Position numbers and translations under genes: made by a program
Notes under the pieces: generated by a model
The model's database searches: none
The model's input: the letters and a program-made list of their open reading frames with translations, nothing else
What the model was told of the DNA's origin: nothing
Part shown: positions 1 through 64,000 of the stretch, one piece after another
Layout of the letters: each line of letters starts with the position of its first letter
How positions within the stretch are numbered: the first letter of the stretch is position 1
Assembly: GCA_009192285.1 (NCBI GenBank)
Contig: WBVU01000003.1
Location: 961,973-1,025,972, forward strand
Direction of reading: 5' to 3'
DNA length: 64,000 nt
Source: Morchella semilibera
Lineage: Eukaryota > Ascomycota > Pezizomycetes > Pezizales > Morchellaceae

Positions 1-1587
1 ACATTGTCAAAAAGAGTTCCTCATCTTAATTCCGGCTGACAGGGTATGCATGTACGCAGATTTCGCCTACAGTTTAAAGTTCGCGCCGACGGCACCGACG
101 CTGGTGTTTGAGAGGCTTGTTGCAAATGTAAGGCTACGGTACATGTGGTTAGTTAGGGTATCATTCACAACCTAAACAATGACCACCAGATTGTCGAGTG
201 CCTCAAGAGCGTTGCGATAGACACGCCCAGCGAAGCTCGCCCCCCAGCCGCTCCTCCTTCCCGGTCACCATCATCACCACCAGCAGCACCACCAGCAGCA
301 CCACCAGCAGGAGCACCACCAGCAGCACCACCAGCAGGAACACCACCAGCAGCACCACCAGCAGGAACACCACCAGCAGTACCACCAGCAGTACCACCAG
401 CAGGAACACCACCAGCAGTACCACCAGCAGGAACACCAGCAGGAACACCACCAGCAGGAACACCAGCAGGAACACCACCAGCAGGAACACCAGCAGTACC
501 ACCAGCAGGAACACCACCAGCAGGAACACCAGCAGTACCACCAGCAGGAACACCACCAGCAGGAGTACCACCAGCAGGAACACCACCAGCAGGAACACCA
601 CCAGCAGCACCACCGCCGCCAATCTACCCGCCATGGGGCAGCAGCTCGAGCAATGCCGCCAGCAGCAGCCAGGCCATTAGATGCCTACGCCAACCCGCCA
701 CAGGAACCTTCCACACCGCCGAGGTACTCCCGCCCGGCACCTTCGTCGGCGCCTCAAAGCTCACCACCTTCCCACAACCGTACGCCACCCCCCCACGCAT
801 TGTCACGGGCCTGCGCTATCTGAGCATCGGCCCCTCGGGGACGCTGCGCACCGCCTTGAGGCCGCAGCGCGCCGCCGCCCCATACGCACACACCCCCTCG
901 GGGACGCTGCGCGCCGCCTCATGCGCGCGCGCAACCACCTGCTCCGACTTCACCATCGACGTAGATGACTACTCCTCCAAAAGGAAGTTCAGCGCGTGCG
1001 CCTCGTGGCTCTCGGTGGCGCCCGAGGACCCCGACATCCAGGTGGGCACCTTCAGCACCACGGCCGACCACCCGTCCAACGAGAAGAAGCACGAGGTGTC
1101 GCGGCGCATCCTGTTTGAGCGGCCATACGCGCAGCCGCCCCAGGTGGCCGTGTGGTTCTCGGGCTTCCAGTTCGAGCCCGGCAACGCAAAGGCCGAGACG
1201 TGGTGCGATGATGTCACGTCCACGGGCTTCCTACTCTTTGTGGGCTCGCACGAGGAGGCGACGATGTTCTCCGCCGACGTGGCCTGGGCCGCGTGTTCTT
1301 ACGATAGGCCGAATACGTGGATGGGCACCTTCAGGACCTCCCAACCACTCGCGGGGGCGGGGGCAGAGATCGGGTTCCATGGGTTTGGGGGAGGCGGCAG
1401 CGGCTTCAAGGAGGAGTCGGCCAGCGTCTTTTTGGCGACAAACTCGATCGCCGGGGATATGGGCCATGATGTGAACTTGAGGATATCGTGTTTCAATGTG
1501 GATACGAGCGGGCTGAGTTGGTGTATTAGCACCTGGGACAACTCGCAGGTTACCCAAGTGGGGGCCACGTTTATTGTGCTGGGATAG
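1..1587 (+). CDS. Pro/Ala/Gly-repeat protein with three H-type lectin domains (5' end outside window)
   Basis: Exons <1..127 and 190..1587 joined across a 62-nt intron (donor GTAAGG, branch-like CCTAAAC, acceptor CCAG, phase 0). At least 507 residues are visible. Order: an unrecognised segment of about 60 residues; a long linker of PAGTP/PAVPP/PAAPP units (nt about 262-615); then three consecutive H-type lectin-like repeats at about nt 697-1030, 1036-1320 and 1318-1584. Each begins near a GTF motif and holds a PPxV strand (for example PYAQPPQVAVWFSGF) and a Trp-containing final strand. Family knowledge: H-type lectins (Helix pomatia agglutinin, discoidin C-terminus) bind GalNAc-like sugars. 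Inference: a multivalent sugar-binding protein with a flexible spacer. The Ser/Thr-rich and Leu/Val-rich readings of the repeat are wrong frames. No start codon is visible. The first lectin repeat carries a 21-residue insertion. Confidence 0.75.
262..615 (+). repeat. GC-rich minisatellite coding for the PAGTP linker
   Basis: Imperfect tandem units of 12-15 bp built from CCAGCAGGAACACCA and CCAGCAGTACCA. All variants keep the Pro-Ala-Gly/Val frame used by the lectin domains downstream, so the repeat is translated. Length variation between strains is expected from such an array. Confidence 0.8.
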
Positions 1588-3071
1588 GGATTTCGGACTA
1601 TGTTATGTAGCTAGCTATATTTATGACATTCTTAAGCTTTGATATTGACTGAGACTGAAAACTTGAAGGTGCTGATGTACTTTATGGCCCACTATGATAG
1701 TACCAGTAGTAGCGGTTGATGCCTGCCCGATACAAACGTTAGTGGGCCATTGAGTGAACTGCAATTACAAGCCAGCTAGAAACTCCACCCTCATAGCTCC
1801 CAGTACACCAGAACCAAATCAACTGTGATCATGGTGACAATATTAGTAGTGGCGGAGATTACTCAAGTGAGGGTGACCAGCAATCGATGGGGTGCAACAG
1901 GTTACAGCAGACGAGACGGAACTTGATGGAGTAATACCTAGTTGAGAGTTATTGATGATGATGAGAGAGGAGAGGTTTCAATCGACCAAGTACAGTCTCT
2001 CGTAGTAGACAACTATGTATCTTCTACGTTCTTTGCCACATATCTCTTATGCCTATTATATCAGGGCTATGCTTATTGATACATCTCTTAGTGGTGTTAA
2101 TGCAGTACGTTGGCCACACTCAGATTTTCAAATCCTGAGTTCAGATTTTGAGCTCTTGGCGGGCTATCCACACCAGAGAGCAGTCGCCGAGAACTAAATA
2201 TTTAGGCTCAGAAGTTGTTGGCCAATATCTAATGTGGATTACCACACTTGATGATGGTGATTGTGGTGGTGGTGATGAGAGTAGTCCTATCCTCTTCTTC
2301 ATACGTAGCCACATGTAGATGTGCCCACGCACCAGCCAAAGCCTGCAGTAGGACCCACTCAATTAGCATCCTCTACTCCTACAAGGATAGTTTAATTCGC
2401 ACATATACTTTCTGCCCCGACCGTACCCTCATACACACATCAGTACATTGTACCTACATAGCGGGTATTACTAATCACCCCGGTCTACCCACCGCAAAAC
2501 AATGTTTCACAACTGTCTTGCAGTACCCAGGGCCCAGTGTTAGTGAAAATCACTAATTAAACGAGGCGATCAGGGTAGGGGGGTCTCGGGTACGCCGGTC
2601 GTAAGATTAAGCTTACGGCCACAGTCTTGGCAGCCACCACCCACACCGAATACGAGTGAGGGAGGGTCCGTGGGGGGGGGGACAGGTCTAGAGCTCGCGC
2701 GCGGTGTAGCGCCCGTCAAAACAAAACCAACAAAATTTAAAATACGGGAGGGCCTGGACTCGAGGGGTATATATTATCGATCCCCTATTTTCCTTTCCTT
2801 TCTTTTTTTTTTTCTGTTTTGGATTGTGGACACGTTTTTGGGTATCGACTTGTAGTTGCTTTAATGTACACTTGGAAAGGTATGTAATGTAATATGATAG
2901 CTTAAATTTTGCGGCAGCGCTGACACAGTCGGACGATTGCAAAACTTGTCGGAACAAAGAATAGGGAAAATAACAAATGAGAGAGAAAAATGAGAGTGAA
3001 AAAGAAAAAATCAGGTCCTTGAATTATCCAGTAATTCCTTTCCGGCGCTTCCTATCTCATGAGGGAATGGT
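1588..3071. other. Intergenic region, convergent genes
   Basis: No convincing gene. It lies between the 3' ends of the lectin gene and the minus-strand MAPEG gene. It contains short random ORFs only, an AGCTAGCT palindrome at 1609-1616, a GA/AT simple-sequence zone near 1950 and T-rich tracts around 2800. Confidence 0.5.
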
Positions 3072-3798
3072 TTAAGCCAACCAGTAGTCCTTGCTGAGGT
3101 ACACGCAGTAGCTGGCCATGCTCGCGAGCCATACCAGACCACTCAAGTATCCGATAGGTCTCCCAAGACCCATAGTCCCAGCACAGCGAAGTCCAAATTC
3201 ACTGTTCGCCCAACCCAGTCAGTGCATAGACCGGAGCCACCGGGGAGCAGAGGTACTCACATGTGAATAATCTTGATCGCAAAGAACGTCCCAAGGGCAC
3301 AGCTCAACACTTTATGGTCCGCGCCGTTGAGCTCCGCAATCAACGAAAAGATCATCTACCACATCATTAGACTGTTATCCCCATCCCTCAATCACCGCTC
3401 CACTTACAGCTATTGGCACAGTGTCCAAGTAGTTAGCCATGCACCTGGTTGCCAAGTACAGCTGGTCTGGGTTATCCGCGGGGTTCGTTTTGACCTTCAC
3501 ATCGGTCTTTGCGGGGCTCTGTCTTGCTTGCGCCGCCGCCCACCTCAGTCTTGGCGGCTGGTGGGGGCGAGGGCGAGGCCTCGATGTGGTCACCAAGGAG
3601 GGTCTGGGTGGCGATTCGGATGGCAAAGATGCGGCCAGAGAGGAGAATGAGGTACGCTCCGAAGGGGAGGGCCCACAACGCGGTTGCGGCTGGGGAGGAG
3701 TTAGGATGGGAGGTATGGCAGAGAACGAGTTTTCAGAGGGACTCACGGGTAAAGAGACGGGGCATGAGGCCAACGGTAGTGGTTGAGTAGCTGTCCAT
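3072..3798 (-). CDS. MAPEG-family membrane protein
   Basis: Exons on the minus strand: 3747..3798, 3544..3689, 3408..3494, 3261..3355, 3072..3201, about 169 residues, close to the family's usual 150. Introns 3690-3746, 3356-3407 and 3202-3260 have good GT-AG signals and matching phase. The 3495-3543 gap is a 49-nt GTGGGC..AAG intron that I propose because the frame must change there; a frameshift is the alternative. Recognition rests on ATRCMANYLDTVPIA (family pattern RxxAN(F/Y)xExxP), a hydrophobic helix with NGADHKVL, and GLRCAGTMGLGRPIGYLSG near the C-terminus, the motif seen in fungal MAPEG proteins. The family includes microsomal glutathione transferases and leukotriene C4 synthase, integral membrane proteins of the ER. 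The exact substrate cannot be told. The start ATG at 3798 gives a short N-terminus followed by the first membrane helix. Confidence 0.8.
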
Positions 3799-4507
3799 TT
3801 CTGATGTGGTTTTGAAAAGTTCGAGTTCAATGGTATATGTTGATTGATTTTGCAAAGTCTGATGATACTGAGGGAAGGAGAAGAGAGAGAGAGAAGGTTA
3901 ATAATGAGAGAATAGGAGAAAGAAAGAAAGAATAGGGGGCAAGAACAGACAGACATAACAACATAGGCATATATATACTCATCTATCCTGCAGTTGGTTC
4001 TACGTCATACTAGTACCAATACACTCTAGAAGTGCTACCCTCACGAGCCCGTTTGACACCTGCCAATCTGAATCTAGCGAAGTCTTAGTTTCGTAGTTTG
4101 TGCGCTGGGCGGTTAATTACATGTAAGTACTCTCTCCCCTACAAGTTTCACTGTTGCTTCATCTTATCTTATCAGCGCAGTGGGGAAATGATAGTTCCTG
4201 GGGTTTTACTTACTTGGCAGCCAACCAACCCAATCCGTAGTCACCCCAACTATATTGTCTTTCAAAGTACGATTTCGAGTTGCCAAGGCTTATTGAACCA
4301 CCCCTAACCCTAACGTTTTCAAGATGCTCCTGCAACAACTAAATTATATGCATCTCACAACCAATACAATTACGTACCGTTGAATCTCTTTCAAAGGCGA
4401 CAAAGCTCCCGAACAGTGTGTGAGCCTGCATCACTTGAAAGCTGCCTTGAATATACTATGCATTCAACCGTGGTGGACGCGCATATACCACCGATCATAG
4501 AATCTGA
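3799..4507. other. Divergent promoter region
   Basis: Upstream region shared by the minus-strand MAPEG gene and the plus-strand gene at 4653. It starts with a GA-rich stretch (3865-3945) next to the MAPEG start, holds a TACATGTA palindrome at 4118-4125 and a short telomere-like CCCTAACCCTAAC at about 4302-4314. No coding sequence seen. Confidence 0.45.
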
Positions 4508-4515
4508 TATAAATA
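4508..4515 (+). promoter_or_regulatory. TATA-box-like element
   Basis: TATAAATA lies 138 bp upstream of the ATG at 4653 and is the only good TATA match in that leader. The distance would give a 5' UTR of about 100 nt. Predicted from sequence only. Confidence 0.4.
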
Positions 4516-4652
4516 CAGTTCGAATATTCTATAATACCGTTCCCGTCAAGTTATAAGAGCTACATTGCATCCTCTTCCGTCTACATAAACCAATATACTC
4601 AGCTTCCAGCGTCACCACTAACCAACCAGACCGACAGCCAATCACAATTCCA

Positions 4653-5321
4653 ATGTGCATCTTCAACCAAGAGCTCTACGTCTGCGGACACATCAGCTAC
4701 ACCCTGCACGCCCAGTGCCCCTCCACCCAAACCTGCACCCTCCCCACCGCCACGCGCTTCCTCCCCAGCGCCTACATCCACCGCACCACCACCCTCCGCG
4801 ACACCAGCTGCAGCGCCCCAAACTGCTTCTACACCATCGAGAGCGACCCCTTCCACTGCGCCGCCCCCTCTCCCCCCCGAACCAGACTCTTTGCGCCCCC
4901 CACTGCGGCCCTCCCGTCCTTCAAGACCCCCAAGAGGCTCCGCGCCGCCGGCCCCTCCCTCTACGACGAGCTCCGCGCCGCAGACCCCCACCTCAGCTTC
5001 CTCCAATCCATCCAGCTTGAATCCGGGCGCGCCAGCTCCCCAGACTCCCCGGCTACCAACAACCACCCCCCGCTCCGCCCCAGCCGCGGCGTCATAGTCA
5101 ACAATGTCTACCACAAGTACTCAAAGCTCCGGCACAGCCCCGGCCCCCGTGCCGGGAGCCCAGAGGAAGACGACGGGCGCTACGAGACGCCGACAAAGAA
5201 CGGGAAGAGGAAGTATGTTGGTGGTGGGGGGCGGGCGAAGCGGAGGAGGGCGGCGGCGCTTGAGGAGGAGGCGTTGGTACGTAGGCTTCAGACGCTCAGT
5301 GTGGGTGGTCGCGGGGTTTGA
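4653..5321 (+). CDS. Uncharacterised Cys-rich, basic-tailed protein (222 aa)
   Basis: Single exon with strong C at third codon positions and an in-frame ATG in a good context. Not recognised as a known family. The first 70 residues hold seven cysteines, including a CGH at 11-13 and CSAPNC at 53-58, a spacing that could bind metal or form disulfides. There is no signal peptide, so an intracellular zinc-binding role is likelier. The middle is Pro/Ser-rich. The C-terminus holds two basic clusters (KNGKRKY and AKRRRAA) that look like a bipartite nuclear localisation signal, followed by a short helix. Inference: a nuclear or nucleolar protein. Overlapping ORFs on both strands over 4599-5367 are shadows produced by the GC-rich codon bias. 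Confidence 0.65.
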   Translation: MCIFNQELYVCGHISYTLHAQCPSTQTCTLPTATRFLPSAYIHRTTTLRDTSCSAPNCFYTIESDPFHCAAPSPPRTRLFAPPTAALPSFKTPKRLRAAGPSLYDELRAADPHLSFLQSIQLESGRASSPDSPATNNHPPLRPSRGVIVNNVYHKYSKLRHSPGPRAGSPEEDDGRYETPTKNGKRKYVGGGGRAKRRRAAALEEEALVRRLQTLSVGGRGV

Positions 5322-8055
5322 GGACTTGAGGTTTGTACTTTGGGGGCTTTGCCCGGCTGGGCTGTAGAGCTAGGCATTTATTTGAGGGGTTGTGGCCCGC
5401 TAGGATCGATTCCGGCGGGTTGGAATGTGGTAGTAGTACTAGTATGGTTATCGTTCTTATATATCAGGGAGGAGAGTAGTCATAGCTTAATTAATGATAT
5501 TAGAGGATTATTTTACTTTAACCATCCAAGATGCGCAAAATTCCCCATATATAGGGTCCAGCGTTTTCCATATCGTACTTGATGAGCCTCTGCACTAATA
5601 GTATTGCCCTCCTCGAGTCCACCCAGACCATTTATTCCATGATCCCCAGCGTCACGGGCGCTCACTCGATGAACGTCTTGGCATCGATTTTGGTGTGTCT
5701 TCTACTATGTACTAGATTACATCCTTTTGCGCCCGGTAACCTTATAGGATTTATCTACCACTGTTCCCTAAAATTTACACAACTGATAAAAAAATCCGGC
5801 AACAAAAGACTTACGTGAAGAAGTACTCATCCCTCAAGAGCGTCGCTACCATGTTGGGCTTTCTCATCACTGCTCCCACCAGGATTTGAACCTGTCGTGG
5901 TCATATGACGAAGCCCAGTGTATTACCACTAGGCCACGCCACGATGCTTCTGTTTGTGCCGTTGTGGTTGAAGAGCCCCCCATCTCCTTGGCAACGCATC
6001 AATACAAATTGTAAAGGTATATACACAGCCCACAAACAGCCGCCGCGCTTACGCAGTGGTCGGTGTGGCCTCGTACGTACATATAATTATAATTATATAA
6101 CCTGACCGCAATAACCACGGCAACGCCCACCATAGACCACTACGGCTTGCCACCACCACCACCACCACCACCACCGCCCCCGCCCCCCCGCCCCGCCAAA
6201 GCAACCAAACACACCCAACCACACACACATGCACGCGCGCATACGAAGGACAGGACCGATACGATACTCGACAGCGCAGCGCAGCCCCACGGAGCAGCCC
6301 GGAGAGGGTTCTAGCCACCACAGAGTATGAAGAAAATTAAAAACCGGCGGTGTAAACTAACGTCTCTTGATCGGGCACCGGCAGCGCTATAGATCACAGG
6401 CCATCAATGAGCGACTGTACATACATACATTCGCACCAGACTTGCGGCGGTTATCACAATCGCAGTCTTTAGCCAGCATGGATACGGCTAATTAATGGGT
6501 CTGGTGGCGCTGTGGCGTCATGACTTATCACTCGAGGCACCCACCACCCACCAAGTCATGCCAGCAATACAGCAGCGACACCCACGTCGAGGAGGCCGGT
6601 TAGGGGCTGAAAAGAAAGGGCTAGCCTGTACCAAAGGCGCGACCCATGTACGGAAACTTGAAAAGACAACAAGATCTGTAGGGCTTATACTAACACGCAC
6701 TCCAATATCCCAGAAGAAACCGGTAAAAGAACTAAGGGCCCGTTCGGACAGTCTGATAATCACGATAATCCGACGGATTATAGAGTTTTGGATCATTATC
6801 TAAATAGTATAGGCTTCCTCGTTGTAATCACGAAGCATTTGTATTGGTTAGGACTGCATACTATGCTGTACCGTGAACGGACAAGGAACTAGAGGAATGC
6901 CGGGAAAGGACAAACACTCAGGCGAGAAAGGAGGGATCAATGTGCTGCGTAGCGGCACCCGACCCCGACTGTGAGCACTCTATTGAGAAATAGGAACTAA
7001 GATATGTGAATAGGTTGGGCAGTAGTATACCGTAAATAGATAAAGAACTACTCCCGAGAGAGAGCAGTGCCGGGAAGGGAGGTGACATGGAAGGACAAAT
7101 ACTCACAACCAGGATTAACTGCTCAGGAACTCGAGATATAAGACAACCACTTTTACGATAGATCAACGTAAATAGATTGAACAGTATATATAGTTACTCC
7201 TCTCCTACCTGGCTTTAGCTAATCCAAAATCTATGTGGACAACCAGATAGATACCCAAGTCAGAATGGGTATCTCATTTACTGACTACAGCGGGCGGCCG
7301 GAGGCCGCATTGCACTTGTAATAAGTAGAGGTGTTCGGGGGAATGAATAATCTATATTCTCTAACTTCTGCTTATTCAAATAATTTGCCAAGAAAATAAT
7401 TAGCTCGAGAGGTGATTATTTTTCTCCTCCCCAGCGACACTGAGCTTCTCAACTATGGCAATCGCAACATTGCGTATCCTCAAGTTGAATTATTTCACCC
7501 ACTTATTGACAATCGACACTTTGGAATAATCCATCAATATAATCCGAGCCCTAAATAATGCAATACTTGATGTAAACGCACCAAGAGACGGCCTTTACCT
7601 ACGCTTTCCCCAACGAGCTTTCTTATTTGTAAAGGGTATTATCTTTTCCCAAATATATGTCAAACGATAGTATAGTTATGCCAGATAGCATTTCCCCTCC
7701 CAGGGTTAGGGCTCTTAAAGTCAAGAAACGTCCCTGCATCCATACTTAATTACATGATACCGACGACACCTACCGGCTATTAGAGACAGCAGCTATGGCA
7801 CTATATTTCATGAGACCCTGTATACAGCCTTGATACGATGGTCTGACACGCATACTTATCTTCACGATATACGTTCAACATTCAAGACGCCCCCACAACT
7901 ACTCTTGATACCTCCCACGGCAATATAATAACCGCCTCCCATATCTACCAAGTACCTACCTCCCTATCCAACAGTGACAGTGACAGCATCAGTATTATAC
8001 CTACAAACAACAATAGCAATACCAAAAGACCCAAAACAAACCAAACCCCAACCCC
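5322..8055. other. Intergenic region with repeats and a tRNA-like element
   Basis: No convincing protein gene. It holds a degenerate tRNA-like element (5871-5943), a CCA microsatellite at about 6147-6190, a PIF/Harbinger-like end GGGCCCGTTCGG at 6736 preceded by TAA, and an AT-rich stretch at 7325-7560 that may be a decayed element. A TTAGGG motif occurs near 7700. Confidence 0.45.
5871..5943 (-). pseudogene. tRNA-like element with intact A and B boxes, decayed acceptor stem
   Basis: Reading the minus strand, TGGCCTAGTGG is a perfect RNA polymerase III A box and GGTTCAAATCC a good B box, spaced as in a tRNA, with the discriminator end GGGAGCA. The T arm keeps four of five pairs. The 5' seven bases (CGTGGCG) do not pair with the 3' acceptor strand (TGGGAGC), and the anticodon stem has a C-C mismatch with a loop whose anticodon would read ATG. 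No T-run terminator follows closely. Most likely a decayed tRNA gene or the tRNA-derived head of a SINE rather than a working tRNA. Confidence 0.55.
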
Positions 8056-8415
8056 ATGGCCCAACCCCGCACACGCAAACACCACTACCGCCCGCCGCCA
8101 TCCCCATCCCCATCCCCACCCCGCTCGCCGTCTCCACCACCACCACCACCACCACCGCCGCCGCGCCGCTACAAGCGCCCCACGCACCCACGAACCAGCT
8201 GGGCCACCGCCAAGGAGTGGCTGTTCCGTCTCGTGCTCGGGTGGGCGCTCGGGTACGCTGTGTTCCTGCTGCTGTGTGCGCTGGACAGTGTGCGCGGGTG
8301 GCGGGAGTATGTGTGTCCGCAGCGGGTGGCGAGGGTTGTCTGTGTGGAGCCTGTGAGGTGGGAGGATACAGCGCGGGCGGCGGGCGTGAGGTGGGAGGAT
8401 GGGGTAGTGTGGTGA
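8056..8415 (+). CDS. Small proline-rich single-pass membrane protein (119 aa)
   Basis: ATG in a good context (ACCCCATGGCC). The first 45 residues are basic and proline-rich (SPSP repeats followed by a ten-proline run coded by a CCA/CCG microsatellite), then RRYKRP, then a hydrophobic segment of about 22 residues (WLFRLVLGWALGYAVFLLL) and a 45-residue tail with two cysteines. The positive charge before the helix predicts a cytosolic N-terminus (positive-inside rule). Not recognised as a family. The longer ORF starting at 7974 in another frame is a shadow. Its size and architecture recall the acidic repeat protein at 13.6-14.3 kb, which also has a simple-repeat N-terminus and a short membrane segment. 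Confidence 0.55.
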   Translation: MAQPRTRKHHYRPPPSPSPSPPRSPSPPPPPPPPPPRRYKRPTHPRTSWATAKEWLFRLVLGWALGYAVFLLLCALDSVRGWREYVCPQRVARVVCVEPVRWEDTARAAGVRWEDGVVW

Positions 8416-10857
8416 GTGGTGGTGTGTATGGGACCCGTTAGATTAAAGATAGATGAGCAGGGTTAGAACATAGATGAGCAGGGTTAGGTCAATATAGATG
8501 ATGGAATATAACAAGCTTTTCTTTTAAAAAAAATTTACTACATACAAAATAGCCCAGGGCCAAACAAACAAGAGAAAGACAGGGTGGTAAAAAAGGAGGG
8601 AGGAGAGGGGCCTTCAGATAAAAATATAGCTCTCAAATGTTTCTGATCACACTGCCAACCACAAAACCCACCACACAAGCCAGCCCCGAAGGAGCCAGCC
8701 CGCGCAAGTGGGTCCGGGTTTAGTAGTCAGATTTGGCTTTTGATTTTTGTCATCACGAGGCAAAGGTTTTGCGGTCGGCCGCTGCCCGCACCACCCACCC
8801 CCCCCCCCCCCCGAAACGCCATGGGCGCTCCGGACAGGACATGCACTCCGAACGATATGTGAGACGCTGTGACACTAGTCAGCAAGGTGGAGTGAGAGAA
8901 CCTGAAGGGGGGCGACATACCAGCATCAGATTGAAAACTACTTTACCCATCACCGACCTCGCCACCTGCGGAGGCGCACCACCGCCCCCCCGTCGCGTAG
9001 GCCAAGCTGCCAGAGGGTTTCGGCTCTTCGCACAACGCCTGGGGCCTCCTGGCCTCCGCTACGAGAGGACTGGGGGTGCGGTCCTAGCGTGGTCTCCGGG
9101 TGGAGGCTATTCCTATTATCGTCATGTGCTCCTTGCAGTCACTCCAGTACCGCCGGTAGAGCAAGCCTGAGGGGGGGGGGGGGACGGTGAAGGTGGGGCG
9201 GCCTAGGCGGGCGTCAGGACAGCGAGGGTCTCTCCGATTTCTGTTCGTGGTCACCCATGATGCGTCGTGCTCCCGTCGAGGGGAGGACTGCTGTAGTGTG
9301 CTCTCTTTGTGTCGTCACTGAGATCCCTCGTTGCCTGTGGCGTTTGTTAGATAGAGAGCTGGGATATGGGGGGGGGGGACGTACCGTGATGCCTGGGGAG
9401 GAAAGGGGAGGGGGGAGACGCGTTGATATGATGGGTGTGCCAAGACAGTAGTTGTCTCGGCAACGCGTCTTGGTAGGACAGGCAGGGCCCCCATTCGGTT
9501 TCAGGCCTATGGTAATGCAATTACATGTGCAGTCCCCGAAAGAAGGTGGCATAGGAGGAACTTTACCGTACCACCTCAACAAACACAGTCTCAAAGACGG
9601 CGGTATCATCACTATATGTGCCTCCGCGAAATAATCCCCTTTGTCCCACGCCTGCCTGCGGACTAGCGGCACCAACGTTTGAGGTGGTCAAACGTGCACT
9701 CCCTTTAGTTTATGCAAACGTGTCGGAGTACACATGTTTCTATACCCCTGTGGGTCTGTGGAGCTGATCTAAGATCTTTATCTCGAATCGAAACTGACAC
9801 AATTGTATATATATATAGCTCCATGGAACCAATGAACGGGAATCTACTTAGTAGATCCAGCCACAAGTGCTACTATTTGTAGGAGGTATTCCGAGCAAGC
9901 GGAAAAGAGCAGAGAGATGAACTGCAGGAGGTATTCCGAGCAAGCGGAAAAGAGCAGAGAGATGAACTGCGTATCCTATTGATTGATCGAACAGGAAGAG
10001 GGGAAAGCCCTCTTTATATACCATGAACCTTCTGGAAAGTGCCTAAACACGTCTCCCTCATTAATAACGACAGTCACAAGTGACAACTACGAACAAAACA
10101 CCTCACCAAAGACAGCAAAGCAAACATTGTCAAAAAACGACAGCTAGCACCAGGTCCTGCCCGGAACTGATGTTGACATACAACTGCAGTAGTTGTGGCA
10201 TAGTGTACTAGAGCCAATGTATGAAAGGGGGGGGGGTGACAGCTAGCTAGTGGAACCCACAAAGAACCTCGATGCCGGAGAGCAGTGACCGATTACCCCC
10301 GCCTCCTGAGAAATACTGGTCCCTCGGGGCGCTCAAGGGGTCCAGGTAACTACTATTTACACAGACACCCAGGCAAAACTGAAGATCAAGGCTTCCTTAT
10401 CGCTCGAACCCGTAGCAAGGAATGAATTCTCCGTAGTGTCGACCTTTTGGAACAACCTTTCGCCTCCTGGTCCCCATGTCTCAAGCGCAATATCAGTGCC
10501 TCACGGCCCCTTTCTAGCTTCTCTAGATCAATATAGCTATATTCTATCTTACTCCAGTACCCTGCAGTTACTGCAAACAGTTACAAGCATCTATACTGCC
10601 CAAAACCTGAGCCAATTTCGTGACCAAATCTCTCCATACCAGAGTAGTATAGCTGATCCTTAAGCTTCGAACCCCGCAATCGGGGGACTTAGTAGCCAGT
10701 CCTCCCCGGACGTACAAACACCCCCAACCAACGAGTAACACCACCTCACGATACCAGCAGCACAAGTAAGAGATATATATTCCGCCCCCAACCAATCTAT
10801 AACATTAACCCCAGCCACCAGGGCCCCCATCCCAGCTATCTACATGCCAACCCACCC
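8416..10857. other. Intergenic region rich in G/C homopolymers
   Basis: Holds a 16-bp direct repeat (AGATGAGCAGGGTTAG, near 8452 and 8473), C15 at 8798-8812, G11 at 9173-9183, and a perfect 45-bp tandem duplication at 9881-9970. An ORF of 153 codons on the minus strand at 9214-9675 has no recognisable domain and a random-looking composition, so I do not call it. Confidence 0.4.
9881..9970. repeat. Perfect tandem duplication of a 45-bp unit
   Basis: Two identical, directly adjacent copies (9881-9925 and 9926-9970), each starting AGGAGGTATTCCGAGCAAGC and ending GATGAACTGC. No divergence between copies implies a recent duplication. The unit contains AGAGCAGAG, a motif also repeated around 20.8-22.2 kb. 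No coding function seen. Confidence 0.9.
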
Positions 10858-11666
10858 CTACGCAACCCACCTCTTCCCCGCGCCCCCAACCGTGAGCTCC
10901 TGCGCCCCGTCCGGGAACGTCGTCTTATACATCGGCCTCTCCCCGCCCCCGAGATACCCCTGCACCCCAAAGTAATTCGGCTTCCTGCCGCCCTGGATCT
11001 TCCCCTTCGTCGACCCGCCCACCTTGCAGTTGAACGTGTTCATGTACTACACCAAAAGTCAGCCAAGCACGCCTAGAGGGGGGCCGGGGGGGGGAACATA
11101 CAGACTCGTCCGCGGAGGTGCTCGGGTCCGGGACCCAGTGCCACGCGCAGACACACTCCTCGCACGCCGGCAGGTTGGAGGGCACGGCGAAGTTGTGGTT
11201 GAACTTGTTAAACTTTGGGCAGTCGTGCGTGACAGAGAAGACCACAAAGTCCTCCGCCTTTGGCTCCCCGTCCGTATACGCAATGGACAGCGCGCACCCG
11301 CCGCCGCCGTGGAAGTCTACATACATGCGTCAACCACCTGCCGCGAGAGAGAAGAGAGAGAGAGAGAGACATACCGGCCTTGGTGGTACACTTTGCGGCC
11401 GCGGTGTCGGGCGCCCCCGCGGCCTCGCCGCACGTCACGGGGAAGGAGGGGCTGCTCCCGGGGGTGAAGGTTATGGTTGTGGTGGTGTCCTTGCGGGCGC
11501 CGTGGTGCAGCCAGTTTGCGCCTGTGGCGGCGTTGAGCGGCGTTTCGAGGGAGCCGCCTTTGCTGGAGAGGCCCCAGGTTGCGCCGTGGTTGAAGATCAT
11601 GTGCCCGCTTGCGGGGGCGAGGAGGCCTAGGAGTGAGAGGAGGGGGAGCGCGGCGAGGGAGTGCAT
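10858..11666 (-). CDS. Secreted lytic polysaccharide monooxygenase-like protein (AA11-like)
   Basis: Exons 11375..11666, 11102..11316, 10858..11046 on the minus strand; introns of 58 and 55 nt with GTATGT donors and TAG acceptors, all in phase; 231 residues. A 21-residue signal peptide ends in PASG, so the mature protein starts with histidine (HMIFNHGATWG), as required for the copper histidine brace. The second brace histidine is plausibly in FHGGGGC (residue 100) and the axial tyrosine in ESYMN (residue 170), the same order as in fungal AA11 enzymes (His1, HGGGSC, EMYMN). Four or more cysteines could form disulfides. AA11 enzymes oxidise chitin. The rest of the sequence is divergent and the C-terminal 55 residues are Gly-rich, so substrate is uncertain. 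The upstream ATG at 11753 is rejected because it would bury the signal peptide. Intron 1 begins with a CT microsatellite. Confidence 0.75.
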
Positions 11667-13634
11667 GGTGGGCGGCAAAGATAGGCTGGTGGAATGAACG
11701 TATATATATATATGGTGGTAGTGTCCTATCAAAGGAACTGGGGGATTAGACAAAAAAAAGAGAGAGAATGAATGAATGAACGAGATACCACGGCCACTGG
11801 CTGATATGATATGAGCGCCGTATCCAGCGGCCCCATGGCCTGGTATTTATACGGGTGGAAGATGTCAGTCATACAACTAAACTTCACCGCCAGGACCCGG
11901 TAGGACCAATGATCGATTGGCGCCGCCGTTCCACAGAACCGTTAATACGGGCCGGCAAACCATATATATAGCTACATGTACCACCTCAGGCACCATTATG
12001 CGAAACCGCTTTTTGCTTCGCCGCCTGGGTGGTGCTCTCACCGGCACTGCGTCGCTTGGCGGGCGTAGGTGCGGCGCGGCGCGGCGCGGCGCGGCTGGGG
12101 TGTTGGTTGTGTAACGTCGAGTGATGCGTGGTGATTGGGCACACTGCCTGTGTATTATTGCGGTTTGACAAAATTATCCGGACGCAACGGCTATAGGCTA
12201 CGGATTAACAGCCCAAAATAAGCCACAAACAGTCCTAAATTTTTGCAAGAAATTTATGAAATACTTGCTAGCCTAGTTAATACGACGGTCTTGTAGTGGA
12301 GTTTTGTCTATTTTTTGTTGGAGGCGCGCCTTGCATCAGGCGTCCGGGTAATTTTGACAACCCACAATACATTTGTTTGCTCAACGTGCGGAGGTCTTGA
12401 CGGCCGGTAGGGGTGTCTGGATCTATATCTACTGATACAGAGGGACGAACATACCCAGAGGTTTTCGTGGGAGACTGAACTAGGTGGAGCCGGGTCCAGG
12501 TCATGTACATAGAACCACAACGCGCGATGAACACATGTCCCCCTGGGAGAGCCAGAGGCCTTTGGATCGGTAAGAAGGCCTAGGGGTGGTTAGTTGAGGT
12601 GTGATAAACACCGCAGCGGAGAATCCTATTGCTAGCTGAGTAGATTTTGCCCGCTCAGCTACTTTCAGGCTTTCACCAAGCTGTCGGGTAGGGCCTTTAC
12701 ATAGGCGTAGATTCGCCCCGTTCTGTTCGTCCACAACAGGGCATGCAGCGCCTGGGGGGTTGAGAGATCGAGAGGAGGCAAATGGGACGTGCGAGGTTGA
12801 GGACGTAACCCTAACCCACACCACCTCTACTCTTTACTTGTGCCATCACTCGTGTTTATCCCGCCTCACTTCAGTGGGAACATACATGTGCTGCCTACAT
12901 AGTGGTTTCTTTACACCTACGGAGAAAGGGGGCGCTGTCACCCACGGGTACCGAGCTCAGCACGCCGAATATCCAGTATATATAGCTAGCTACTTTATAC
13001 CTTCCGCTTCTTAACGCCCGAAGCAGCCCCATATGAGCACTGGCTTCCCCCGCCCGTGACTACATGGAGGGGCCTTCGCGGCCGGTTTACTACCTATCCG
13101 GTTAACTGGGTTCCTCTGGAGCTGGAGGTCCATGCACCGCTAAGACCGTTAGAGCAAGAACCACAGGTGGTCCCCCTCCATCACTCCATCACTCCATTGA
13201 CAAGCCTGTCTTGGCGGGGTCCGGTACTAAAGGACTAGTGCGTGGGGAGCTGGTTGCGGGTTATGGCGCGGGCGGTGTTGTGGGTTGGGTGGTTCGGAGG
13301 TGGTGGGGATTTTGGGGTGTAGGGTGATGAGAGATTGCATGGCCAGATGAGGTTTGTGTAGACGGATTGAGCCTTGCAGTTCGGTGGGGTGTTACGTAAG
13401 TTTTGTTGTTCGGGTTTAGCGATCATTGACACCCTGAGTGATATTTCATGATACGTACACACACCCCAACCAGGCACTTGTATCGCGCGTCCAAAGTCTA
13501 TTTCAAGTTCAGAAAGCTTCTATAATTCTCTAATCTATCTATCTGCCAGTGCTTCTATAGAGACCATACTGCCCCCCGTCTACCTCCCCGCACAAAAACC
13601 AAAACAAAAAACAAAAAACGATACCCACCCCTCC
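11667..13634. other. Intergenic region
   Basis: Starts with a TA repeat (11699-11712) 35-45 bp upstream of the LPMO-like start, which may serve as its TATA region. Contains TACATGTA at 11973-11980, a GCGGC repeat at about 12070-12094, AGCTAGCT at 12984-12991, and no ORF I can support. Confidence 0.4.
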
Positions 13635-14309
13635 TCACGCCCGCCGAACCGCCACGACAAACACCAGCGCCGCCACAACAGAGACCCCATACCGCCCCCA
13701 CGCCGCCGCGCCCCATGCCACGAAGAACCCCGCCGCCGCACCCACGGCCCACCGCCACTCCCACAGGCTCGGGAGCTCAAGATGGTACTCCTCTTGGACT
13801 GCTAGATGGCGGGCGGGCCGGGGAGTGTCCTCTGCATCGACCGCTGGATAGCGGGCGGGCCGGGGCGTGTCGAGCTGCAGGAGGTCCGAGCCGTCCCACG
13901 CGACGGGGCTGCTGCGAACAGTGTATAGGAGGGAGGGCTCGGTGCGGGGGCTGGCGTAGAGGAGCGAGAGCTCCCCGTCGCTGTGGGCGTGGTCGCTCCA
14001 TTCTGCGTCACCCTCGTCTGTTTCAGGGTCGCTCCATTCTGCTTCGCCCCCGCCTGTTCCGGGGCCGCTCCATTCTGCGTCACCCTCGTCTGTTTCGGGG
14101 TCGCTCCATTCTGCTTCGCCCTCGTCTGTTTCGGGGTGCTGGGTGGGAGTGTGCCATGGGTCGGCCGTGGCAGGGGGTGTCGCGGGGCGGGTGCGGCGCG
14201 GTGAGTGGAGGAGATGCGACCACGGTGAGAGGTTTAGGGTGAGGGTGTAGGCGTTTGGGGGTGTGGAGGGCCTTGGTGTGGGAGGGGGGGATGCGTCTTG
14301 TGGGTGCAT
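13635..14309 (-). CDS. Acidic repeat protein with C-terminal membrane segments (224 aa)
   Basis: Single exon. The N-terminal 60 residues are Pro/Thr-rich. Residues about 58-106 hold four 12-residue acidic repeats of the type PETDEGDAEWSD, coded by a 36-bp minisatellite. Then come two copies of DTPRPAR.xAV (about residues 150-175), and a C-terminus with two hydrophobic stretches (WRWAVGAAAGFFVAWGAAAW and YGVSVVAALVFVVAV) ending in RRA. The two segments with the basic end suggest a tail-anchored or hairpin membrane protein with the acidic repeats in the cytosol. Not recognised as a family. Plus-strand ORFs over the same bases have repetitive low-complexity products and are shadows. Confidence 0.6.
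   Translation of the reverse strand: MHPQDASPPPTPRPSTPPNAYTLTLNLSPWSHLLHSPRRTRPATPPATADPWHTPTQHPETDEGEAEWSDPETDEGDAEWSGPGTGGGEAEWSDPETDEGDAEWSDHAHSDGELSLLYASPRTEPSLLYTVRSSPVAWDGSDLLQLDTPRPARYPAVDAEDTPRPARHLAVQEEYHLELPSLWEWRWAVGAAAGFFVAWGAAAWGRYGVSVVAALVFVVAVRRA
13992..14135 (-). repeat. 36-bp coding minisatellite, four units
   Basis: Units start at 13992, 14028, 14064 and 14100 (plus-strand GTCGCTCCATTCTGC). Unit 3 differs most (gives PGTGGGEAEWSD). The 36-bp period keeps the frame, so copy number changes would lengthen or shorten the acidic region by 12 residues without breaking the gene. Confidence 0.85.
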
Positions 14310-16638
14310 TGATGTATACTAGTTGTGATATCGAATGTACTTAAATCGATAATGTTGCAAGTCCTGATATTGGAGGAATGATACAGGTAGGCGTTGAGTT
14401 AAGTAGCTAGTTACTTATAGCTGCTAGCAAGCTAGCTAGTATCAAGACGCAACCACCCAGCATTCTGAAAAAAAAAACCCCTTGAATCATAGTTCGATCC
14501 CATAGCTAGTACTCTTCGGCCCGGTCTTGAAAACTAGGATGGAATCTCCCTTGAATACACCACCCCCGCTCCGCGGTATGGGGCCCCCTTCAGTAGCCAC
14601 CACCCATTTGTACCGGAATTAATAAGTGCTGAAGGAGAGCTGGAGGTAACATGCGGATAGGCTAGGTACTTTTCCACGCGGTGCCCGCTAGAAGGCGCTG
14701 TCGGGTCGGGGGTGTAGCTGCGGCTGTCAGAGCTGTGGGTGCAGTTCCGAGCCGGTATGGGTGGCTAGCTAAGTACTTGGCTACCAGAAGGGGTGGATGT
14801 GCCGCTTGTTCAACGGCGGCGTGTTGCGTTCCGGTGCGCACTGGGCTTTCTTGGCTCTGAAGATTACCGTAAGTCGAACGCAGCTGTCCGGCTGGAATGT
14901 GGCATCAGTGGTTAGTTGGTGGTACCCGTAGAGAGAGAAATCATCTGTTCCTGGGAGGGGGGTTTTGTAGTACTGTATGTAGCTATGGTTTTGATATTTG
15001 TACGGACGATAAGACGATGTAGGCCTAGCTAGCAGACGCTTCTGAAGAGCCGGATTTACACGAAAAACACTTCCTCCCGACGGGGGAAATCTCTGCATGG
15101 TCCCGTACCTAGCTCTTCTACGCTACCGGAGGGGCTGGAGCATTATCGCCCCGACTTTGGCGAGATCTTTTTGCGGGAGTGTCTAGAGCTCCCCGGTGCC
15201 AGAAGGGCTGCTGTCAGGGCCGTCGGGGCAGAGTTTACATTACAAAGTAAACTCCCGCGGGCGTCATTTAGGTCTCCGATAAGTAGGAAAATCAACTTTT
15301 TTCCTTTAGCCTCCGGCGGGCTTCATTTGACTCTATAGCCCTGTCTGATTCAATTCGATCATACGCATCTCCAAACTTGGGCATGGCGGCCAATAGCTGC
15401 TAAGTTGTGGGCTTTATCGTCGTTGCATCACTTTGAGGACCGGTACATCATTGTAAGATGGAACTGAGCGGACATGTTCGTGGATTCACTGCAATGGTTG
15501 AGAGCTGTTTGTAGGCACGGGTATCTAGCTGTTGTCAGCTACATGTAGTTAAGACACCATGAAAATAATATAATGAAGGAATAACTCTTCTTTCACTAAA
15601 CAATAAGATCCCCAGTACTGGTGGGGTATACCTATAATCCTATAGTCGACCGGCTTGAGCCCGAAAAGCAGTTTTATACCTCATCAGCAGATACAGGAGA
15701 TCTCATCACTGCCTACGTTTGCGTAATTGCGAGGGCTTGGAAGCCTCAAGTTCTGTTTGCTCATCTGCGGGTCGGCTCGGGGAGCTGGGCTAGGGCACTC
15801 GCGGCCATTGTACCTTGTTTTTGCTGCCTTGTTGTCCCGTTTGTTTCTTTAGTTGGCGCTAGCTCAAACCTTTCTCCTGCTTACGATCGCTTTAATACAC
15901 CCCACATCTCCCTTTGGACTTCATCACGACACAACAGTTCTTCAACAAATTCTGACCAGACATGGCTAAATCCTATCTCCTGCCCATCACCAATAGCGGA
16001 GAAGCCGAGACACCGGCGACAGGGATTATCGCGGTGAAGCCCCAAACATACAACAGAGGAATTGAGGAGATGTTTACTCAATAACTAAAGGCTTTGGTCC
16101 CGTTAGTTCACCTAGGAGCCGAATGTGGCCTACTATCTACATGGTATGATACTCAGGCAGTTAAACCGCCTGCTCTGCCGAACAATGAGATCTCTATCCA
16201 ATGATGGATGTCCTCCGGATCCAAAGATTTATCAACAATCTTTGGATATAGTACTTGCGAATCCCCAGCCATCTCCCCGGGGGACAGAAGCCAGTTTCAG
16301 TTTTCTCGTAGCGTGTAACTCTATGTGGGAACATTGCTGCTCGAGGGCTAATATTAATTAAAACTATACTCTAAACAATACAATACATGTATGTGCCAAT
16401 GCCCAATTACCATTTACTGATAAGGATATCATCCAAAAAAGAAAAGGCAACCCCAGCGTCTTATGTACTCGAAGAAAGGCTAATAACAATAGATGAAAAC
16501 CGCTCCTAGTTCCCTGTCTACACAAAATAAATATACCACAAGAGACATTTGGAATCTTTGGGCGATTGAAGTCCACAAACATGTCAAAACAATTCCCCTT
16601 TCCAAACCCAAGGGAATAAATCCAACAATCAGACCACG
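14310..16638. other. Intergenic region with one doubtful ORF
   Basis: Many CTAG/AGCT palindromes (for example AGCTAGCT at 14430-14437) and TACATGTA at 15540-15547. The only ORF with protein-like composition is 14781-15098 on the minus strand (listed separately). Nothing else supported. Confidence 0.4.
14781..15098 (-). CDS. Doubtful ORF or exon (105 aa)
   Basis: An ATG-started reading frame with mixed, protein-like composition (for example YKTPLPGTDDFSLYGYHQL) and two cysteines. No domain, no signal peptide, no clear splice partners and no codon bias like that of the firm genes. It may be an exon, a relic or chance. Confidence 0.2.
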   Translation of the reverse strand: MQRFPPSGGSVFRVNPALQKRLLARPTSSYRPYKYQNHSYIQYYKTPLPGTDDFSLYGYHQLTTDATFQPDSCVRLTVIFRAKKAQCAPERNTPPLNKRHIHPFW

Positions 16639-18293
16639 TTATCCCTTCCAGCCACGGATTCTATCCATGACCCTACTAGTTGTCTTGATGTCACGGTTTT
16701 TCTTAGCTCCACCAGGAGTATCTCCTTTCTGTGGGCTCAGTGGGTTCTTAGCAGCCGCTCCAGTTATCCGTTCGAACTCCGAACCGCTTGTAGTCTCCTT
16801 CTCGAGAGATTCTGCGAATCTGCTTCTCATCTCCTGCGCTAACTCCGATGGCTGACTGAAAGATAAGTGAGTTATTTCTGACTTCTGAATACCAGTTTTC
16901 TTTTTCTTCTTGGAATCAGACGGCTTTTTGCCCAAACTCTCGATAGTGCTCCCAAACCGGCTAGGCTTTTTTAATGAAGTTTCCGAGCCCGTCGAACCCT
17001 CGGTGGTGATGTAGGTGAGAACGGTAGAACCCCTTTCTATCCTATCCGTTGGCCCAAACGCGGCCTTTTTCCTTTTTTCCGCCGCCGCACGAATCTTCTT
17101 TCTCATCTCTTCTTCTTCAATATGATCCATTTTTGTTGACTCTCTTGCTGTCTGGGGCCTTTCCAGGGTAAATGACACTGCTCTTGGGGGACATTCCTCT
17201 GTACTGAAATTGATGACGAAGTGCTTAACACCGAACTGCGGAGCCCGCCCTCTCGTGACGGCACCCTCCTGTGCGGCGCAGGCGGTAGGTTCCCTTGGCG
17301 AGCACTAATCATCGCTGGTGTCGGCGGGGGGGCAATTTCAGTAACGCTGCTTAAAGGAGAGGTGTACCGCTGATACCGAGCTGACTTTGCGGCTATATTG
17401 TCGTGATTGACTGGGACAGTTGGTGAAGCTGACTGGATGGGGTACTGGAGAGGCTGTGTAGGTAATGATAAGGTCAATAAAGGGCGCGAGGAGGTGTAGA
17501 CGTCTGGATTATCGGGGGTATTTAGATAGTTGTAGACGTATTGTGGGAGGGTTGGAGATTGAGAACGTTCTGGAATTGCGATAGGTCTTGGAACCTTGTG
17601 GGGTACTACCGGCGGTATCCTGGGTTTTATGTCAAGATCATCAGCCATCAAATGATCCATGACCGGAGGCATTGCAGGTAACTCTTTATCCACTCTCATA
17701 GCTGTGGCAGGCCTGGAGATAGCATGAGAAACAGTATTCTGCTGTATGATATTATCTCCGCCTCTACCTTCACCATATCCCTCGCGAGCCTGGATATCTT
17801 GTGAATCACTTTTGAACCGCATTAGTGTAGTGACATCAACAATACTCGTTAGCACATGCCGCACTTTTTCAAGCTCATCCTGCAGCTCTTGGATTCTTAT
17901 GTCTTTCTCTCTGATCAAGGTACTTTGCATTCTTTTCAGAGCTTCCTGCAACTCTATGATAGCGGCATCCTTCTCTTCATCTAATCCCCGTGCTCTTTCT
18001 AGCTCGTCTCTTAGCTCGCTGATGGTGTGCTCTTTGTCTCTGGCCGCCGCAGCTAAGCCCTGTGCTCTTTCCAGCTCTTGTTGTAGCTCGAGGATGGTGA
18101 GCCCCTTCTGCCTAGCCGACAGCTGCTGTGCTTCGATTTCATCCGCCTGCTTGCTGATGAGGCGCTCCTGTAATTCAATAACCTGGGCGCTCTGTTGCTT
18201 GAGGTCGTGTTTAGCTTTTGCGTACTGGTCTCTGGTGTGATCAAGAGCGATGGGGGCGTACAGGTCGATGGCCGCTTGGTTTGTGTTCTCCAT
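16639..18293 (-). CDS. Coiled-coil protein, two exons (about 533 aa)
   Basis: Exons 17205..18293 and 16639..17151 joined by a 53-nt intron (donor GTACAG, acceptor CCCCAG, phase 0 on both sides); the two long overlapping ORFs become one protein. Residues 15-150 form a long coiled coil made of related 22-24-residue units such as ELQDELEKVRHVL and ELRDELERARGL, apparently by internal duplication. The middle (180-360) is Pro/Ser-rich and disordered. The C-terminal exon has a second charged helix (DHIEEEEMRKKIRAAAEKRK) and a Lys/Ser-rich tail. Not recognised as a family. Inference: a scaffold or cytoskeleton-associated protein. The Ser/Leu-rich plus-strand ORF at 17746-18240 is the antisense shadow of the coiled coil. 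Confidence 0.65.
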
Positions 18294-20888
18294 GGCTTAA
18301 GGTCCGATTGCAACTTTGAGTTTTTTGAATTGGTGTTGAATCGGCTGGTTAGTAAATGCAGTGATCCCAACGGTGAGAGGAGTCAAGAATAAAAGGGAGT
18401 TCTGGGGGGTAACCTTCTCAATAGAATCGCCTTCATAGCCTCTACACGCACGATCACAGATTCTATGAGAGATGAGGAACAACCACGAATAACCAACGTA
18501 AGAGAAAGTAAAAGCTCAGTACATTCTACGTCTATCGTCCCGTGGACCAGATAAAAGTCCCTTTCTCTGGTGATGATAATTTTGAGGGCTAACTGCACGT
18601 TGTATATGTTAGAAACCAACCGGCACCCCCTTCAGCGGGAGCCACGAGTGATCGTCCATGACCCAAATTACTAAGAGATAGAACCCTCGGCGTTCCAAAT
18701 ATCCCCGCTTGAGGATAAAACACCCTCGTCGCGCATCTACCGTTCAGAGCACGTATCCGGTCCGGTTCATGTAGCTAGCTAGGGAATTCCCACCTTCTAT
18801 CTCGCTAACGCGCGCGGGATCCGGCTACACCTATTCTATCCATCAATCCACCCTTTCCTCTATTCAGTGTTTCTTGTGTCCGATAAGGGGTGATAGAACA
18901 TTGGCGTATACATGTACCTACCTACTCCGGGTACTGGCTCTGCGGTGCCCTACTCAAGGTATCCCCCCCCAACTGGCCCTAGCTTGCCAACTGGACTCGT
19001 TCGTGGATCATCCAGTACCAAATAAGCAGTGCGAGATCTGATCTGCACCCATGCCACACCACACCCTCTGGGATATCTCTCCCCAATGTGCCAGGATCAT
19101 CCGGGAACGGGTATCAGATTTCAGATTCCGGCGTGGGCGGGCAACCAGCTCCACGTGGGGACGTCGAAGCTTCTGGATTGCGAGCTTTGCCCGGGCTTGA
19201 TACCGAGGTCTAGCTAGCTAGGCGTAGGCAGAATGACCGAATGTCTGTCTATCACGGGTTTATTATGGAATACTAACCCGTGGAGACGTAGAGTGTGTCC
19301 CGAGAGTAGGGGTAGATGCTCAATGTCGACGTGGAGAGGTACTTACACCTACGTAGTGGGCACCCGGAGATCTTTCTCCACGACGGAGGTCGGGCCGGAT
19401 GGGTATGTAGATTCGATTAGATATTCCGAACCAAACCCACGCACCCACAGGCGCCTATCTGCTATCTAATCTAGAGTACCATGTAGCCATTATATCACCA
19501 GCTCCCCAGTCCGAAGGGAGAAGAATACTAAACACACGACTATCAATCACCACATATCGACCAGAATAATATGCTCAAACAGCAGCGGCCATCTCACGAC
19601 TCTAGAGTACATATCTAAGAGGGTAGTGCCTGATCTGATTAGACGCATCCCACCCGGCCGCCCGCCCCCGGTACATACAGTCCCGTGGTGGTGCGGTGCA
19701 CGCCCAACAAAAAAATCTCCAATCCACACATATAGATGTCAATGTATCTACTCTGGGTGTTGCAGTTTTTGCCCCCCTAGCTGAAGCAGAACACACTTGA
19801 GCAGAGTATTTACCTACCGGCATCCCTGCGTCTGCCACATGCCACATGCAATCCATCCATCCATCCATCCATCCACTGGATCAAAAAAAAGCACACTATT
19901 TTTTTTTCCTTCACGGATGGACGTTGACCCTACAGATGTTGTATGAGTTGTCCTTTACCCGGTGTACCTCGCTTTTCCTCCTCTACATACCTCCTACTCT
20001 AAACTACCTACTCTAAACCACTGCAGCAACGCACGTACCCCAACGGCGCCTACCATATACCTACCTCGAGATCGCCATGCGAGTATGAAGTATTATTATT
20101 ACTATTACCTCGAGATCGCCAATAAGAAAATTTTCCTCCCCCCAAACTGACTGGCGCGGGTAATTTATCAACGACGGGGGGGAGACCTGTAGGGCGTTTA
20201 TCCAGCGAATCGTAGCGGGGGCGCTAAAGAGCGACGTGCTGGACTTTCCGCTTGCGGCAGAAGGTTTACAATATCATTATCAGTACATACATACATACAT
20301 ATCGGATGTGTATGTATGTTGTCATGACGCGCCGAAGAAGAAAAGAAGAGGAATAATGAGGGTATGTAGTACCTACCTACTAGTAGCAGATGAGATACGT
20401 GACGGGAGCGGAGCGGGTCGGGGCGTGCGGGTGCGGTGCGGTGTGGTGGGTGTGGTGCGTTCCAGTGTCCTGGTGTGTGGCTTTTTTTCAATTATTTTAT
20501 TTTTTTTTCTTTCCCAGAGTCGTCGCCGTGGTGGGGTGCGAGCGGTGAGGAAGTTATATTGGCTCGTAAGTCCCCCGGGGGGGGGGGGTTCGAGAGATAT
20601 TTTTTTTTTCTTTTAGAATGATATCTGTCCAGCTGGCTGACTAGCTACATGTAGGTACCGGTATTACTCTACAGAGTAGAGGGTATGTAGGTACTTTACA
20701 TGTACCTACTTACTCTACTCTAGGTAGGTAGGTACGACTCCTACTCTACTCGCCGAGCTGGCCACCACCCGCTGTAGAGTAGATAGAGCACGCATGTATG
20801 TATACTTTCTTCTTCCGGGAGAGAAGGGAATGAGCAGAGCAGAGCAGAAGAAGGCATGCCGTCGGATTCTCCAGATCGTGAGTTTGTC

Positions 20889-20921
20889 TCACTCTGCTCT
20901 TGCAGGTCTAGAGCAGAGTGA
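20889..20921. repeat. Perfect 12-bp inverted repeat (hairpin)
   Basis: TCACTCTGCTCT (20889-20900) and its exact reverse complement AGAGCAGAGTGA (20910-20921) separated by 9 nt. It sits among other AGAGCAGAG copies (20832, 21254, 22182) and palindromic CTCTACAGAGTAGAG at about 20669. Confidence 0.85.
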
Positions 20922-23900
20922 GTACATCCCTACTTTATCTGCCTACTTTCTCTTAACTCCATAACTATACCTATATCTATATCCCTATCGCACCTCCTTC
21001 GAGCACAAGTGGGGGGGGGGAGGTGGGGGGGTTCCTCGCTGTCACAATGTCTCTTCCCCCGTGAGCCAGCAGAAAGTACAACCAACCCGCAGACACGAGT
21101 GCCGATACCTACTCTAACCTACCTATCGTCGACAGAGGGAGACAGACACAGACACGGTGTGACATCTGCAGGCAGCGTGGGGTCCACCCGAAGCTTATTT
21201 CCCGTGCGACTCTACTCTAGGTTGGTTGTGGGTGGGTAGGTACATAGGTACAAGAGCAGAGCAGGTAAGTAGTTAAGTAAAAAAAAAAAGTACCGGACAA
21301 TAAGGGTTTCTGGTTCACCAATGGGTGCGAGGACTAGGCGAGAACTACTGCAAAAATAAAAGCCTAGAGACAAACCTTGCATTGTCAGGTACTATTTACC
21401 TGCCCCCAAGTAGGTTCTAGGTATTCTACATACTCTTTCCCTCCTCTGCCGGCCCCCCCCCCAAAAAAAAAAAATCACAGTTGCAAAAAGATATGCCTAC
21501 ATATATGTACCTACATCCCTATCGATATTGCTGCCCTCTCGGTGAGACAGCATCCCGGAGGAAAAGAAAATAGACTAGAGTAGGTACCTAGAAGTAGGAA
21601 AAACTGGCAGGACATGTGCATTGCTGGGAGTCGACCGTTATGACTTCCTTTGTTCCGTGCCTGCCTACCTAGCTTACCTATGTACCTAAGCCTAAGATTA
21701 TGTATGTACGTGCTTGTGCTTACTCAATGAATTAACCAACGTGCTTGCGGGTGCTCGAGCTTTTTGAGCTCGAGATACATGGAGTGATGAATCATGACGC
21801 AGTCCGGCAGCAACACAAGACGTTATCTCTTATCTGATATCCCCCGGTACGTACCATTGTCTCTATCTACACAGGTACAACTTGAACGCCTAGAAAAAAA
21901 TAAAATAAAAAACAGGCGAAAAAAAATTTTTAACCCCCCCCCCCCCCACCCCTCCCACCTTGGGCAAGGACGCACAGGCCTTATGTAGGTACATGTATGT
22001 ACCTACGTACCAATGGCCACCCACCCACCGGCTCGGGAAGCTTATCCAATCCCCATCGCTCGGCGAGTCTCTGGCCGCATCGGCAGACGCATTCCAAACC
22101 TTCTTTCGCGGGGCCGCATTCTGCTTCCACATCCAGTGAGTGCAGCTGCCCCAAGCTGTTAGAGTAGGGACTCTGCCTAGAGCAGAGCAGTTACCCTACG
22201 TCAGTCTGCCTCCCCCTGCATGTCTCATGATGATGCCTGCTGCTGCCTGCTGCTGCTGCTGCTGTATGTAAGCTCTAGCTAGTTACTCCAGCTGCTGTAG
22301 AGCTCCATCCTCTGACTGGCCATCCTCGCGAGCCAATAGTTTGCCCCCCGTAAGCTATTCTGGCACGTGCTGCGGCGAACATCGTGGTTTACTATGGTTA
22401 TCGACTTATCGTGATATGTATATACCGTCCTCCATTTTCCGCTCTTTCTCTGGTTCCGGACCGTACGTGCGCAGCACCCCTTAACTAGCTGGGCACGGTA
22501 CGGTACATACCTAACCATCCTTACCAACAGACGGATCCCCGCAATCCCCGCAAATTGGCTATCCCGGATTTTGATCACGGCGGGAGATCGGATCGGGGGT
22601 ACGTAGAGGAGAGAAAGCGGAAGCTTCATCTACACGGGATGGACGATGGAAGGGTTGAATAAATGGTTGGTAGCCACGTTTCGAGTAACGATGGCGGAGG
22701 CGGCGGGTGACCGACGACAACGACAACGACAACGATGATAAATTAATTCTTGTAGAAATCGTGTCGGGTTCGGAATCGACGGTAGCAGAAAATCTCACCC
22801 GTTATCGTGACTGATCCATCAAAAGTAAGAAGAAAAAAAAGGGAGGAAAAGAAAGGAAAAAGAAAGAAAAAAACCTGAGGGTCAGTAAAGCATGTAGTCA
22901 AAGAATCGACAAAGACGGAGACGACCCTGTAACCAGGCCCCCCAATAAGTATCGTAACAATTACCACCTGAGCTCTGCTACCAGGGATGTACCACTCCCC
23001 CATTCTTCACGAACTGTTCCCAAGCTCCAAATTCGCCGATATCAAAAGCACTCGAATCCCATCCACGATCGGGGAGTCCTCCTCCTACTCCTCCTCCCCC
23101 ATATCAAAAACAGGTCAGGCCACGCGACAGGGCTAGCTACTCTGTGTTGTTGTTATGGTGGGAGCAACGTCAATCAACGTGTTCCGTCCGGGAGATCATT
23201 CTAGTATTTGCCTATCGGGTTTCAGATGTGCTGTAAGGTGTCTTCGGAGGGAGTGGATCTTGGATTGCACTGAAACAAGCTAGGGGGAGAGATGATGGGC
23301 ATTTTGTATCTACTCCAATTGAATGAACGTATGTAGAACTCGTTCCTGCTGATGGGGAGAAAAAAAGATATTTGATCTTTTCAAAACTGCCCCCGGGGCG
23401 GCATTAGAGATACGCTGCTGTTCTAATTCGACCATACTTCAGTACGACCCGCTCCCCGGCGAGCATTACTACTCTGATACTCTGCTGAAGGTATTCAGGA
23501 GTCATGACGGCGGACAGGCAGTACTTTACTGCACAAAAGTGACTTTACTAACAGTCAATGTCAAAGCTGCCAGTACCGTCGACAACAACACAGCCCGGGA
23601 TTGTGGAGAAGCTTTAAGAAACCTGTATTTCTCGCCAGAAACCCTAGCTAGGGCTATTGCATCTCCCGACAGGTTGGCTCATCCAGCTATTGGGACGATA
23701 CGATGCGTTGGCCAGGGGCTGGGCATGGGGCGTAATTCTCCGATGAGCTGCGGTTGGCTAGACAGATCCTTTTTTTCTTTTGCTTTGTCAGGAACTTGCA
23801 AGCGGAAGAGGTTTGTGCGATTTGGGGGTGAAAGGAAAAAAAGGGAAAAGCACATCTCACGATGAAGTTTGGGATCTTTTTTTTTGCTTACAATGTAGGT

Positions 23901-26900
23901 TGTTGTTTTGCGGTAAAGCCGATCATTACCAATTCCCACGATAGAGCTGAGTGCTAACCCCAACGTCGCATCACAATGTTAGTTAACCTAGAGTTCACCA
24001 TGAACCGGGTACGATGCCCATTTCGATAATTGCAGCCACTCTCGTTGGCGATATCCCGACATAGCTAGCACAGATAGCAGATGATCGATAGGTAGATGGG
24101 AGGGGGTAAGGTTGTGCGGGGTTCGTTAATCCAGTGGAGTCTGATCTGAGTCATGCCATTATATTATTTATTTATTGTTTCCCCTTCTCTAGATCTCTGT
24201 CACCCCCCCTTTTTTTTTTACTCCTCATCCACCGGTAGGTATGGTACGGCTATCGAGGGAGAAAAGTATGGTAAACTGTTCTCGTGATACCAGATCGATG
24301 GAGTGCTTGTCAGACAGAGACAGGGGGTGTGAATGCGATTGGTTGAGCCCAACCTCGGTTGCTGCCAAATACTTGCTTCTCTAAGCCACACCTGTCTTAA
24401 TTCTAGTCTAGCCAACTACATCAAATGTATCCAGATTACACATCAAATGTAACCAACCAACGTCCGTAACATTCCAAACGAGCCACCTGCTGCCAACATA
24501 CATACTGCACGTAACCCTCCCTTCCTGATCCAGCCCCAAATAGCTGTAACATGTCTGTATCCTGACTTAACTGAAGCTTCACCGGTATCAGCAGCTGCCC
24601 CTCCAAACAATATCATTCATTTTGTTTCCCCGGTCAATCAAGCTTGCACACAATGCCATTTTTTTTATGAAGTATGTAGCTGGCTGGGTTTGTCCGCCCT
24701 TGCCGCGGCTAGCGTATGCTAGACTCCTCCTCAACCCAGACCACAGGGCTCGACGGTCACGCACCATCGTATCTCTCCCCTCAGTGACATCTTCATCTTC
24801 AGGGATTCTCTCCTCAGCAGCTAAGTATCTAGCTAGCTAGCTACAGAAAAGGGTACTGTAGGTATCACTACGGTGGAATGTTTCCCCAGAGCAGTAAGGT
24901 AAGGATTAGGGTTGGGGGGAATGCTTCCACAAAACACTTCGGAAGGATGCCAAATCATTTTTTGTTTTGTTTCGCATGCAAATGCTGTAAAATACGAAGC
25001 GATACGAAGTGAGATTGGTAGCTGCTCCTCCGCCTAAGGATTTCGTTTCGTTCCGTTCGACGCGGAGATAGTTATTTGGCCCATGACTATATGACTACAT
25101 GATGGCGATGTGCACTGCTTGATTTTGACGTGCATCCGAACGAACCCTCTCGAGCGCTAGCCGCCCTCCTGTCCGTGAGGCAAAGGCAAAAGACGTAATG
25201 TAAAGCAATAGCTGAGGAAATCTCGGTTCGGGCATACTCCCTCTCTCTCTCCAGGTTTCTCGCCTTCCTCCGCTCCGGCGCGACCGGGAGCTGAACAAGC
25301 GACAAAACATGTACGTATGTAGAAGCGACGGCATGCGCAACTTATTTAACGGCGATAGAGGCGAAAAATAGTAAACCGTGCAACGCAAACAATTCCCCAA
25401 TCCACACATACATATTGTAAACATACATATTTACATCGGGCTGATGCTTACCACTCCACGTTTCTCGGAGAAATACTACCGTCATCAATTACATGTTACA
25501 AATCCTAGTCTTACCCATGGTGTAAAACAAAAACAAAAAAAATACCAATCATCACAGTACCAATATCTCCCTCAGGTATGTCAAGATAGATATCGATCAC
25601 GTCAATGACGCCAGCACCCATCATCACCACTCTCACACACCCCTCGCCCTGCCCCACTCCATCCCGGGAGATCAGCGGTCATGACCGCCTCACTAATCGG
25701 GATCACCGCGCGCGAGTACAAGGGCTAGATGTATCTAGCAACCCTGACCCTCGTCGTTGCGGAGACAACCTACGCGGGGTCCACTTGCCTAGTACTCTCT
25801 CTACTTGAAGTTGTTTGTTTTGTTTTTGGTTTGCCAGTCTATTATCGCAGGTATATACCTCCTAAATGTAGGCACTCTATCGGCGCACGGCGGGGTAGGT
25901 GACTAGCAGGGACTAGACTTCCTTGTCGCAGGGAGACACCCGGTGAAATCGAACACATAGGGTACAAGCAGCTCTACTCTAGCGCGCCGTGCCGGTTTTA
26001 CTCTGCATCAAGCACAAGTCAAGTGCCTGCGTGTGATGAGGTCGAAGTAATGTACCTTATGTAGCTTGGTGCCTCATGCAGCGGGCTTGGTTTCGATATG
26101 TGGCCATGGTTGCGAGGGGAACGGGTGATTGTTTACGTCCTCCTGGCCTCCTCCACATCTAGATACATGTAGATACAGTCGATGGGCCACGAGGCTGGTG
26201 CAATTAATATCTTATATTCCTATGCCTAGGGACATGTGGAAGTCACCAAAGTAGAGTAAGAGCAAAGTATAGCAGAGGATGAAAATAGTAGCTACTTACA
26301 TATGTATTCACCCCCTCGTGCATGCGTGCTAGTGCGAGTTCCTCTGCGCAGACGTAACATACTTTAATCTAAGCCTCCGTCAATCACGACATCAGGACAT
26401 CAGGGCGAGATGCCCATCCGAATGTAGAATCTACCGTAGCACATACCGTTCCAACTTATCCCCCCCCCCCCCCCATGATCCAAAGCAGGAACCGAACGAT
26501 AGGGACATCACGCGCAAGCCCAGCGAGGTGGGGAAAAAAAGCCGCCTACGATAACTCCACACAGTGATAAGGCTGGGGGAATGGATGTAGGCGGACGGAT
26601 TACTTAGTAGTGCCTTATGTATATCTAGATGTTCCCTGGGAATGGTAGGTATGAGTGAGGTAAGTGGGTAACACGATGAAACAGTCACATGAAGGTGCCC
26701 TAAAGACTGGAGTAACAATTGACAAACTACATGTATGATACTTCTTGGTATGTATACTATCATAGCATCATCATCACCACATTCCCTCATCCATGTCTTG
26801 TCTGCCTCCATATGCGATGAACCAACCAACCACAAGTCCCAAACCCTTTTACCGAGAAACTTAAACTTGATTCACCCCGCGCATCATATCATATATCAAT

Positions 26901-27920
26901 ATCCTCTTTTTGAGTAGATACCATCTGGTTCCCCTCTCCCCTCCTTAGCCAGTCCGGGTGTGCGCATGTGTAGGACACCTAACCCTAGACAGGCCCTTAT
27001 CACGTGTAAGCACAGATCTTCGAGAAGCTAGGCGTGGAAGAGATAAGTGTATTGGAGAGGGGGTTGTCGAGACCCCGCATGATTATTGCATAGAGTCCCT
27101 TATCCTTATCCGCCAGGCGCTGATAGGTAGAGCACTACATACTCATCTAGGTAGTTGAGGCGGGCGGCGGCAAACAGACACAGGGTCTAATCATGTCAAG
27201 TGAGACAAATGTCATAATACATAAACATTATATTCGTTTTTGCACCTGCATGGAGCCTGAAGAAATGAGTAAAAAACCCCAAGTAAGTATGGTAGATACA
27301 TCGTACTCATGAGTACATACATGTACTGTTGTACGCGTTATGTAGCGGATTTTACACTTGAGTCTGTGTTGGGATTTTTGGGGGCCTTTCGTTCGTTCGT
27401 TCTCCCGGACGTTAATCAATTGATACTCACTCATTATCTCTCTACCTACCGTACATACATACCGGCTCATACTCTATCTATCGCCTCTCCAACCAGCCAG
27501 CCTGAGTCGAAATCCCCATTCCGCACATACTGCGGTGCTACTTCGGCCCTGCTGCTGCTGCTGTCGTAGACACTCGAATTTTTTTATATACAGATGCGCC
27601 AGGCGGCACCCAGCATCAAAGTGCATGCTTGTCAGAAAATCGGCCTTGTGTGTGTGCACCCACAACCACCACCACGACCCATGCTATGTGTGCACATCTG
27701 GCGGCGGGTGGAAGGGGGGGAATTTCGGGGTAACATTTGTTTGGCCCGTTTCGTTTCTGTATGCGGGTGTGTGTGTTTTTTTTCTGGGGCTGGGGGGCGC
27801 GCGAATCGGCAGGGCTTCTCTGGGAACAGCATCTTGACGCGAGTCCAGGGAGGGCAGGCAGTTGAAGGGTAGGAAGGAGACATCATAATCAACAACATCA
27901 TCATCATATGTAAGTACACG

Positions 27921-28020
27921 CTTACCAGCATAAGAACAGAAAATGCTGTTGCTCAGGGCAAGGATAATTTGTATGGAGCGGCGACGTTCTCTCATACAAA
28001 CAATCCCTGGTTCCAGAAAA
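27921..28020. mobile_element. Possible degraded relative of the mariner-type MITE at 39.3 kb
   Basis: Shares blocks with the 39306-39430 element in matching order: ACCAGCATAAGAAC.GAAAATGC here against ACCATAAGAACCTGAAAATGC there, then GGATAATTTGTATGGAG and ATACAAACAATCCCTG. The terminal inverted repeats are no longer clear. Found by eye, so the relationship is tentative. Confidence 0.35.
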
Positions 28021-31000
28021 GAAAGGTTGTTACAATGCACTTGTGAGGGGGGAGGGGGGAGGGGGGGGGGGCGGGCGACCAACAACCACCCAGATCAGCC
28101 CAACTGGCGGTCGCACAACAGTTACCATTACCACCGCCGCCGCATGTTGAAGGGGTTTCGCGGGCGGGTGTTGAGATGGGACGACAGATGTGGTGATGAC
28201 CGTCGTGCCCGGCTCGAGCAGCAGCGGCACCAGAACGAGGGGTATTTTTTTTTCTTTCGGTGGGCTTCTGGGTGATTCCGTGCTAACTCCACGAAGGTGC
28301 AGGGACCAGGAGGGGTCTATTTGTGTCATTTGCGTTTCCAGGAAAAGGTTAGGGGCGAGCTTTCTGTTTTTGGGGGGCGGGATAGTTAATTGTGCCCGAT
28401 TTGGAATCCTGGAAGTTATGGTTACTGGCGCTGGCTGAGCCCCGCTTGTGAAGCCCCGGTTTTATGGCTTGTGGTTGGTGAGGTTGTGGTCGCTGAGGTT
28501 GTGGCTAGCGAAACTCAGTCCAACAGTGGTTGATGTCTGAGTAGAAAGCTGTATGCATGTAGCAGTAGCCACCCACAGTTCGACCATCCCACAAACCATA
28601 AACGCCCTGAGGAGTGCAGAGGAGATTTTATTTATGTTTATGTATGCGGTGAAAGCGTTGCGGCACCCTCCCCAGATCAGGTCTGCAGGACCCGTTTTTT
28701 TTTTATCTTTGTTTTATTTTCGATATTTTTTTTAGTTACCAGGACGAGGAAGCTCCCTTCCCTCCCTGGCGCTCCCACCACCCCACCCATTCATGCGCAG
28801 ATGCAGAACCCATATGCGCCGGGAACGTGGGAATCATGTATGATTGGCTGGGAAGGGGGAGAGGGAAACTTGATTGTTTCCACATCAAGCAGCCGGTCGG
28901 GAAGAAGGGGAAGGGCCAGGACTAGATTTGGCGCTCCACCAACCCCCCTCGAAGGTTTTGTTTTATTTTTTTATTTTTATAAAATGGAAACAGGCGAGAT
29001 GAACCTATTTTACATTGGCGACGATTTAATAATAAATCACGGGGTAACATGTAGTTTGTATCCACGAAAGTTTGGTTTGGGGCTCCGACGAGTAACCCAT
29101 AGCTCAGGTGAGAATTACCCTACGAGTACCTACATACGCAGTGGGAGGAGGGGGGGAGGGTCAAGGTTTGCTTTCGAGGGGGTTTAATAGTGAATGTTTT
29201 TTTTTTCTAGGGGAGGGGGAAGGGTGGATACGGGGGCCTTCTTGAATGTTTTTGGACAACTCATCAAAGTGTATTGAATCGAGATCATTTTTTTGGTGGT
29301 TTGGAGAGAGAGGGCAAGAACGGGCAGTTAAAGTAGTAGTAAGAGCCAAAATCTGGCAGTGACTTACTTCTTGGCGATTTTTTCGGGGTGGAGGGGGGGG
29401 GGGGGGCGGGCATGAACCAGTGGGAGTTTGGTTACTTTTGGGCCCTTGCTTGCCTGAGAGCTCCCCTTCCCTGCTTTGGCGCTGCTCTCTGGCTGGTCGC
29501 TCCCCGCAGGGCATGTAAGCCAATAGATGTCTTCCGCCCTTTCCTTTTCGTAGTCGCTGGCTAGAAGAGTTCAGTGGACGAGGCAGCCAGGAAGTGGTCG
29601 TAGTAAGGAGGAGTAGGAGCAGCAGCACCTTTCTTAGAGTAGCAGCAGCAGCAACAGCAGCAGCAGGCAGGTCTTGGGACATCCCGCTCTCCCCACCATC
29701 ACGAATTGGACAAGTGATACCCAATAGCCCTGCTTGCCTGTTATTTTCCCTTTCCCATCATCATCGCGCCCTCACTCCCCCATCCGGGCCACACACCCAC
29801 ACCCCCATACCACGCTCAGTGTTGCTTAGTGTCGCTCACCCATAGAGCTTGCGCACCCCCAACCAGCCTGTCAGTAACTCGAACCCGAACAAGTGAAGCT
29901 GGTCGTTTCGTCAATATTCTCATCACGCTTCTCCTCCCCCCCCCCCCCTCTCTGTATACCTTACCTTATTCACACTTCTCTTCTCTTGAGAGTTCTATTT
30001 CTCTTTTCTAACGACCTTTTATTTCCTCCCCACACCCACTCTTCCCCTACCCCCATCTTGCATCTCAGTTGACCTACACCCCCCCCCTCCCCCTCCCTTT
30101 CCCGAATTAACCCCCTCCTCCTCATAGTATCATCCCCGCCTCTACCTACCGGTCGGGCTATCTTCCCCATTGCTCTCTCTCTTCAATCGTCCGCTCGGAA
30201 CGAAAAACAAACTCCGTGCTCTCTCCATCACTGAATCTTTGACTTCTTTTTTTTTTTTTCCCTTTTACTTTCAATTTTTGTCTGCTGCTGTTCTCCAGTC
30301 ACACGTTGCTTGTCCGGCATAGACATTCATCCGTCATACTCCCTCCTCCTCCCAATCCTACCTCTCTATCTCCCCCCCGGTTGCATTAACTTGCAATCGA
30401 AACAGCCACGACTATTTCTCCCCCCCGAAACAATCGAAACGTCGCCCATCTGATTTGACTGCTCTTCTGTTGCTCAAAAGGACAACTCGACTGCTTTGAA
30501 ATCATAACCTCCGGGAAACGAACCTGTCAAGACAGTTGTTCGTCCCTATTATCCAGCCACCGCGCTGCGTTGTTAGAAGGAGCCTCTTTTGCAAATAGAC
30601 TCCTCCTGCAGCTGTCTTACAGGCTTAGGCTTGCCTTTTCCTCCTACTCTATCTACTACTACTTATTACTACTACTACTACTTTCTTCTACTACTTACTA
30701 CTTCTTTCTCTTCTTCTTCTACTGCTATTACTACTTTTTCTACGCTTACCGTACTTGTTTCTCTTTCGTTCTTTTTCATTACCCGCTAGCTGAGTCGTCA
30801 TCGAATTACCATCTACGTATACAACGCACTGCAGGTTCTGCGAGCCACCACCACTGCTTCTACTAAGCCCCCCCTTTTCTTGAGAACCATCCTCTCTTTC
30901 TCCTTCTCCATCCTTCCAGAGGGAAAAGAAACCCAGAGAGAGGCGGTCCAATCAACCATATTGACCGTAGACCGTCAATATAACTCCACTGGATGCTATA

Positions 31001-31495
31001 ATCGTTTATTTTATTTCTATAAGTCACTCACTCACACTACCATCTGGAATCGTTGCCTGGCTATTTGCAATACTAAATCGACTACTTGCGCGCACTACTC
31101 AATCTCAATCCGGTGAGATCGTCTTTCGTTCCATCGACAGGTCCTCCATTCCGGTCCTGATCTAAACAACTCAGTCTTGGCATCTACTATTTCCACGCTA
31201 CTCCATACTTGGCATCTACTATTGCAACTACCATTACCGAGTACACGTCGTTCCCTGTAGTAATACTCAAAAGTGGCCACTGCTACTAGCGCATATTAAA
31301 TCTCCCTCTACCCACCCCCCCCCCCTCCCCTTCCCCTCCCCCTTTCAATCAACAACAATCAAATCGTTAATCTTAATCAAGAGCCCTCCTCCCCCTCCTT
31401 CACCACCAGCAGCTTCACACATCCCAACCAGACGACTTTAACCAGTGGTTTCTGCTCGTCTGTTACAGCACTCTACATACACCCCCCCCCCCCTT

Positions 31496-33626
31496 ATGGC
31501 GCTTCCGAAAATGACTACGGACCCCTATGCCGTTCTCGGAATACCAAATGATGCTGCCACAGCTACTATCAGGACTTCATACAAGAAACTAATCCTGCAA
31601 TGCCATCCCGACAAAGTGCACGACGAGTCACTACGCGAGGAGAAGGCCATTCAGTTCCAGAAAGTCCAGGAGGCCTATGAACTCCTACTTGATAGTCGCC
31701 GCAGGCGGAAATACGACGAAGAAGTGGCCAAGCAGGCGAAAGCGGCAGCAGAAGCAGCGGCTAAACCACCCTCACCCCCGCAGTCACAGCCACAGCCACA
31801 ACCACAGCCAATGCAAACTCCACACATGGCCCATGCACACCCTCACACGTCACATCGAAGCACGAGTGGAACCAGACATTCTCCAGGTAGTGCAGAGAGA
31901 TCATCGGAGAGGGCGGACAGGCCGAGAAGGGAGAGAAGTGCTACTAACCCATCGCCAGATGAGCGACAGAAAGATAGGGAGGCTAGGCATGCTAGAAAGC
32001 GAGCAGAAGGACGGGAGAGAAGGTCGAGGGAGGAGTCCTCGTGGACCCCGGAGGAGCAGCAGAATATAAGGAGGGATACAGCGGATTATGCGCGGATGAT
32101 GAAGGAAGAGGAGGTAAGAAAGGCTGCAGAACGGACAGAGCGGGCAGAGCGAGCTAGAAGGGAGAGGGAGAGGGAGGCGTATGAGGAGGCTCGATATGCG
32201 CAGGCACACGCACAGGCACAAGCACAGGCACACGCACAGGCACAAGCTCAAGCTCAACATACACATACGCATCACCCTGATGAAGTGCCAAAGAAGGGGT
32301 ACAACAGATATACTGCCGACGGTTCGCCGAGGAAATCATCGTATGATGCCCGACAGTACGAAATACCGACCGCCAGTGCTCCACTACCAACAGCACCGAT
32401 CCCGCCACCAGCACCCGAAGCCCGACCCGACGTCCGACCCGACGCCCGATCTGACGTCCGACCAGGGTATCTCGAAGCCAAAAAGGCTGAAGAAGAGAGA
32501 CTTGCCAGGGTCAAGGCAAAGATGGGCGTAGATGACCTACCGAGGGCGCCTGTTCCGGAAGCATCAGATAGAGAACGTGAAAGGCTAGCGAGGGATGCAC
32601 GGGAGAGAGCTGAACGCGGTGGCCGAGAGCGAGATCGTGGATCCGAGGCCCCGCAGTACCGCGAACGAAGGTCCTCAAAAACCCCACCATTGCGCAGAGG
32701 ATCCTCTGTAACTTCAAGGTGCGACGAAGTTCCCTCGACCCCGATGATGCGACCTGCAGCCACGGCTTATGGAGGGTCAGCCCCAACACATACCTCTTCA
32801 TACTCGTCTAGCGGAGCAGCCTACGCGCCGAGGCGAAGGCATAGCAGCCCAAGTATTGAGAAACAGGCGTCCCGTATGCAATCTCGCGAGGTACCGGTAA
32901 CCGACTCTGGGTACTCAAGCCCGTCGACTGATACGCCGGTTGCCGATAAGAAGGTGCCTATTCCTGAAATACGCACTGCTGCAGACGGGTAAGCGATATA
33001 CTGTCAATGATAAGTTTTAACTTTTACTGATTTCCTCCCTAAGGACCGATAACTTGAACGGATCGTGGAAGAAGTATACGTTTGAGGTGTACGTCCGTGA
33101 AGACGACGAAGCCATCGCTCAGGCCCAGGGCGGCATACCTTCCCACTACGCGCACTCAAGCTCACCCTCAATACACCCCGCCGACCCTATGAGTGGCCTC
33201 GCACCGCCTCTTCCTGCCGAACATATCCAGAAAGCAGCAAATATCTTTAACATACCATTTAGGCCCGTGGGGGTTTACCCTGGAGGCATCGACCCCCGAG
33301 CTGACCCTCGAGTTGACCCTCGGGTTGACCGTTATCCCCCAGCGCCAAGCAGCAGCATCCACCCGCATTCACCCCCGAGTAGTCACCACCCCGGCCATTC
33401 GCCCCACTCTCCCCATGCTTCACCTCCAAGACATTCAAGGCACCACCACTCGCCTACTCTCTCACCTAGAATAGTACCTGAGTTTGTATCGCCAGGTTTG
33501 ACGAGGTCAAATACTACACCACATCACTCGCACTCATCGCGATCCCGGGAACGGGATCACGGGCATGGTGGGTATGGATATGTGCCAGCGCCACCACTGA
33601 CTCGCAATTCCACCTTTTCTAATTAG
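31496..33626 (+). CDS. J-domain (DnaJ/HSP40-like) protein, class C type
   Basis: Exons 31496..32988 and 33044..33626 joined by a 55-nt intron (GTAAGC..TAAG) that removes an in-frame TAA; 691 residues. Residues 8-76 are a J domain with helix II, the HPD motif at 37-39 (CHPDK) and a QKVQEAYELL helix, ending in RRRRKYDEE. The HPD triad stimulates Hsp70 ATPase. No Gly/Phe region or zinc fingers follow, so it is class C. The rest is low-complexity: a PQ-rich stretch, a charged Arg/Glu helix (about 140-260), an (AQ)n/(AH) repeat, RPD repeats and a His/Ser/Pro-rich tail. The first ATG in frame is chosen; it follows C12. The GTG upstream at 31445 is not a start. The stop codon overlaps the first base of a MITE. 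Confidence 0.85.
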
Positions 33627-33765
33627 GGTCTGTTCGGTTGACACAAAAATCCATAGATTGGTTGCAATCTATGGATTGGGCCTAATAAAATAATCACCTC
33701 CAGAGGTGTTTTTTTTATATTCAATCTATGGATTGCAACCAACTCAACGTCAACCGAACGGAGCC
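33626..33765. mobile_element. PIF/Harbinger-type MITE, 140 bp, inserted at a stop codon
   Basis: Ends GGGTCTGTTCGGTTGAC and the reverse complement of GGCTCCGTTCGGTTGAC match at 15 of 17 bases. The flanking TTA (33623-33625 and 33766-33768) is a 3-bp target duplication of the TWA type used by PIF/Harbinger elements, whose ends typically start GGG/GGC. Inside are further complementary arms (CCATAGATTGGTTGCAAT and its partner) and a central CACCTC..GAGGTG. No coding capacity, so a non-autonomous element. Confidence 0.85.
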
Positions 33766-36700
33766 TTAGTTTATTACCATCATGTGTTTTTATGTTAGTC
33801 TAGATGAAGGTTGTGTCTTTTTGTTGCTTTAGCAGTGGTGAATTTCGCCCCTTTGGTTGTGTCATGAGATATTTGATGAAACGGGAATTGGACTCTTTTG
33901 GGACGTGCTTGGTTTTGTTTTTTTCGGGGGGGGGGGGGGGGAGAGGGCGGGTGATAAGCACTTTTTTGTGATTTTTATTTTTGCTTCTGGCTGTTATCTT
34001 ATTTCTGCTCCTTCCGGATCTTGTGGGTGTTTGTTTTTTTTTTTTTTTTTTTTTTTGGTTGCGGTTGCGGTTGCGGTTTTTGTTTTATCGGATGCAAATG
34101 CTACTTCTATAGCTACAATTTTTTTTTTTTTTTTTGCTCATCTCTCTCGTCTCCTCACGACGTGTGTTTTTTCTGGTGTGTTCATTTTGCGACCCTATCC
34201 ACTGCAACCTATCAGATATATGCAGGGTTCCCTTTTGGAGGTATGGTACGGTATGGGGGTTGGTGACCGCCTTTTGCTTCAATTGCTGCATACAACAACA
34301 TAGATACCCCCCCTTCTCCCCCCACAGTCCAGTCCTTATTGCGGTATATCAGATTTACTTTTTTCTTCTTTACTTTTTCCTATCTCGGTACTACTTATTT
34401 GGTCCTGGGGCGGCGGGTATGTGCATTTTGCATTTCAATCTTTTGTTTTTTTGTTCCGGGCATTTAGTGGGGGGGGGGTATGGGGGGGGGGGGTTATCAA
34501 CATCAGTCATTCGTTTTTTGTGTAACTGTGTGGTTCTTGGCCCAGTTGTTGAACCTCCTCGGCCTCGGCCTCGGCCTCCCCTCACCCCAACCAACCACCA
34601 ACCTACCAACCTACCAACAGGTTGCCTTGATATCGTGTCCGCTATGAACCTGCGCCGTGCCGGAGAAAGGCGGGGGATTGAAGATCTTAAGAAAACAAGC
34701 TTAAGGGAGGAGTCTTAGTTTGTTTATGCATATCCCATTTTTTATTGTGCTGTTTAGTTTTCTTTTTTTAGCAGGCAGGCAGACAGCATCAAGGCGGGCA
34801 AGGCGGGCAAATGCGAGGCAAGCAGGCCAGCCTAGCCTAGGCAAGCAGGCGACCAAGCAAATGGCAAACAACCTCCCCACCCCAAACCCAAAACCCACAG
34901 AGTACCGATTGGCGAGAATATTGGCATACAAAAAAAAAAAAAAAAGGTTGTTAGCAGCAGCAGCAGCAGACAAACTCGACAATGAAGACTCCATAGGACA
35001 TACGTATATACCGGATTAGACCCGGTCCCGGTTTACCCGCCCATCGAATCGACATCGATCGAATCGACATCGAAACTCGCAATTTCCTGTCAGCCCTGTG
35101 GGGCACGTTCACCTTGCACACTTGCGTTTTTTTTTTGTGGGATTGTGGAATCGCGGATCAGAGGGGGGGTCAGGGTCGGGGTCGGGTTGGGCTCAACCAC
35201 GGTACTCTACCGGTTTGGTCTGGATGGGAAATGTATGGGTGGGTTGTGGGTGAAGGGTAGCTACCTACACCATACGACACACGGACAATGGACCCTTCGG
35301 TGTTTCAGCTTCTGCGCTGCGTACATACCCCGGGATTCCGTTCCCGGCGGCGGCGGCGGCGGTCTAACCTTCAAACCCTCTGGGTGGACTGTGCTATTTT
35401 GCGGGGAGGGGTTACTGCATAGGCTGTTTTCAGAGTGGAAGATGAAGAGCGGGGATACTGTATCGTAGCTTTGTGCTTGTTTTTTTTGCGTGTGTTTTCC
35501 CGTTTGAGTCTTTTTTTGTTTTCTGCCTGTACTTACTACCCCGCTGGTTTGTGCCTACCGGTTTATTTCTGTGGGTATAATTCCTTGCGTTCCTTTTTTG
35601 CGTACATATCTATCTCATGCTTCTTTTTCTTTTGACACGATATGACGACGGTGATGATGATGATCTTCGAGTTATGCTCACGAGACGCGGTGTTTTTTCT
35701 CTTTGGGTCTACCCTGTGCTCTGCGGGGTTTGGGAAATTGGGAAATTGTTTTTCTTTCTGATACTGCAACGAATATTGAATATCTGCACTCACACAAGGC
35801 TGAGGTATGGAGTTTGCAGTCGGGCATTTGTTTCCCGGAGTACCGCCTTCCTAGAGAAGACATCCTTTTTTGAAGCGGTCTTGTAGTAACACATTGTAAC
35901 AAAGGAATGTATCAAATAATTACTACCAAAGAACGTCGCGTCCCTACATTCTTCCTCGTGCACTTGAGATGGCGAGGGAAAGCCCGCGTGAAATGATTGG
36001 AGAGGCCATTTGAGATGCACCTACATATCTCCCTCAGCTCGATTGACTATGGTACATATGTAAGCTTCTTTTTTTTTTTATAGAACCCGTGAGCGAGTGA
36101 CATCATATTATCTGTAGAATTCTTCTCGAAGATTTCACAGCAGGGCAGAGGGAGATGATGACTTGGTACCGTATCTGGGGCTGGGGCATCTGCTGCTGCT
36201 GTTTCAGGTCTTGAAGAAGGGATTGTGGTAGATAGAGTATATGCCTCTTCCCTATTGCTTGTGGTAGTGAGGTACATATTCTCAAACGTCGACATCTGTA
36301 TGTAGAGGTACCTAGCTGCCGGACTTCCTTGGCAGTTGTTTTACTTGGCATTTCCTTACCAATGGACCCTAGTCCAGTCAGCATGTGTAACCAACGACAA
36401 CATCAGGTTCGCCAGACCTCCTCCCGTTTCGTTTGGCCGGCGATCGTGGGACGCAGTGAAAACGCAAGATGGTCGAAACAAACCCCCTCTTCATCTGCAG
36501 GTGGGTGATATAACCATGACACGCCGGCCAGCCTTCTTGCTCCTTCTCGCTTGCTCCTTGCCTGCTGCATGTCCAGCCAGTCGGGCCAAAAGATTATCTC
36601 CTATGCAGAAGACCAATTAATCGCTTAATTGTGCACATACGCCTTATGTGTATATTCTCCCAGGCGAACGAACCACTTGTTGGATTTACCGTTCATGTTT

Positions 36701-39305
36701 TTGTAGGTTGTGTAAGGTGGTGCATGCGTGGCAGTTGAATTTTTTTTTTCCATTTGACAGCCGCCACACTAGCTGACATGGCGCATCGGAATTGGATGGA
36801 TGGGATTGGGATAGTCTTTGTCTTGCTTCCTGTTTGTCAACCCATCACAATTTTCAGAGTTGAATTTGTATTTGATTTGATTTCCCTCCCCCCGTTCCAT
36901 AGCGCAGTGTGGAAACGCATGCGTGCGTGGTCCGGTTGAGAATCTCCAGCATAGGCCCAACGAACAAGTTTAGTTTTTACTCCCACACCATCCCTTCGGT
37001 GAATAGTTTTTTTTTGTACCCCCCCATCTTAGCTCAGCGTCCGCTACTCTTCTGCTACATGTACTAACTTAAGCTAGGCGGAGGAGGTACATAGACTCGT
37101 AGAGCAGAGGGTAGGGGTTCATCGTCGATCGGCGGCGCAAATTGTCGAATTCCGGGGAAAAAACCCTTGTCAGTATGTAAAATCTACATTTATCAGGTAG
37201 TTTGCAGGTCTCATTGTTTGTTCCTCGCGGGGGAATCGACAGGTTACAAAACGTGTTTTTCTTTTTATATTTCAGTTTGGGCTTTGATTCTCTCCTCGGA
37301 TCGAACAAACGTTTGACGTGGTCCCGGTTCCGGTTTTCGGGAAGTGAACGGCGTCCGGCGGGCTTGTCGTTGGTTGTGTCTTATGTAACTCAGGCCCGCT
37401 CCGCCCGCTGGGAACGATGTTTTTCCTAGTCTTTTGTTTTTCTGAGTAAGGGAGGGGTATTTTTTGTTGAGTGGTTGGGCTTGGTTTGGTTCCCAAGGCG
37501 CCTAGCTGGGCTGAATTTTTTTTATGATTCCTTTTCTCCTTAGTACCTGAGCGAGTGAGTGTGCATTTGCTAGGCATATTAGCTATGCATTTTCACAAGT
37601 ATCTACTTACTCCCTACATGTAGTGTAGCATGTGAGGAGTAGATGTCTGCCCCATGCATTGACCTCTCAACTACTTTCGGATGCAGGTTAGCACTCTACT
37701 ATTAACTAGGGTCGAGTGCATAGCCAACCCTTGTAACACTTACGTCCCATGATATGTAGAGTGGTACTCTACATACAGTACTGGACAGAAAAAACGGTAC
37801 AGCTTGTTCTTTCTGTTTTGAAGACCAGGACAGACGGGAATGATGCACACACCAAGTGTGTGTAACGGTACAATTACTCTACATAGAGTCATAGACCATG
37901 TAGAGCACCCTATTATAGCGATTCCGGGGTAATATCCGACTACATAAAGGACTCTACCTAGATCCATACTTTGCAGTTAAGAGCCTCCAAATTAGTATGT
38001 TTTTCTTTTTTTTTCATTTTCTCTCGGCATTAGTTGACATGGTGCAGCCATAAAAAAAAGAACTGGTGTATCCCATTGAGTATGCACCAGAGCCTCAAGG
38101 CGGAAAATTTGTCTTTTCACCAATGAGGTTTAAATGTAGAAGTAAACTTGGGATTCGCCGTGATTGGGGAGGCCTGACATAAGAGGTCGCCCCTCCATGC
38201 TGCATAGCACACCAGTAGTCTTACTGAGTGCAAATTAGGTGTTAATAAGAGATCAGCAGGGCGTCGAGTGATATATCGTGACTCACTTTCGTAACTCAGG
38301 CAATCAGTTGCAAACTGACCGCCCAGCAAAGATCTGCTCCACGAGCTGTCGTCTCCCCAGCCGGGGAATCTGTGCACTGATGCCATATACACTATTAAAC
38401 AGCACAGAGACCCGGGATGTCAACTAAACTAGCCGCCAGCAATATTACTCAGGCGTGAATAAAATAATTCACGTTCTGTAGACGTGTGCGAAACAAAACT
38501 CACATAGGTGTCCTCCAATCAATGTTTTATAGATAGAGATCACATGCCTATGGCCCCAGTCCTAACTTTGAACCTCATGAGTGGGGTGTTTTTTAGGGAC
38601 TGTTGCGTTATCGTGAGGGTTCTTTTGGTGCTTGGATATGCGCTGTTGGAGATCTGCTGCTGTCTGGGTACTCCCTGCATGAAAGCCGGATTAAAGCTTG
38701 GCCAAAGTATTGAATATCGATATCTGTAATCCGGCAGATAAGGAGGGATATTAGTGATATGTGGATAGACAGTGTCTCAAGAATCACTGCGTGATAGGAA
38801 GAAGCAACTAGCAAATGATTTAGGAGACCTTGACGATGAAGTAAAAATTTGAATGTCGATGACGTTGCCTAGGGTTGGCTGCAGCAACGGTGTTCTCTGC
38901 CAACTCTGACAGCCTCGCCGAGGAAATGCAGGTAACATCCCGGGAGATTTCTAGCCGCAAAAACCCCGGGATGAGTCAACTGCAATTGTATCTAAAAAGA
39001 AACCTATCACGTAATCTGTCAAGCCCTTGTCCCACGACTGAGGCAAGGTAGCACAAAGCGATGTTGTGAGTAAGCTTGTGCATATATTTGCTTTGAGTCT
39101 GGCAGATATTGATCTGACTCGCGGTTTATGCAAGGTACCGATCTTCAAATAACGTGGGTACAATGAGCACATGTATGTAGTTGAATTCCGAAGGCAAAAA
39201 ACATTTTCCTCATGCAATTACAGCCGTACATTGATATAACGCCCAAAAGGCTGAGTGATCGGCTTAGATAACGTACCAGGATCATTTTGCGCCCTGCCTG
39301 ATATA

Positions 39306-39430
39306 CTCGCTATCCACCATAAGAACCTGAAAATGCAGGTGCAAATATTTGTATGGCCAAGGTGATTCTCCGTACAAATTATCCCTGTCTTTGTCACTTG
39401 CGTTTTCAGGTTCTTATGGTGGATAGCGAG
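39306..39430. mobile_element. Tc1/mariner-type MITE, 125 bp
   Basis: Perfect terminal inverted repeats of 28 bp starting CTCGCTATCCACCATAAGAA, with looser complementarity beyond that. Both ends are flanked by TA (39304-39305 and 39431-39432), the target duplication of the Tc1/mariner superfamily. There is no ORF inside. The identical ends suggest fairly recent movement. Confidence 0.85.
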
Positions 39431-39611
39431 TAATATCGTGGTAGTCCCCGGTCCAGAATGTTTTTCTTTCTTTCCTGCAGTCTAAATAAGGCTAGGGGTT
39501 GAAAACTTCCTAGATTTCTTGTCCTACGAAAATTAGAAAACCGAAGGTGCCAGATCGAGGTCTTAATCAGGGTTAGAAATTAGTATCTACATGTACATAC
39601 ATATGTAAGTA

Positions 39612-39695
39612 GTTACAAAGAAACATTCTTTTATAAGCAGAGATATGCATGTGGTTGCAAAGAAACATTCTTTTATAAGCAGAGATATGCATGTA
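39612..39695. repeat. Tandem duplication of a 42-bp unit
   Basis: Copies 39612-39653 and 39654-39695 differ at two positions (GTTACAAAG/GTTGCAAAG and the last base). Each contains AAACATTCTTTTATAAGC and the palindrome ATGCAT. Confidence 0.85.
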
Positions 39696-41723
39696 GTCAT
39701 AGTCACACTACAGGGTGACTTACACTAAGAACCCACGCCTGCATTGGGGAGGGTAATCTACATTTAGATTCCAAAACAGGTTAATAATGCATTGATGCCG
39801 TTGGAAGGTGGGTTGATATACAAGAGCCCCGCCAGTAGAGTAAATGTAGGCTTTTTTTTGATGGAGAGGATAAGTTGCTACACTTTCAACTACTCGTAAA
39901 TTCATGATGTTTCCGGACCCGACCATTATTGCATGCCATACAAAAAGGTAGTCCTGGCAGGGTTTTCTGTGTATGAAATAGTCCGGAAACGCTATGAAAT
40001 TACGAATAGTATCGCTGACCGAGAAAGCGACACGTCGAACCAGAACCGAGTGATGCTCTGTGATTAAGAAATGCGTACATGTGTGGATACTTCGCGATCG
40101 GCAAACAGCACTATTGCAATTGGATAGCTAGGTTGAGCACTAACACAAAGAACCTTCCATTGTGATTTCAAAATTAAGGCGAGACTCGGAAATTTATTAT
40201 GAATAGGAAAAACTAACTGGTGAAAGCACAGCCAGGCTTGAGGTCAATTATGGTGGAAACCGGATCGACTCTATAGATACATGTATGCTTGATCAATCGA
40301 GCTGGGTTTATATTGGACCCTAGATCATGGACGATTACAAAAAGGTTCACCACCCACTTCTTATTTATCATATGATGGACAATATTGGGTATGAGATAAG
40401 ACAAGTAGAACTTTACTATATTATTTCTTTATTAAGGGCAGGGCTGGAGGACTAGGTCTGAACTGTAGTGCCAAATTAACTATATTAGGTAGGTTTCCTC
40501 AGAAGTGTAAACAAACAAAGGGATAATTCATGATGTTTTCGGATTTAAAAAGGCAGCCCGAGATTTTGAACTCACTATGAGTTTGATGTTGGAAAGTTCA
40601 TAGGTAAAATTAAAAATAAGAAAACTCGTAAAGGCCTTGAACAACTTGTCTCGTGCCTATCACTAGATCATATATAGACTAGCCTGCTAATGCGAGAGGC
40701 GAGCTATAGGTGAATATTAGAATACGTGTAATCAAGCGAGTTTACGTCTTGAGATTACGTATATTACATGTATATAAGTACATGTTCTCAAGTCACTTCC
40801 GCTCCTTGCACTTTCTGTTCTTTCCAGCTCCGATTACCCTTACCCTTATGAAGTGCAACTCACGTATCAATAACTTGCAGACGCGCGATGTGGCGTGTGT
40901 CTTGCGTGCAAGTCTATTAGCTTCAATAACCATAGGGTATTCTTAACTTCAAGAGATAGCACGTCAGATTGTTCCATTAGTATACCAATCAGGGTATTTT
41001 CGGATAGTAGGGAAAGTTTTGTTAACAGCCAGCGACAAACTTTCATACTGGAGCGTATTGCTACAAAAGTTGATTTCAGGCAACAACATCGGTTCGAACC
41101 CGAGGATCGAACGGGCTCGGCCATTTCACTTTCTGTCCGATTACATTCTTACCGGTACCTTACTGGGTAGGCGGACACTCAAAACCGACCCCCAGTTAAG
41201 TTTTTCTAGGGGCTATGGGGAAGTGGTTTTTTATTTATTTCGAAATCCCTTCTGTAGGGCTGTTGGGGGTAGGTAACAGTCAGTGGGTGAAGGATAGTTT
41301 GATGGTTGGTTCTGTGTCCGCCACTGTACGTATTTACTGGTCCATTCGCCAATCTCATGCTTGAGGCAAGAAGTATATTGCTCTAATTGATTGATATGAG
41401 TAGATGCAGCCGAGTAGCGGCTCCTCCTTACGGGGGCAATTAAAAACAATCTAGGGCTTTCACCAGCATTGCTTCTTTCAGGACTACGATACCTCCATGG
41501 GTTATAAACAGTGTCGAAGGTGTTATGCCTAGCCGGCCTATAGCTACTGATGGTGTGCAGCTACAGACCATAGCATAGGTCTCGCCTTTATCAAGGTCTA
41601 TGTTTCCAAATTTTCGAGGCTTCTCTAGCAATCGATTTGGGAAATGCGTCATGACAAAACCTGTGTGAGGTGTCCAGCCTATGTGCCGCATTAGAGAAGT
41701 ACGTGTGACTCTATGTTAGAGCC

Positions 41724-41807
41724 TGCGCAAATGGAGCCGGCTCCATTTTCCGGTAAGCTGATTGGTGCCGATCCCAAAGCCTGCCAATCAGATACTCCAT
41801 TTGCGCA
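41724..41807. mobile_element. 84-bp nested foldback element
   Basis: Outer arms TGCGCAAATGGAG (41724-41736) and CTCCATTTGCGCA (41795-41807) are perfect inverted repeats. An inner pair CTGATTGG (41758-41765) and CCAATCAG (41784-41791) nests inside, and the left arm carries the palindrome GGAGCCGGCTCC. I see no clear target duplication, so it may be a MITE core or a hairpin of another kind. Confidence 0.6.
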
Positions 41808-43018
41808 AATTCCCTATTTCTCGGAAGTCTGAGCGGAGGGTGTGCTGGTGCAAATTAAATTGGTTATCTAATTGGTGTATAAAACCTCACAGACTGATAG
41901 CTATATTGGATTGGTATCTGATTCTATTAACCGCCAGGAGTTTTTAGCATTTGACGATTTATAACCTGTTTGGGAACCTAGCAGGCTTGCCGAAAAACAT
42001 TGCACTCCTCCGTTAGAGGGTAGGATAGGGGGAATTTTGAAAGGGAATTCTAATTACTTATTGGGAACCTTCATTTTTATCGAGTTCACCGCGATGTTTT
42101 CTGGGCCCGCAAAACAGGCCGCCAGACTTAATGTTTTCTCAGAGCATCGATCAGGCCACCATAATTAAATCCGTATGACAGCCCCAAAAATGGGCCCCGA
42201 GCCACATTCAAACGGTTACACAGCAGAAATTTGAGCTAGTTAACTCACTTGTGGGTTTCGGGCCTTTCTTTCATATTACAAGGTACCGGCCGTGGGAGTT
42301 GCGGTTCTTGACCCCCTTCTTCCGCATCTGTTTTAGATATCTATGATCGGGAGGGCTATGGAAAGAATTATAGGGCGAGTCTTTGAAATTTGATAATCAT
42401 GGGCCGTCACTCGCGATTGGATTCCGATAATATCTGTGGGGGTGTGTTACGGTTATCTATGACCTGTCAAATTTGTTATTGGTAATCTCAAAGAAGTTTT
42501 ACGCCAATACCGCGGGTTCATGTTCGCGCCTAGCTTTTCAATATATTGCAGATTTATATCTATCACGTGGCTTATCTTGTCACGTGATTCTAGAAATTTA
42601 CGAGGCGCCCATACCTGGAGAAGAAAACTTGAATGAATTTCAGTCCTATATACATGTCTTACGCGTCTAACTACTAAAGACTATTAAATAACGATAAAGT
42701 TAATAACTCCGGCTACTGTAGGTACTTTAATCAACATCCCCGGGCGGGAGCCCCGCAGTTTTGGAGCAGCGTCTGGGGGGAAAACACACGATTCGAAATC
42801 CTTTTTGGAATAACGGAGTAGAAGTCCGATTCCCCTTCTTTTCACACGTCCCCGCTTTGCTGTTAACTTTCATCTTCCCGAATCGAGAAATAAATTCGCG
42901 CAAATAGGCCACAGGCCCCAGGCCGCTACGGTTAGCATGGCTCTGGGGGTGTTCGAATTCGCGGCGGTGGCTATTTCTTTTGTGTGCACAGATAAGCCAA
43001 TGTTCCCAAAAAGGTCAA

Positions 43019-43732
43019 TTATTGACCGTTTATACAGGGCGAAAGCATACACTGATCGTCATCTCTCGCTTCCCACACAGCCCCCGCATCCAACAGAATC
43101 TTCTCAATTTCTGGGAACCCGCGGCTGGAAGCTACCTGATATAACGTTGTCATTGAGCAATCGGTCGTATTAATGTCGGCCCCTCTATCCAATAACACCC
43201 TAACTGCTTCTACATGCCCACCCTTGACCGCAAAAAATAACGCTGTTGCACCCGACCGGTCCTTGAGCTCTAGGTCCGCGCCGCCGTCAAGAAGAGCCTG
43301 AACCACAGCCACATTTCCACGTTTAGCTGCAAGATGCAGCGCCGTCGACGCGTACTGCTGTGGCTTGTGCTGCGCGTTGTTAACGTCAGCGCCCTCGGCA
43401 ATAAGTAGCTTTACAAGCTCTAATTGCCCACACTCCGAGGCGAGATGTAGGACGGTGCGCTGCTGATAGAGCTCCTTTCGTGGCCAATCATGGCGGTTGC
43501 CGACATAGGCGAGGGAGGCGCCGTTGGCAAGGAGGCGCCGGAGAAGAGGTGCGCGGCCCTTGTGCGCGGCCCAGAGAAGGAGGGGGTCTTTGCGAGCGAG
43601 CATTAGACGGGTGAGGATGGGGGTTAGGAGGGAGTATAGACGGTGGTTTAGCTGGAAGTTTATTAGATCGCGTGTGGAGAGGTTGGAGGCAATAATGAGA
43701 AGAATCTCATTGGCGAGGGAGAGGAGAGACAT
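43019..43732 (-). CDS. F-box and ankyrin-repeat protein (237 aa)
   Basis: Single exon. Residues 1-40 form an F-box-like helix bundle (LANEILLIIASNLSTRDLI). Five ankyrin repeats follow at about 48-90, 92-127, 128-160, 161-193 and 194-226, the third and fourth being canonical (TALHLAAKRGNVAVVQALLD, then GADINTTDCS). Family knowledge: F-box proteins link substrates to SCF ubiquitin ligases through Skp1, and ankyrin repeats serve as the substrate-binding part. F-box/ankyrin genes are expanded in many filamentous fungi. The protein is short but looks intact, with the ATG directly before the F-box. Ankyrin-like relics nearby (46.1-46.4 kb and perhaps 54.1-54.5 kb) suggest a once larger local family. 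Confidence 0.85.
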   Translation of the reverse strand: MSLLSLANEILLIIASNLSTRDLINFQLNHRLYSLLTPILTRLMLARKDPLLLWAAHKGRAPLLRRLLANGASLAYVGNRHDWPRKELYQQRTVLHLASECGQLELVKLLIAEGADVNNAQHKPQQYASTALHLAAKRGNVAVVQALLDGGADLELKDRSGATALFFAVKGGHVEAVRVLLDRGADINTTDCSMTTLYQVASSRGFPEIEKILLDAGAVWEARDDDQCMLSPCINGQ

Positions 43733-46058
43733 TGTGATTTTTTTTTTTTGGAAACTTGTGGAGATCTGATAGTAAGGCGGAGCGTGATCTTTTTTTGTGG
43801 AGGTGCTGATGTTAATTGAGTACAGGCTTGGAGTAGGGCCGAGGAAGAAAAAAAGTTGTGTGGGGGGACGAGAGAGAGAGAAAGAGGAAGGAGGAGAAGG
43901 AGGAGAAGGAAGAGGAGGGAGGAGTAGGAGGAGAAGAGGTTGTTTGCGAAATGAGGAGGCTGACTATCTTGGGCGATAACAGGCGCAATGGGGGGGTTGT
44001 TACCTTGGCGGAAGTTGTGTCACACGACACATTCATGAATCGTCACTCGGGTTCCGAGTAGGAGGGTTACGTAAACCTTCATTTCCCCGATATCCTGCAG
44101 GGGAGGGTTGTGGTTGGTGCATTGCTGTTGGGTGGGGTTTTGCTTCGGAAATGGTGGTTGGCGTTTTTGGGTCAGGAGATACTGATAAGTGTGTGGTCCA
44201 CTAGAAATCCCGAGAGAGAGAGGATCAGATTGTTTGATTAGGATCGGTCCAGAAGGCCTACACAGTTCAAGAAATTATTATCGCGCGGCTCTTCGGATCC
44301 AAACGAAGTGTTGGAAAGGCCAATACAAACGGTTGTTTATATAACATTGTAAATATGTTACTAAAAATAGGTTATGAGGATCGGGTGTTCGTTTGCAATT
44401 GGGGCCTACAGGCCCCTGTTTTTATGTTACAAACCGATCATTGACATCTATTTAACTCGCTGTGAAATCATTGACATGCCTGACCTAATAGCTAGCGTTA
44501 TTTTACGTAATTATGAAAATGCCGCTTTTGAGGGGTGGGAATGTATGGTATGGTGCAGTGACCTCCGAAACATTTACCTCCTGTCTATATTAGGGCTTGG
44601 TATTTCGGCATGCTGTTTCTCTTACAAGGTTGATTTCAAGAGAGAGAGCAGGGGTAGCTGAGATAATTTTTGGGGAGCCGTTCGACCTGCTTTGCTCTGT
44701 TTACAGGGCCTTCTGGCTGGTATATGTGTAGCTTTAAGATGTACTTGACACGGTGAAGCTACAGTGAAAGTACCTATAGCCTAAAGAGGGCGCCATTGCT
44801 TGTTCTTTTTCACCTAGTGCTGCAGTCCCTGTCTACGTTAGGTAGGGGCGTGACAATTGTCTTAGCGGATCATCTTGCAGGGTAAACGGGCGTATTCGGG
44901 GTGTGCATAGATATCTAGATGAGCGGGCTACACTGGACACGGCGATTGGTAGCCTGAGCTTTATCTCCCTTTAGCAAGAGTTTATCGTGGAAAAAAGGTT
45001 TAAAGGTCAATCGGGCCGTACGCTGTAGGAGACGTACGCTCTTATTATCAGCGCCCCTTCTGATATCGATGGGTACATGTATTCACCACCACTACCCGCT
45101 GGTCGCATTGACAGATCTTAAACGACAAAAATGCTAAGGCGCGCGCCGACGTGAAACTATACTTTGTCTTTTGCGGGGGGTTCCTAGGGGTGCGAAAGGC
45201 GCAAGCTTTGACATATAATGGCGGGAGCTTATATTGTTGCGGGGACTAGCTGGTGGTGGCACGGCGGCGATTCGGTCAGATCAGCCTATCTCGCCCAGGT
45301 GTGTGGCAATTGCCGCTTTAGTAGGTCTGGTTGGGGTTTGGTTTGCCGGAGATGTGGGGGCGTAGGCCTTTATGTCTAAAACCTGTAGATAGAAAATAAG
45401 GGGGGAGTGGTGGAGATAGGGAGGCGGCTGCCGGGTCGTGGTGTATATGTATTGTACACTATCTTGGCCTATAAGGTTTATCTTCCTTTAATTGTTTCCC
45501 CAATCCCTGCGGTTCGTGAACGTCTCAGCTCATTTGGTTACTGACTGAGCTGGTCAATATAACTAGTTTACGGGGATGGTGGTAATTAAGGAAACCGGTA
45601 TGATATTCTGGTTCGAGGGATATTAGGAGGTAGAGGCTGGCTGATCAAACGAGGAACGAAGCCTTCAATAATTCTTGAATCGGAGTTTTTCACAGGCTGT
45701 GTGGGTTGTTCGGCGGGAAACGACATACGTGATAGAGGAAGGAGAAGCGGAGAAAGGCCCAGGGTTGATGAGGTGCTAGTCCTCTTTTTTTGTTTTAAAC
45801 ACCCGGAGCTCTTGAAAACGGGTCCTATGTATATAGCTCCCAAAGCTAGTCAAGCCTGCCGTCTATCAAAAAAAAAATCGTCAAAAGAATCCCAGTATCG
45901 GTCAAAGTTGCTACTCACCATCTTCCCTCACGATGGGTAGAGGTACTTCCTCGCATTTCCTAGCTCGCCGGGTTCCCGCCACTGTCTAGGCGCCTTCACC
46001 AATCCCTTGACTCTGCCCCCTTAGCCCGGGGGGGGGGGGCACACTCCTTCTCTTGACT
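43733..46058. other. Intergenic region
   Basis: Starts with a GA-rich stretch (43866-43945) in the promoter region of the F-box/ankyrin gene. TACATGTA at 45074-45081 and G12 at 46028-46039. No ORF with recognisable features. Confidence 0.4.
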
Positions 46059-46434
46059 GCTAGCCGTGGCCGCCTCGCTCTTATAGCATGCCTCATCACC
46101 GCCGGAGCCGACCTCAACCACCGTTCCGCAGCCCATTGGTCTTCGAAGGCTCGCCGTCGAAAGCGGTGAGATGAATATCACCCTTCTGCTCAACGGGATG
46201 TGCATAACCTAAGATCAACGCCCTCTTCCGCGAGGTTTCATAGTCCGTAAGGCAGTCGACGTGTAGAGTTATGGACTCCTGGATGAGCATGGAGTCTTGC
46301 TAGACGATCCGGCGGCGTCAGCGGGTACGGGTGGTTGCCGGTGGAAAGAGTCCACGTTGTATACTGTTGCCCAGATCAATAATCCGGCAGTGGTGGGGCT
46401 GTTGCTGCATTATGGGGCGGGTATTTGCAAGGCG
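46059..46434 (+). pseudogene. Ankyrin-repeat gene relic
   Basis: Three ankyrin-like segments follow each other in different frames: RGRLALIACLITAGADLNHR (from 46059, stopped at about 46169), LRRLAVESGEMNITLLLNG (from 46141), and STLYTVAQINNPAVVGLLLH followed by YGAG (within 46297-46434). Each carries the ankyrin helix-turn-helix spacing and two keep a GAD/GAG turn. Stops and frame changes rule out a working gene. Confidence 0.55.
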
Positions 46435-46439
46435 CTAGA

Positions 46440-48124
46440 AGTGCCGTACGCCCTTGGGATAGTGCGTGTGACTTTGCGGGGCGGGGAGCGGGGTCGGGGG
46501 TGGCTGTGTGGGCTATGTGCGGAAGAGAGAGAGGCGGAGGAGGAGAGGGCAGAGCTGCACTGTAGCAAACGAATTGTCCAAGTAACAGGCTTGCGGACTG
46601 GTAGTTCCTGCGATACAAACCCTAATCTGCATATGCGCCGCGCCAAGTCATGGGCGTCTGGCGCCCCGGGCCTGCGGGGTCACTGTTATGTAGCTGATGC
46701 ACTCACTACATGTGCCTGGCGCCGGAAACCGTAAACCCGCAGGAACAGCATTTGTAGACAATACGTCGGCATGTATATCCGATGGCCCAGGGCTATACGT
46801 ATTCGATCAAGGCCAGCCGGTAAATCACCTGACTCGCGGTATAGTAAGGGACCGGAACGCCTTTCTTACACCCGCTTGGATTTGTGTTCTGGTTTATCGG
46901 TTGTGGGGTTAGGAGAATAGGGGGGCTAGATGCTCGGAAATTCATTGCAACATGGGTATATGAGCGGGAGCTCATGATTTAGTGCTTGCTGTCTATGCGG
47001 TCATAATTATATATATAGGGTAGATCAAACGAATTATGGAAAAGAACTTAATACATATCAATCAGCCACAGGAGACATGCGCATGCCAGAGTCCGATTTC
47101 TTTCCGGCCGGTGATATACTATATACCGAGAAAAACGAAGCGATGTCAAGGCGGTATGGGTTCTCGTGATGGCAGATGAAGTTAGAGTCCAAGGGAGTTT
47201 CTTTCTAACTAGTGGGGGTTGAGTGATAAACCCTGTTTTACCATAAATTTACGTTTGCTATTTTCACCTCGATAAAGCTCGAGTGATATTCCATGATCAT
47301 AGCAAGGGTTGATAGATGACCTTCTCCCAGAAATCGTGACCGGGATAACGAACGAGGGAATAATGTCTAGTACTCTCCTCCAGCACCAAGACCACCTGCC
47401 ACGTCCCCGGGGGGGGGGGGGGCACCCACCCGATATAGGGAGCAATATATATACATGTAGTAACAGAAAACAAGAAATCAGGCGGCCCCAAACCCGCACC
47501 CTACCTGACCCACGTTCTCGAAAATACTCTAACCTCCGGACGGTTACTTAAAGTCCGCTGTGCTAGGAACTCTTATCAGAGATTCACCGTAGTATATAAG
47601 GTCGGGAGCCTGTACAATAGCCGCCGCGCCCCGGAGGCAGAACCGAACTAACGGACATAGTATCGAAAGGCTGGGGAGATTACAATGCGGACTCATGGTA
47701 AGGCTGGGACGTGGGAGTTGTAGTCCGTCAGGGGGCGAGTGAGGCCTGGGGTACGTGGTGAACTCCGTTTCGGCGCACTGTCGCATGTGTCAAGTGCGAG
47801 TCGGATATAGCTAGGGTTACAGAAAATGTTTTGTCAAAAAGCTCAATCACGATAATCAAATCGGTAGCGTAGCGTCCACAAGGTGAAGTTTTCCTGTAAC
47901 TATATATAGTTAGCGTTGATTAGGGCTAGGGTTAGTTTGTTGGGGCTATTCCTGAGGTGGTATTCTGTATCCGTATCTGTGCAGGTATCTTGCTAGCACT
48001 TGACACGATGTGCATTGGAAGGGAGTCTACTATACCGAGCCCTACCGAGCCTGTTGCCATCTATCTTTACGCCGATGCGGGTATACGGTTTCTGTCTCAT
48101 TAGCCCGCGGTACTCTCTATTTTT
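46440..48124. other. Intergenic region
   Basis: No supported gene. Contains G14 at 47409-47422, TACATGTA at 47452-47459 and a TTAGGG-like GGGCTAGGGTTAG near 47926. The ORFs here have random composition. Confidence 0.4.
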
Positions 48125-49611
48125 CTACCTGCTGTAGCTTTTAACAGGTCTTTTATATCGGAGCTCTGAGAGCAGGTTTGCAAATACGCCCCTTTTGTGA
48201 TTGTGGTTCAGGGTAATCTTGTCATTGGTAACATCGGTCATTTGATTATCATACAAGCTCTCGATCTCGCGCCGTGGAACTAGGAACATCTTGTCATCCT
48301 CTTTTGCACCGCGGCGCCATAAGACTGCCGGATTATCCCACTTCAATAAATGATATACATTTCACACCGGGGGCGAACAGAAAAACAATGAAGAACTGGA
48401 GCCAAACATCCAGTTGAAGTCATACCTTTTTATATTGAGCCAAGAGGTACCTATATTCTTCATCCACATTTGCGTCGTTCGTAAATTCGCCCATGACGGG
48501 AGCTAGACCAAATGCCCCCAGGAGAAAGGTGTTCTTAGTCCTACTAACCCCATGTCTAGCAAGACTCTCGGTCACGCCGTCCGGTGTTGACACAGCACTA
48601 ATGACAAACTTGACGAGCCTTTTTATCCAGTAAACAGCAGCGCCTTCCTCGATAGACCCCTCTGCCTGCCGAAACTCAATTGTGCCCAAGGTAAGAACAT
48701 GCTCAAAACTAAAACGGTAATCTTTCCAGCAACTGGAAATGGTGTGTTCGTGCGTGGGGGTATGCATTGGATTGATCATATATAGAAGCTCGGGAATTGT
48801 TTTCGCGTTATTAAGTGCCAACATCACGTTGTGATCATCGATCTCTCTCGGATGCCTGCTCCATTACCGGGAAGGATGCAAGAGCCGAAGGGCCTATAAA
48901 TATGGCCCTTGGATATTGGGTGGAGGTCGTTAATAGTATCCTGGAAGAGAATAATCGCCTTTGCTATGCGTTTTAGATCCCTCAAAGTGTAGGGCCGCCC
49001 AATGCCTACATGAACGCGGAGGGGTGTGTTGGGGCTATATGATATGTTGAATGACTTCCTGATGAACCTCATCGTTAAGGGCACCATTAAGTTCCATCCC
49101 TTATATATTAACATTGGTGTGCTGATCTGAACACCTGCAGCGGTTTCTACCCTGCTAGAAGTGTCATCTGTAGTCTTCTTCACCGTGGGGACAATGCTCG
49201 GGTCACAAATAACGAGAAAGATGCGATTTTTGAGGTTAATATCTTTATTGGGAATGCCCTGCTGGCACGACACAAAGGTTTTAAAGTCTTTGCCAGTGGG
49301 TCTAAAGCAGCCGCCACAAGATTGTGTCTCTGGAGAGAATCCTTAGCTGAAAGGCCGTTGAGGATGACCCCGAGCTCGACCCGGACAGTAACATTGTGTG
49401 GTTCGGGAATAGCAGAAGTATGTCTTACATCCCGGGGGGCGTTGCTGTGGGTGGGCGGTACTCGTATTGGGGGGCCAGCACCTGGATAGGAGTTCCGAGG
49501 GAGACTAAGACGTAAGGAACTAGGTGGAACAGTAATCGGAGGAGCTTTTGTGAACTCTGATTTAGCGATATCGGCATTATGGAATAGTGCTGGTGGTGCT
49601 TTCATGATCAT
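48125..49611 (-). pseudogene. Amidoligase_2-like gene, broken by frame changes
   Basis: Minus-strand segments in family order: VRVELGVILNG (about 49360-49390), DPSIVPT..GVQISTPMLIYKGW (49090-49210), LRVHVGIGRPYTLRDLKRIA (48965-49030), HNVMLALNNAKTIPELLYMI (about 48780-48835) and TIEFRQAEGSIEEG (about 48650). Putative amidoligases (ATP-grasp-like fold; glutamine-synthetase-related) show xVExE, HVHVG and EFRQ motifs; the first motif here reads VELG, so one acidic residue appears lost. The frame changes near 49270 and 48870 where I find no satisfactory intron; a 56-nt intron is possible at the first but would delete a helix. A last exon (48125..48340) joins by an 85-nt in-phase intron (GTATGA..GAAG). 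Either a decaying gene or sequencing errors. Confidence 0.55.
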
Positions 49612-50179
49612 ATGGGATGAAAGGCCTGGCTAAAGATAGTCTTGGTAAGTCATAATTCTTCGGTTATATCCACAAAGATACTTACGATATCGGTAAACCG
49701 CAAATTATTACGCGACCAAACAAACGCTTCCAGAAGCTCTCTATCATCGGCCATGTTATGTCCGTCGTGTAAATGATGATCATGGTTGATGTAAGATGTT
49801 TCTCGCCCTGTTTGTCCCATTTTTTTCTATGATCAAGGACATGTAACTCAGTATAAGGCAATGGTGGCTTTGGGCCAGCATAGGCAGGTAATACGCTGGT
49901 TAACTGGGCTTGACTTCCAATGTATTTGTAGGGAAATATAAATCTTTCGATGGGGTGTTGGCTGCGTACCTCTCATACTCTCTAATATCAGGATGCATGT
50001 ATTTGTATACAGAAATCTCGTGGATATTGTTAAGGGTTGGGGCCGAAGGCGGATTGTCGGGGTCACTTGGTCCAGGAGTTAATTAACGCCTCAGGGTTAA
50101 GCTGTGACACGAGAATATACATCAGAAGCAGACGCATCTTGAATATAATGAATACTACATGTACCTACAGGGAGTACAA

Positions 50180-50776
50180 TCAACTACATATATATGCGGG
50201 TATAACCCCAATTTTATCACCCTGAGGTGTAGATATACCACACTCATCACTATATCGAGAGCTGTCGGCTGTACTAGTAGAAAAACGGGTCTGCTTCATT
50301 TTACCGACTGCCCACTCCCGTGGCTGTAAACGGCCTGGGCCCTCAGCGCCCGAGAGATATGATAAACCCGGTTGTGTTATAGTGCATGTTAATTGGTGTT
50401 CTACAAGACAAATACCAGACAAGTAATTAACAGATATCCCGAGGGAGTGAGTATTATGGGAACTGGATGAGCGATGGTGGCGCGGGAAAACATTTCTTTC
50501 CACCTTACTATTCCGGAATTCTACGTAGCCACATACAGCCTGCTGGGCCATGGGCCAATAACCGGACCCCTCTCCGCCAAAAAGGAACCTTTCATCTGTC
50601 CCAGTGCAAAATGAGCACAAGATACGAGTCAATAACTCTTCAACAATAGACGAGGCGGGGGTAGGGGGATCCGTCCCAAAGCCAAGGATGTAGTAAGCTA
50701 GGCCTGGCCCCCTTCGCGTTCTAGGACTCCCAATTTGACGGCGTGGGGGTTGAGTCCCTCCTAGGTCCTGGACGCC
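50180..50776 (-). CDS. Unrecognised gene, at least two exons, 5' end not found
   Basis: The frame is open from 50776 down, with coding-like sequence (GPGLAYYILGFGTDPPTPAS, then SIVEELLTRILCSFCTGTDE, RFLFGGEGSGYWPM) to 50509, a good donor GTAAGG, a 108-nt intron (50401-50508) ending CTTGTAG, and a last exon 50180..50400 in phase (split codon AAA). The intron is a multiple of three and has no stop, so its retention would also keep the frame. A CSFC pair is the only motif. No ATG exists early enough, so an upstream exon is needed. Function unknown. Confidence 0.4.
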   Translation of the reverse strand, partial: GVQDLGGTQPPRRQIGSPRTRRGPGLAYYILGFGTDPPTPASSIVEELLTRILCSFCTGTDERFLFGGEGSGYWPMAQQAVCGYVEFRNSKVERNVFPRHHRSSSSHNTHSLGISVNYLSGICLVEHQLTCTITQPGLSYLSGAEGPGRLQPREWAVGKMKQTRFSTSTADSSRYSDECGISTPQGDKIGVIPAYICS

Positions 50777-51188
50777 CTATGAGGCAATTGCCCCCATAAA
50801 CCTACCTGTAGGTCTTCTATTCCACTCGAAGGTTGAATTGTGTTCGGTTTCTTAGCTGAGACGACGAATACGTGTAACCGGCCTCTCCCCGTTTGTCAAG
50901 CAGTAAGAAAGAAGAAAAGGAGATCCTCAACTTTTGATGAAAATTCAACCCTGACATATCAAACCTTCCTGACGGGCTAACCCAATCTATTCAAGATCAC
51001 TGAACTTGGGTGCTAGCACTTTCCGCCTCGGGGGTCTTCTGTGGTCCGCTTACCTTTAGTTGATCCGGCGGGCCGGCTTTGAATGAGCTTCGGCTTGGCG
51101 CGAGTGATGGACCGTGATTAGCTTATTACTCATTTTATTTATTTATTATTTGTGCGCGTCTAGCTTAATTCTATAGCTATGAAATTAA

Positions 51189-51573
51189 TTAACTGTCAGG
51201 GTAATTTGCAGGAAGGGCTGGTAGGATTCGTGCTCTATCGGGGGGGGGGGGCTCTGGTCTCGGGGGTAGATTGGGGTAGAGCACGTGTGGGTTCGTTTGG
51301 TGTAATGGCGTACGTCTGTCTGGTGTTTCATGGGCCGCAAATTTGAAGGGGGCCGGAACATAGACGTTTTGATAGTAGTAGGGACTGGAGTTGTATACAT
51401 CTGGGGGCGATTCCGTATTGTGTGTGAGCGCGGGTTCAGACCTTGGGGCGGGGGAGGGGGGGTAGGAGTACATGTAGTTACCTTTTTTCTTCGGCGTGAG
51501 CTCTACTTCCTCGTGCTTGTCTGTGGCGCGCAGGATAAACTCCCTCTAACTCATCCATGGAGATAGTGGCCAT
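51189..51573 (-). CDS. Unrecognised proline-rich reading frame, possibly frameshifted at the start
   Basis: From about 51555 to the TAA at 51189-51191 the frame reads EFILRATDKHEEVELTPKKK, then a Tyr/Pro-rich tail (YSYPPSPAPRSEP; PYYYQNVYVP; LPPRPEPPPPDRAR). The ATG at 51573 starts MATISMDELE in another frame, which would run smoothly into REFILRAT with one extra base, so either a one-base loss or an intron ending TTAG at about 51556 separates them. About 120 residues. No family recognised. Confidence 0.35.
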
Positions 51574-51994
51574 TGTTTATACTTAACGGGACCGTCTTTG
51601 CACAAAGAAGGAGAGAAGGTGGGTGATGAGTGGAGCGAGTGGTAGTGAGGCTCCTTGGTCCCATTTTCTGCCCCTGTACCCGTTGCTGGAAGACTCTAAT
51701 GATATTGGCTTTCATCGTACCATGGTCGCGGGATTTGTAGGACTAAAATAAGTGATCTCTTCTAGCCTCCAGCTCAAGAGCTCAATAAAAATAAGTAATG
51801 TGTAAAGGCGTGCGCGTGCCTAGGCAGTGGCCCAAGTAGTACCGGTGCTGAGCCTATCCAAGTGGCAGGGAGGTTCGAGTTACTAGCTGTGATCCGGGCA
51901 CCACGCTAAACCAGACATACTTGAGGTTCTGACGGGAAGTTGGGAACAACATACAACCGCTCCAGTACGGTAATTCTCCCGCAATTTCAACACC

Positions 51995-53040
51995 ATGGAC
52001 GAAGCTATGAATGACGAAGCTATGAACGACGAAGCTATGAACGACGATGTCAGACATCCGGTAACTGGGCCTAGTCGCCCCCATGCCTGGGGAAACCCTA
52101 CCTCTCCCCAGCTGAACATGCCACGCTTCTTGCTGCCCAGCAAGCCGAGAGCAAGCAACGCGCCGAAGCTGTATATTCCCCCGCCCCAGCTGAAATCCCC
52201 GCCATACTAACAACTGTCCAGATGGACACCTTCATTGGCAAGCTTAAAGAGATGATTGTCTGGGAGCCCTTCCTTCTCGACCAATCTATCTCCGAGCTAG
52301 AACTTGTCACTCGCAGTAGTATCAGCGAGCTCGAACGTCTCGCTTTACGCACCGCCGCCCGCACAAATGCCTACTTCTGGCTGCGTAACCCCAACCAAGG
52401 GCCCGCACATCCAGTCCGCCGCCGTGTACCACCTCGTCTCCGACTCAGGGAACAAGCCGCGTACCGTGTTCGTGCGCCTCAAGCGTGAACTCGCAAACAT
52501 CGACGAGTTTGTCAGCTCCATAACCCCCGCTAGGGTGGAGTCGGTGTACTGGAACGAGGGGGGAAGATATGCCTTTATCAACTTCAACGACCGACCGGGA
52601 GCAGAGGCGTATATGCGATACATGGCCTGCCACCCTTCCCACCCATATCATTGGGAGGTCAAGAACACACTTATGAACAAAGACCCTCGCCTCATGAATA
52701 GTACCACCGCCGAGGCAGTCATTGTCAATGGTGCAACGAGGATCTTGAGGTTGAATAAGGTTCCGGTCGATTTTTCGTACGGGAGGGCGTGGAGCATCGG
52801 TGATACTGGCCATCCAAGGTTCTGCCATGTATTGAGAATTAGGGAAGGGGAGGTGGATAAAGACTTTGCGCTCGAGTTCGATGATGTTGCGAAGGCGATT
52901 AGTGCGAGGATCGGTTGTCAGCGCAGAGAGAGTTGAGGGGTGTGGGATTCGTCTGGATGGCGAACGAGATGGATAGGACAATTGAGGGGTTCACAGAGGA
53001 GCTGAACGGTGTACTTTCTCCTGTCAAGATTAGCTTGTGA
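51995..53040 (+). pseudogene. RRM-like protein gene relic with several frame changes
   Basis: Coding-like segments in three frames: MDEAMNDEA repeats from the ATG at 51995 (15-bp units); AEHATLLAAQQAESKQRAEA through MDTFIGKLKEMIVWEPFLLD and a helix to about 52400; GPHIQSAAVYHLVSDSGNKP to about 52920; then RELRGVGFVWMANEMDRTIE to a TGA at 53040. The third segment has RRM-like strands TVFVRL (RNP2-like) and GRYAFINF (RNP1-like), and a second possible RRM follows (TRILRLNKVP..). I tested GT-AG joins at each change and none keeps phase with a believable length, so it is probably a pseudogene. A homologue elsewhere would settle this. Confidence 0.45.
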
Positions 53041-54139
53041 GGTGTAGAAGGGTCATGGAGCTAGTCCTGTCTCTCTCTCTCTCTCTTTTTCTTCTTTAGC
53101 CTACGCCCTGAGAACAAGTGCATCCGTTTAGCTGTGTAACACAGGTAGATAGTAATTCATTCAACTCTTGAGAAAGATCCGTTATTGGTGCTTTTCTTTA
53201 ATTACAGGAGGGATTCATTGGGGCTTACGGGTTGCTAACCAGGGCTTGATACGTTGCCAGTATTCTCCAGCGATTTGATGACATTTCTAGCTAGTATTTA
53301 TTTCATGAAGGCCATTGTCAAATCCGGTGCCTCTACTCAACTATAGGTATTATCACGCAGGCTGCTGGGGGAGAGCTGCTACACAAATAGTCAGGAGTTA
53401 CCCACTATCATCGTCATAGGAGAAGTATACTTCATAACGGGGGGAGGACAACGGAAACCCACAAATCTCTCACCGCTATAAATCCCGCCAGATTAGAGAT
53501 GGGAGGTGTATATTAGCGCTGGGTCGACACTGGCATCTTCCGATGTATAATTCCTTTAGTGGGGGGAACTGAGAGGAAACTAATGAGGATGAAAAACCGG
53601 TCTCATCTAGCCGGTTCCAAAAACGAAGAGGAGGGAAAGGAGGTATATAGACATGTATTTAAGCATCTAGCGCAGTTTGAACAAGTGTCTACAATGACGA
53701 GCGCTGGATCGATTGTCCTTTGAACGGTGAGGAATGAATTATACCGCAACAGATGTGAGACCCCATACCCGAGAGGTGAATATGTAATCCAAGCCTCATC
53801 TCACGATCCGATTCCCTGCCTAGCGACTACAAAGTATATGCACCCTGCCTCAAGTACTATTCACCCCTTTTGAGGGCCGAATCACCATTACCAATCACTT
53901 TTGTTCCTCCCGGAGAACTCTGTATATATACTCTGTCAATTGAGCGGGCGCCGTTATGACTATCGATCGTGGGCTGACAGAGCGGGTGCGGAAGATATAA
54001 TATATTAATACCTATTTCTGGCTATCAGGCCATATTCTCAGACAAACTCACACTTCATCTCGACTTTATCCTGAACGCAGCCCAATGATGTAGCGGACAC
54101 TAACAATCCTAGCATGGGAGAAGCCCCAAGTACTTTAGC

Positions 54140-54454
54140 CTATATACCACTAACATGATTCGCCATAATTAAATTTTCGCTCCGAAGGACAAAATATTCA
54201 CAGATAGCCGCCGCGCCGTCATTGTCCCTCACTCGTGCCAAGAGATGGATGCCACAACTACACCCCACATTAAAGCACCCATAGGACCCCACAATCGCCT
54301 CTGGTAACAGCAACGTTGCCTCCTTAGAGCGACACGCTACTAAAGTGTCATCTACGCAGTCATATGTATTTCGCCCTACAAGCACGGGGACATCAGCTCC
54401 AACCTGCGCTACCTCCAGAATGCCGCAATTAAGCAGTGGGTTCCTGCAATGCAA
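54140..54454 (-). pseudogene. Possible ankyrin-like relic
   Basis: The minus-strand reading holds NPLLNCGILEVAQVGADVPV and later HLLARVRDNDGAAAICEYFV, both loosely like ankyrin helices with a GAD turn. The frame is short, conserved glycines are missing and no flanking exons are found. Weak call. Confidence 0.25.
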
Positions 54455-57400
54455 AACTCTACCATCGGCTCGGCCTTAGTGAATGCACGCGAGGTGTAGG
54501 TAAGCCACGCCCTATTACCCGCATTGAGAAGTCAGGCACATTTAACATTGTCTCAGTAAACATCGCAAGCTGCGAACATTGAGACAGCAGCGGCGCCAAC
54601 ACCGACCAAGCCGAAAACCAAAAGCCCAAGAGGGGCATTCTCGGGATGACATTCGAGTTATGGTAGCCATCACTAGGGGAGGGAGGCTGCAATTATGTAT
54701 TCTTCTACTCCGTGTAGCTGCGTTCCCGTATAGGTTGCAACGCTAATGCTTGTTCGCCTTTGACAGCTCGTAACACATACATCTATCAGCTCTAGGGCTG
54801 AACAACCCAACATCGAATCGGGCGCCCGATGCGGCCTCGGGATGGAGACATATGCATCTTATCCATGATCTTTCATACTGTGACTTACTGTATCGGAAGC
54901 CTCATCTAACCTTTGGGGGGGGGGGGGGGAGGCTGTAGGCAAGGTCTAGAGTAGGTGATCCGCGAAGCCCCCCCAAACGGGAAATATGAACCTCAAAAAG
55001 ACCGATAGCACCTAGAGTGAGTTACTATCAAAGGAGGTCAATATATATTAACGCTTGAAAAAATAAACATATCAAGAGATAGCCTGATGCCGAATATGGG
55101 GCTACTATACCGAGAACGTTCATGGGAGCGGGGGGAGTGCGAAATAGGTTCTGGAACAGAACCTCCTGTTAAAGATAAACTTTTGGCGCTAGTGGTCGGG
55201 GGCCGTTCGCCCGTGGGCTAAATTGACCAAGGAGAACGTGGACTATGATTCCCGCTTCCAAGTACCCGTAACAACAATCGTCGCATCTGCCTACAAGTTC
55301 CCGTGGAGCGAGGTGAACGGGTTTGTACCACCGATCCGTGTCTCTGCCCTGAGTATGTCGCTTCATAGGACTTGCCTAAAAGCCCGACAGAGTGATGGAG
55401 AGGTAGGTGTTCTAAGAAGTAAACAGGGCAATCTGATGCCGGGCAATATACTCCCGGTACTTAAGAGTGTGGTCCAGGCCGCGGGAAGTGTCTTCTAAGA
55501 AACGGACAAGATTGTGGTAAGCGATTCAAACCACTGGTTAAGTCAACGGTTTCAGGGGGATCTGATTAGCTCAAACATTGACAGGAAAGAACTAAAACCA
55601 CACTGACTACGTAACAATGTTTTGCAGAACTGGCGCCGGGAAAAACGGCCAGGAGCTCTGAAGACGAGCATCAAGGGAAAAAAAAAGACCCTTTCCGGCA
55701 GGAAGAATCGCAGTAAATTAGGTCCTAGGTTCTTAGATATGTCGGACCCCCAGTCTGCCGGGAGTGGGGGCTCACCCCTAGCGCTCTAGCAGCTAGATAA
55801 TCGCCTCCAAACCTTTTAGCACAGCTCAACGCTTGGCGGTGGTGTTTATTTGACAACAAGCGTGCTTGGCCCGGGCTGTTGGGTGGTGTAGTTAATACGG
55901 TACGGTACCTGTAGCGGCTTGGGCAGGTCTATGACTTCTTTTGTCATGGCGGGGACGTGCTACCACTATTAACTAGCAACCTCAGCAAACGCTAACTTGC
56001 ATGTGCTCTAATTCCTATGATTTTGGGCTGAATGGGGTTGGGGCCGTCGGCTGATGAGGTAACTAGTCGTTGGAGTTTGTTTTTAACACTGAGAATCAAA
56101 GCTAATTATGTGGTAGAGTGAAAGATATTCGCATGGACACAATGTTTATTTCCTGGGCGTCTCAGGATCCCTCCAGTACCGGGGGGGGGGGGGGGGTAAA
56201 GCACCGAATCATGGTTATAATCCTGATTCTCTTAATACTTGAGGGCGTATACTGGACAATTCGGTGGGGGCGGGGGTGCTTTCGGGTTTAGCCTACCCAG
56301 AAACGTTTTCTTCACAGATCGCCTTGCTAAATATCTCGCTAAGACATTGATATCATATTTGGTATTTGACCTGAGCGAGTACAGGAACCGTGATGTATCT
56401 CCACTAGATCGTTCGTAATCCTGTGGTGGGGTTATGAACCGGGGACAGCTCAGTGCAAGGTGTCAAAAGGGGGGAGATAGTCTGTGTGGATCGATACTCT
56501 GAAAGAGTTTTAAATCAGCTAACGGTTTAGAACTTAAATGTACAGTCATCCCTCTCGATTGCTAGTGACATCGTCCAGTGATGTGCTTAGATACATATAC
56601 ATATATCAGCGCCGATATAGCGTCCGGTGGCCGCAGGATGCATATAGTCCTATGACTCCTATTCAGTGCACTAGTGACTTCCCCAGTTTCCCTTCAAGGG
56701 TAAACCGCTCACTCATATTCTTTCCGATTCAACAGCATTGCCGATGGACTAGAACAATTGACCCCCATGGGGCCGGGCCTAAAGGGACTTGTGCCTTTTC
56801 TGAAGGGGAGATCGGGCTGAGATGGACGACCCAGTTCATTCCTGGTGTTGGCCCCAAGTAAAGGGTTCGGAAGCGTTGATGCCGCTCATCTATGAAGCAC
56901 ACCCTTTGGTACTTTCCCGCCCCTACACGCTTTGCCGGCTAGGCGGATATAGCTTGAATATAAGTTTGGGGTCCTGGGATCTTGCCGGCTTGGGGTCGTT
57001 TGTGTACCCGGGGCCGTCGCTAAGGCTGATTTTGAACCGCTTTGTTGAGTTTAAACTAGGGAATAATATATGGGTGTTTTTTTACTGTCAGTTGTAAGGT
57101 ATGGAGTATTTTCTTGAGAGGTTGGGGGCTTTTCCGGCGTGTCGGTGGTGTTTTGGCCTATAGTGGATGTCAAAGGATTGTTGTGGGTGCCCGCGTTGCT
57201 ACAATTAGTAGAGGTTTCAATTGGCCGGGGACAAGGACGGGCTGCTTGGGCTGCTTTTCAACGGGCATGGCTGGGCCATGGGCCTTTTTCACGGGCTAGG
57301 GCGGGAGGGTGTGAAAGTTAGACCCGGGCTAAACCGGTAAGCCTGGGCTCTAGAGAATTCAAGCAATAATTGTTTTTATAGGCCTTTTTATATTTTCTTA

Positions 57401-57764
57401 GTGACCTTTAAACCGGGCAAAACTAGAGACTAGCTGGTCTTAGTTAGTTTAAAGTAAAGCAATGAACAGCAGCCAACTACGTAGTTCCTACGGACGGGCA
57501 CCAGGTTCTGAGACGAACACTAGTCATATCAGCCCGGGCTATATTTCTTGCCCGGGCCTGGCTGGGCTATTGAGCTAGGCCCTGTGTCTGTATCATGGAC
57601 TGGACTGGGCCGAACCTCTTTTCTAGCTCGGGGCGGCCCATAGAGACCATTGGGTGGCGTTAGCTCACAGTCGTTGGAGCTTGAAACCCCTACCAAGGGA
57701 TTATAGGGCTAGAGATGTAATACTCTCAGAGGCCCTTGAAAGTATGTCTGCCATAAGGGTCCTC

Positions 57765-57798
57765 CGCGGGGGTGAATAATTAAGGGACCTCCCCCGCG
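57765..57798. repeat. GC-rich hairpin
   Basis: CGCGGGGG (57765-57772) and CCCCCGCG (57791-57798) form a perfect 8-bp stem around an AT-rich 18-nt loop containing AATAATTAA. The flanks have GGTCC/GGGACC as further partial complementarity. Confidence 0.7.
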
Positions 57799-58627
57799 AA
57801 ACAATACCTTATAATCTGAAACTTGCTTCCAATGTTTTATAACGTACCTTGAATCTGACCTACCATGACTACGCTATGCGTTTCTCCATGTGTTGCGTAG
57901 GAGGTATCATTAAGCATAAATTTTTCGCACCGTTGATGCACCGGTACGCCCAACAGTAGCTCCAACGAGACTGTGCAGCTGTTAAACTATTATTCGAATG
58001 CAGGACGAGAGCCAAGGTGCAGCGAGGTATCAAATTGCGATACAAGTGTTTCTAGCTCCCTATTGATGTATATGTCCAGGCGGATCGTTGAAACCCTAAG
58101 CCTGGAGGCGACAGGAATGTTGTCCCTGTAGAAATAAACTAAGCGATTAGCGGAAAGTTCTTTCCTAATTGGATAGTGCGTTCTTACGTTCGGAATGAAG
58201 AGCCGGCAAATTATCTGTGTGCACGTTGTACTTAGGGGGGGGGGATGTTTACACTGCGAGCCAAGCCAGGGGTGTGATATCGCAGTCACAGAAAAGCCGA
58301 TAGAGGAAAAGTTTATTTTTGACGACTAGAAAAACAATAGCGGTATAGTCAGGTAAGTTCGGCTTTGTCGTTAGGCGACATGATAGTTGCTTTAGTGTGG
58401 GGCACAAATTTTGAATAACCCTAAACCCCAATTATGCGACAGGGGATGAGGTGGACGCTAGTCGAAAGATCAACCACATTTTCCCTCTGTCCAGTTTGAT
58501 ACTCGCCCACTCCACCCTTTTCCTCATCACCATTTCTTTCGGGGCCCAACTTCTTCCGCAGTGAAATTTCCTGCCTCTTCCCGTGCGAAGGATAACAAAA
58601 TCGAAGGAAGCGATTTCTCGTCTAACG

Positions 58628-58635
58628 TGACGTCA
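58628..58635. promoter_or_regulatory. CRE-type palindrome TGACGTCA
   Basis: The consensus site of ATF/CREB bZIP factors lies 41 bp upstream of the ATG at 58676, and probably within or just before the 5' leader of that gene. One exact 8-bp match is expected about once per 65 kb by chance, so the position is suggestive only. Confidence 0.45.
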
Positions 58636-58675
58636 CCCAGTCAACAAAGAGCGCATCACAGGGAATAAAGGAGAG

Positions 58676-60671
58676 ATGGTGGTCAGAAACAAGGACCCAT
58701 GCGAGCCCTGTAGGGCCAAAAAGGTACGAAACCACCCCTAACCATAGCGGTTCTGCGCAACTGAAATCGATCACATTGCAAAAAAAGATAAGATGCATTC
58801 ATAATCTTCCGCAGAACACTAGTCCTAAACCGGCCACGAGCCCCATAACGATCATCACTCCGAGAAAGACGCGTCAGGCCTTGGAAAAGCCATCAACAAT
58901 TAATCTTGGTGATATTCCTGTGTTTGATAGCCAGGAAGGTCTTGATGCGTTGGCGACAATCAGCAACAACAACCTTGGGGCTAGAGACATCACGCCAGAC
59001 CTGCTAGAGACATGCAGCACGAAACCTGTGGTCATCCCGCGTAAAAGGCGATTCTTTAGGGAATCTCCACCGACGACAAAGTCAAAAAAGCAGAAGTTGG
59101 GTAGTCAAACCGACGCATTCGAATCTGAGATCCAGGTCTCTGTCCCGGCCTGGATTACCGAGAAGCTAAAATCCATCCCTGATTCCCAAGCCCTGCAGGT
59201 GCCAGAGGGTCTAAGCTGAATTTTAAAAACCTTCTCAGCAACCGCCGTAAATCGGTAGACTCATCCAATAGCTCAATACATTGTCCATCAATCGCCGAAT
59301 CAGAGAAGGAAGAAAACCCGAAGAAGTCTAAAGGCGGCTTGAATGGAATTGCCTCAAGGGCCGGGCAACCGGGCGCAACGACTACATCAACTGAGGTGAT
59401 TGGTTGTACTATCACGTCTTCCTTGGAGGGCGGGACTGTAGAACATGGCCCTAATGTAAAAGCGGACATGGGAAGACTGTCATTAATGAGCCCGCTGACC
59501 CCCAAGAAGCAGGATGGCCTCGGCAAAACCGGAGTTGGGGATATCGTAGAGGTTGAAGGGCGTGACCCTCCAATCATGCAAGTTAACGAGGAGGGGTGGG
59601 AAATGGTTGGCGTGGCCGCAGAAGGGGCACCGGAATTGCCACAGCAAACTAGGAGCAAGTTGGATGGACCCGAACTGAAGAAAATCAGCGTTCTACCAAA
59701 CGGTAAAGGTCCAGAGGAAAAGAAAGACCTGCCCGTAGAGAGTGAATCACACCATCCAGGGACTGCGGATATGCCTGATGGGCAACTATCTGGGATTAAA
59801 GATCCAGGCAGTAAAGAATTTTCAACGATGAACAAAGCCGCGGAGGAGAATGTATCTCAGATGACTAATCACCCGGATAAGGCTGTTGTAAGTACCCATC
59901 TTGATAAACACGGAGGTGGAGATCACGAAGGCCAGGAAACAACTGCCCAAAAAGCGTTGGATGGTGTTGTTCATCATGAGGTTGATGGTGTTCTTCCTGG
60001 TGGTAATAAGAACATCTCACATGCGGATGAAGCAGGTGCTTCTGAGAAGAAGGGCTTGACAGTTGTACCAGAGCAAGACTTACTAGAGAGTCCTATGGAA
60101 GATACAACCCAAGTCACTGTCAACTTTCAGCAAAGCCAGGACGCCAAGCAAGATATTGACGGATCTCAACCGGATACCTTCTCTCAGCCCTATGGTAGTT
60201 CACCGAAATCTCAGGCTACTCGAATTTCTCCAATGCGCTCCACTGGAAGTTCTTCCCATGGCAGAAGTCCCACCCCATGGAATGCAACCCCTAGAGACGA
60301 AAGCCTAATAACTTCAACTGGATCCGTGAACAGCCTCGACACAAGGCGCAGGCTGTGGAGGAAAGATCAGGCTGAGAGCACCGCCATCTGTGACTTCGAC
60401 AGGGCTCGCTGGAGGGATCCGGCTTTTGGACCCAGCCGGTTCTCAGGGCCTCGTATATTTACGCCACTTCGCTCCGCACCACTTGAGCCTGGGATGGGAT
60501 TAATCGATCCAACACGCTACTCTCAACACGAAGGACTGTGGAACATGGTCACCAATGATGTAAGTTTTCGATGAATACCTAAGCCTATAATAAAATCACT
60601 TCCTAAGTCGTTTATAGTACCTCGACAAGTTCAAGCACCCTTCCACGGAAAAAAAGCGGGAAACCTTGTGA
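58676..60671 (+). CDS. Four-exon protein with half of a Zn2Cys6-type cluster (about 607 aa)
   Basis: Exons 58676..58723, 58788..59208, 59259..60559, 60618..60671. Introns 1 (64 nt, with CCTAACC branch) and 3 (58 nt, GTAAGT..ATAG) are clear. Intron 2 (50 nt, GTCTAA..GTAG) is my best in-phase choice for a needed frame change. The spliced N-terminus reads DPCEPCRAKKIRCIHN: C-x2-C-x6-C, the first half of a fungal binuclear zinc cluster, with the basic residues between cysteines, formed exactly across the exon 1/2 junction. The second half (C-x5-12-C-x2-C-x6-8-C) is absent. The rest is long, acidic and probably disordered, with PRKRRFF and SKKQKLG as nuclear localisation candidates and an ordered C-terminus (GPSRFSGPRIFTPLRSAPLE). 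No middle-homology domain. Inference: a nuclear protein; DNA binding by a half cluster is unproven. Confidence 0.65.
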
Positions 60672-62032
60672 TGGAACGGCTGTAATGAGTATAAAGCTTA
60701 GAAAGATACCTTTGTGGGAGTATTCTGGGAGTTCCTAATGTTGAAGTATTGAACTTTGCCCGCCCTTTCTGTCAAGTGTCTCATTTTTTGTTGACTGAAA
60801 CGTCACGACAATATCTCCGGTAGATCTCACTATGGGTTTCAATATACCACTATGTGCGATTTTATCCGCTCTTTCTCTTGGTCTAGCTTTCTTTCGATCG
60901 GCCTGTGAGACAATACGTTTCAGCTTCCCATGGGGAACGGTCCATGGAAATAAGGGCCGCCGCGCTGCAGTAATAACTAGAAAGGTGTACGGACCAGCGA
61001 ATCTCGCTTATACTGACAGGTTTTAGGATGTTGTAGCTCGGGGTTAGAGTCTCATTTCTAGGGCTTGAAGAGCTACATGCGCGTGGCGTTTGTACCACGA
61101 TATCTTGCAAGCCTCGCTGCTCGTAAACTAGGCCAATGTGGCATATATCATATAATCTAACGTAGAGCAGAGGTATGAGAATATCGGCCTCTAGATACCT
61201 CGACCCGTAGCCCGTATTCCACGAGGCTTGATTTATCTAATCTAGGCTTCATTATGGTAGCCAGGCATTATTTAATCAGGTAAGCCTCAGCGTGTCAGGA
61301 AAGCTAGACCCTACGCTATCAAGCGTACAGTCCGAAGCGGCACCTGGAATTTTACGCTACAGTCTGCTAGCCCGCCCAGCGCGCCACGCTACTTGAAGCA
61401 CAGAAGCAGGTCTCAAAGCCATTCACGTCTCACTCTGCTTAGGTCGACTTGGGTACCTTGACGTAACGTTCAGATCTTACGCCCACTTCCAGGGTGGGGG
61501 GGGGGGCAGACTACATCCTTAGAACAGGCATTGTCCCTAGTAACAGGGAGAAACAGAGAAAGGTGTAAAAGCTAAACTGGCCCGTCGGGGGACGTCGCCA
61601 ATCCTGCATCAGGAGAAAAAAGTGGTGAGATGTATTCTGTTATTCTGACTTACCACGGGCCCGTCGAGATCCTGCCCAGACTCGACGAGCCGCAGCTGTA
61701 TGTGAGATGTACTTCAGGCCCTACTACGAGCGGGGCCTCTTCTGGGTACATGTATTGACAGCGTCCCGTCCAAGTAAGTGGGGCATATGTACACATAGCC
61801 TTCTGCGCCCACAGCCCTCCGTCTAGGCACATTCTAAAGGGCCTCTACACCTCCCCCACCCCTAAGTAAGAAACCAAACATCATACCTACACCCACTCAA
61901 AACCAGGGTTAGGGTTACCACAAGGGGGAATATTTCCAAGATTGATAGATACGGGCTTTCTTGACGTCTACATCGTCTCATGCGGGGATTTACCGTCGCC
62001 TGGCGTACCGCTTTGGACCGGCCGGGGTGTAG
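60672..62032. other. Intergenic region
   Basis: A 64-codon ORF at 60832-61026 starts with a hydrophobic, signal-like stretch (MGFNIPLCAILSALSLGLAF) but has no further support. TACATGTA at 61747-61754, a TTAGGGTTA motif near 61906, G10 near 61496. Confidence 0.35.
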
Positions 62033-62505
62033 ATGGATGTGGTGGTTTCTGACGGCGGGTGGGGGGAGCGAGGTTTGGGTGGCTTGGCGGTGCGCGCTAG
62101 GGTTGGGTACTTGGGTGCTTGTTTGGAGGGTGGGAAATGTAACCCATGCAACGACTGGCTTTTTTTTTCTTTTTTTTTGTTCTGTGTGGGGGGTTACGTT
62201 GGGAAGGGGGGGTATACCGCTGAGCTGCTGCGGGGTGCTTGTGTTGGAGATGCAGTGGCGTACTGGTTAGTGGGTTTGCCTATGGAGGTAGGGACCTGTA
62301 CAGACATGCATGCAGAGGTTTTGGTGGCCGTTGGGATGCGAGGTATCTTTTTATACGGAATCGTAGACCAGCACTTCGCATACATGGTGAGTGGACTCTG
62401 CGTCCTGTGGTACTCTGTAGTGCGGGCTCTCCGCAGGAAAAGGGCGGTTCGGGCCCCAGCGCAGAGTTGGACAAAAATACAGAAGATATAGATACCGAAT
62501 ACTAG
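62033..62505 (+). CDS. Possible two-exon gene (140 aa), unrecognised
   Basis: Exons 62033..62386 and 62437..62505 join by a 50-nt intron with donor GTGAGT and acceptor CCGCAG, phase 0, giving an acidic tail EKGGSGPSAELDKNTEDIDT. The first exon holds GGKCNPCNDW, a poly-T-coded Phe-rich stretch and CTDMHAEVLVAVGMRG. No family recognised. The Phe-rich stretch may itself be noncoding, so the start is uncertain. Confidence 0.35.
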
Positions 62506-63478
62506 CTGGCCATGGCCTCTAATGAGAACTACGCCCACCACCTCCCTCCCTAGTCCTAGTCTTGGAACTTTACTATACTATACACATGTACTACTGTGGT
62601 TCGCTTTGGCTGCTGTCAATGATTCGTTTCCCGTAATATGTCCGGCCGGCCATTCTGCATGTTACGTACTCTTCCCTGCTTTTTGTTTTTCGTTTTGGAC
62701 CTGGCTTGTCATGGCGTGGAGACGGGGTGGGGTGTGTTCAGGGTTCCCAATGATAATGCGGTGTTGTAATACATACCGACAAAACCCGCTGGTAGTACAG
62801 TGAGTGAGTAGAGTACGGTATGATGATCTCTAGGTAGCATATAGATTTCATCTGTATCGACAATATATAGCATGGATATCATGGTAGTGACTTGGCGCCC
62901 GGGGGAATCTTCATTTACCCCTACTAACCCTCGATTTATGCAGTTCATGAGTCGGGGGGAGAGGGGAAAACCTGGATTTTGAACTTCAAGGAACATAAGA
63001 CATCACTCGCTTACAGGGGCTGGCTGGGGTGGCGGGTGTTTGGGTGGTTGGGCGGTTGGGTGGTGTGGGGCGTACGCTGGGGGATATATGTAAATGTAGG
63101 CTGCTAAGGGCTGTACCCGGGGCGTTGGGGAAGCTATGAATGTATACTCTGCTCTATATCCACACCAATTCGGCAGACACTTGCCTTTACCACAACACGC
63201 CATACCTACCTACCTACCTACCTGCCTACCCATCTTATATAGCCCCCCCCCTAAACCCCGGGTTTGCAAGTACCATCATAAGCATATAGTGGCACCTCCT
63301 TACAGTGGAGACATCTACCAGGAAAACATGTATATCAAATCATTGGCACCTGCTTTTTAGTTCTTGCGTGCTCGTTGTAGAGAGGTATGTTACGGTGCGG
63401 GACGGTGCTCTATTCTCTATTCTCTAGGGCTAGATCTATGTATATGTAGAGCTGGGTACATACGCCCGCTGGCACAGC
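62506..63478. other. Intergenic region between convergent genes
   Basis: Contains a TACC repeat (about 63205-63226) and a G/T-rich stretch at 63015-63070. No supported gene. Confidence 0.4.
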
Positions 63479-64000
63479 TTACACACACTGGTGCTTTGTT
63501 TCCGCGGTGTCTGGGTTACCGTGTTGTGGAGGCGGCGGGGAGACCTGAGGGGTGGTGGCGGTGGTGGTAGGGTCCTCCTCGGTGGTGGTGGTGTTGGGTG
63601 TTTCGCTGTCGGGGGTTGGGGCGTCTGCGGTCCGTTACGTTAGTACTAGTTGCGGGCCCAATGGGTAAGATATATACCAGTGTCCATCTCCTCCCCGGCC
63701 GTAACCGCACCCCCCTTCGTGCCTCCACCCGGACTCCCAATCTTCCCCCCACCCCCACCAGGCACCCTCCACTTGACCCTCCACATACTAACCCTGACGC
63801 CCTTCTCGCCCGGCAACGAGGGCACAAAGAATCCCTTCACCTCGCCCACCACGCCCTCCACCAACTCCCTCAATCCCACCGGACACCCCGCGGCGTCGCC
63901 CGCCTTCCGCGGCCTGCCCCGCCTCGCAGCCCGCGGCGACAGCCCGCGCCCAAACCGCGCAAAATGGCGCCTAAGGTCCGCGCATCCGTCTGCGTCGCAT
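63479..64000 (-). CDS. 3' part of an unrecognised gene cut by the right edge
   Basis: Minus-strand exon 63678..>64000 and last exon 63479..63624, joined by a 53-nt intron with donor GTATAT, a textbook branch site TACTAAC and acceptor CCGCAG; phases match (split codon GAC). The upstream exon reads RRHFARFGRGLSPRAARRGR, then GLRELVEGVVGEVKGFFVPS and GVRVSMWRVKWRVP, with the strong C/G third-position bias of this genome's genes. The last exon is Thr/Pro-rich (SETPNTTTTEEDPTTTATTP) and ends HQCV. The basic stretch followed by an amphipathic helix and the Thr-rich tail do not match a family I know. Confidence 0.6.

Follow-up and report, generated by a model that had tools for sequence, protein, structure and literature searches.

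The palindromic octamer TACATGTA has been described as Phytophthora motif-1, which lies upstream of 12,070 genes and is reported to correlate with expression (PMC3520976). The same report records that its authors considered a homodimer, Irx-like KN homeodomains, and Tc1 footprints, gives TACATGTA as a reported Irx preference, and cites taCATGta as a rare Tc1 footprint in C. elegans. A structural study describes the human NACC1 BEN domain crystallized on an oligonucleotide with TACATGTA in it (PMC11472053). In cyanobacteria, HIP1 (GCGATCGC) is a palindromic octamer iterated on the scale of kilobases; a published account (PMC4390886) names methyltransferase-linked mismatch repair as the cause and places deviations from HIP1 most often at the first and last base and least often at the center. 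Among the open-license PubMed Central papers listed by our searches, no title or abstract dealt with TACATGTA in a fungal genome.

We counted TACATGTA in the assembly of the fungus Morchella semilibera and in a 64-kb stretch of it, here called the window. There were 22,206 copies in 56,756,124 bases, an average of one every 2,556 bp and equivalent to 25.0 copies in 64 kb, absolute genome numbers being somewhat inflated because contig pairs that are likely duplicates were counted. Even base use predicts 866 copies genome-wide, so the excess was 25.6-fold, and the octamer was 6.0 times commoner than the reversed word ATGTACAT (3,723 copies). The window held 21 copies, compared with a mean of 1.04 and a maximum of 4 in 100 dinucleotide-preserving shuffles, and TACATGTA ranked first there among the 256 palindromic octamers as well as among octamers of the same composition. 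These counts bear out the original prediction of a roughly 20-fold excess in the window, and the genome count, rather than lying near the Markov expectation, was far above expectation. All 20 positions that had been listed were correct, but the list was incomplete, since the copy at 16384 had been missed. When a 200-kb block was added to the window (264 kb in all), there were 73 copies against a Markov expectation of 5.1. The 24 one-letter variants had 2 to 15 copies each, and thus a single-letter change lowered the count at least 4.9-fold. Among the 25 commonest TANNNNTA words, the one with CATG stood at 20.9 times its expectation and the one with TATA at 15.3 times, with the rest at 4.0 times or less. 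Of the 16 TA-XY-Y'X'-TA and 16 XY-CATG-Y'X' palindromes, TACATGTA and TATATATA alone had more than 8 copies.

We then compared the flanks of the copies. Of 146 flanks, 48 had a TA step at +3/+4, compared with 8 to 23 at each of the 11 other offsets tested, and the extended symmetric form with outer TA steps is TANNTACATGTANNTA. Genome-wide, 3,317 of the 22,206 copies (14.9%) had TA on both sides, compared with 251 of the 3,723 reversed words (6.7%). In the window, where no strand is assigned to the copies, outer TA steps were present on both sides at 4118 to 4125 (TANNTACATGTANNTA), 20646 to 20653, 21990 to 21997, 26164 to 26171, and 39588 to 39595. TA was found at -4/-3 in the copies at 11973 to 11980, 27318 to 27325, 40278 to 40285, and 47452 to 47459, and at +3/+4 in those at 15540 to 15547, 18909 to 18916, 20697 to 20704 (which starts 51 bp past the start of the 20646 copy), 40765 to 40772, 50156 to 50163, and 51469 to 51476. 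The copies without outer TA were those at 16384 to 16391 (the one absent from the first list), 26728 to 26735, 37056 to 37063, 37615 to 37622, 45074 to 45081, and 61747 to 61754. Neighboring copies also showed a preferred distance: among the first 100 close pairs listed (8 to 38 bp), 19 had a spacing of exactly 10 bp, compared with a mean of 2.7 at the 30 other spacings. Clustering per se is nothing special to TACATGTA; measured against its own chance level, the reversed word was clustered even more (17-fold versus 9.9-fold). The TANNTA flank rule may by itself give rise to the 10-bp spacing, with no need for cooperativity.

Our main reading, to which we assign a probability of about 40%, is that TACATGTA is the recognition site of a putative symmetric DNA-binding protein. 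We infer binding from the palindrome, its flank, its spacing, and its confinement, in the 264 kb, to noncoding DNA. Phytophthora motif-1 and the NACC1 oligonucleotide serve as precedents. Exact recognition is suggested because 73 copies were present where 5.1 were expected while the variants stayed at 2 to 15, and a symmetric outer contact because TA peaks at +3/+4 and occurs on both sides more often than around the reversed word. An abundant protein, probably a homodimer, would contact TACATGTA and the outer TA steps symmetrically, occupying a great number of sites in intergenic chromatin and not one fixed promoter position. Weak selection spread over many sites could hold the octamer above background, and the 10-bp spacing might set adjacent dimers on the same face of the helix.

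It is possible in principle that the octamer is a by-product of intergenic tracts rich in TAC/GTA or with a TANN period of 4. TA does recur at a spacing of 4 (1.7-fold), TACCTACA, CTACATAC, and GTACCTAC are overrepresented, and TACCTA/TAGGTA is denser within 54 bp. Copies also cluster within 400 bp in two C1 stretches, as the reversed word does, though not in the window. However, the loss of counts on changing one letter does not fit this explanation, and 21 of the 41 copies of TACATG in the window belong to the octamer, so that TACATG is near background outside it. The flanks of the sampled copies are unrelated, and the two inner bases of the 10-bp doublets are variable. Exactness, the background level of TACATG, and the unrelated flanks thus lead us to reject a simple-sequence origin for the most part, and we consider it very improbable.

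Next, we placed the copies relative to genes, using coding and intron calls from a simple HMM built for this analysis, in which coding DNA made up 21.8% of scanned positions. None of the 73 copies lay in predicted coding DNA; all 21 window copies and all 52 block copies fell outside both coding and intron calls. The earlier statement that nearly all copies are outside coding exons therefore holds for 73 of 73 as far as predicted coding DNA goes. Density was 0.2 to 0.9 per kb across all five intergenic length classes. Of 72 sites in the window and the first 140 kb of the block, 68 lay between two called genes, 40 of them in eight intergenic regions longer than 7 kb. Of these 68 sites, 1 was no more than 200 bp away from a predicted gene end where 6.0 were expected, a weak depletion (P ~0.02), and at 200 to 500 bp there were 15 where 7.9 were expected, a weak excess (P ~0.02). 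The distances of the 68 sites to gene ends had no clear peak, and we rejected a promoter element at a fixed distance. A 3' signal of convergent genes was likewise rejected, as the density was 0.33 per kb between convergent genes versus 0.49 between tandem and divergent genes. The absence of a promoter focus counts against the binding reading.

Repeats did not explain the copies in the sample. When the 264 kb was searched against itself, a second BLAST match spanned the motif at 4 of 73 sites, and these were two TACATGTANNTACATGTA doublets, alike over 22 bp. Since no flanks were shared beyond those 22 bp, we rejected, for these 264 kb, a location inside a longer or dispersed repeat. This agrees with the original claim that no common longer repeat is involved, and the sampled copies fit no single repeat family. 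In the one transposon-rich stretch examined, the 60-kb end of the block, there was 1 copy where 19.9 were expected.

Transition neighbors of TACATGTA were enriched 1.9- to 2.3-fold over control, compared with 1.16-fold for the tested transversions. This pattern fits decaying copies of the octamer; it is not predicted by a plain mutation-selection equilibrium and so counts against the binding reading. One-letter variants, in small numbers, stood at 2.18 (positions 1/8), 1.51 (2/7), 1.94 (3/6), and 1.40 (4/5) times expectation. The outer positions were highest and the central ones lowest, as described for HIP1. A mutational ratchet of that kind, in which a repair, conversion, or modification system recognizing TACATGTA or a near miss biases mutation toward it without regulatory selection, would also account for a palindromic octamer at a density per kilobase, the form HIP1 takes in that account, strewn across intergenic DNA rather than at promoters. 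However, transition variants alone were roughly even over the four symmetric positions (2.78, 2.29, 2.33, and 2.62 times), and a genome-wide ratchet should reach coding DNA, where none of the 73 sampled copies lay. We regard such a ratchet as unlikely.

The dismissal of transposons in the original prediction was correct for dispersal within a repeat, which is excluded in the 264 kb, but it was too quick with regard to excision. If a CA...TG element inserts at TA and duplicates it, its exit leaves behind two terminal bases of either end, giving TA CA TG TA. We examined Tc1 scars because TA plus CA/TG plus TA yields exactly TACATGTA; the octamer is the product expected from Tc1-type excision. 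Copies would then be fossil scars of TA-targeting DNA transposons of the Tc1/mariner or pogo type, building up neutrally outside exons and later decaying by mutation. The genome has transposase domains of both types (69 DDE_3 and 96 DDE_1 matches, duplicates and fragments included). With boundaries chosen by eye, inverted repeats adjoined TA at 10 of 13 distinct transposase loci, 9 of the 10 starting with CA, and were absent at 3 of 13. Scatter in proportion to intergenic length, the absence from coding DNA, the depletion in the transposon-rich 60 kb, and the bias toward transitions are all compatible with scars, and the frequency of TA at +3/+4 of Tc1-like ends (8 of 26) is near that of the palindrome.

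Other observations speak against this origin. C followed TA in 25 of 26 Tc1-like ends (a GTAC setting) but in only 42 of 146 palindrome flanks, and GTACATGTAC occurred in only 4 of 73 copies. The ends of living Tc1 families, with CA at TA, thus fit whereas their GTAC flanks do not, and we rejected those families as the source. For pogo, the CAGGAG repeat had 5 exact ends genome-wide, which is too few, and most of the 59 matches that carried one or two mismatches can be put down to chance, as controls gave 37; this family was rejected too. Against expectations from base composition only, the other usual scars were at background (TACAGTA, 18 versus 18.4; TACTGTA, 16 versus 18.4; TACGTA, 57 versus 70.2), while TACATA was at 1.9 and TATGTA at 1.8 times expectation. 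Inverted repeats ending in TACA showed no clear excess (3 in the window, two of them TACATGTA, and 4 in the block; 0 to 10 for other TANN starts), and 22,206 would-be scars stand against 165 transposase domain matches. Seven repeat comparisons within the sample, reciprocal pairs included, contained no loss of CATG; six were identical and one differed by one letter. The compared stretches of paired contigs were identical and hence uninformative on alleles. This transposon evidence covers living families only, and an extinct family stands apart from it. Overall, we think it improbable that the copies are excision scars.

To return to a binding protein, TACATGTA is common to Irx TALE and NACC1 BEN sites and to this genome. 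Unlike in those systems, the sole KN/TALE homeobox match in the genome has the recognition helix WFINARRR, with Ile in the helix. We take this helix to differ from that of Iroquois (Irx) proteins, and no Irx-type TALE homeodomain was found. A search of the genome for the BEN domain (PF10523) gave no match, and its positive controls were equally silent. The homeobox and BEN-domain searches yielded no binding protein. Zn2Cys6 regulators, named by eye, are present among the predicted translations.

One exact octamer per 2.5 kb calls for a genome-wide cause, be it a binding protein, transposon history, or repair bias. The original prediction had proposed a binding site, a recombination or nucleosome-related signal, or a mutational product, and was supported in part; of these, the results bear on the binding site and the mutational product, either of which may be correct. 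A wider interpretation, which we put forward as rather doubtful, is that this is a eukaryotic highly iterated palindrome whose ~20,000 exact copies, many with TANN...NNTA flanks, would be read by a putative new symmetric chromatin protein or else be more than 20,000 fossil scars of an extinct TA transposon, with the octamer in Phytophthora independent. If the cause is not transcriptional, the oomycete reading of the same octamer as an infection-stage promoter element needs reexamination.

The comparison with known systems is mixed. HIP1 and TACATGTA are both palindromic octamers far above expectation at dispersed, single short sites; HIP1, however, is prokaryotic and tied to methyltransferases, whereas here the host is a eukaryote and no copy lies in the predicted coding DNA of the sample. 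The C. elegans Tc1 footprint has the same letters, and here too there are TA-targeting elements with CA...TG ends, but the sampled elements are flanked by GTAC, the palindrome mostly otherwise, and other scar forms are unenriched. Phytophthora motif-1 (PMC3520976), or M93 (PMC3597505), is the identical octamer and very abundant, as it is here with its 22,206 copies. Phytophthora M94, TACCGGTA, is not enriched in this fungus (5 copies in 264 kb). The Phytophthora octamer is described there in upstream regions with a correlation to infection-stage expression, whereas in this fungus it is spread over intergenic DNA without a promoter focus. New here are the symmetric TANNTACATGTANNTA flank and the 10-bp spacing of neighbors; the TANNTA flanks and the doublets are described from the sequence of this fungus.

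We found 21 exact copies of the octamer palindrome TACATGTA in the 64-kb window, and 100 dinucleotide shuffles of the window gave a mean of 1.04 copies and a maximum of 4. The original prediction had given 20 positions; all 20 are correct, and one copy, at 16384, had been overlooked. Throughout the assembly (56.76 Mb, 23 contigs), the octamer occurs 22,206 times, against 866 expected with even base use and 3,723 copies of ATGTACAT, a control that is the octamer reversed, likewise palindromic and of identical composition. The over-representation is real and genome-wide, and it is sharper than first stated. The window (C19:961973-1025972) is ordinary for its genome, since it holds 21 copies compared with 25.0 per 64 kb genome-wide. 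For detailed analysis, we used a 264-kb sample consisting of the window and a 200-kb block of contig C1 (L009 to L028), in which 5,500 bases are N. This sample contains 73 copies versus 5.1 expected under an order-3 Markov model, and the 24 single-letter variants of TACATGTA occur 2 to 15 times apiece. When the TANNNNTA words of non-coding DNA were ranked by abundance, the top 25 included CATG at 20.9x expected and TATA at 15.3x, and the rest stayed at or below 4.0x. Apart from TATATATA, the other palindromes of the types TA-XY-Y'X'-TA and XY-CATG-Y'X' have at most 8 copies. The excess therefore belongs to the octamer word itself and not to CATG or TA-richness. That the octamer is a by-product of cryptic simple sequence is very improbable.

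Gene calls come from our own small self-trained HMM and are approximate; the window received 13 gene segments and the block 36. None of the 73 copies fell in predicted coding DNA, which covers 21.8% of positions (P about 2e-8 under an even spread), in line with the earlier claim that nearly all copies lie outside coding exons. However, coding DNA of this extent would be expected to hold about one copy by chance; therefore, it is the octamer excess that is limited to non-coding DNA. The first 140 kb of the C1 block holds 51 copies, and its last 60 kb, which has many retrotransposon-like gene calls, holds 1 versus 19.9 expected. Outside this transposon-rich stretch, 68 of 72 copies sit between two called genes. 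Intergenic density was independent of length (five length classes had 0.87, 0.38, 0.52, 0.22, and 0.49 copies per kb) and showed no clear dependence on the orientation of neighboring genes. The effects near gene ends were weak: 1 copy versus 6.0 expected within 200 bp, and 15 versus 7.9 at 200 to 500 bp. The window also contains a predicted gene with a Pfam LPMO_AA14 match (10858-11666) and a tandem repeat of 12/15/27/39-base units (266-614) whose in-frame reading is His-Gln-rich (HHQQEHHQQ).

Counting outward from either end of the 73 copies, we observed T at +3 in 76 of 146 flanks and A at +4 in 74. Together, TA occupied +3/+4 in 48 flanks; each of the 11 further offsets checked had TA in 8 to 23 of 146. 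Genome-wide, 3,317 of 22,206 octamer copies (14.9%) have the outer TA on both sides, and 251 of 3,723 copies of ATGTACAT (6.7%) have the reversed flank on both sides. Close octamer pairs (8 to 38 bp apart) number 2,666 versus 269 at random (9.9x). Close pairs of ATGTACAT number 129, which is 17x their own random level, so clustering per se is not special to the octamer. Among the first 100 octamer pairs listed, which all lie within the initial 2.4 Mb of C1, 19 have an exact 10-bp spacing, with a mean of 2.7 across the other 30 spacings; the two bases separating these copies are variable. Because the outer TA can begin the next copy, the 10-bp peak is at least partly a product of the flank rule.

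Tc1-type excision at TA by an element with CA...TG ends would leave TACATGTA, and the octamers could be excision scars of an extinct TA-targeting transposon. The genome has 69 DDE_3 and 96 DDE_1 transposase domain matches. We inspected 15 transposase loci, 13 of them distinct and several picked for long open frames, with repeat boundaries set by eye. Terminal inverted repeats adjoining TA were present at 10 of the 13 (9 start with CA and 1 with CT), and none were seen at L030, L032, and L038. A terminal-repeat pattern, which misses any end whose 11th outside base is G (both L046 ends included), found 13 further ends, 10 of them new and off duplicate contigs. C follows TA at 25 of 26 Tc1-like ends, corresponding to a GTAC site (or a duplication of GTAC), and the scars expected from this target are GTACATGTAC. 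Although TA at +3/+4 is similarly frequent at Tc1-like ends (8/26) and octamer flanks (48/146), C is at +1 in 42 of 146 octamer flanks, and GTACATGTAC accounts for 4 of 73 copies. Other scar forms are at background level, TACATA is at 1.9x and TATGTA at 1.8x, and inverted repeats ending in TACA show no clear excess in the 264-kb sample. On these grounds, currently living families do not account for the octamer. An extinct family might be the source, which we consider unlikely.

Tc1/mariner-like elements whose inverted repeats start with CAGC, CAGT, or CACC (L031, L033, L034, L043, L044, L045, L046, and the pattern-search ends) have C outside TA at every end seen; the lone non-C end among the 26 belongs to a CTCG element in L042. 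Such strict GTAC targeting seems unusual for the Tc1/mariner superfamily. At three Tc1-like ends (L043:2336-2343, C2:2540420, and C4:2499373), TACATGTA coincides with the insertion point or lies a few bases from it, and at the L043 and C2 ends the TA is common to octamer and element. It also lies inside two transposon families, close to an element end, and is conserved between two copies of each (position 961 in L033/L034; position 2584 in L036 and 2722 in L037). The contig pairs C9/C10, C12/C13, and C21/C22, which carry the paired loci L034/L035, L038/L039, and L040/L041, each look like one chromosome assembled twice. L040/L041 (C21/C22) are identical over 9,955 bp, and paired loci are identical over 3,468 bp (C9/C10) and 3,534 bp (C21/C22); the C12/C13 pairing was judged from parallel match positions alone. 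In the 264-kb sample, the telomere-like words ACCCTAAC (30 versus 5.0) and AACCCTAA (33 versus 6.3) are enriched and are perhaps interstitial telomeric repeats. Also enriched are CTAGCTAG (21 versus 2.9), ATCACTCG (45 versus 6.5), and TACTCTA (3.1x expected).

One-letter neighbors of the octamer were counted in 154 kb of non-coding DNA outside the transposon-rich stretch. We found 64 transition neighbors versus 25.8 expected, with the excess present at all four symmetric positions, and 65 transversion neighbors versus 46.2 expected. Across the assembly, two transition words, CACATGTA and TGCATGTA, reach 2.33x (3,654/1,569) and 1.94x (5,179/2,668) their reversed controls, and the transversion pair RACATGTA is at 1.16x (4,672/4,017); these ratios, from counts of these words only, are rough because the reversed controls have other dinucleotides. 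A transition excess above the transversion excess is not predicted by mutation-selection equilibrium through point changes alone. This suggests net loss from the octamer pool (relaxed selection, turnover, or copies arising another way). However, the transition/transversion ratio is as high in 20 of 1,094 same-composition words, the octamer among them, which counts against a special status of the octamer. A repair or modification ratchet that generates the octamer is doubtful.

Our first-ranked, tentative reading is that the octamer is recognized by a putative symmetric DNA-binding protein (probability, about 0.42); extinct-transposon scars and the ratchet follow, level with each other, and cryptic simple sequence comes last. 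TACATGTA is given as the preferred site of Irx proteins in a passage of PMC3520976, and the NACC1 BEN domain was crystallized on an oligonucleotide that includes it (PMC11472053). A BEN-domain search of the genome gave no match, and the search controls were silent as well. The single KN/TALE homeobox match in the genome (L029, C14:782200) matches both Pfam homeobox models and has the recognition helix WFINARRR. The Irx helix has Ala where this helix has Ile, and no Irx-like homeodomain was found.

Phytophthora motif-1, described in a passage of PMC3520976 as lying upstream of 12,070 genes, is an octamer identical to the one here, as is M93 in the relevant part of PMC3597505; the Phytophthora octamer also appears in a section of PMC6165875. 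The nearest analogue in form is cyanobacterial HIP1, whose deviations, in the portion of PMC4390886 that treats them, are most frequent at the ends and least frequent at the center. Here, with all variants pooled, the excess is greatest at positions 1/8 (2.18x) and least at positions 4/5 (1.40x), which may be a HIP1-like pattern, although the counts are small and transitions alone are raised about evenly at the four symmetric positions.
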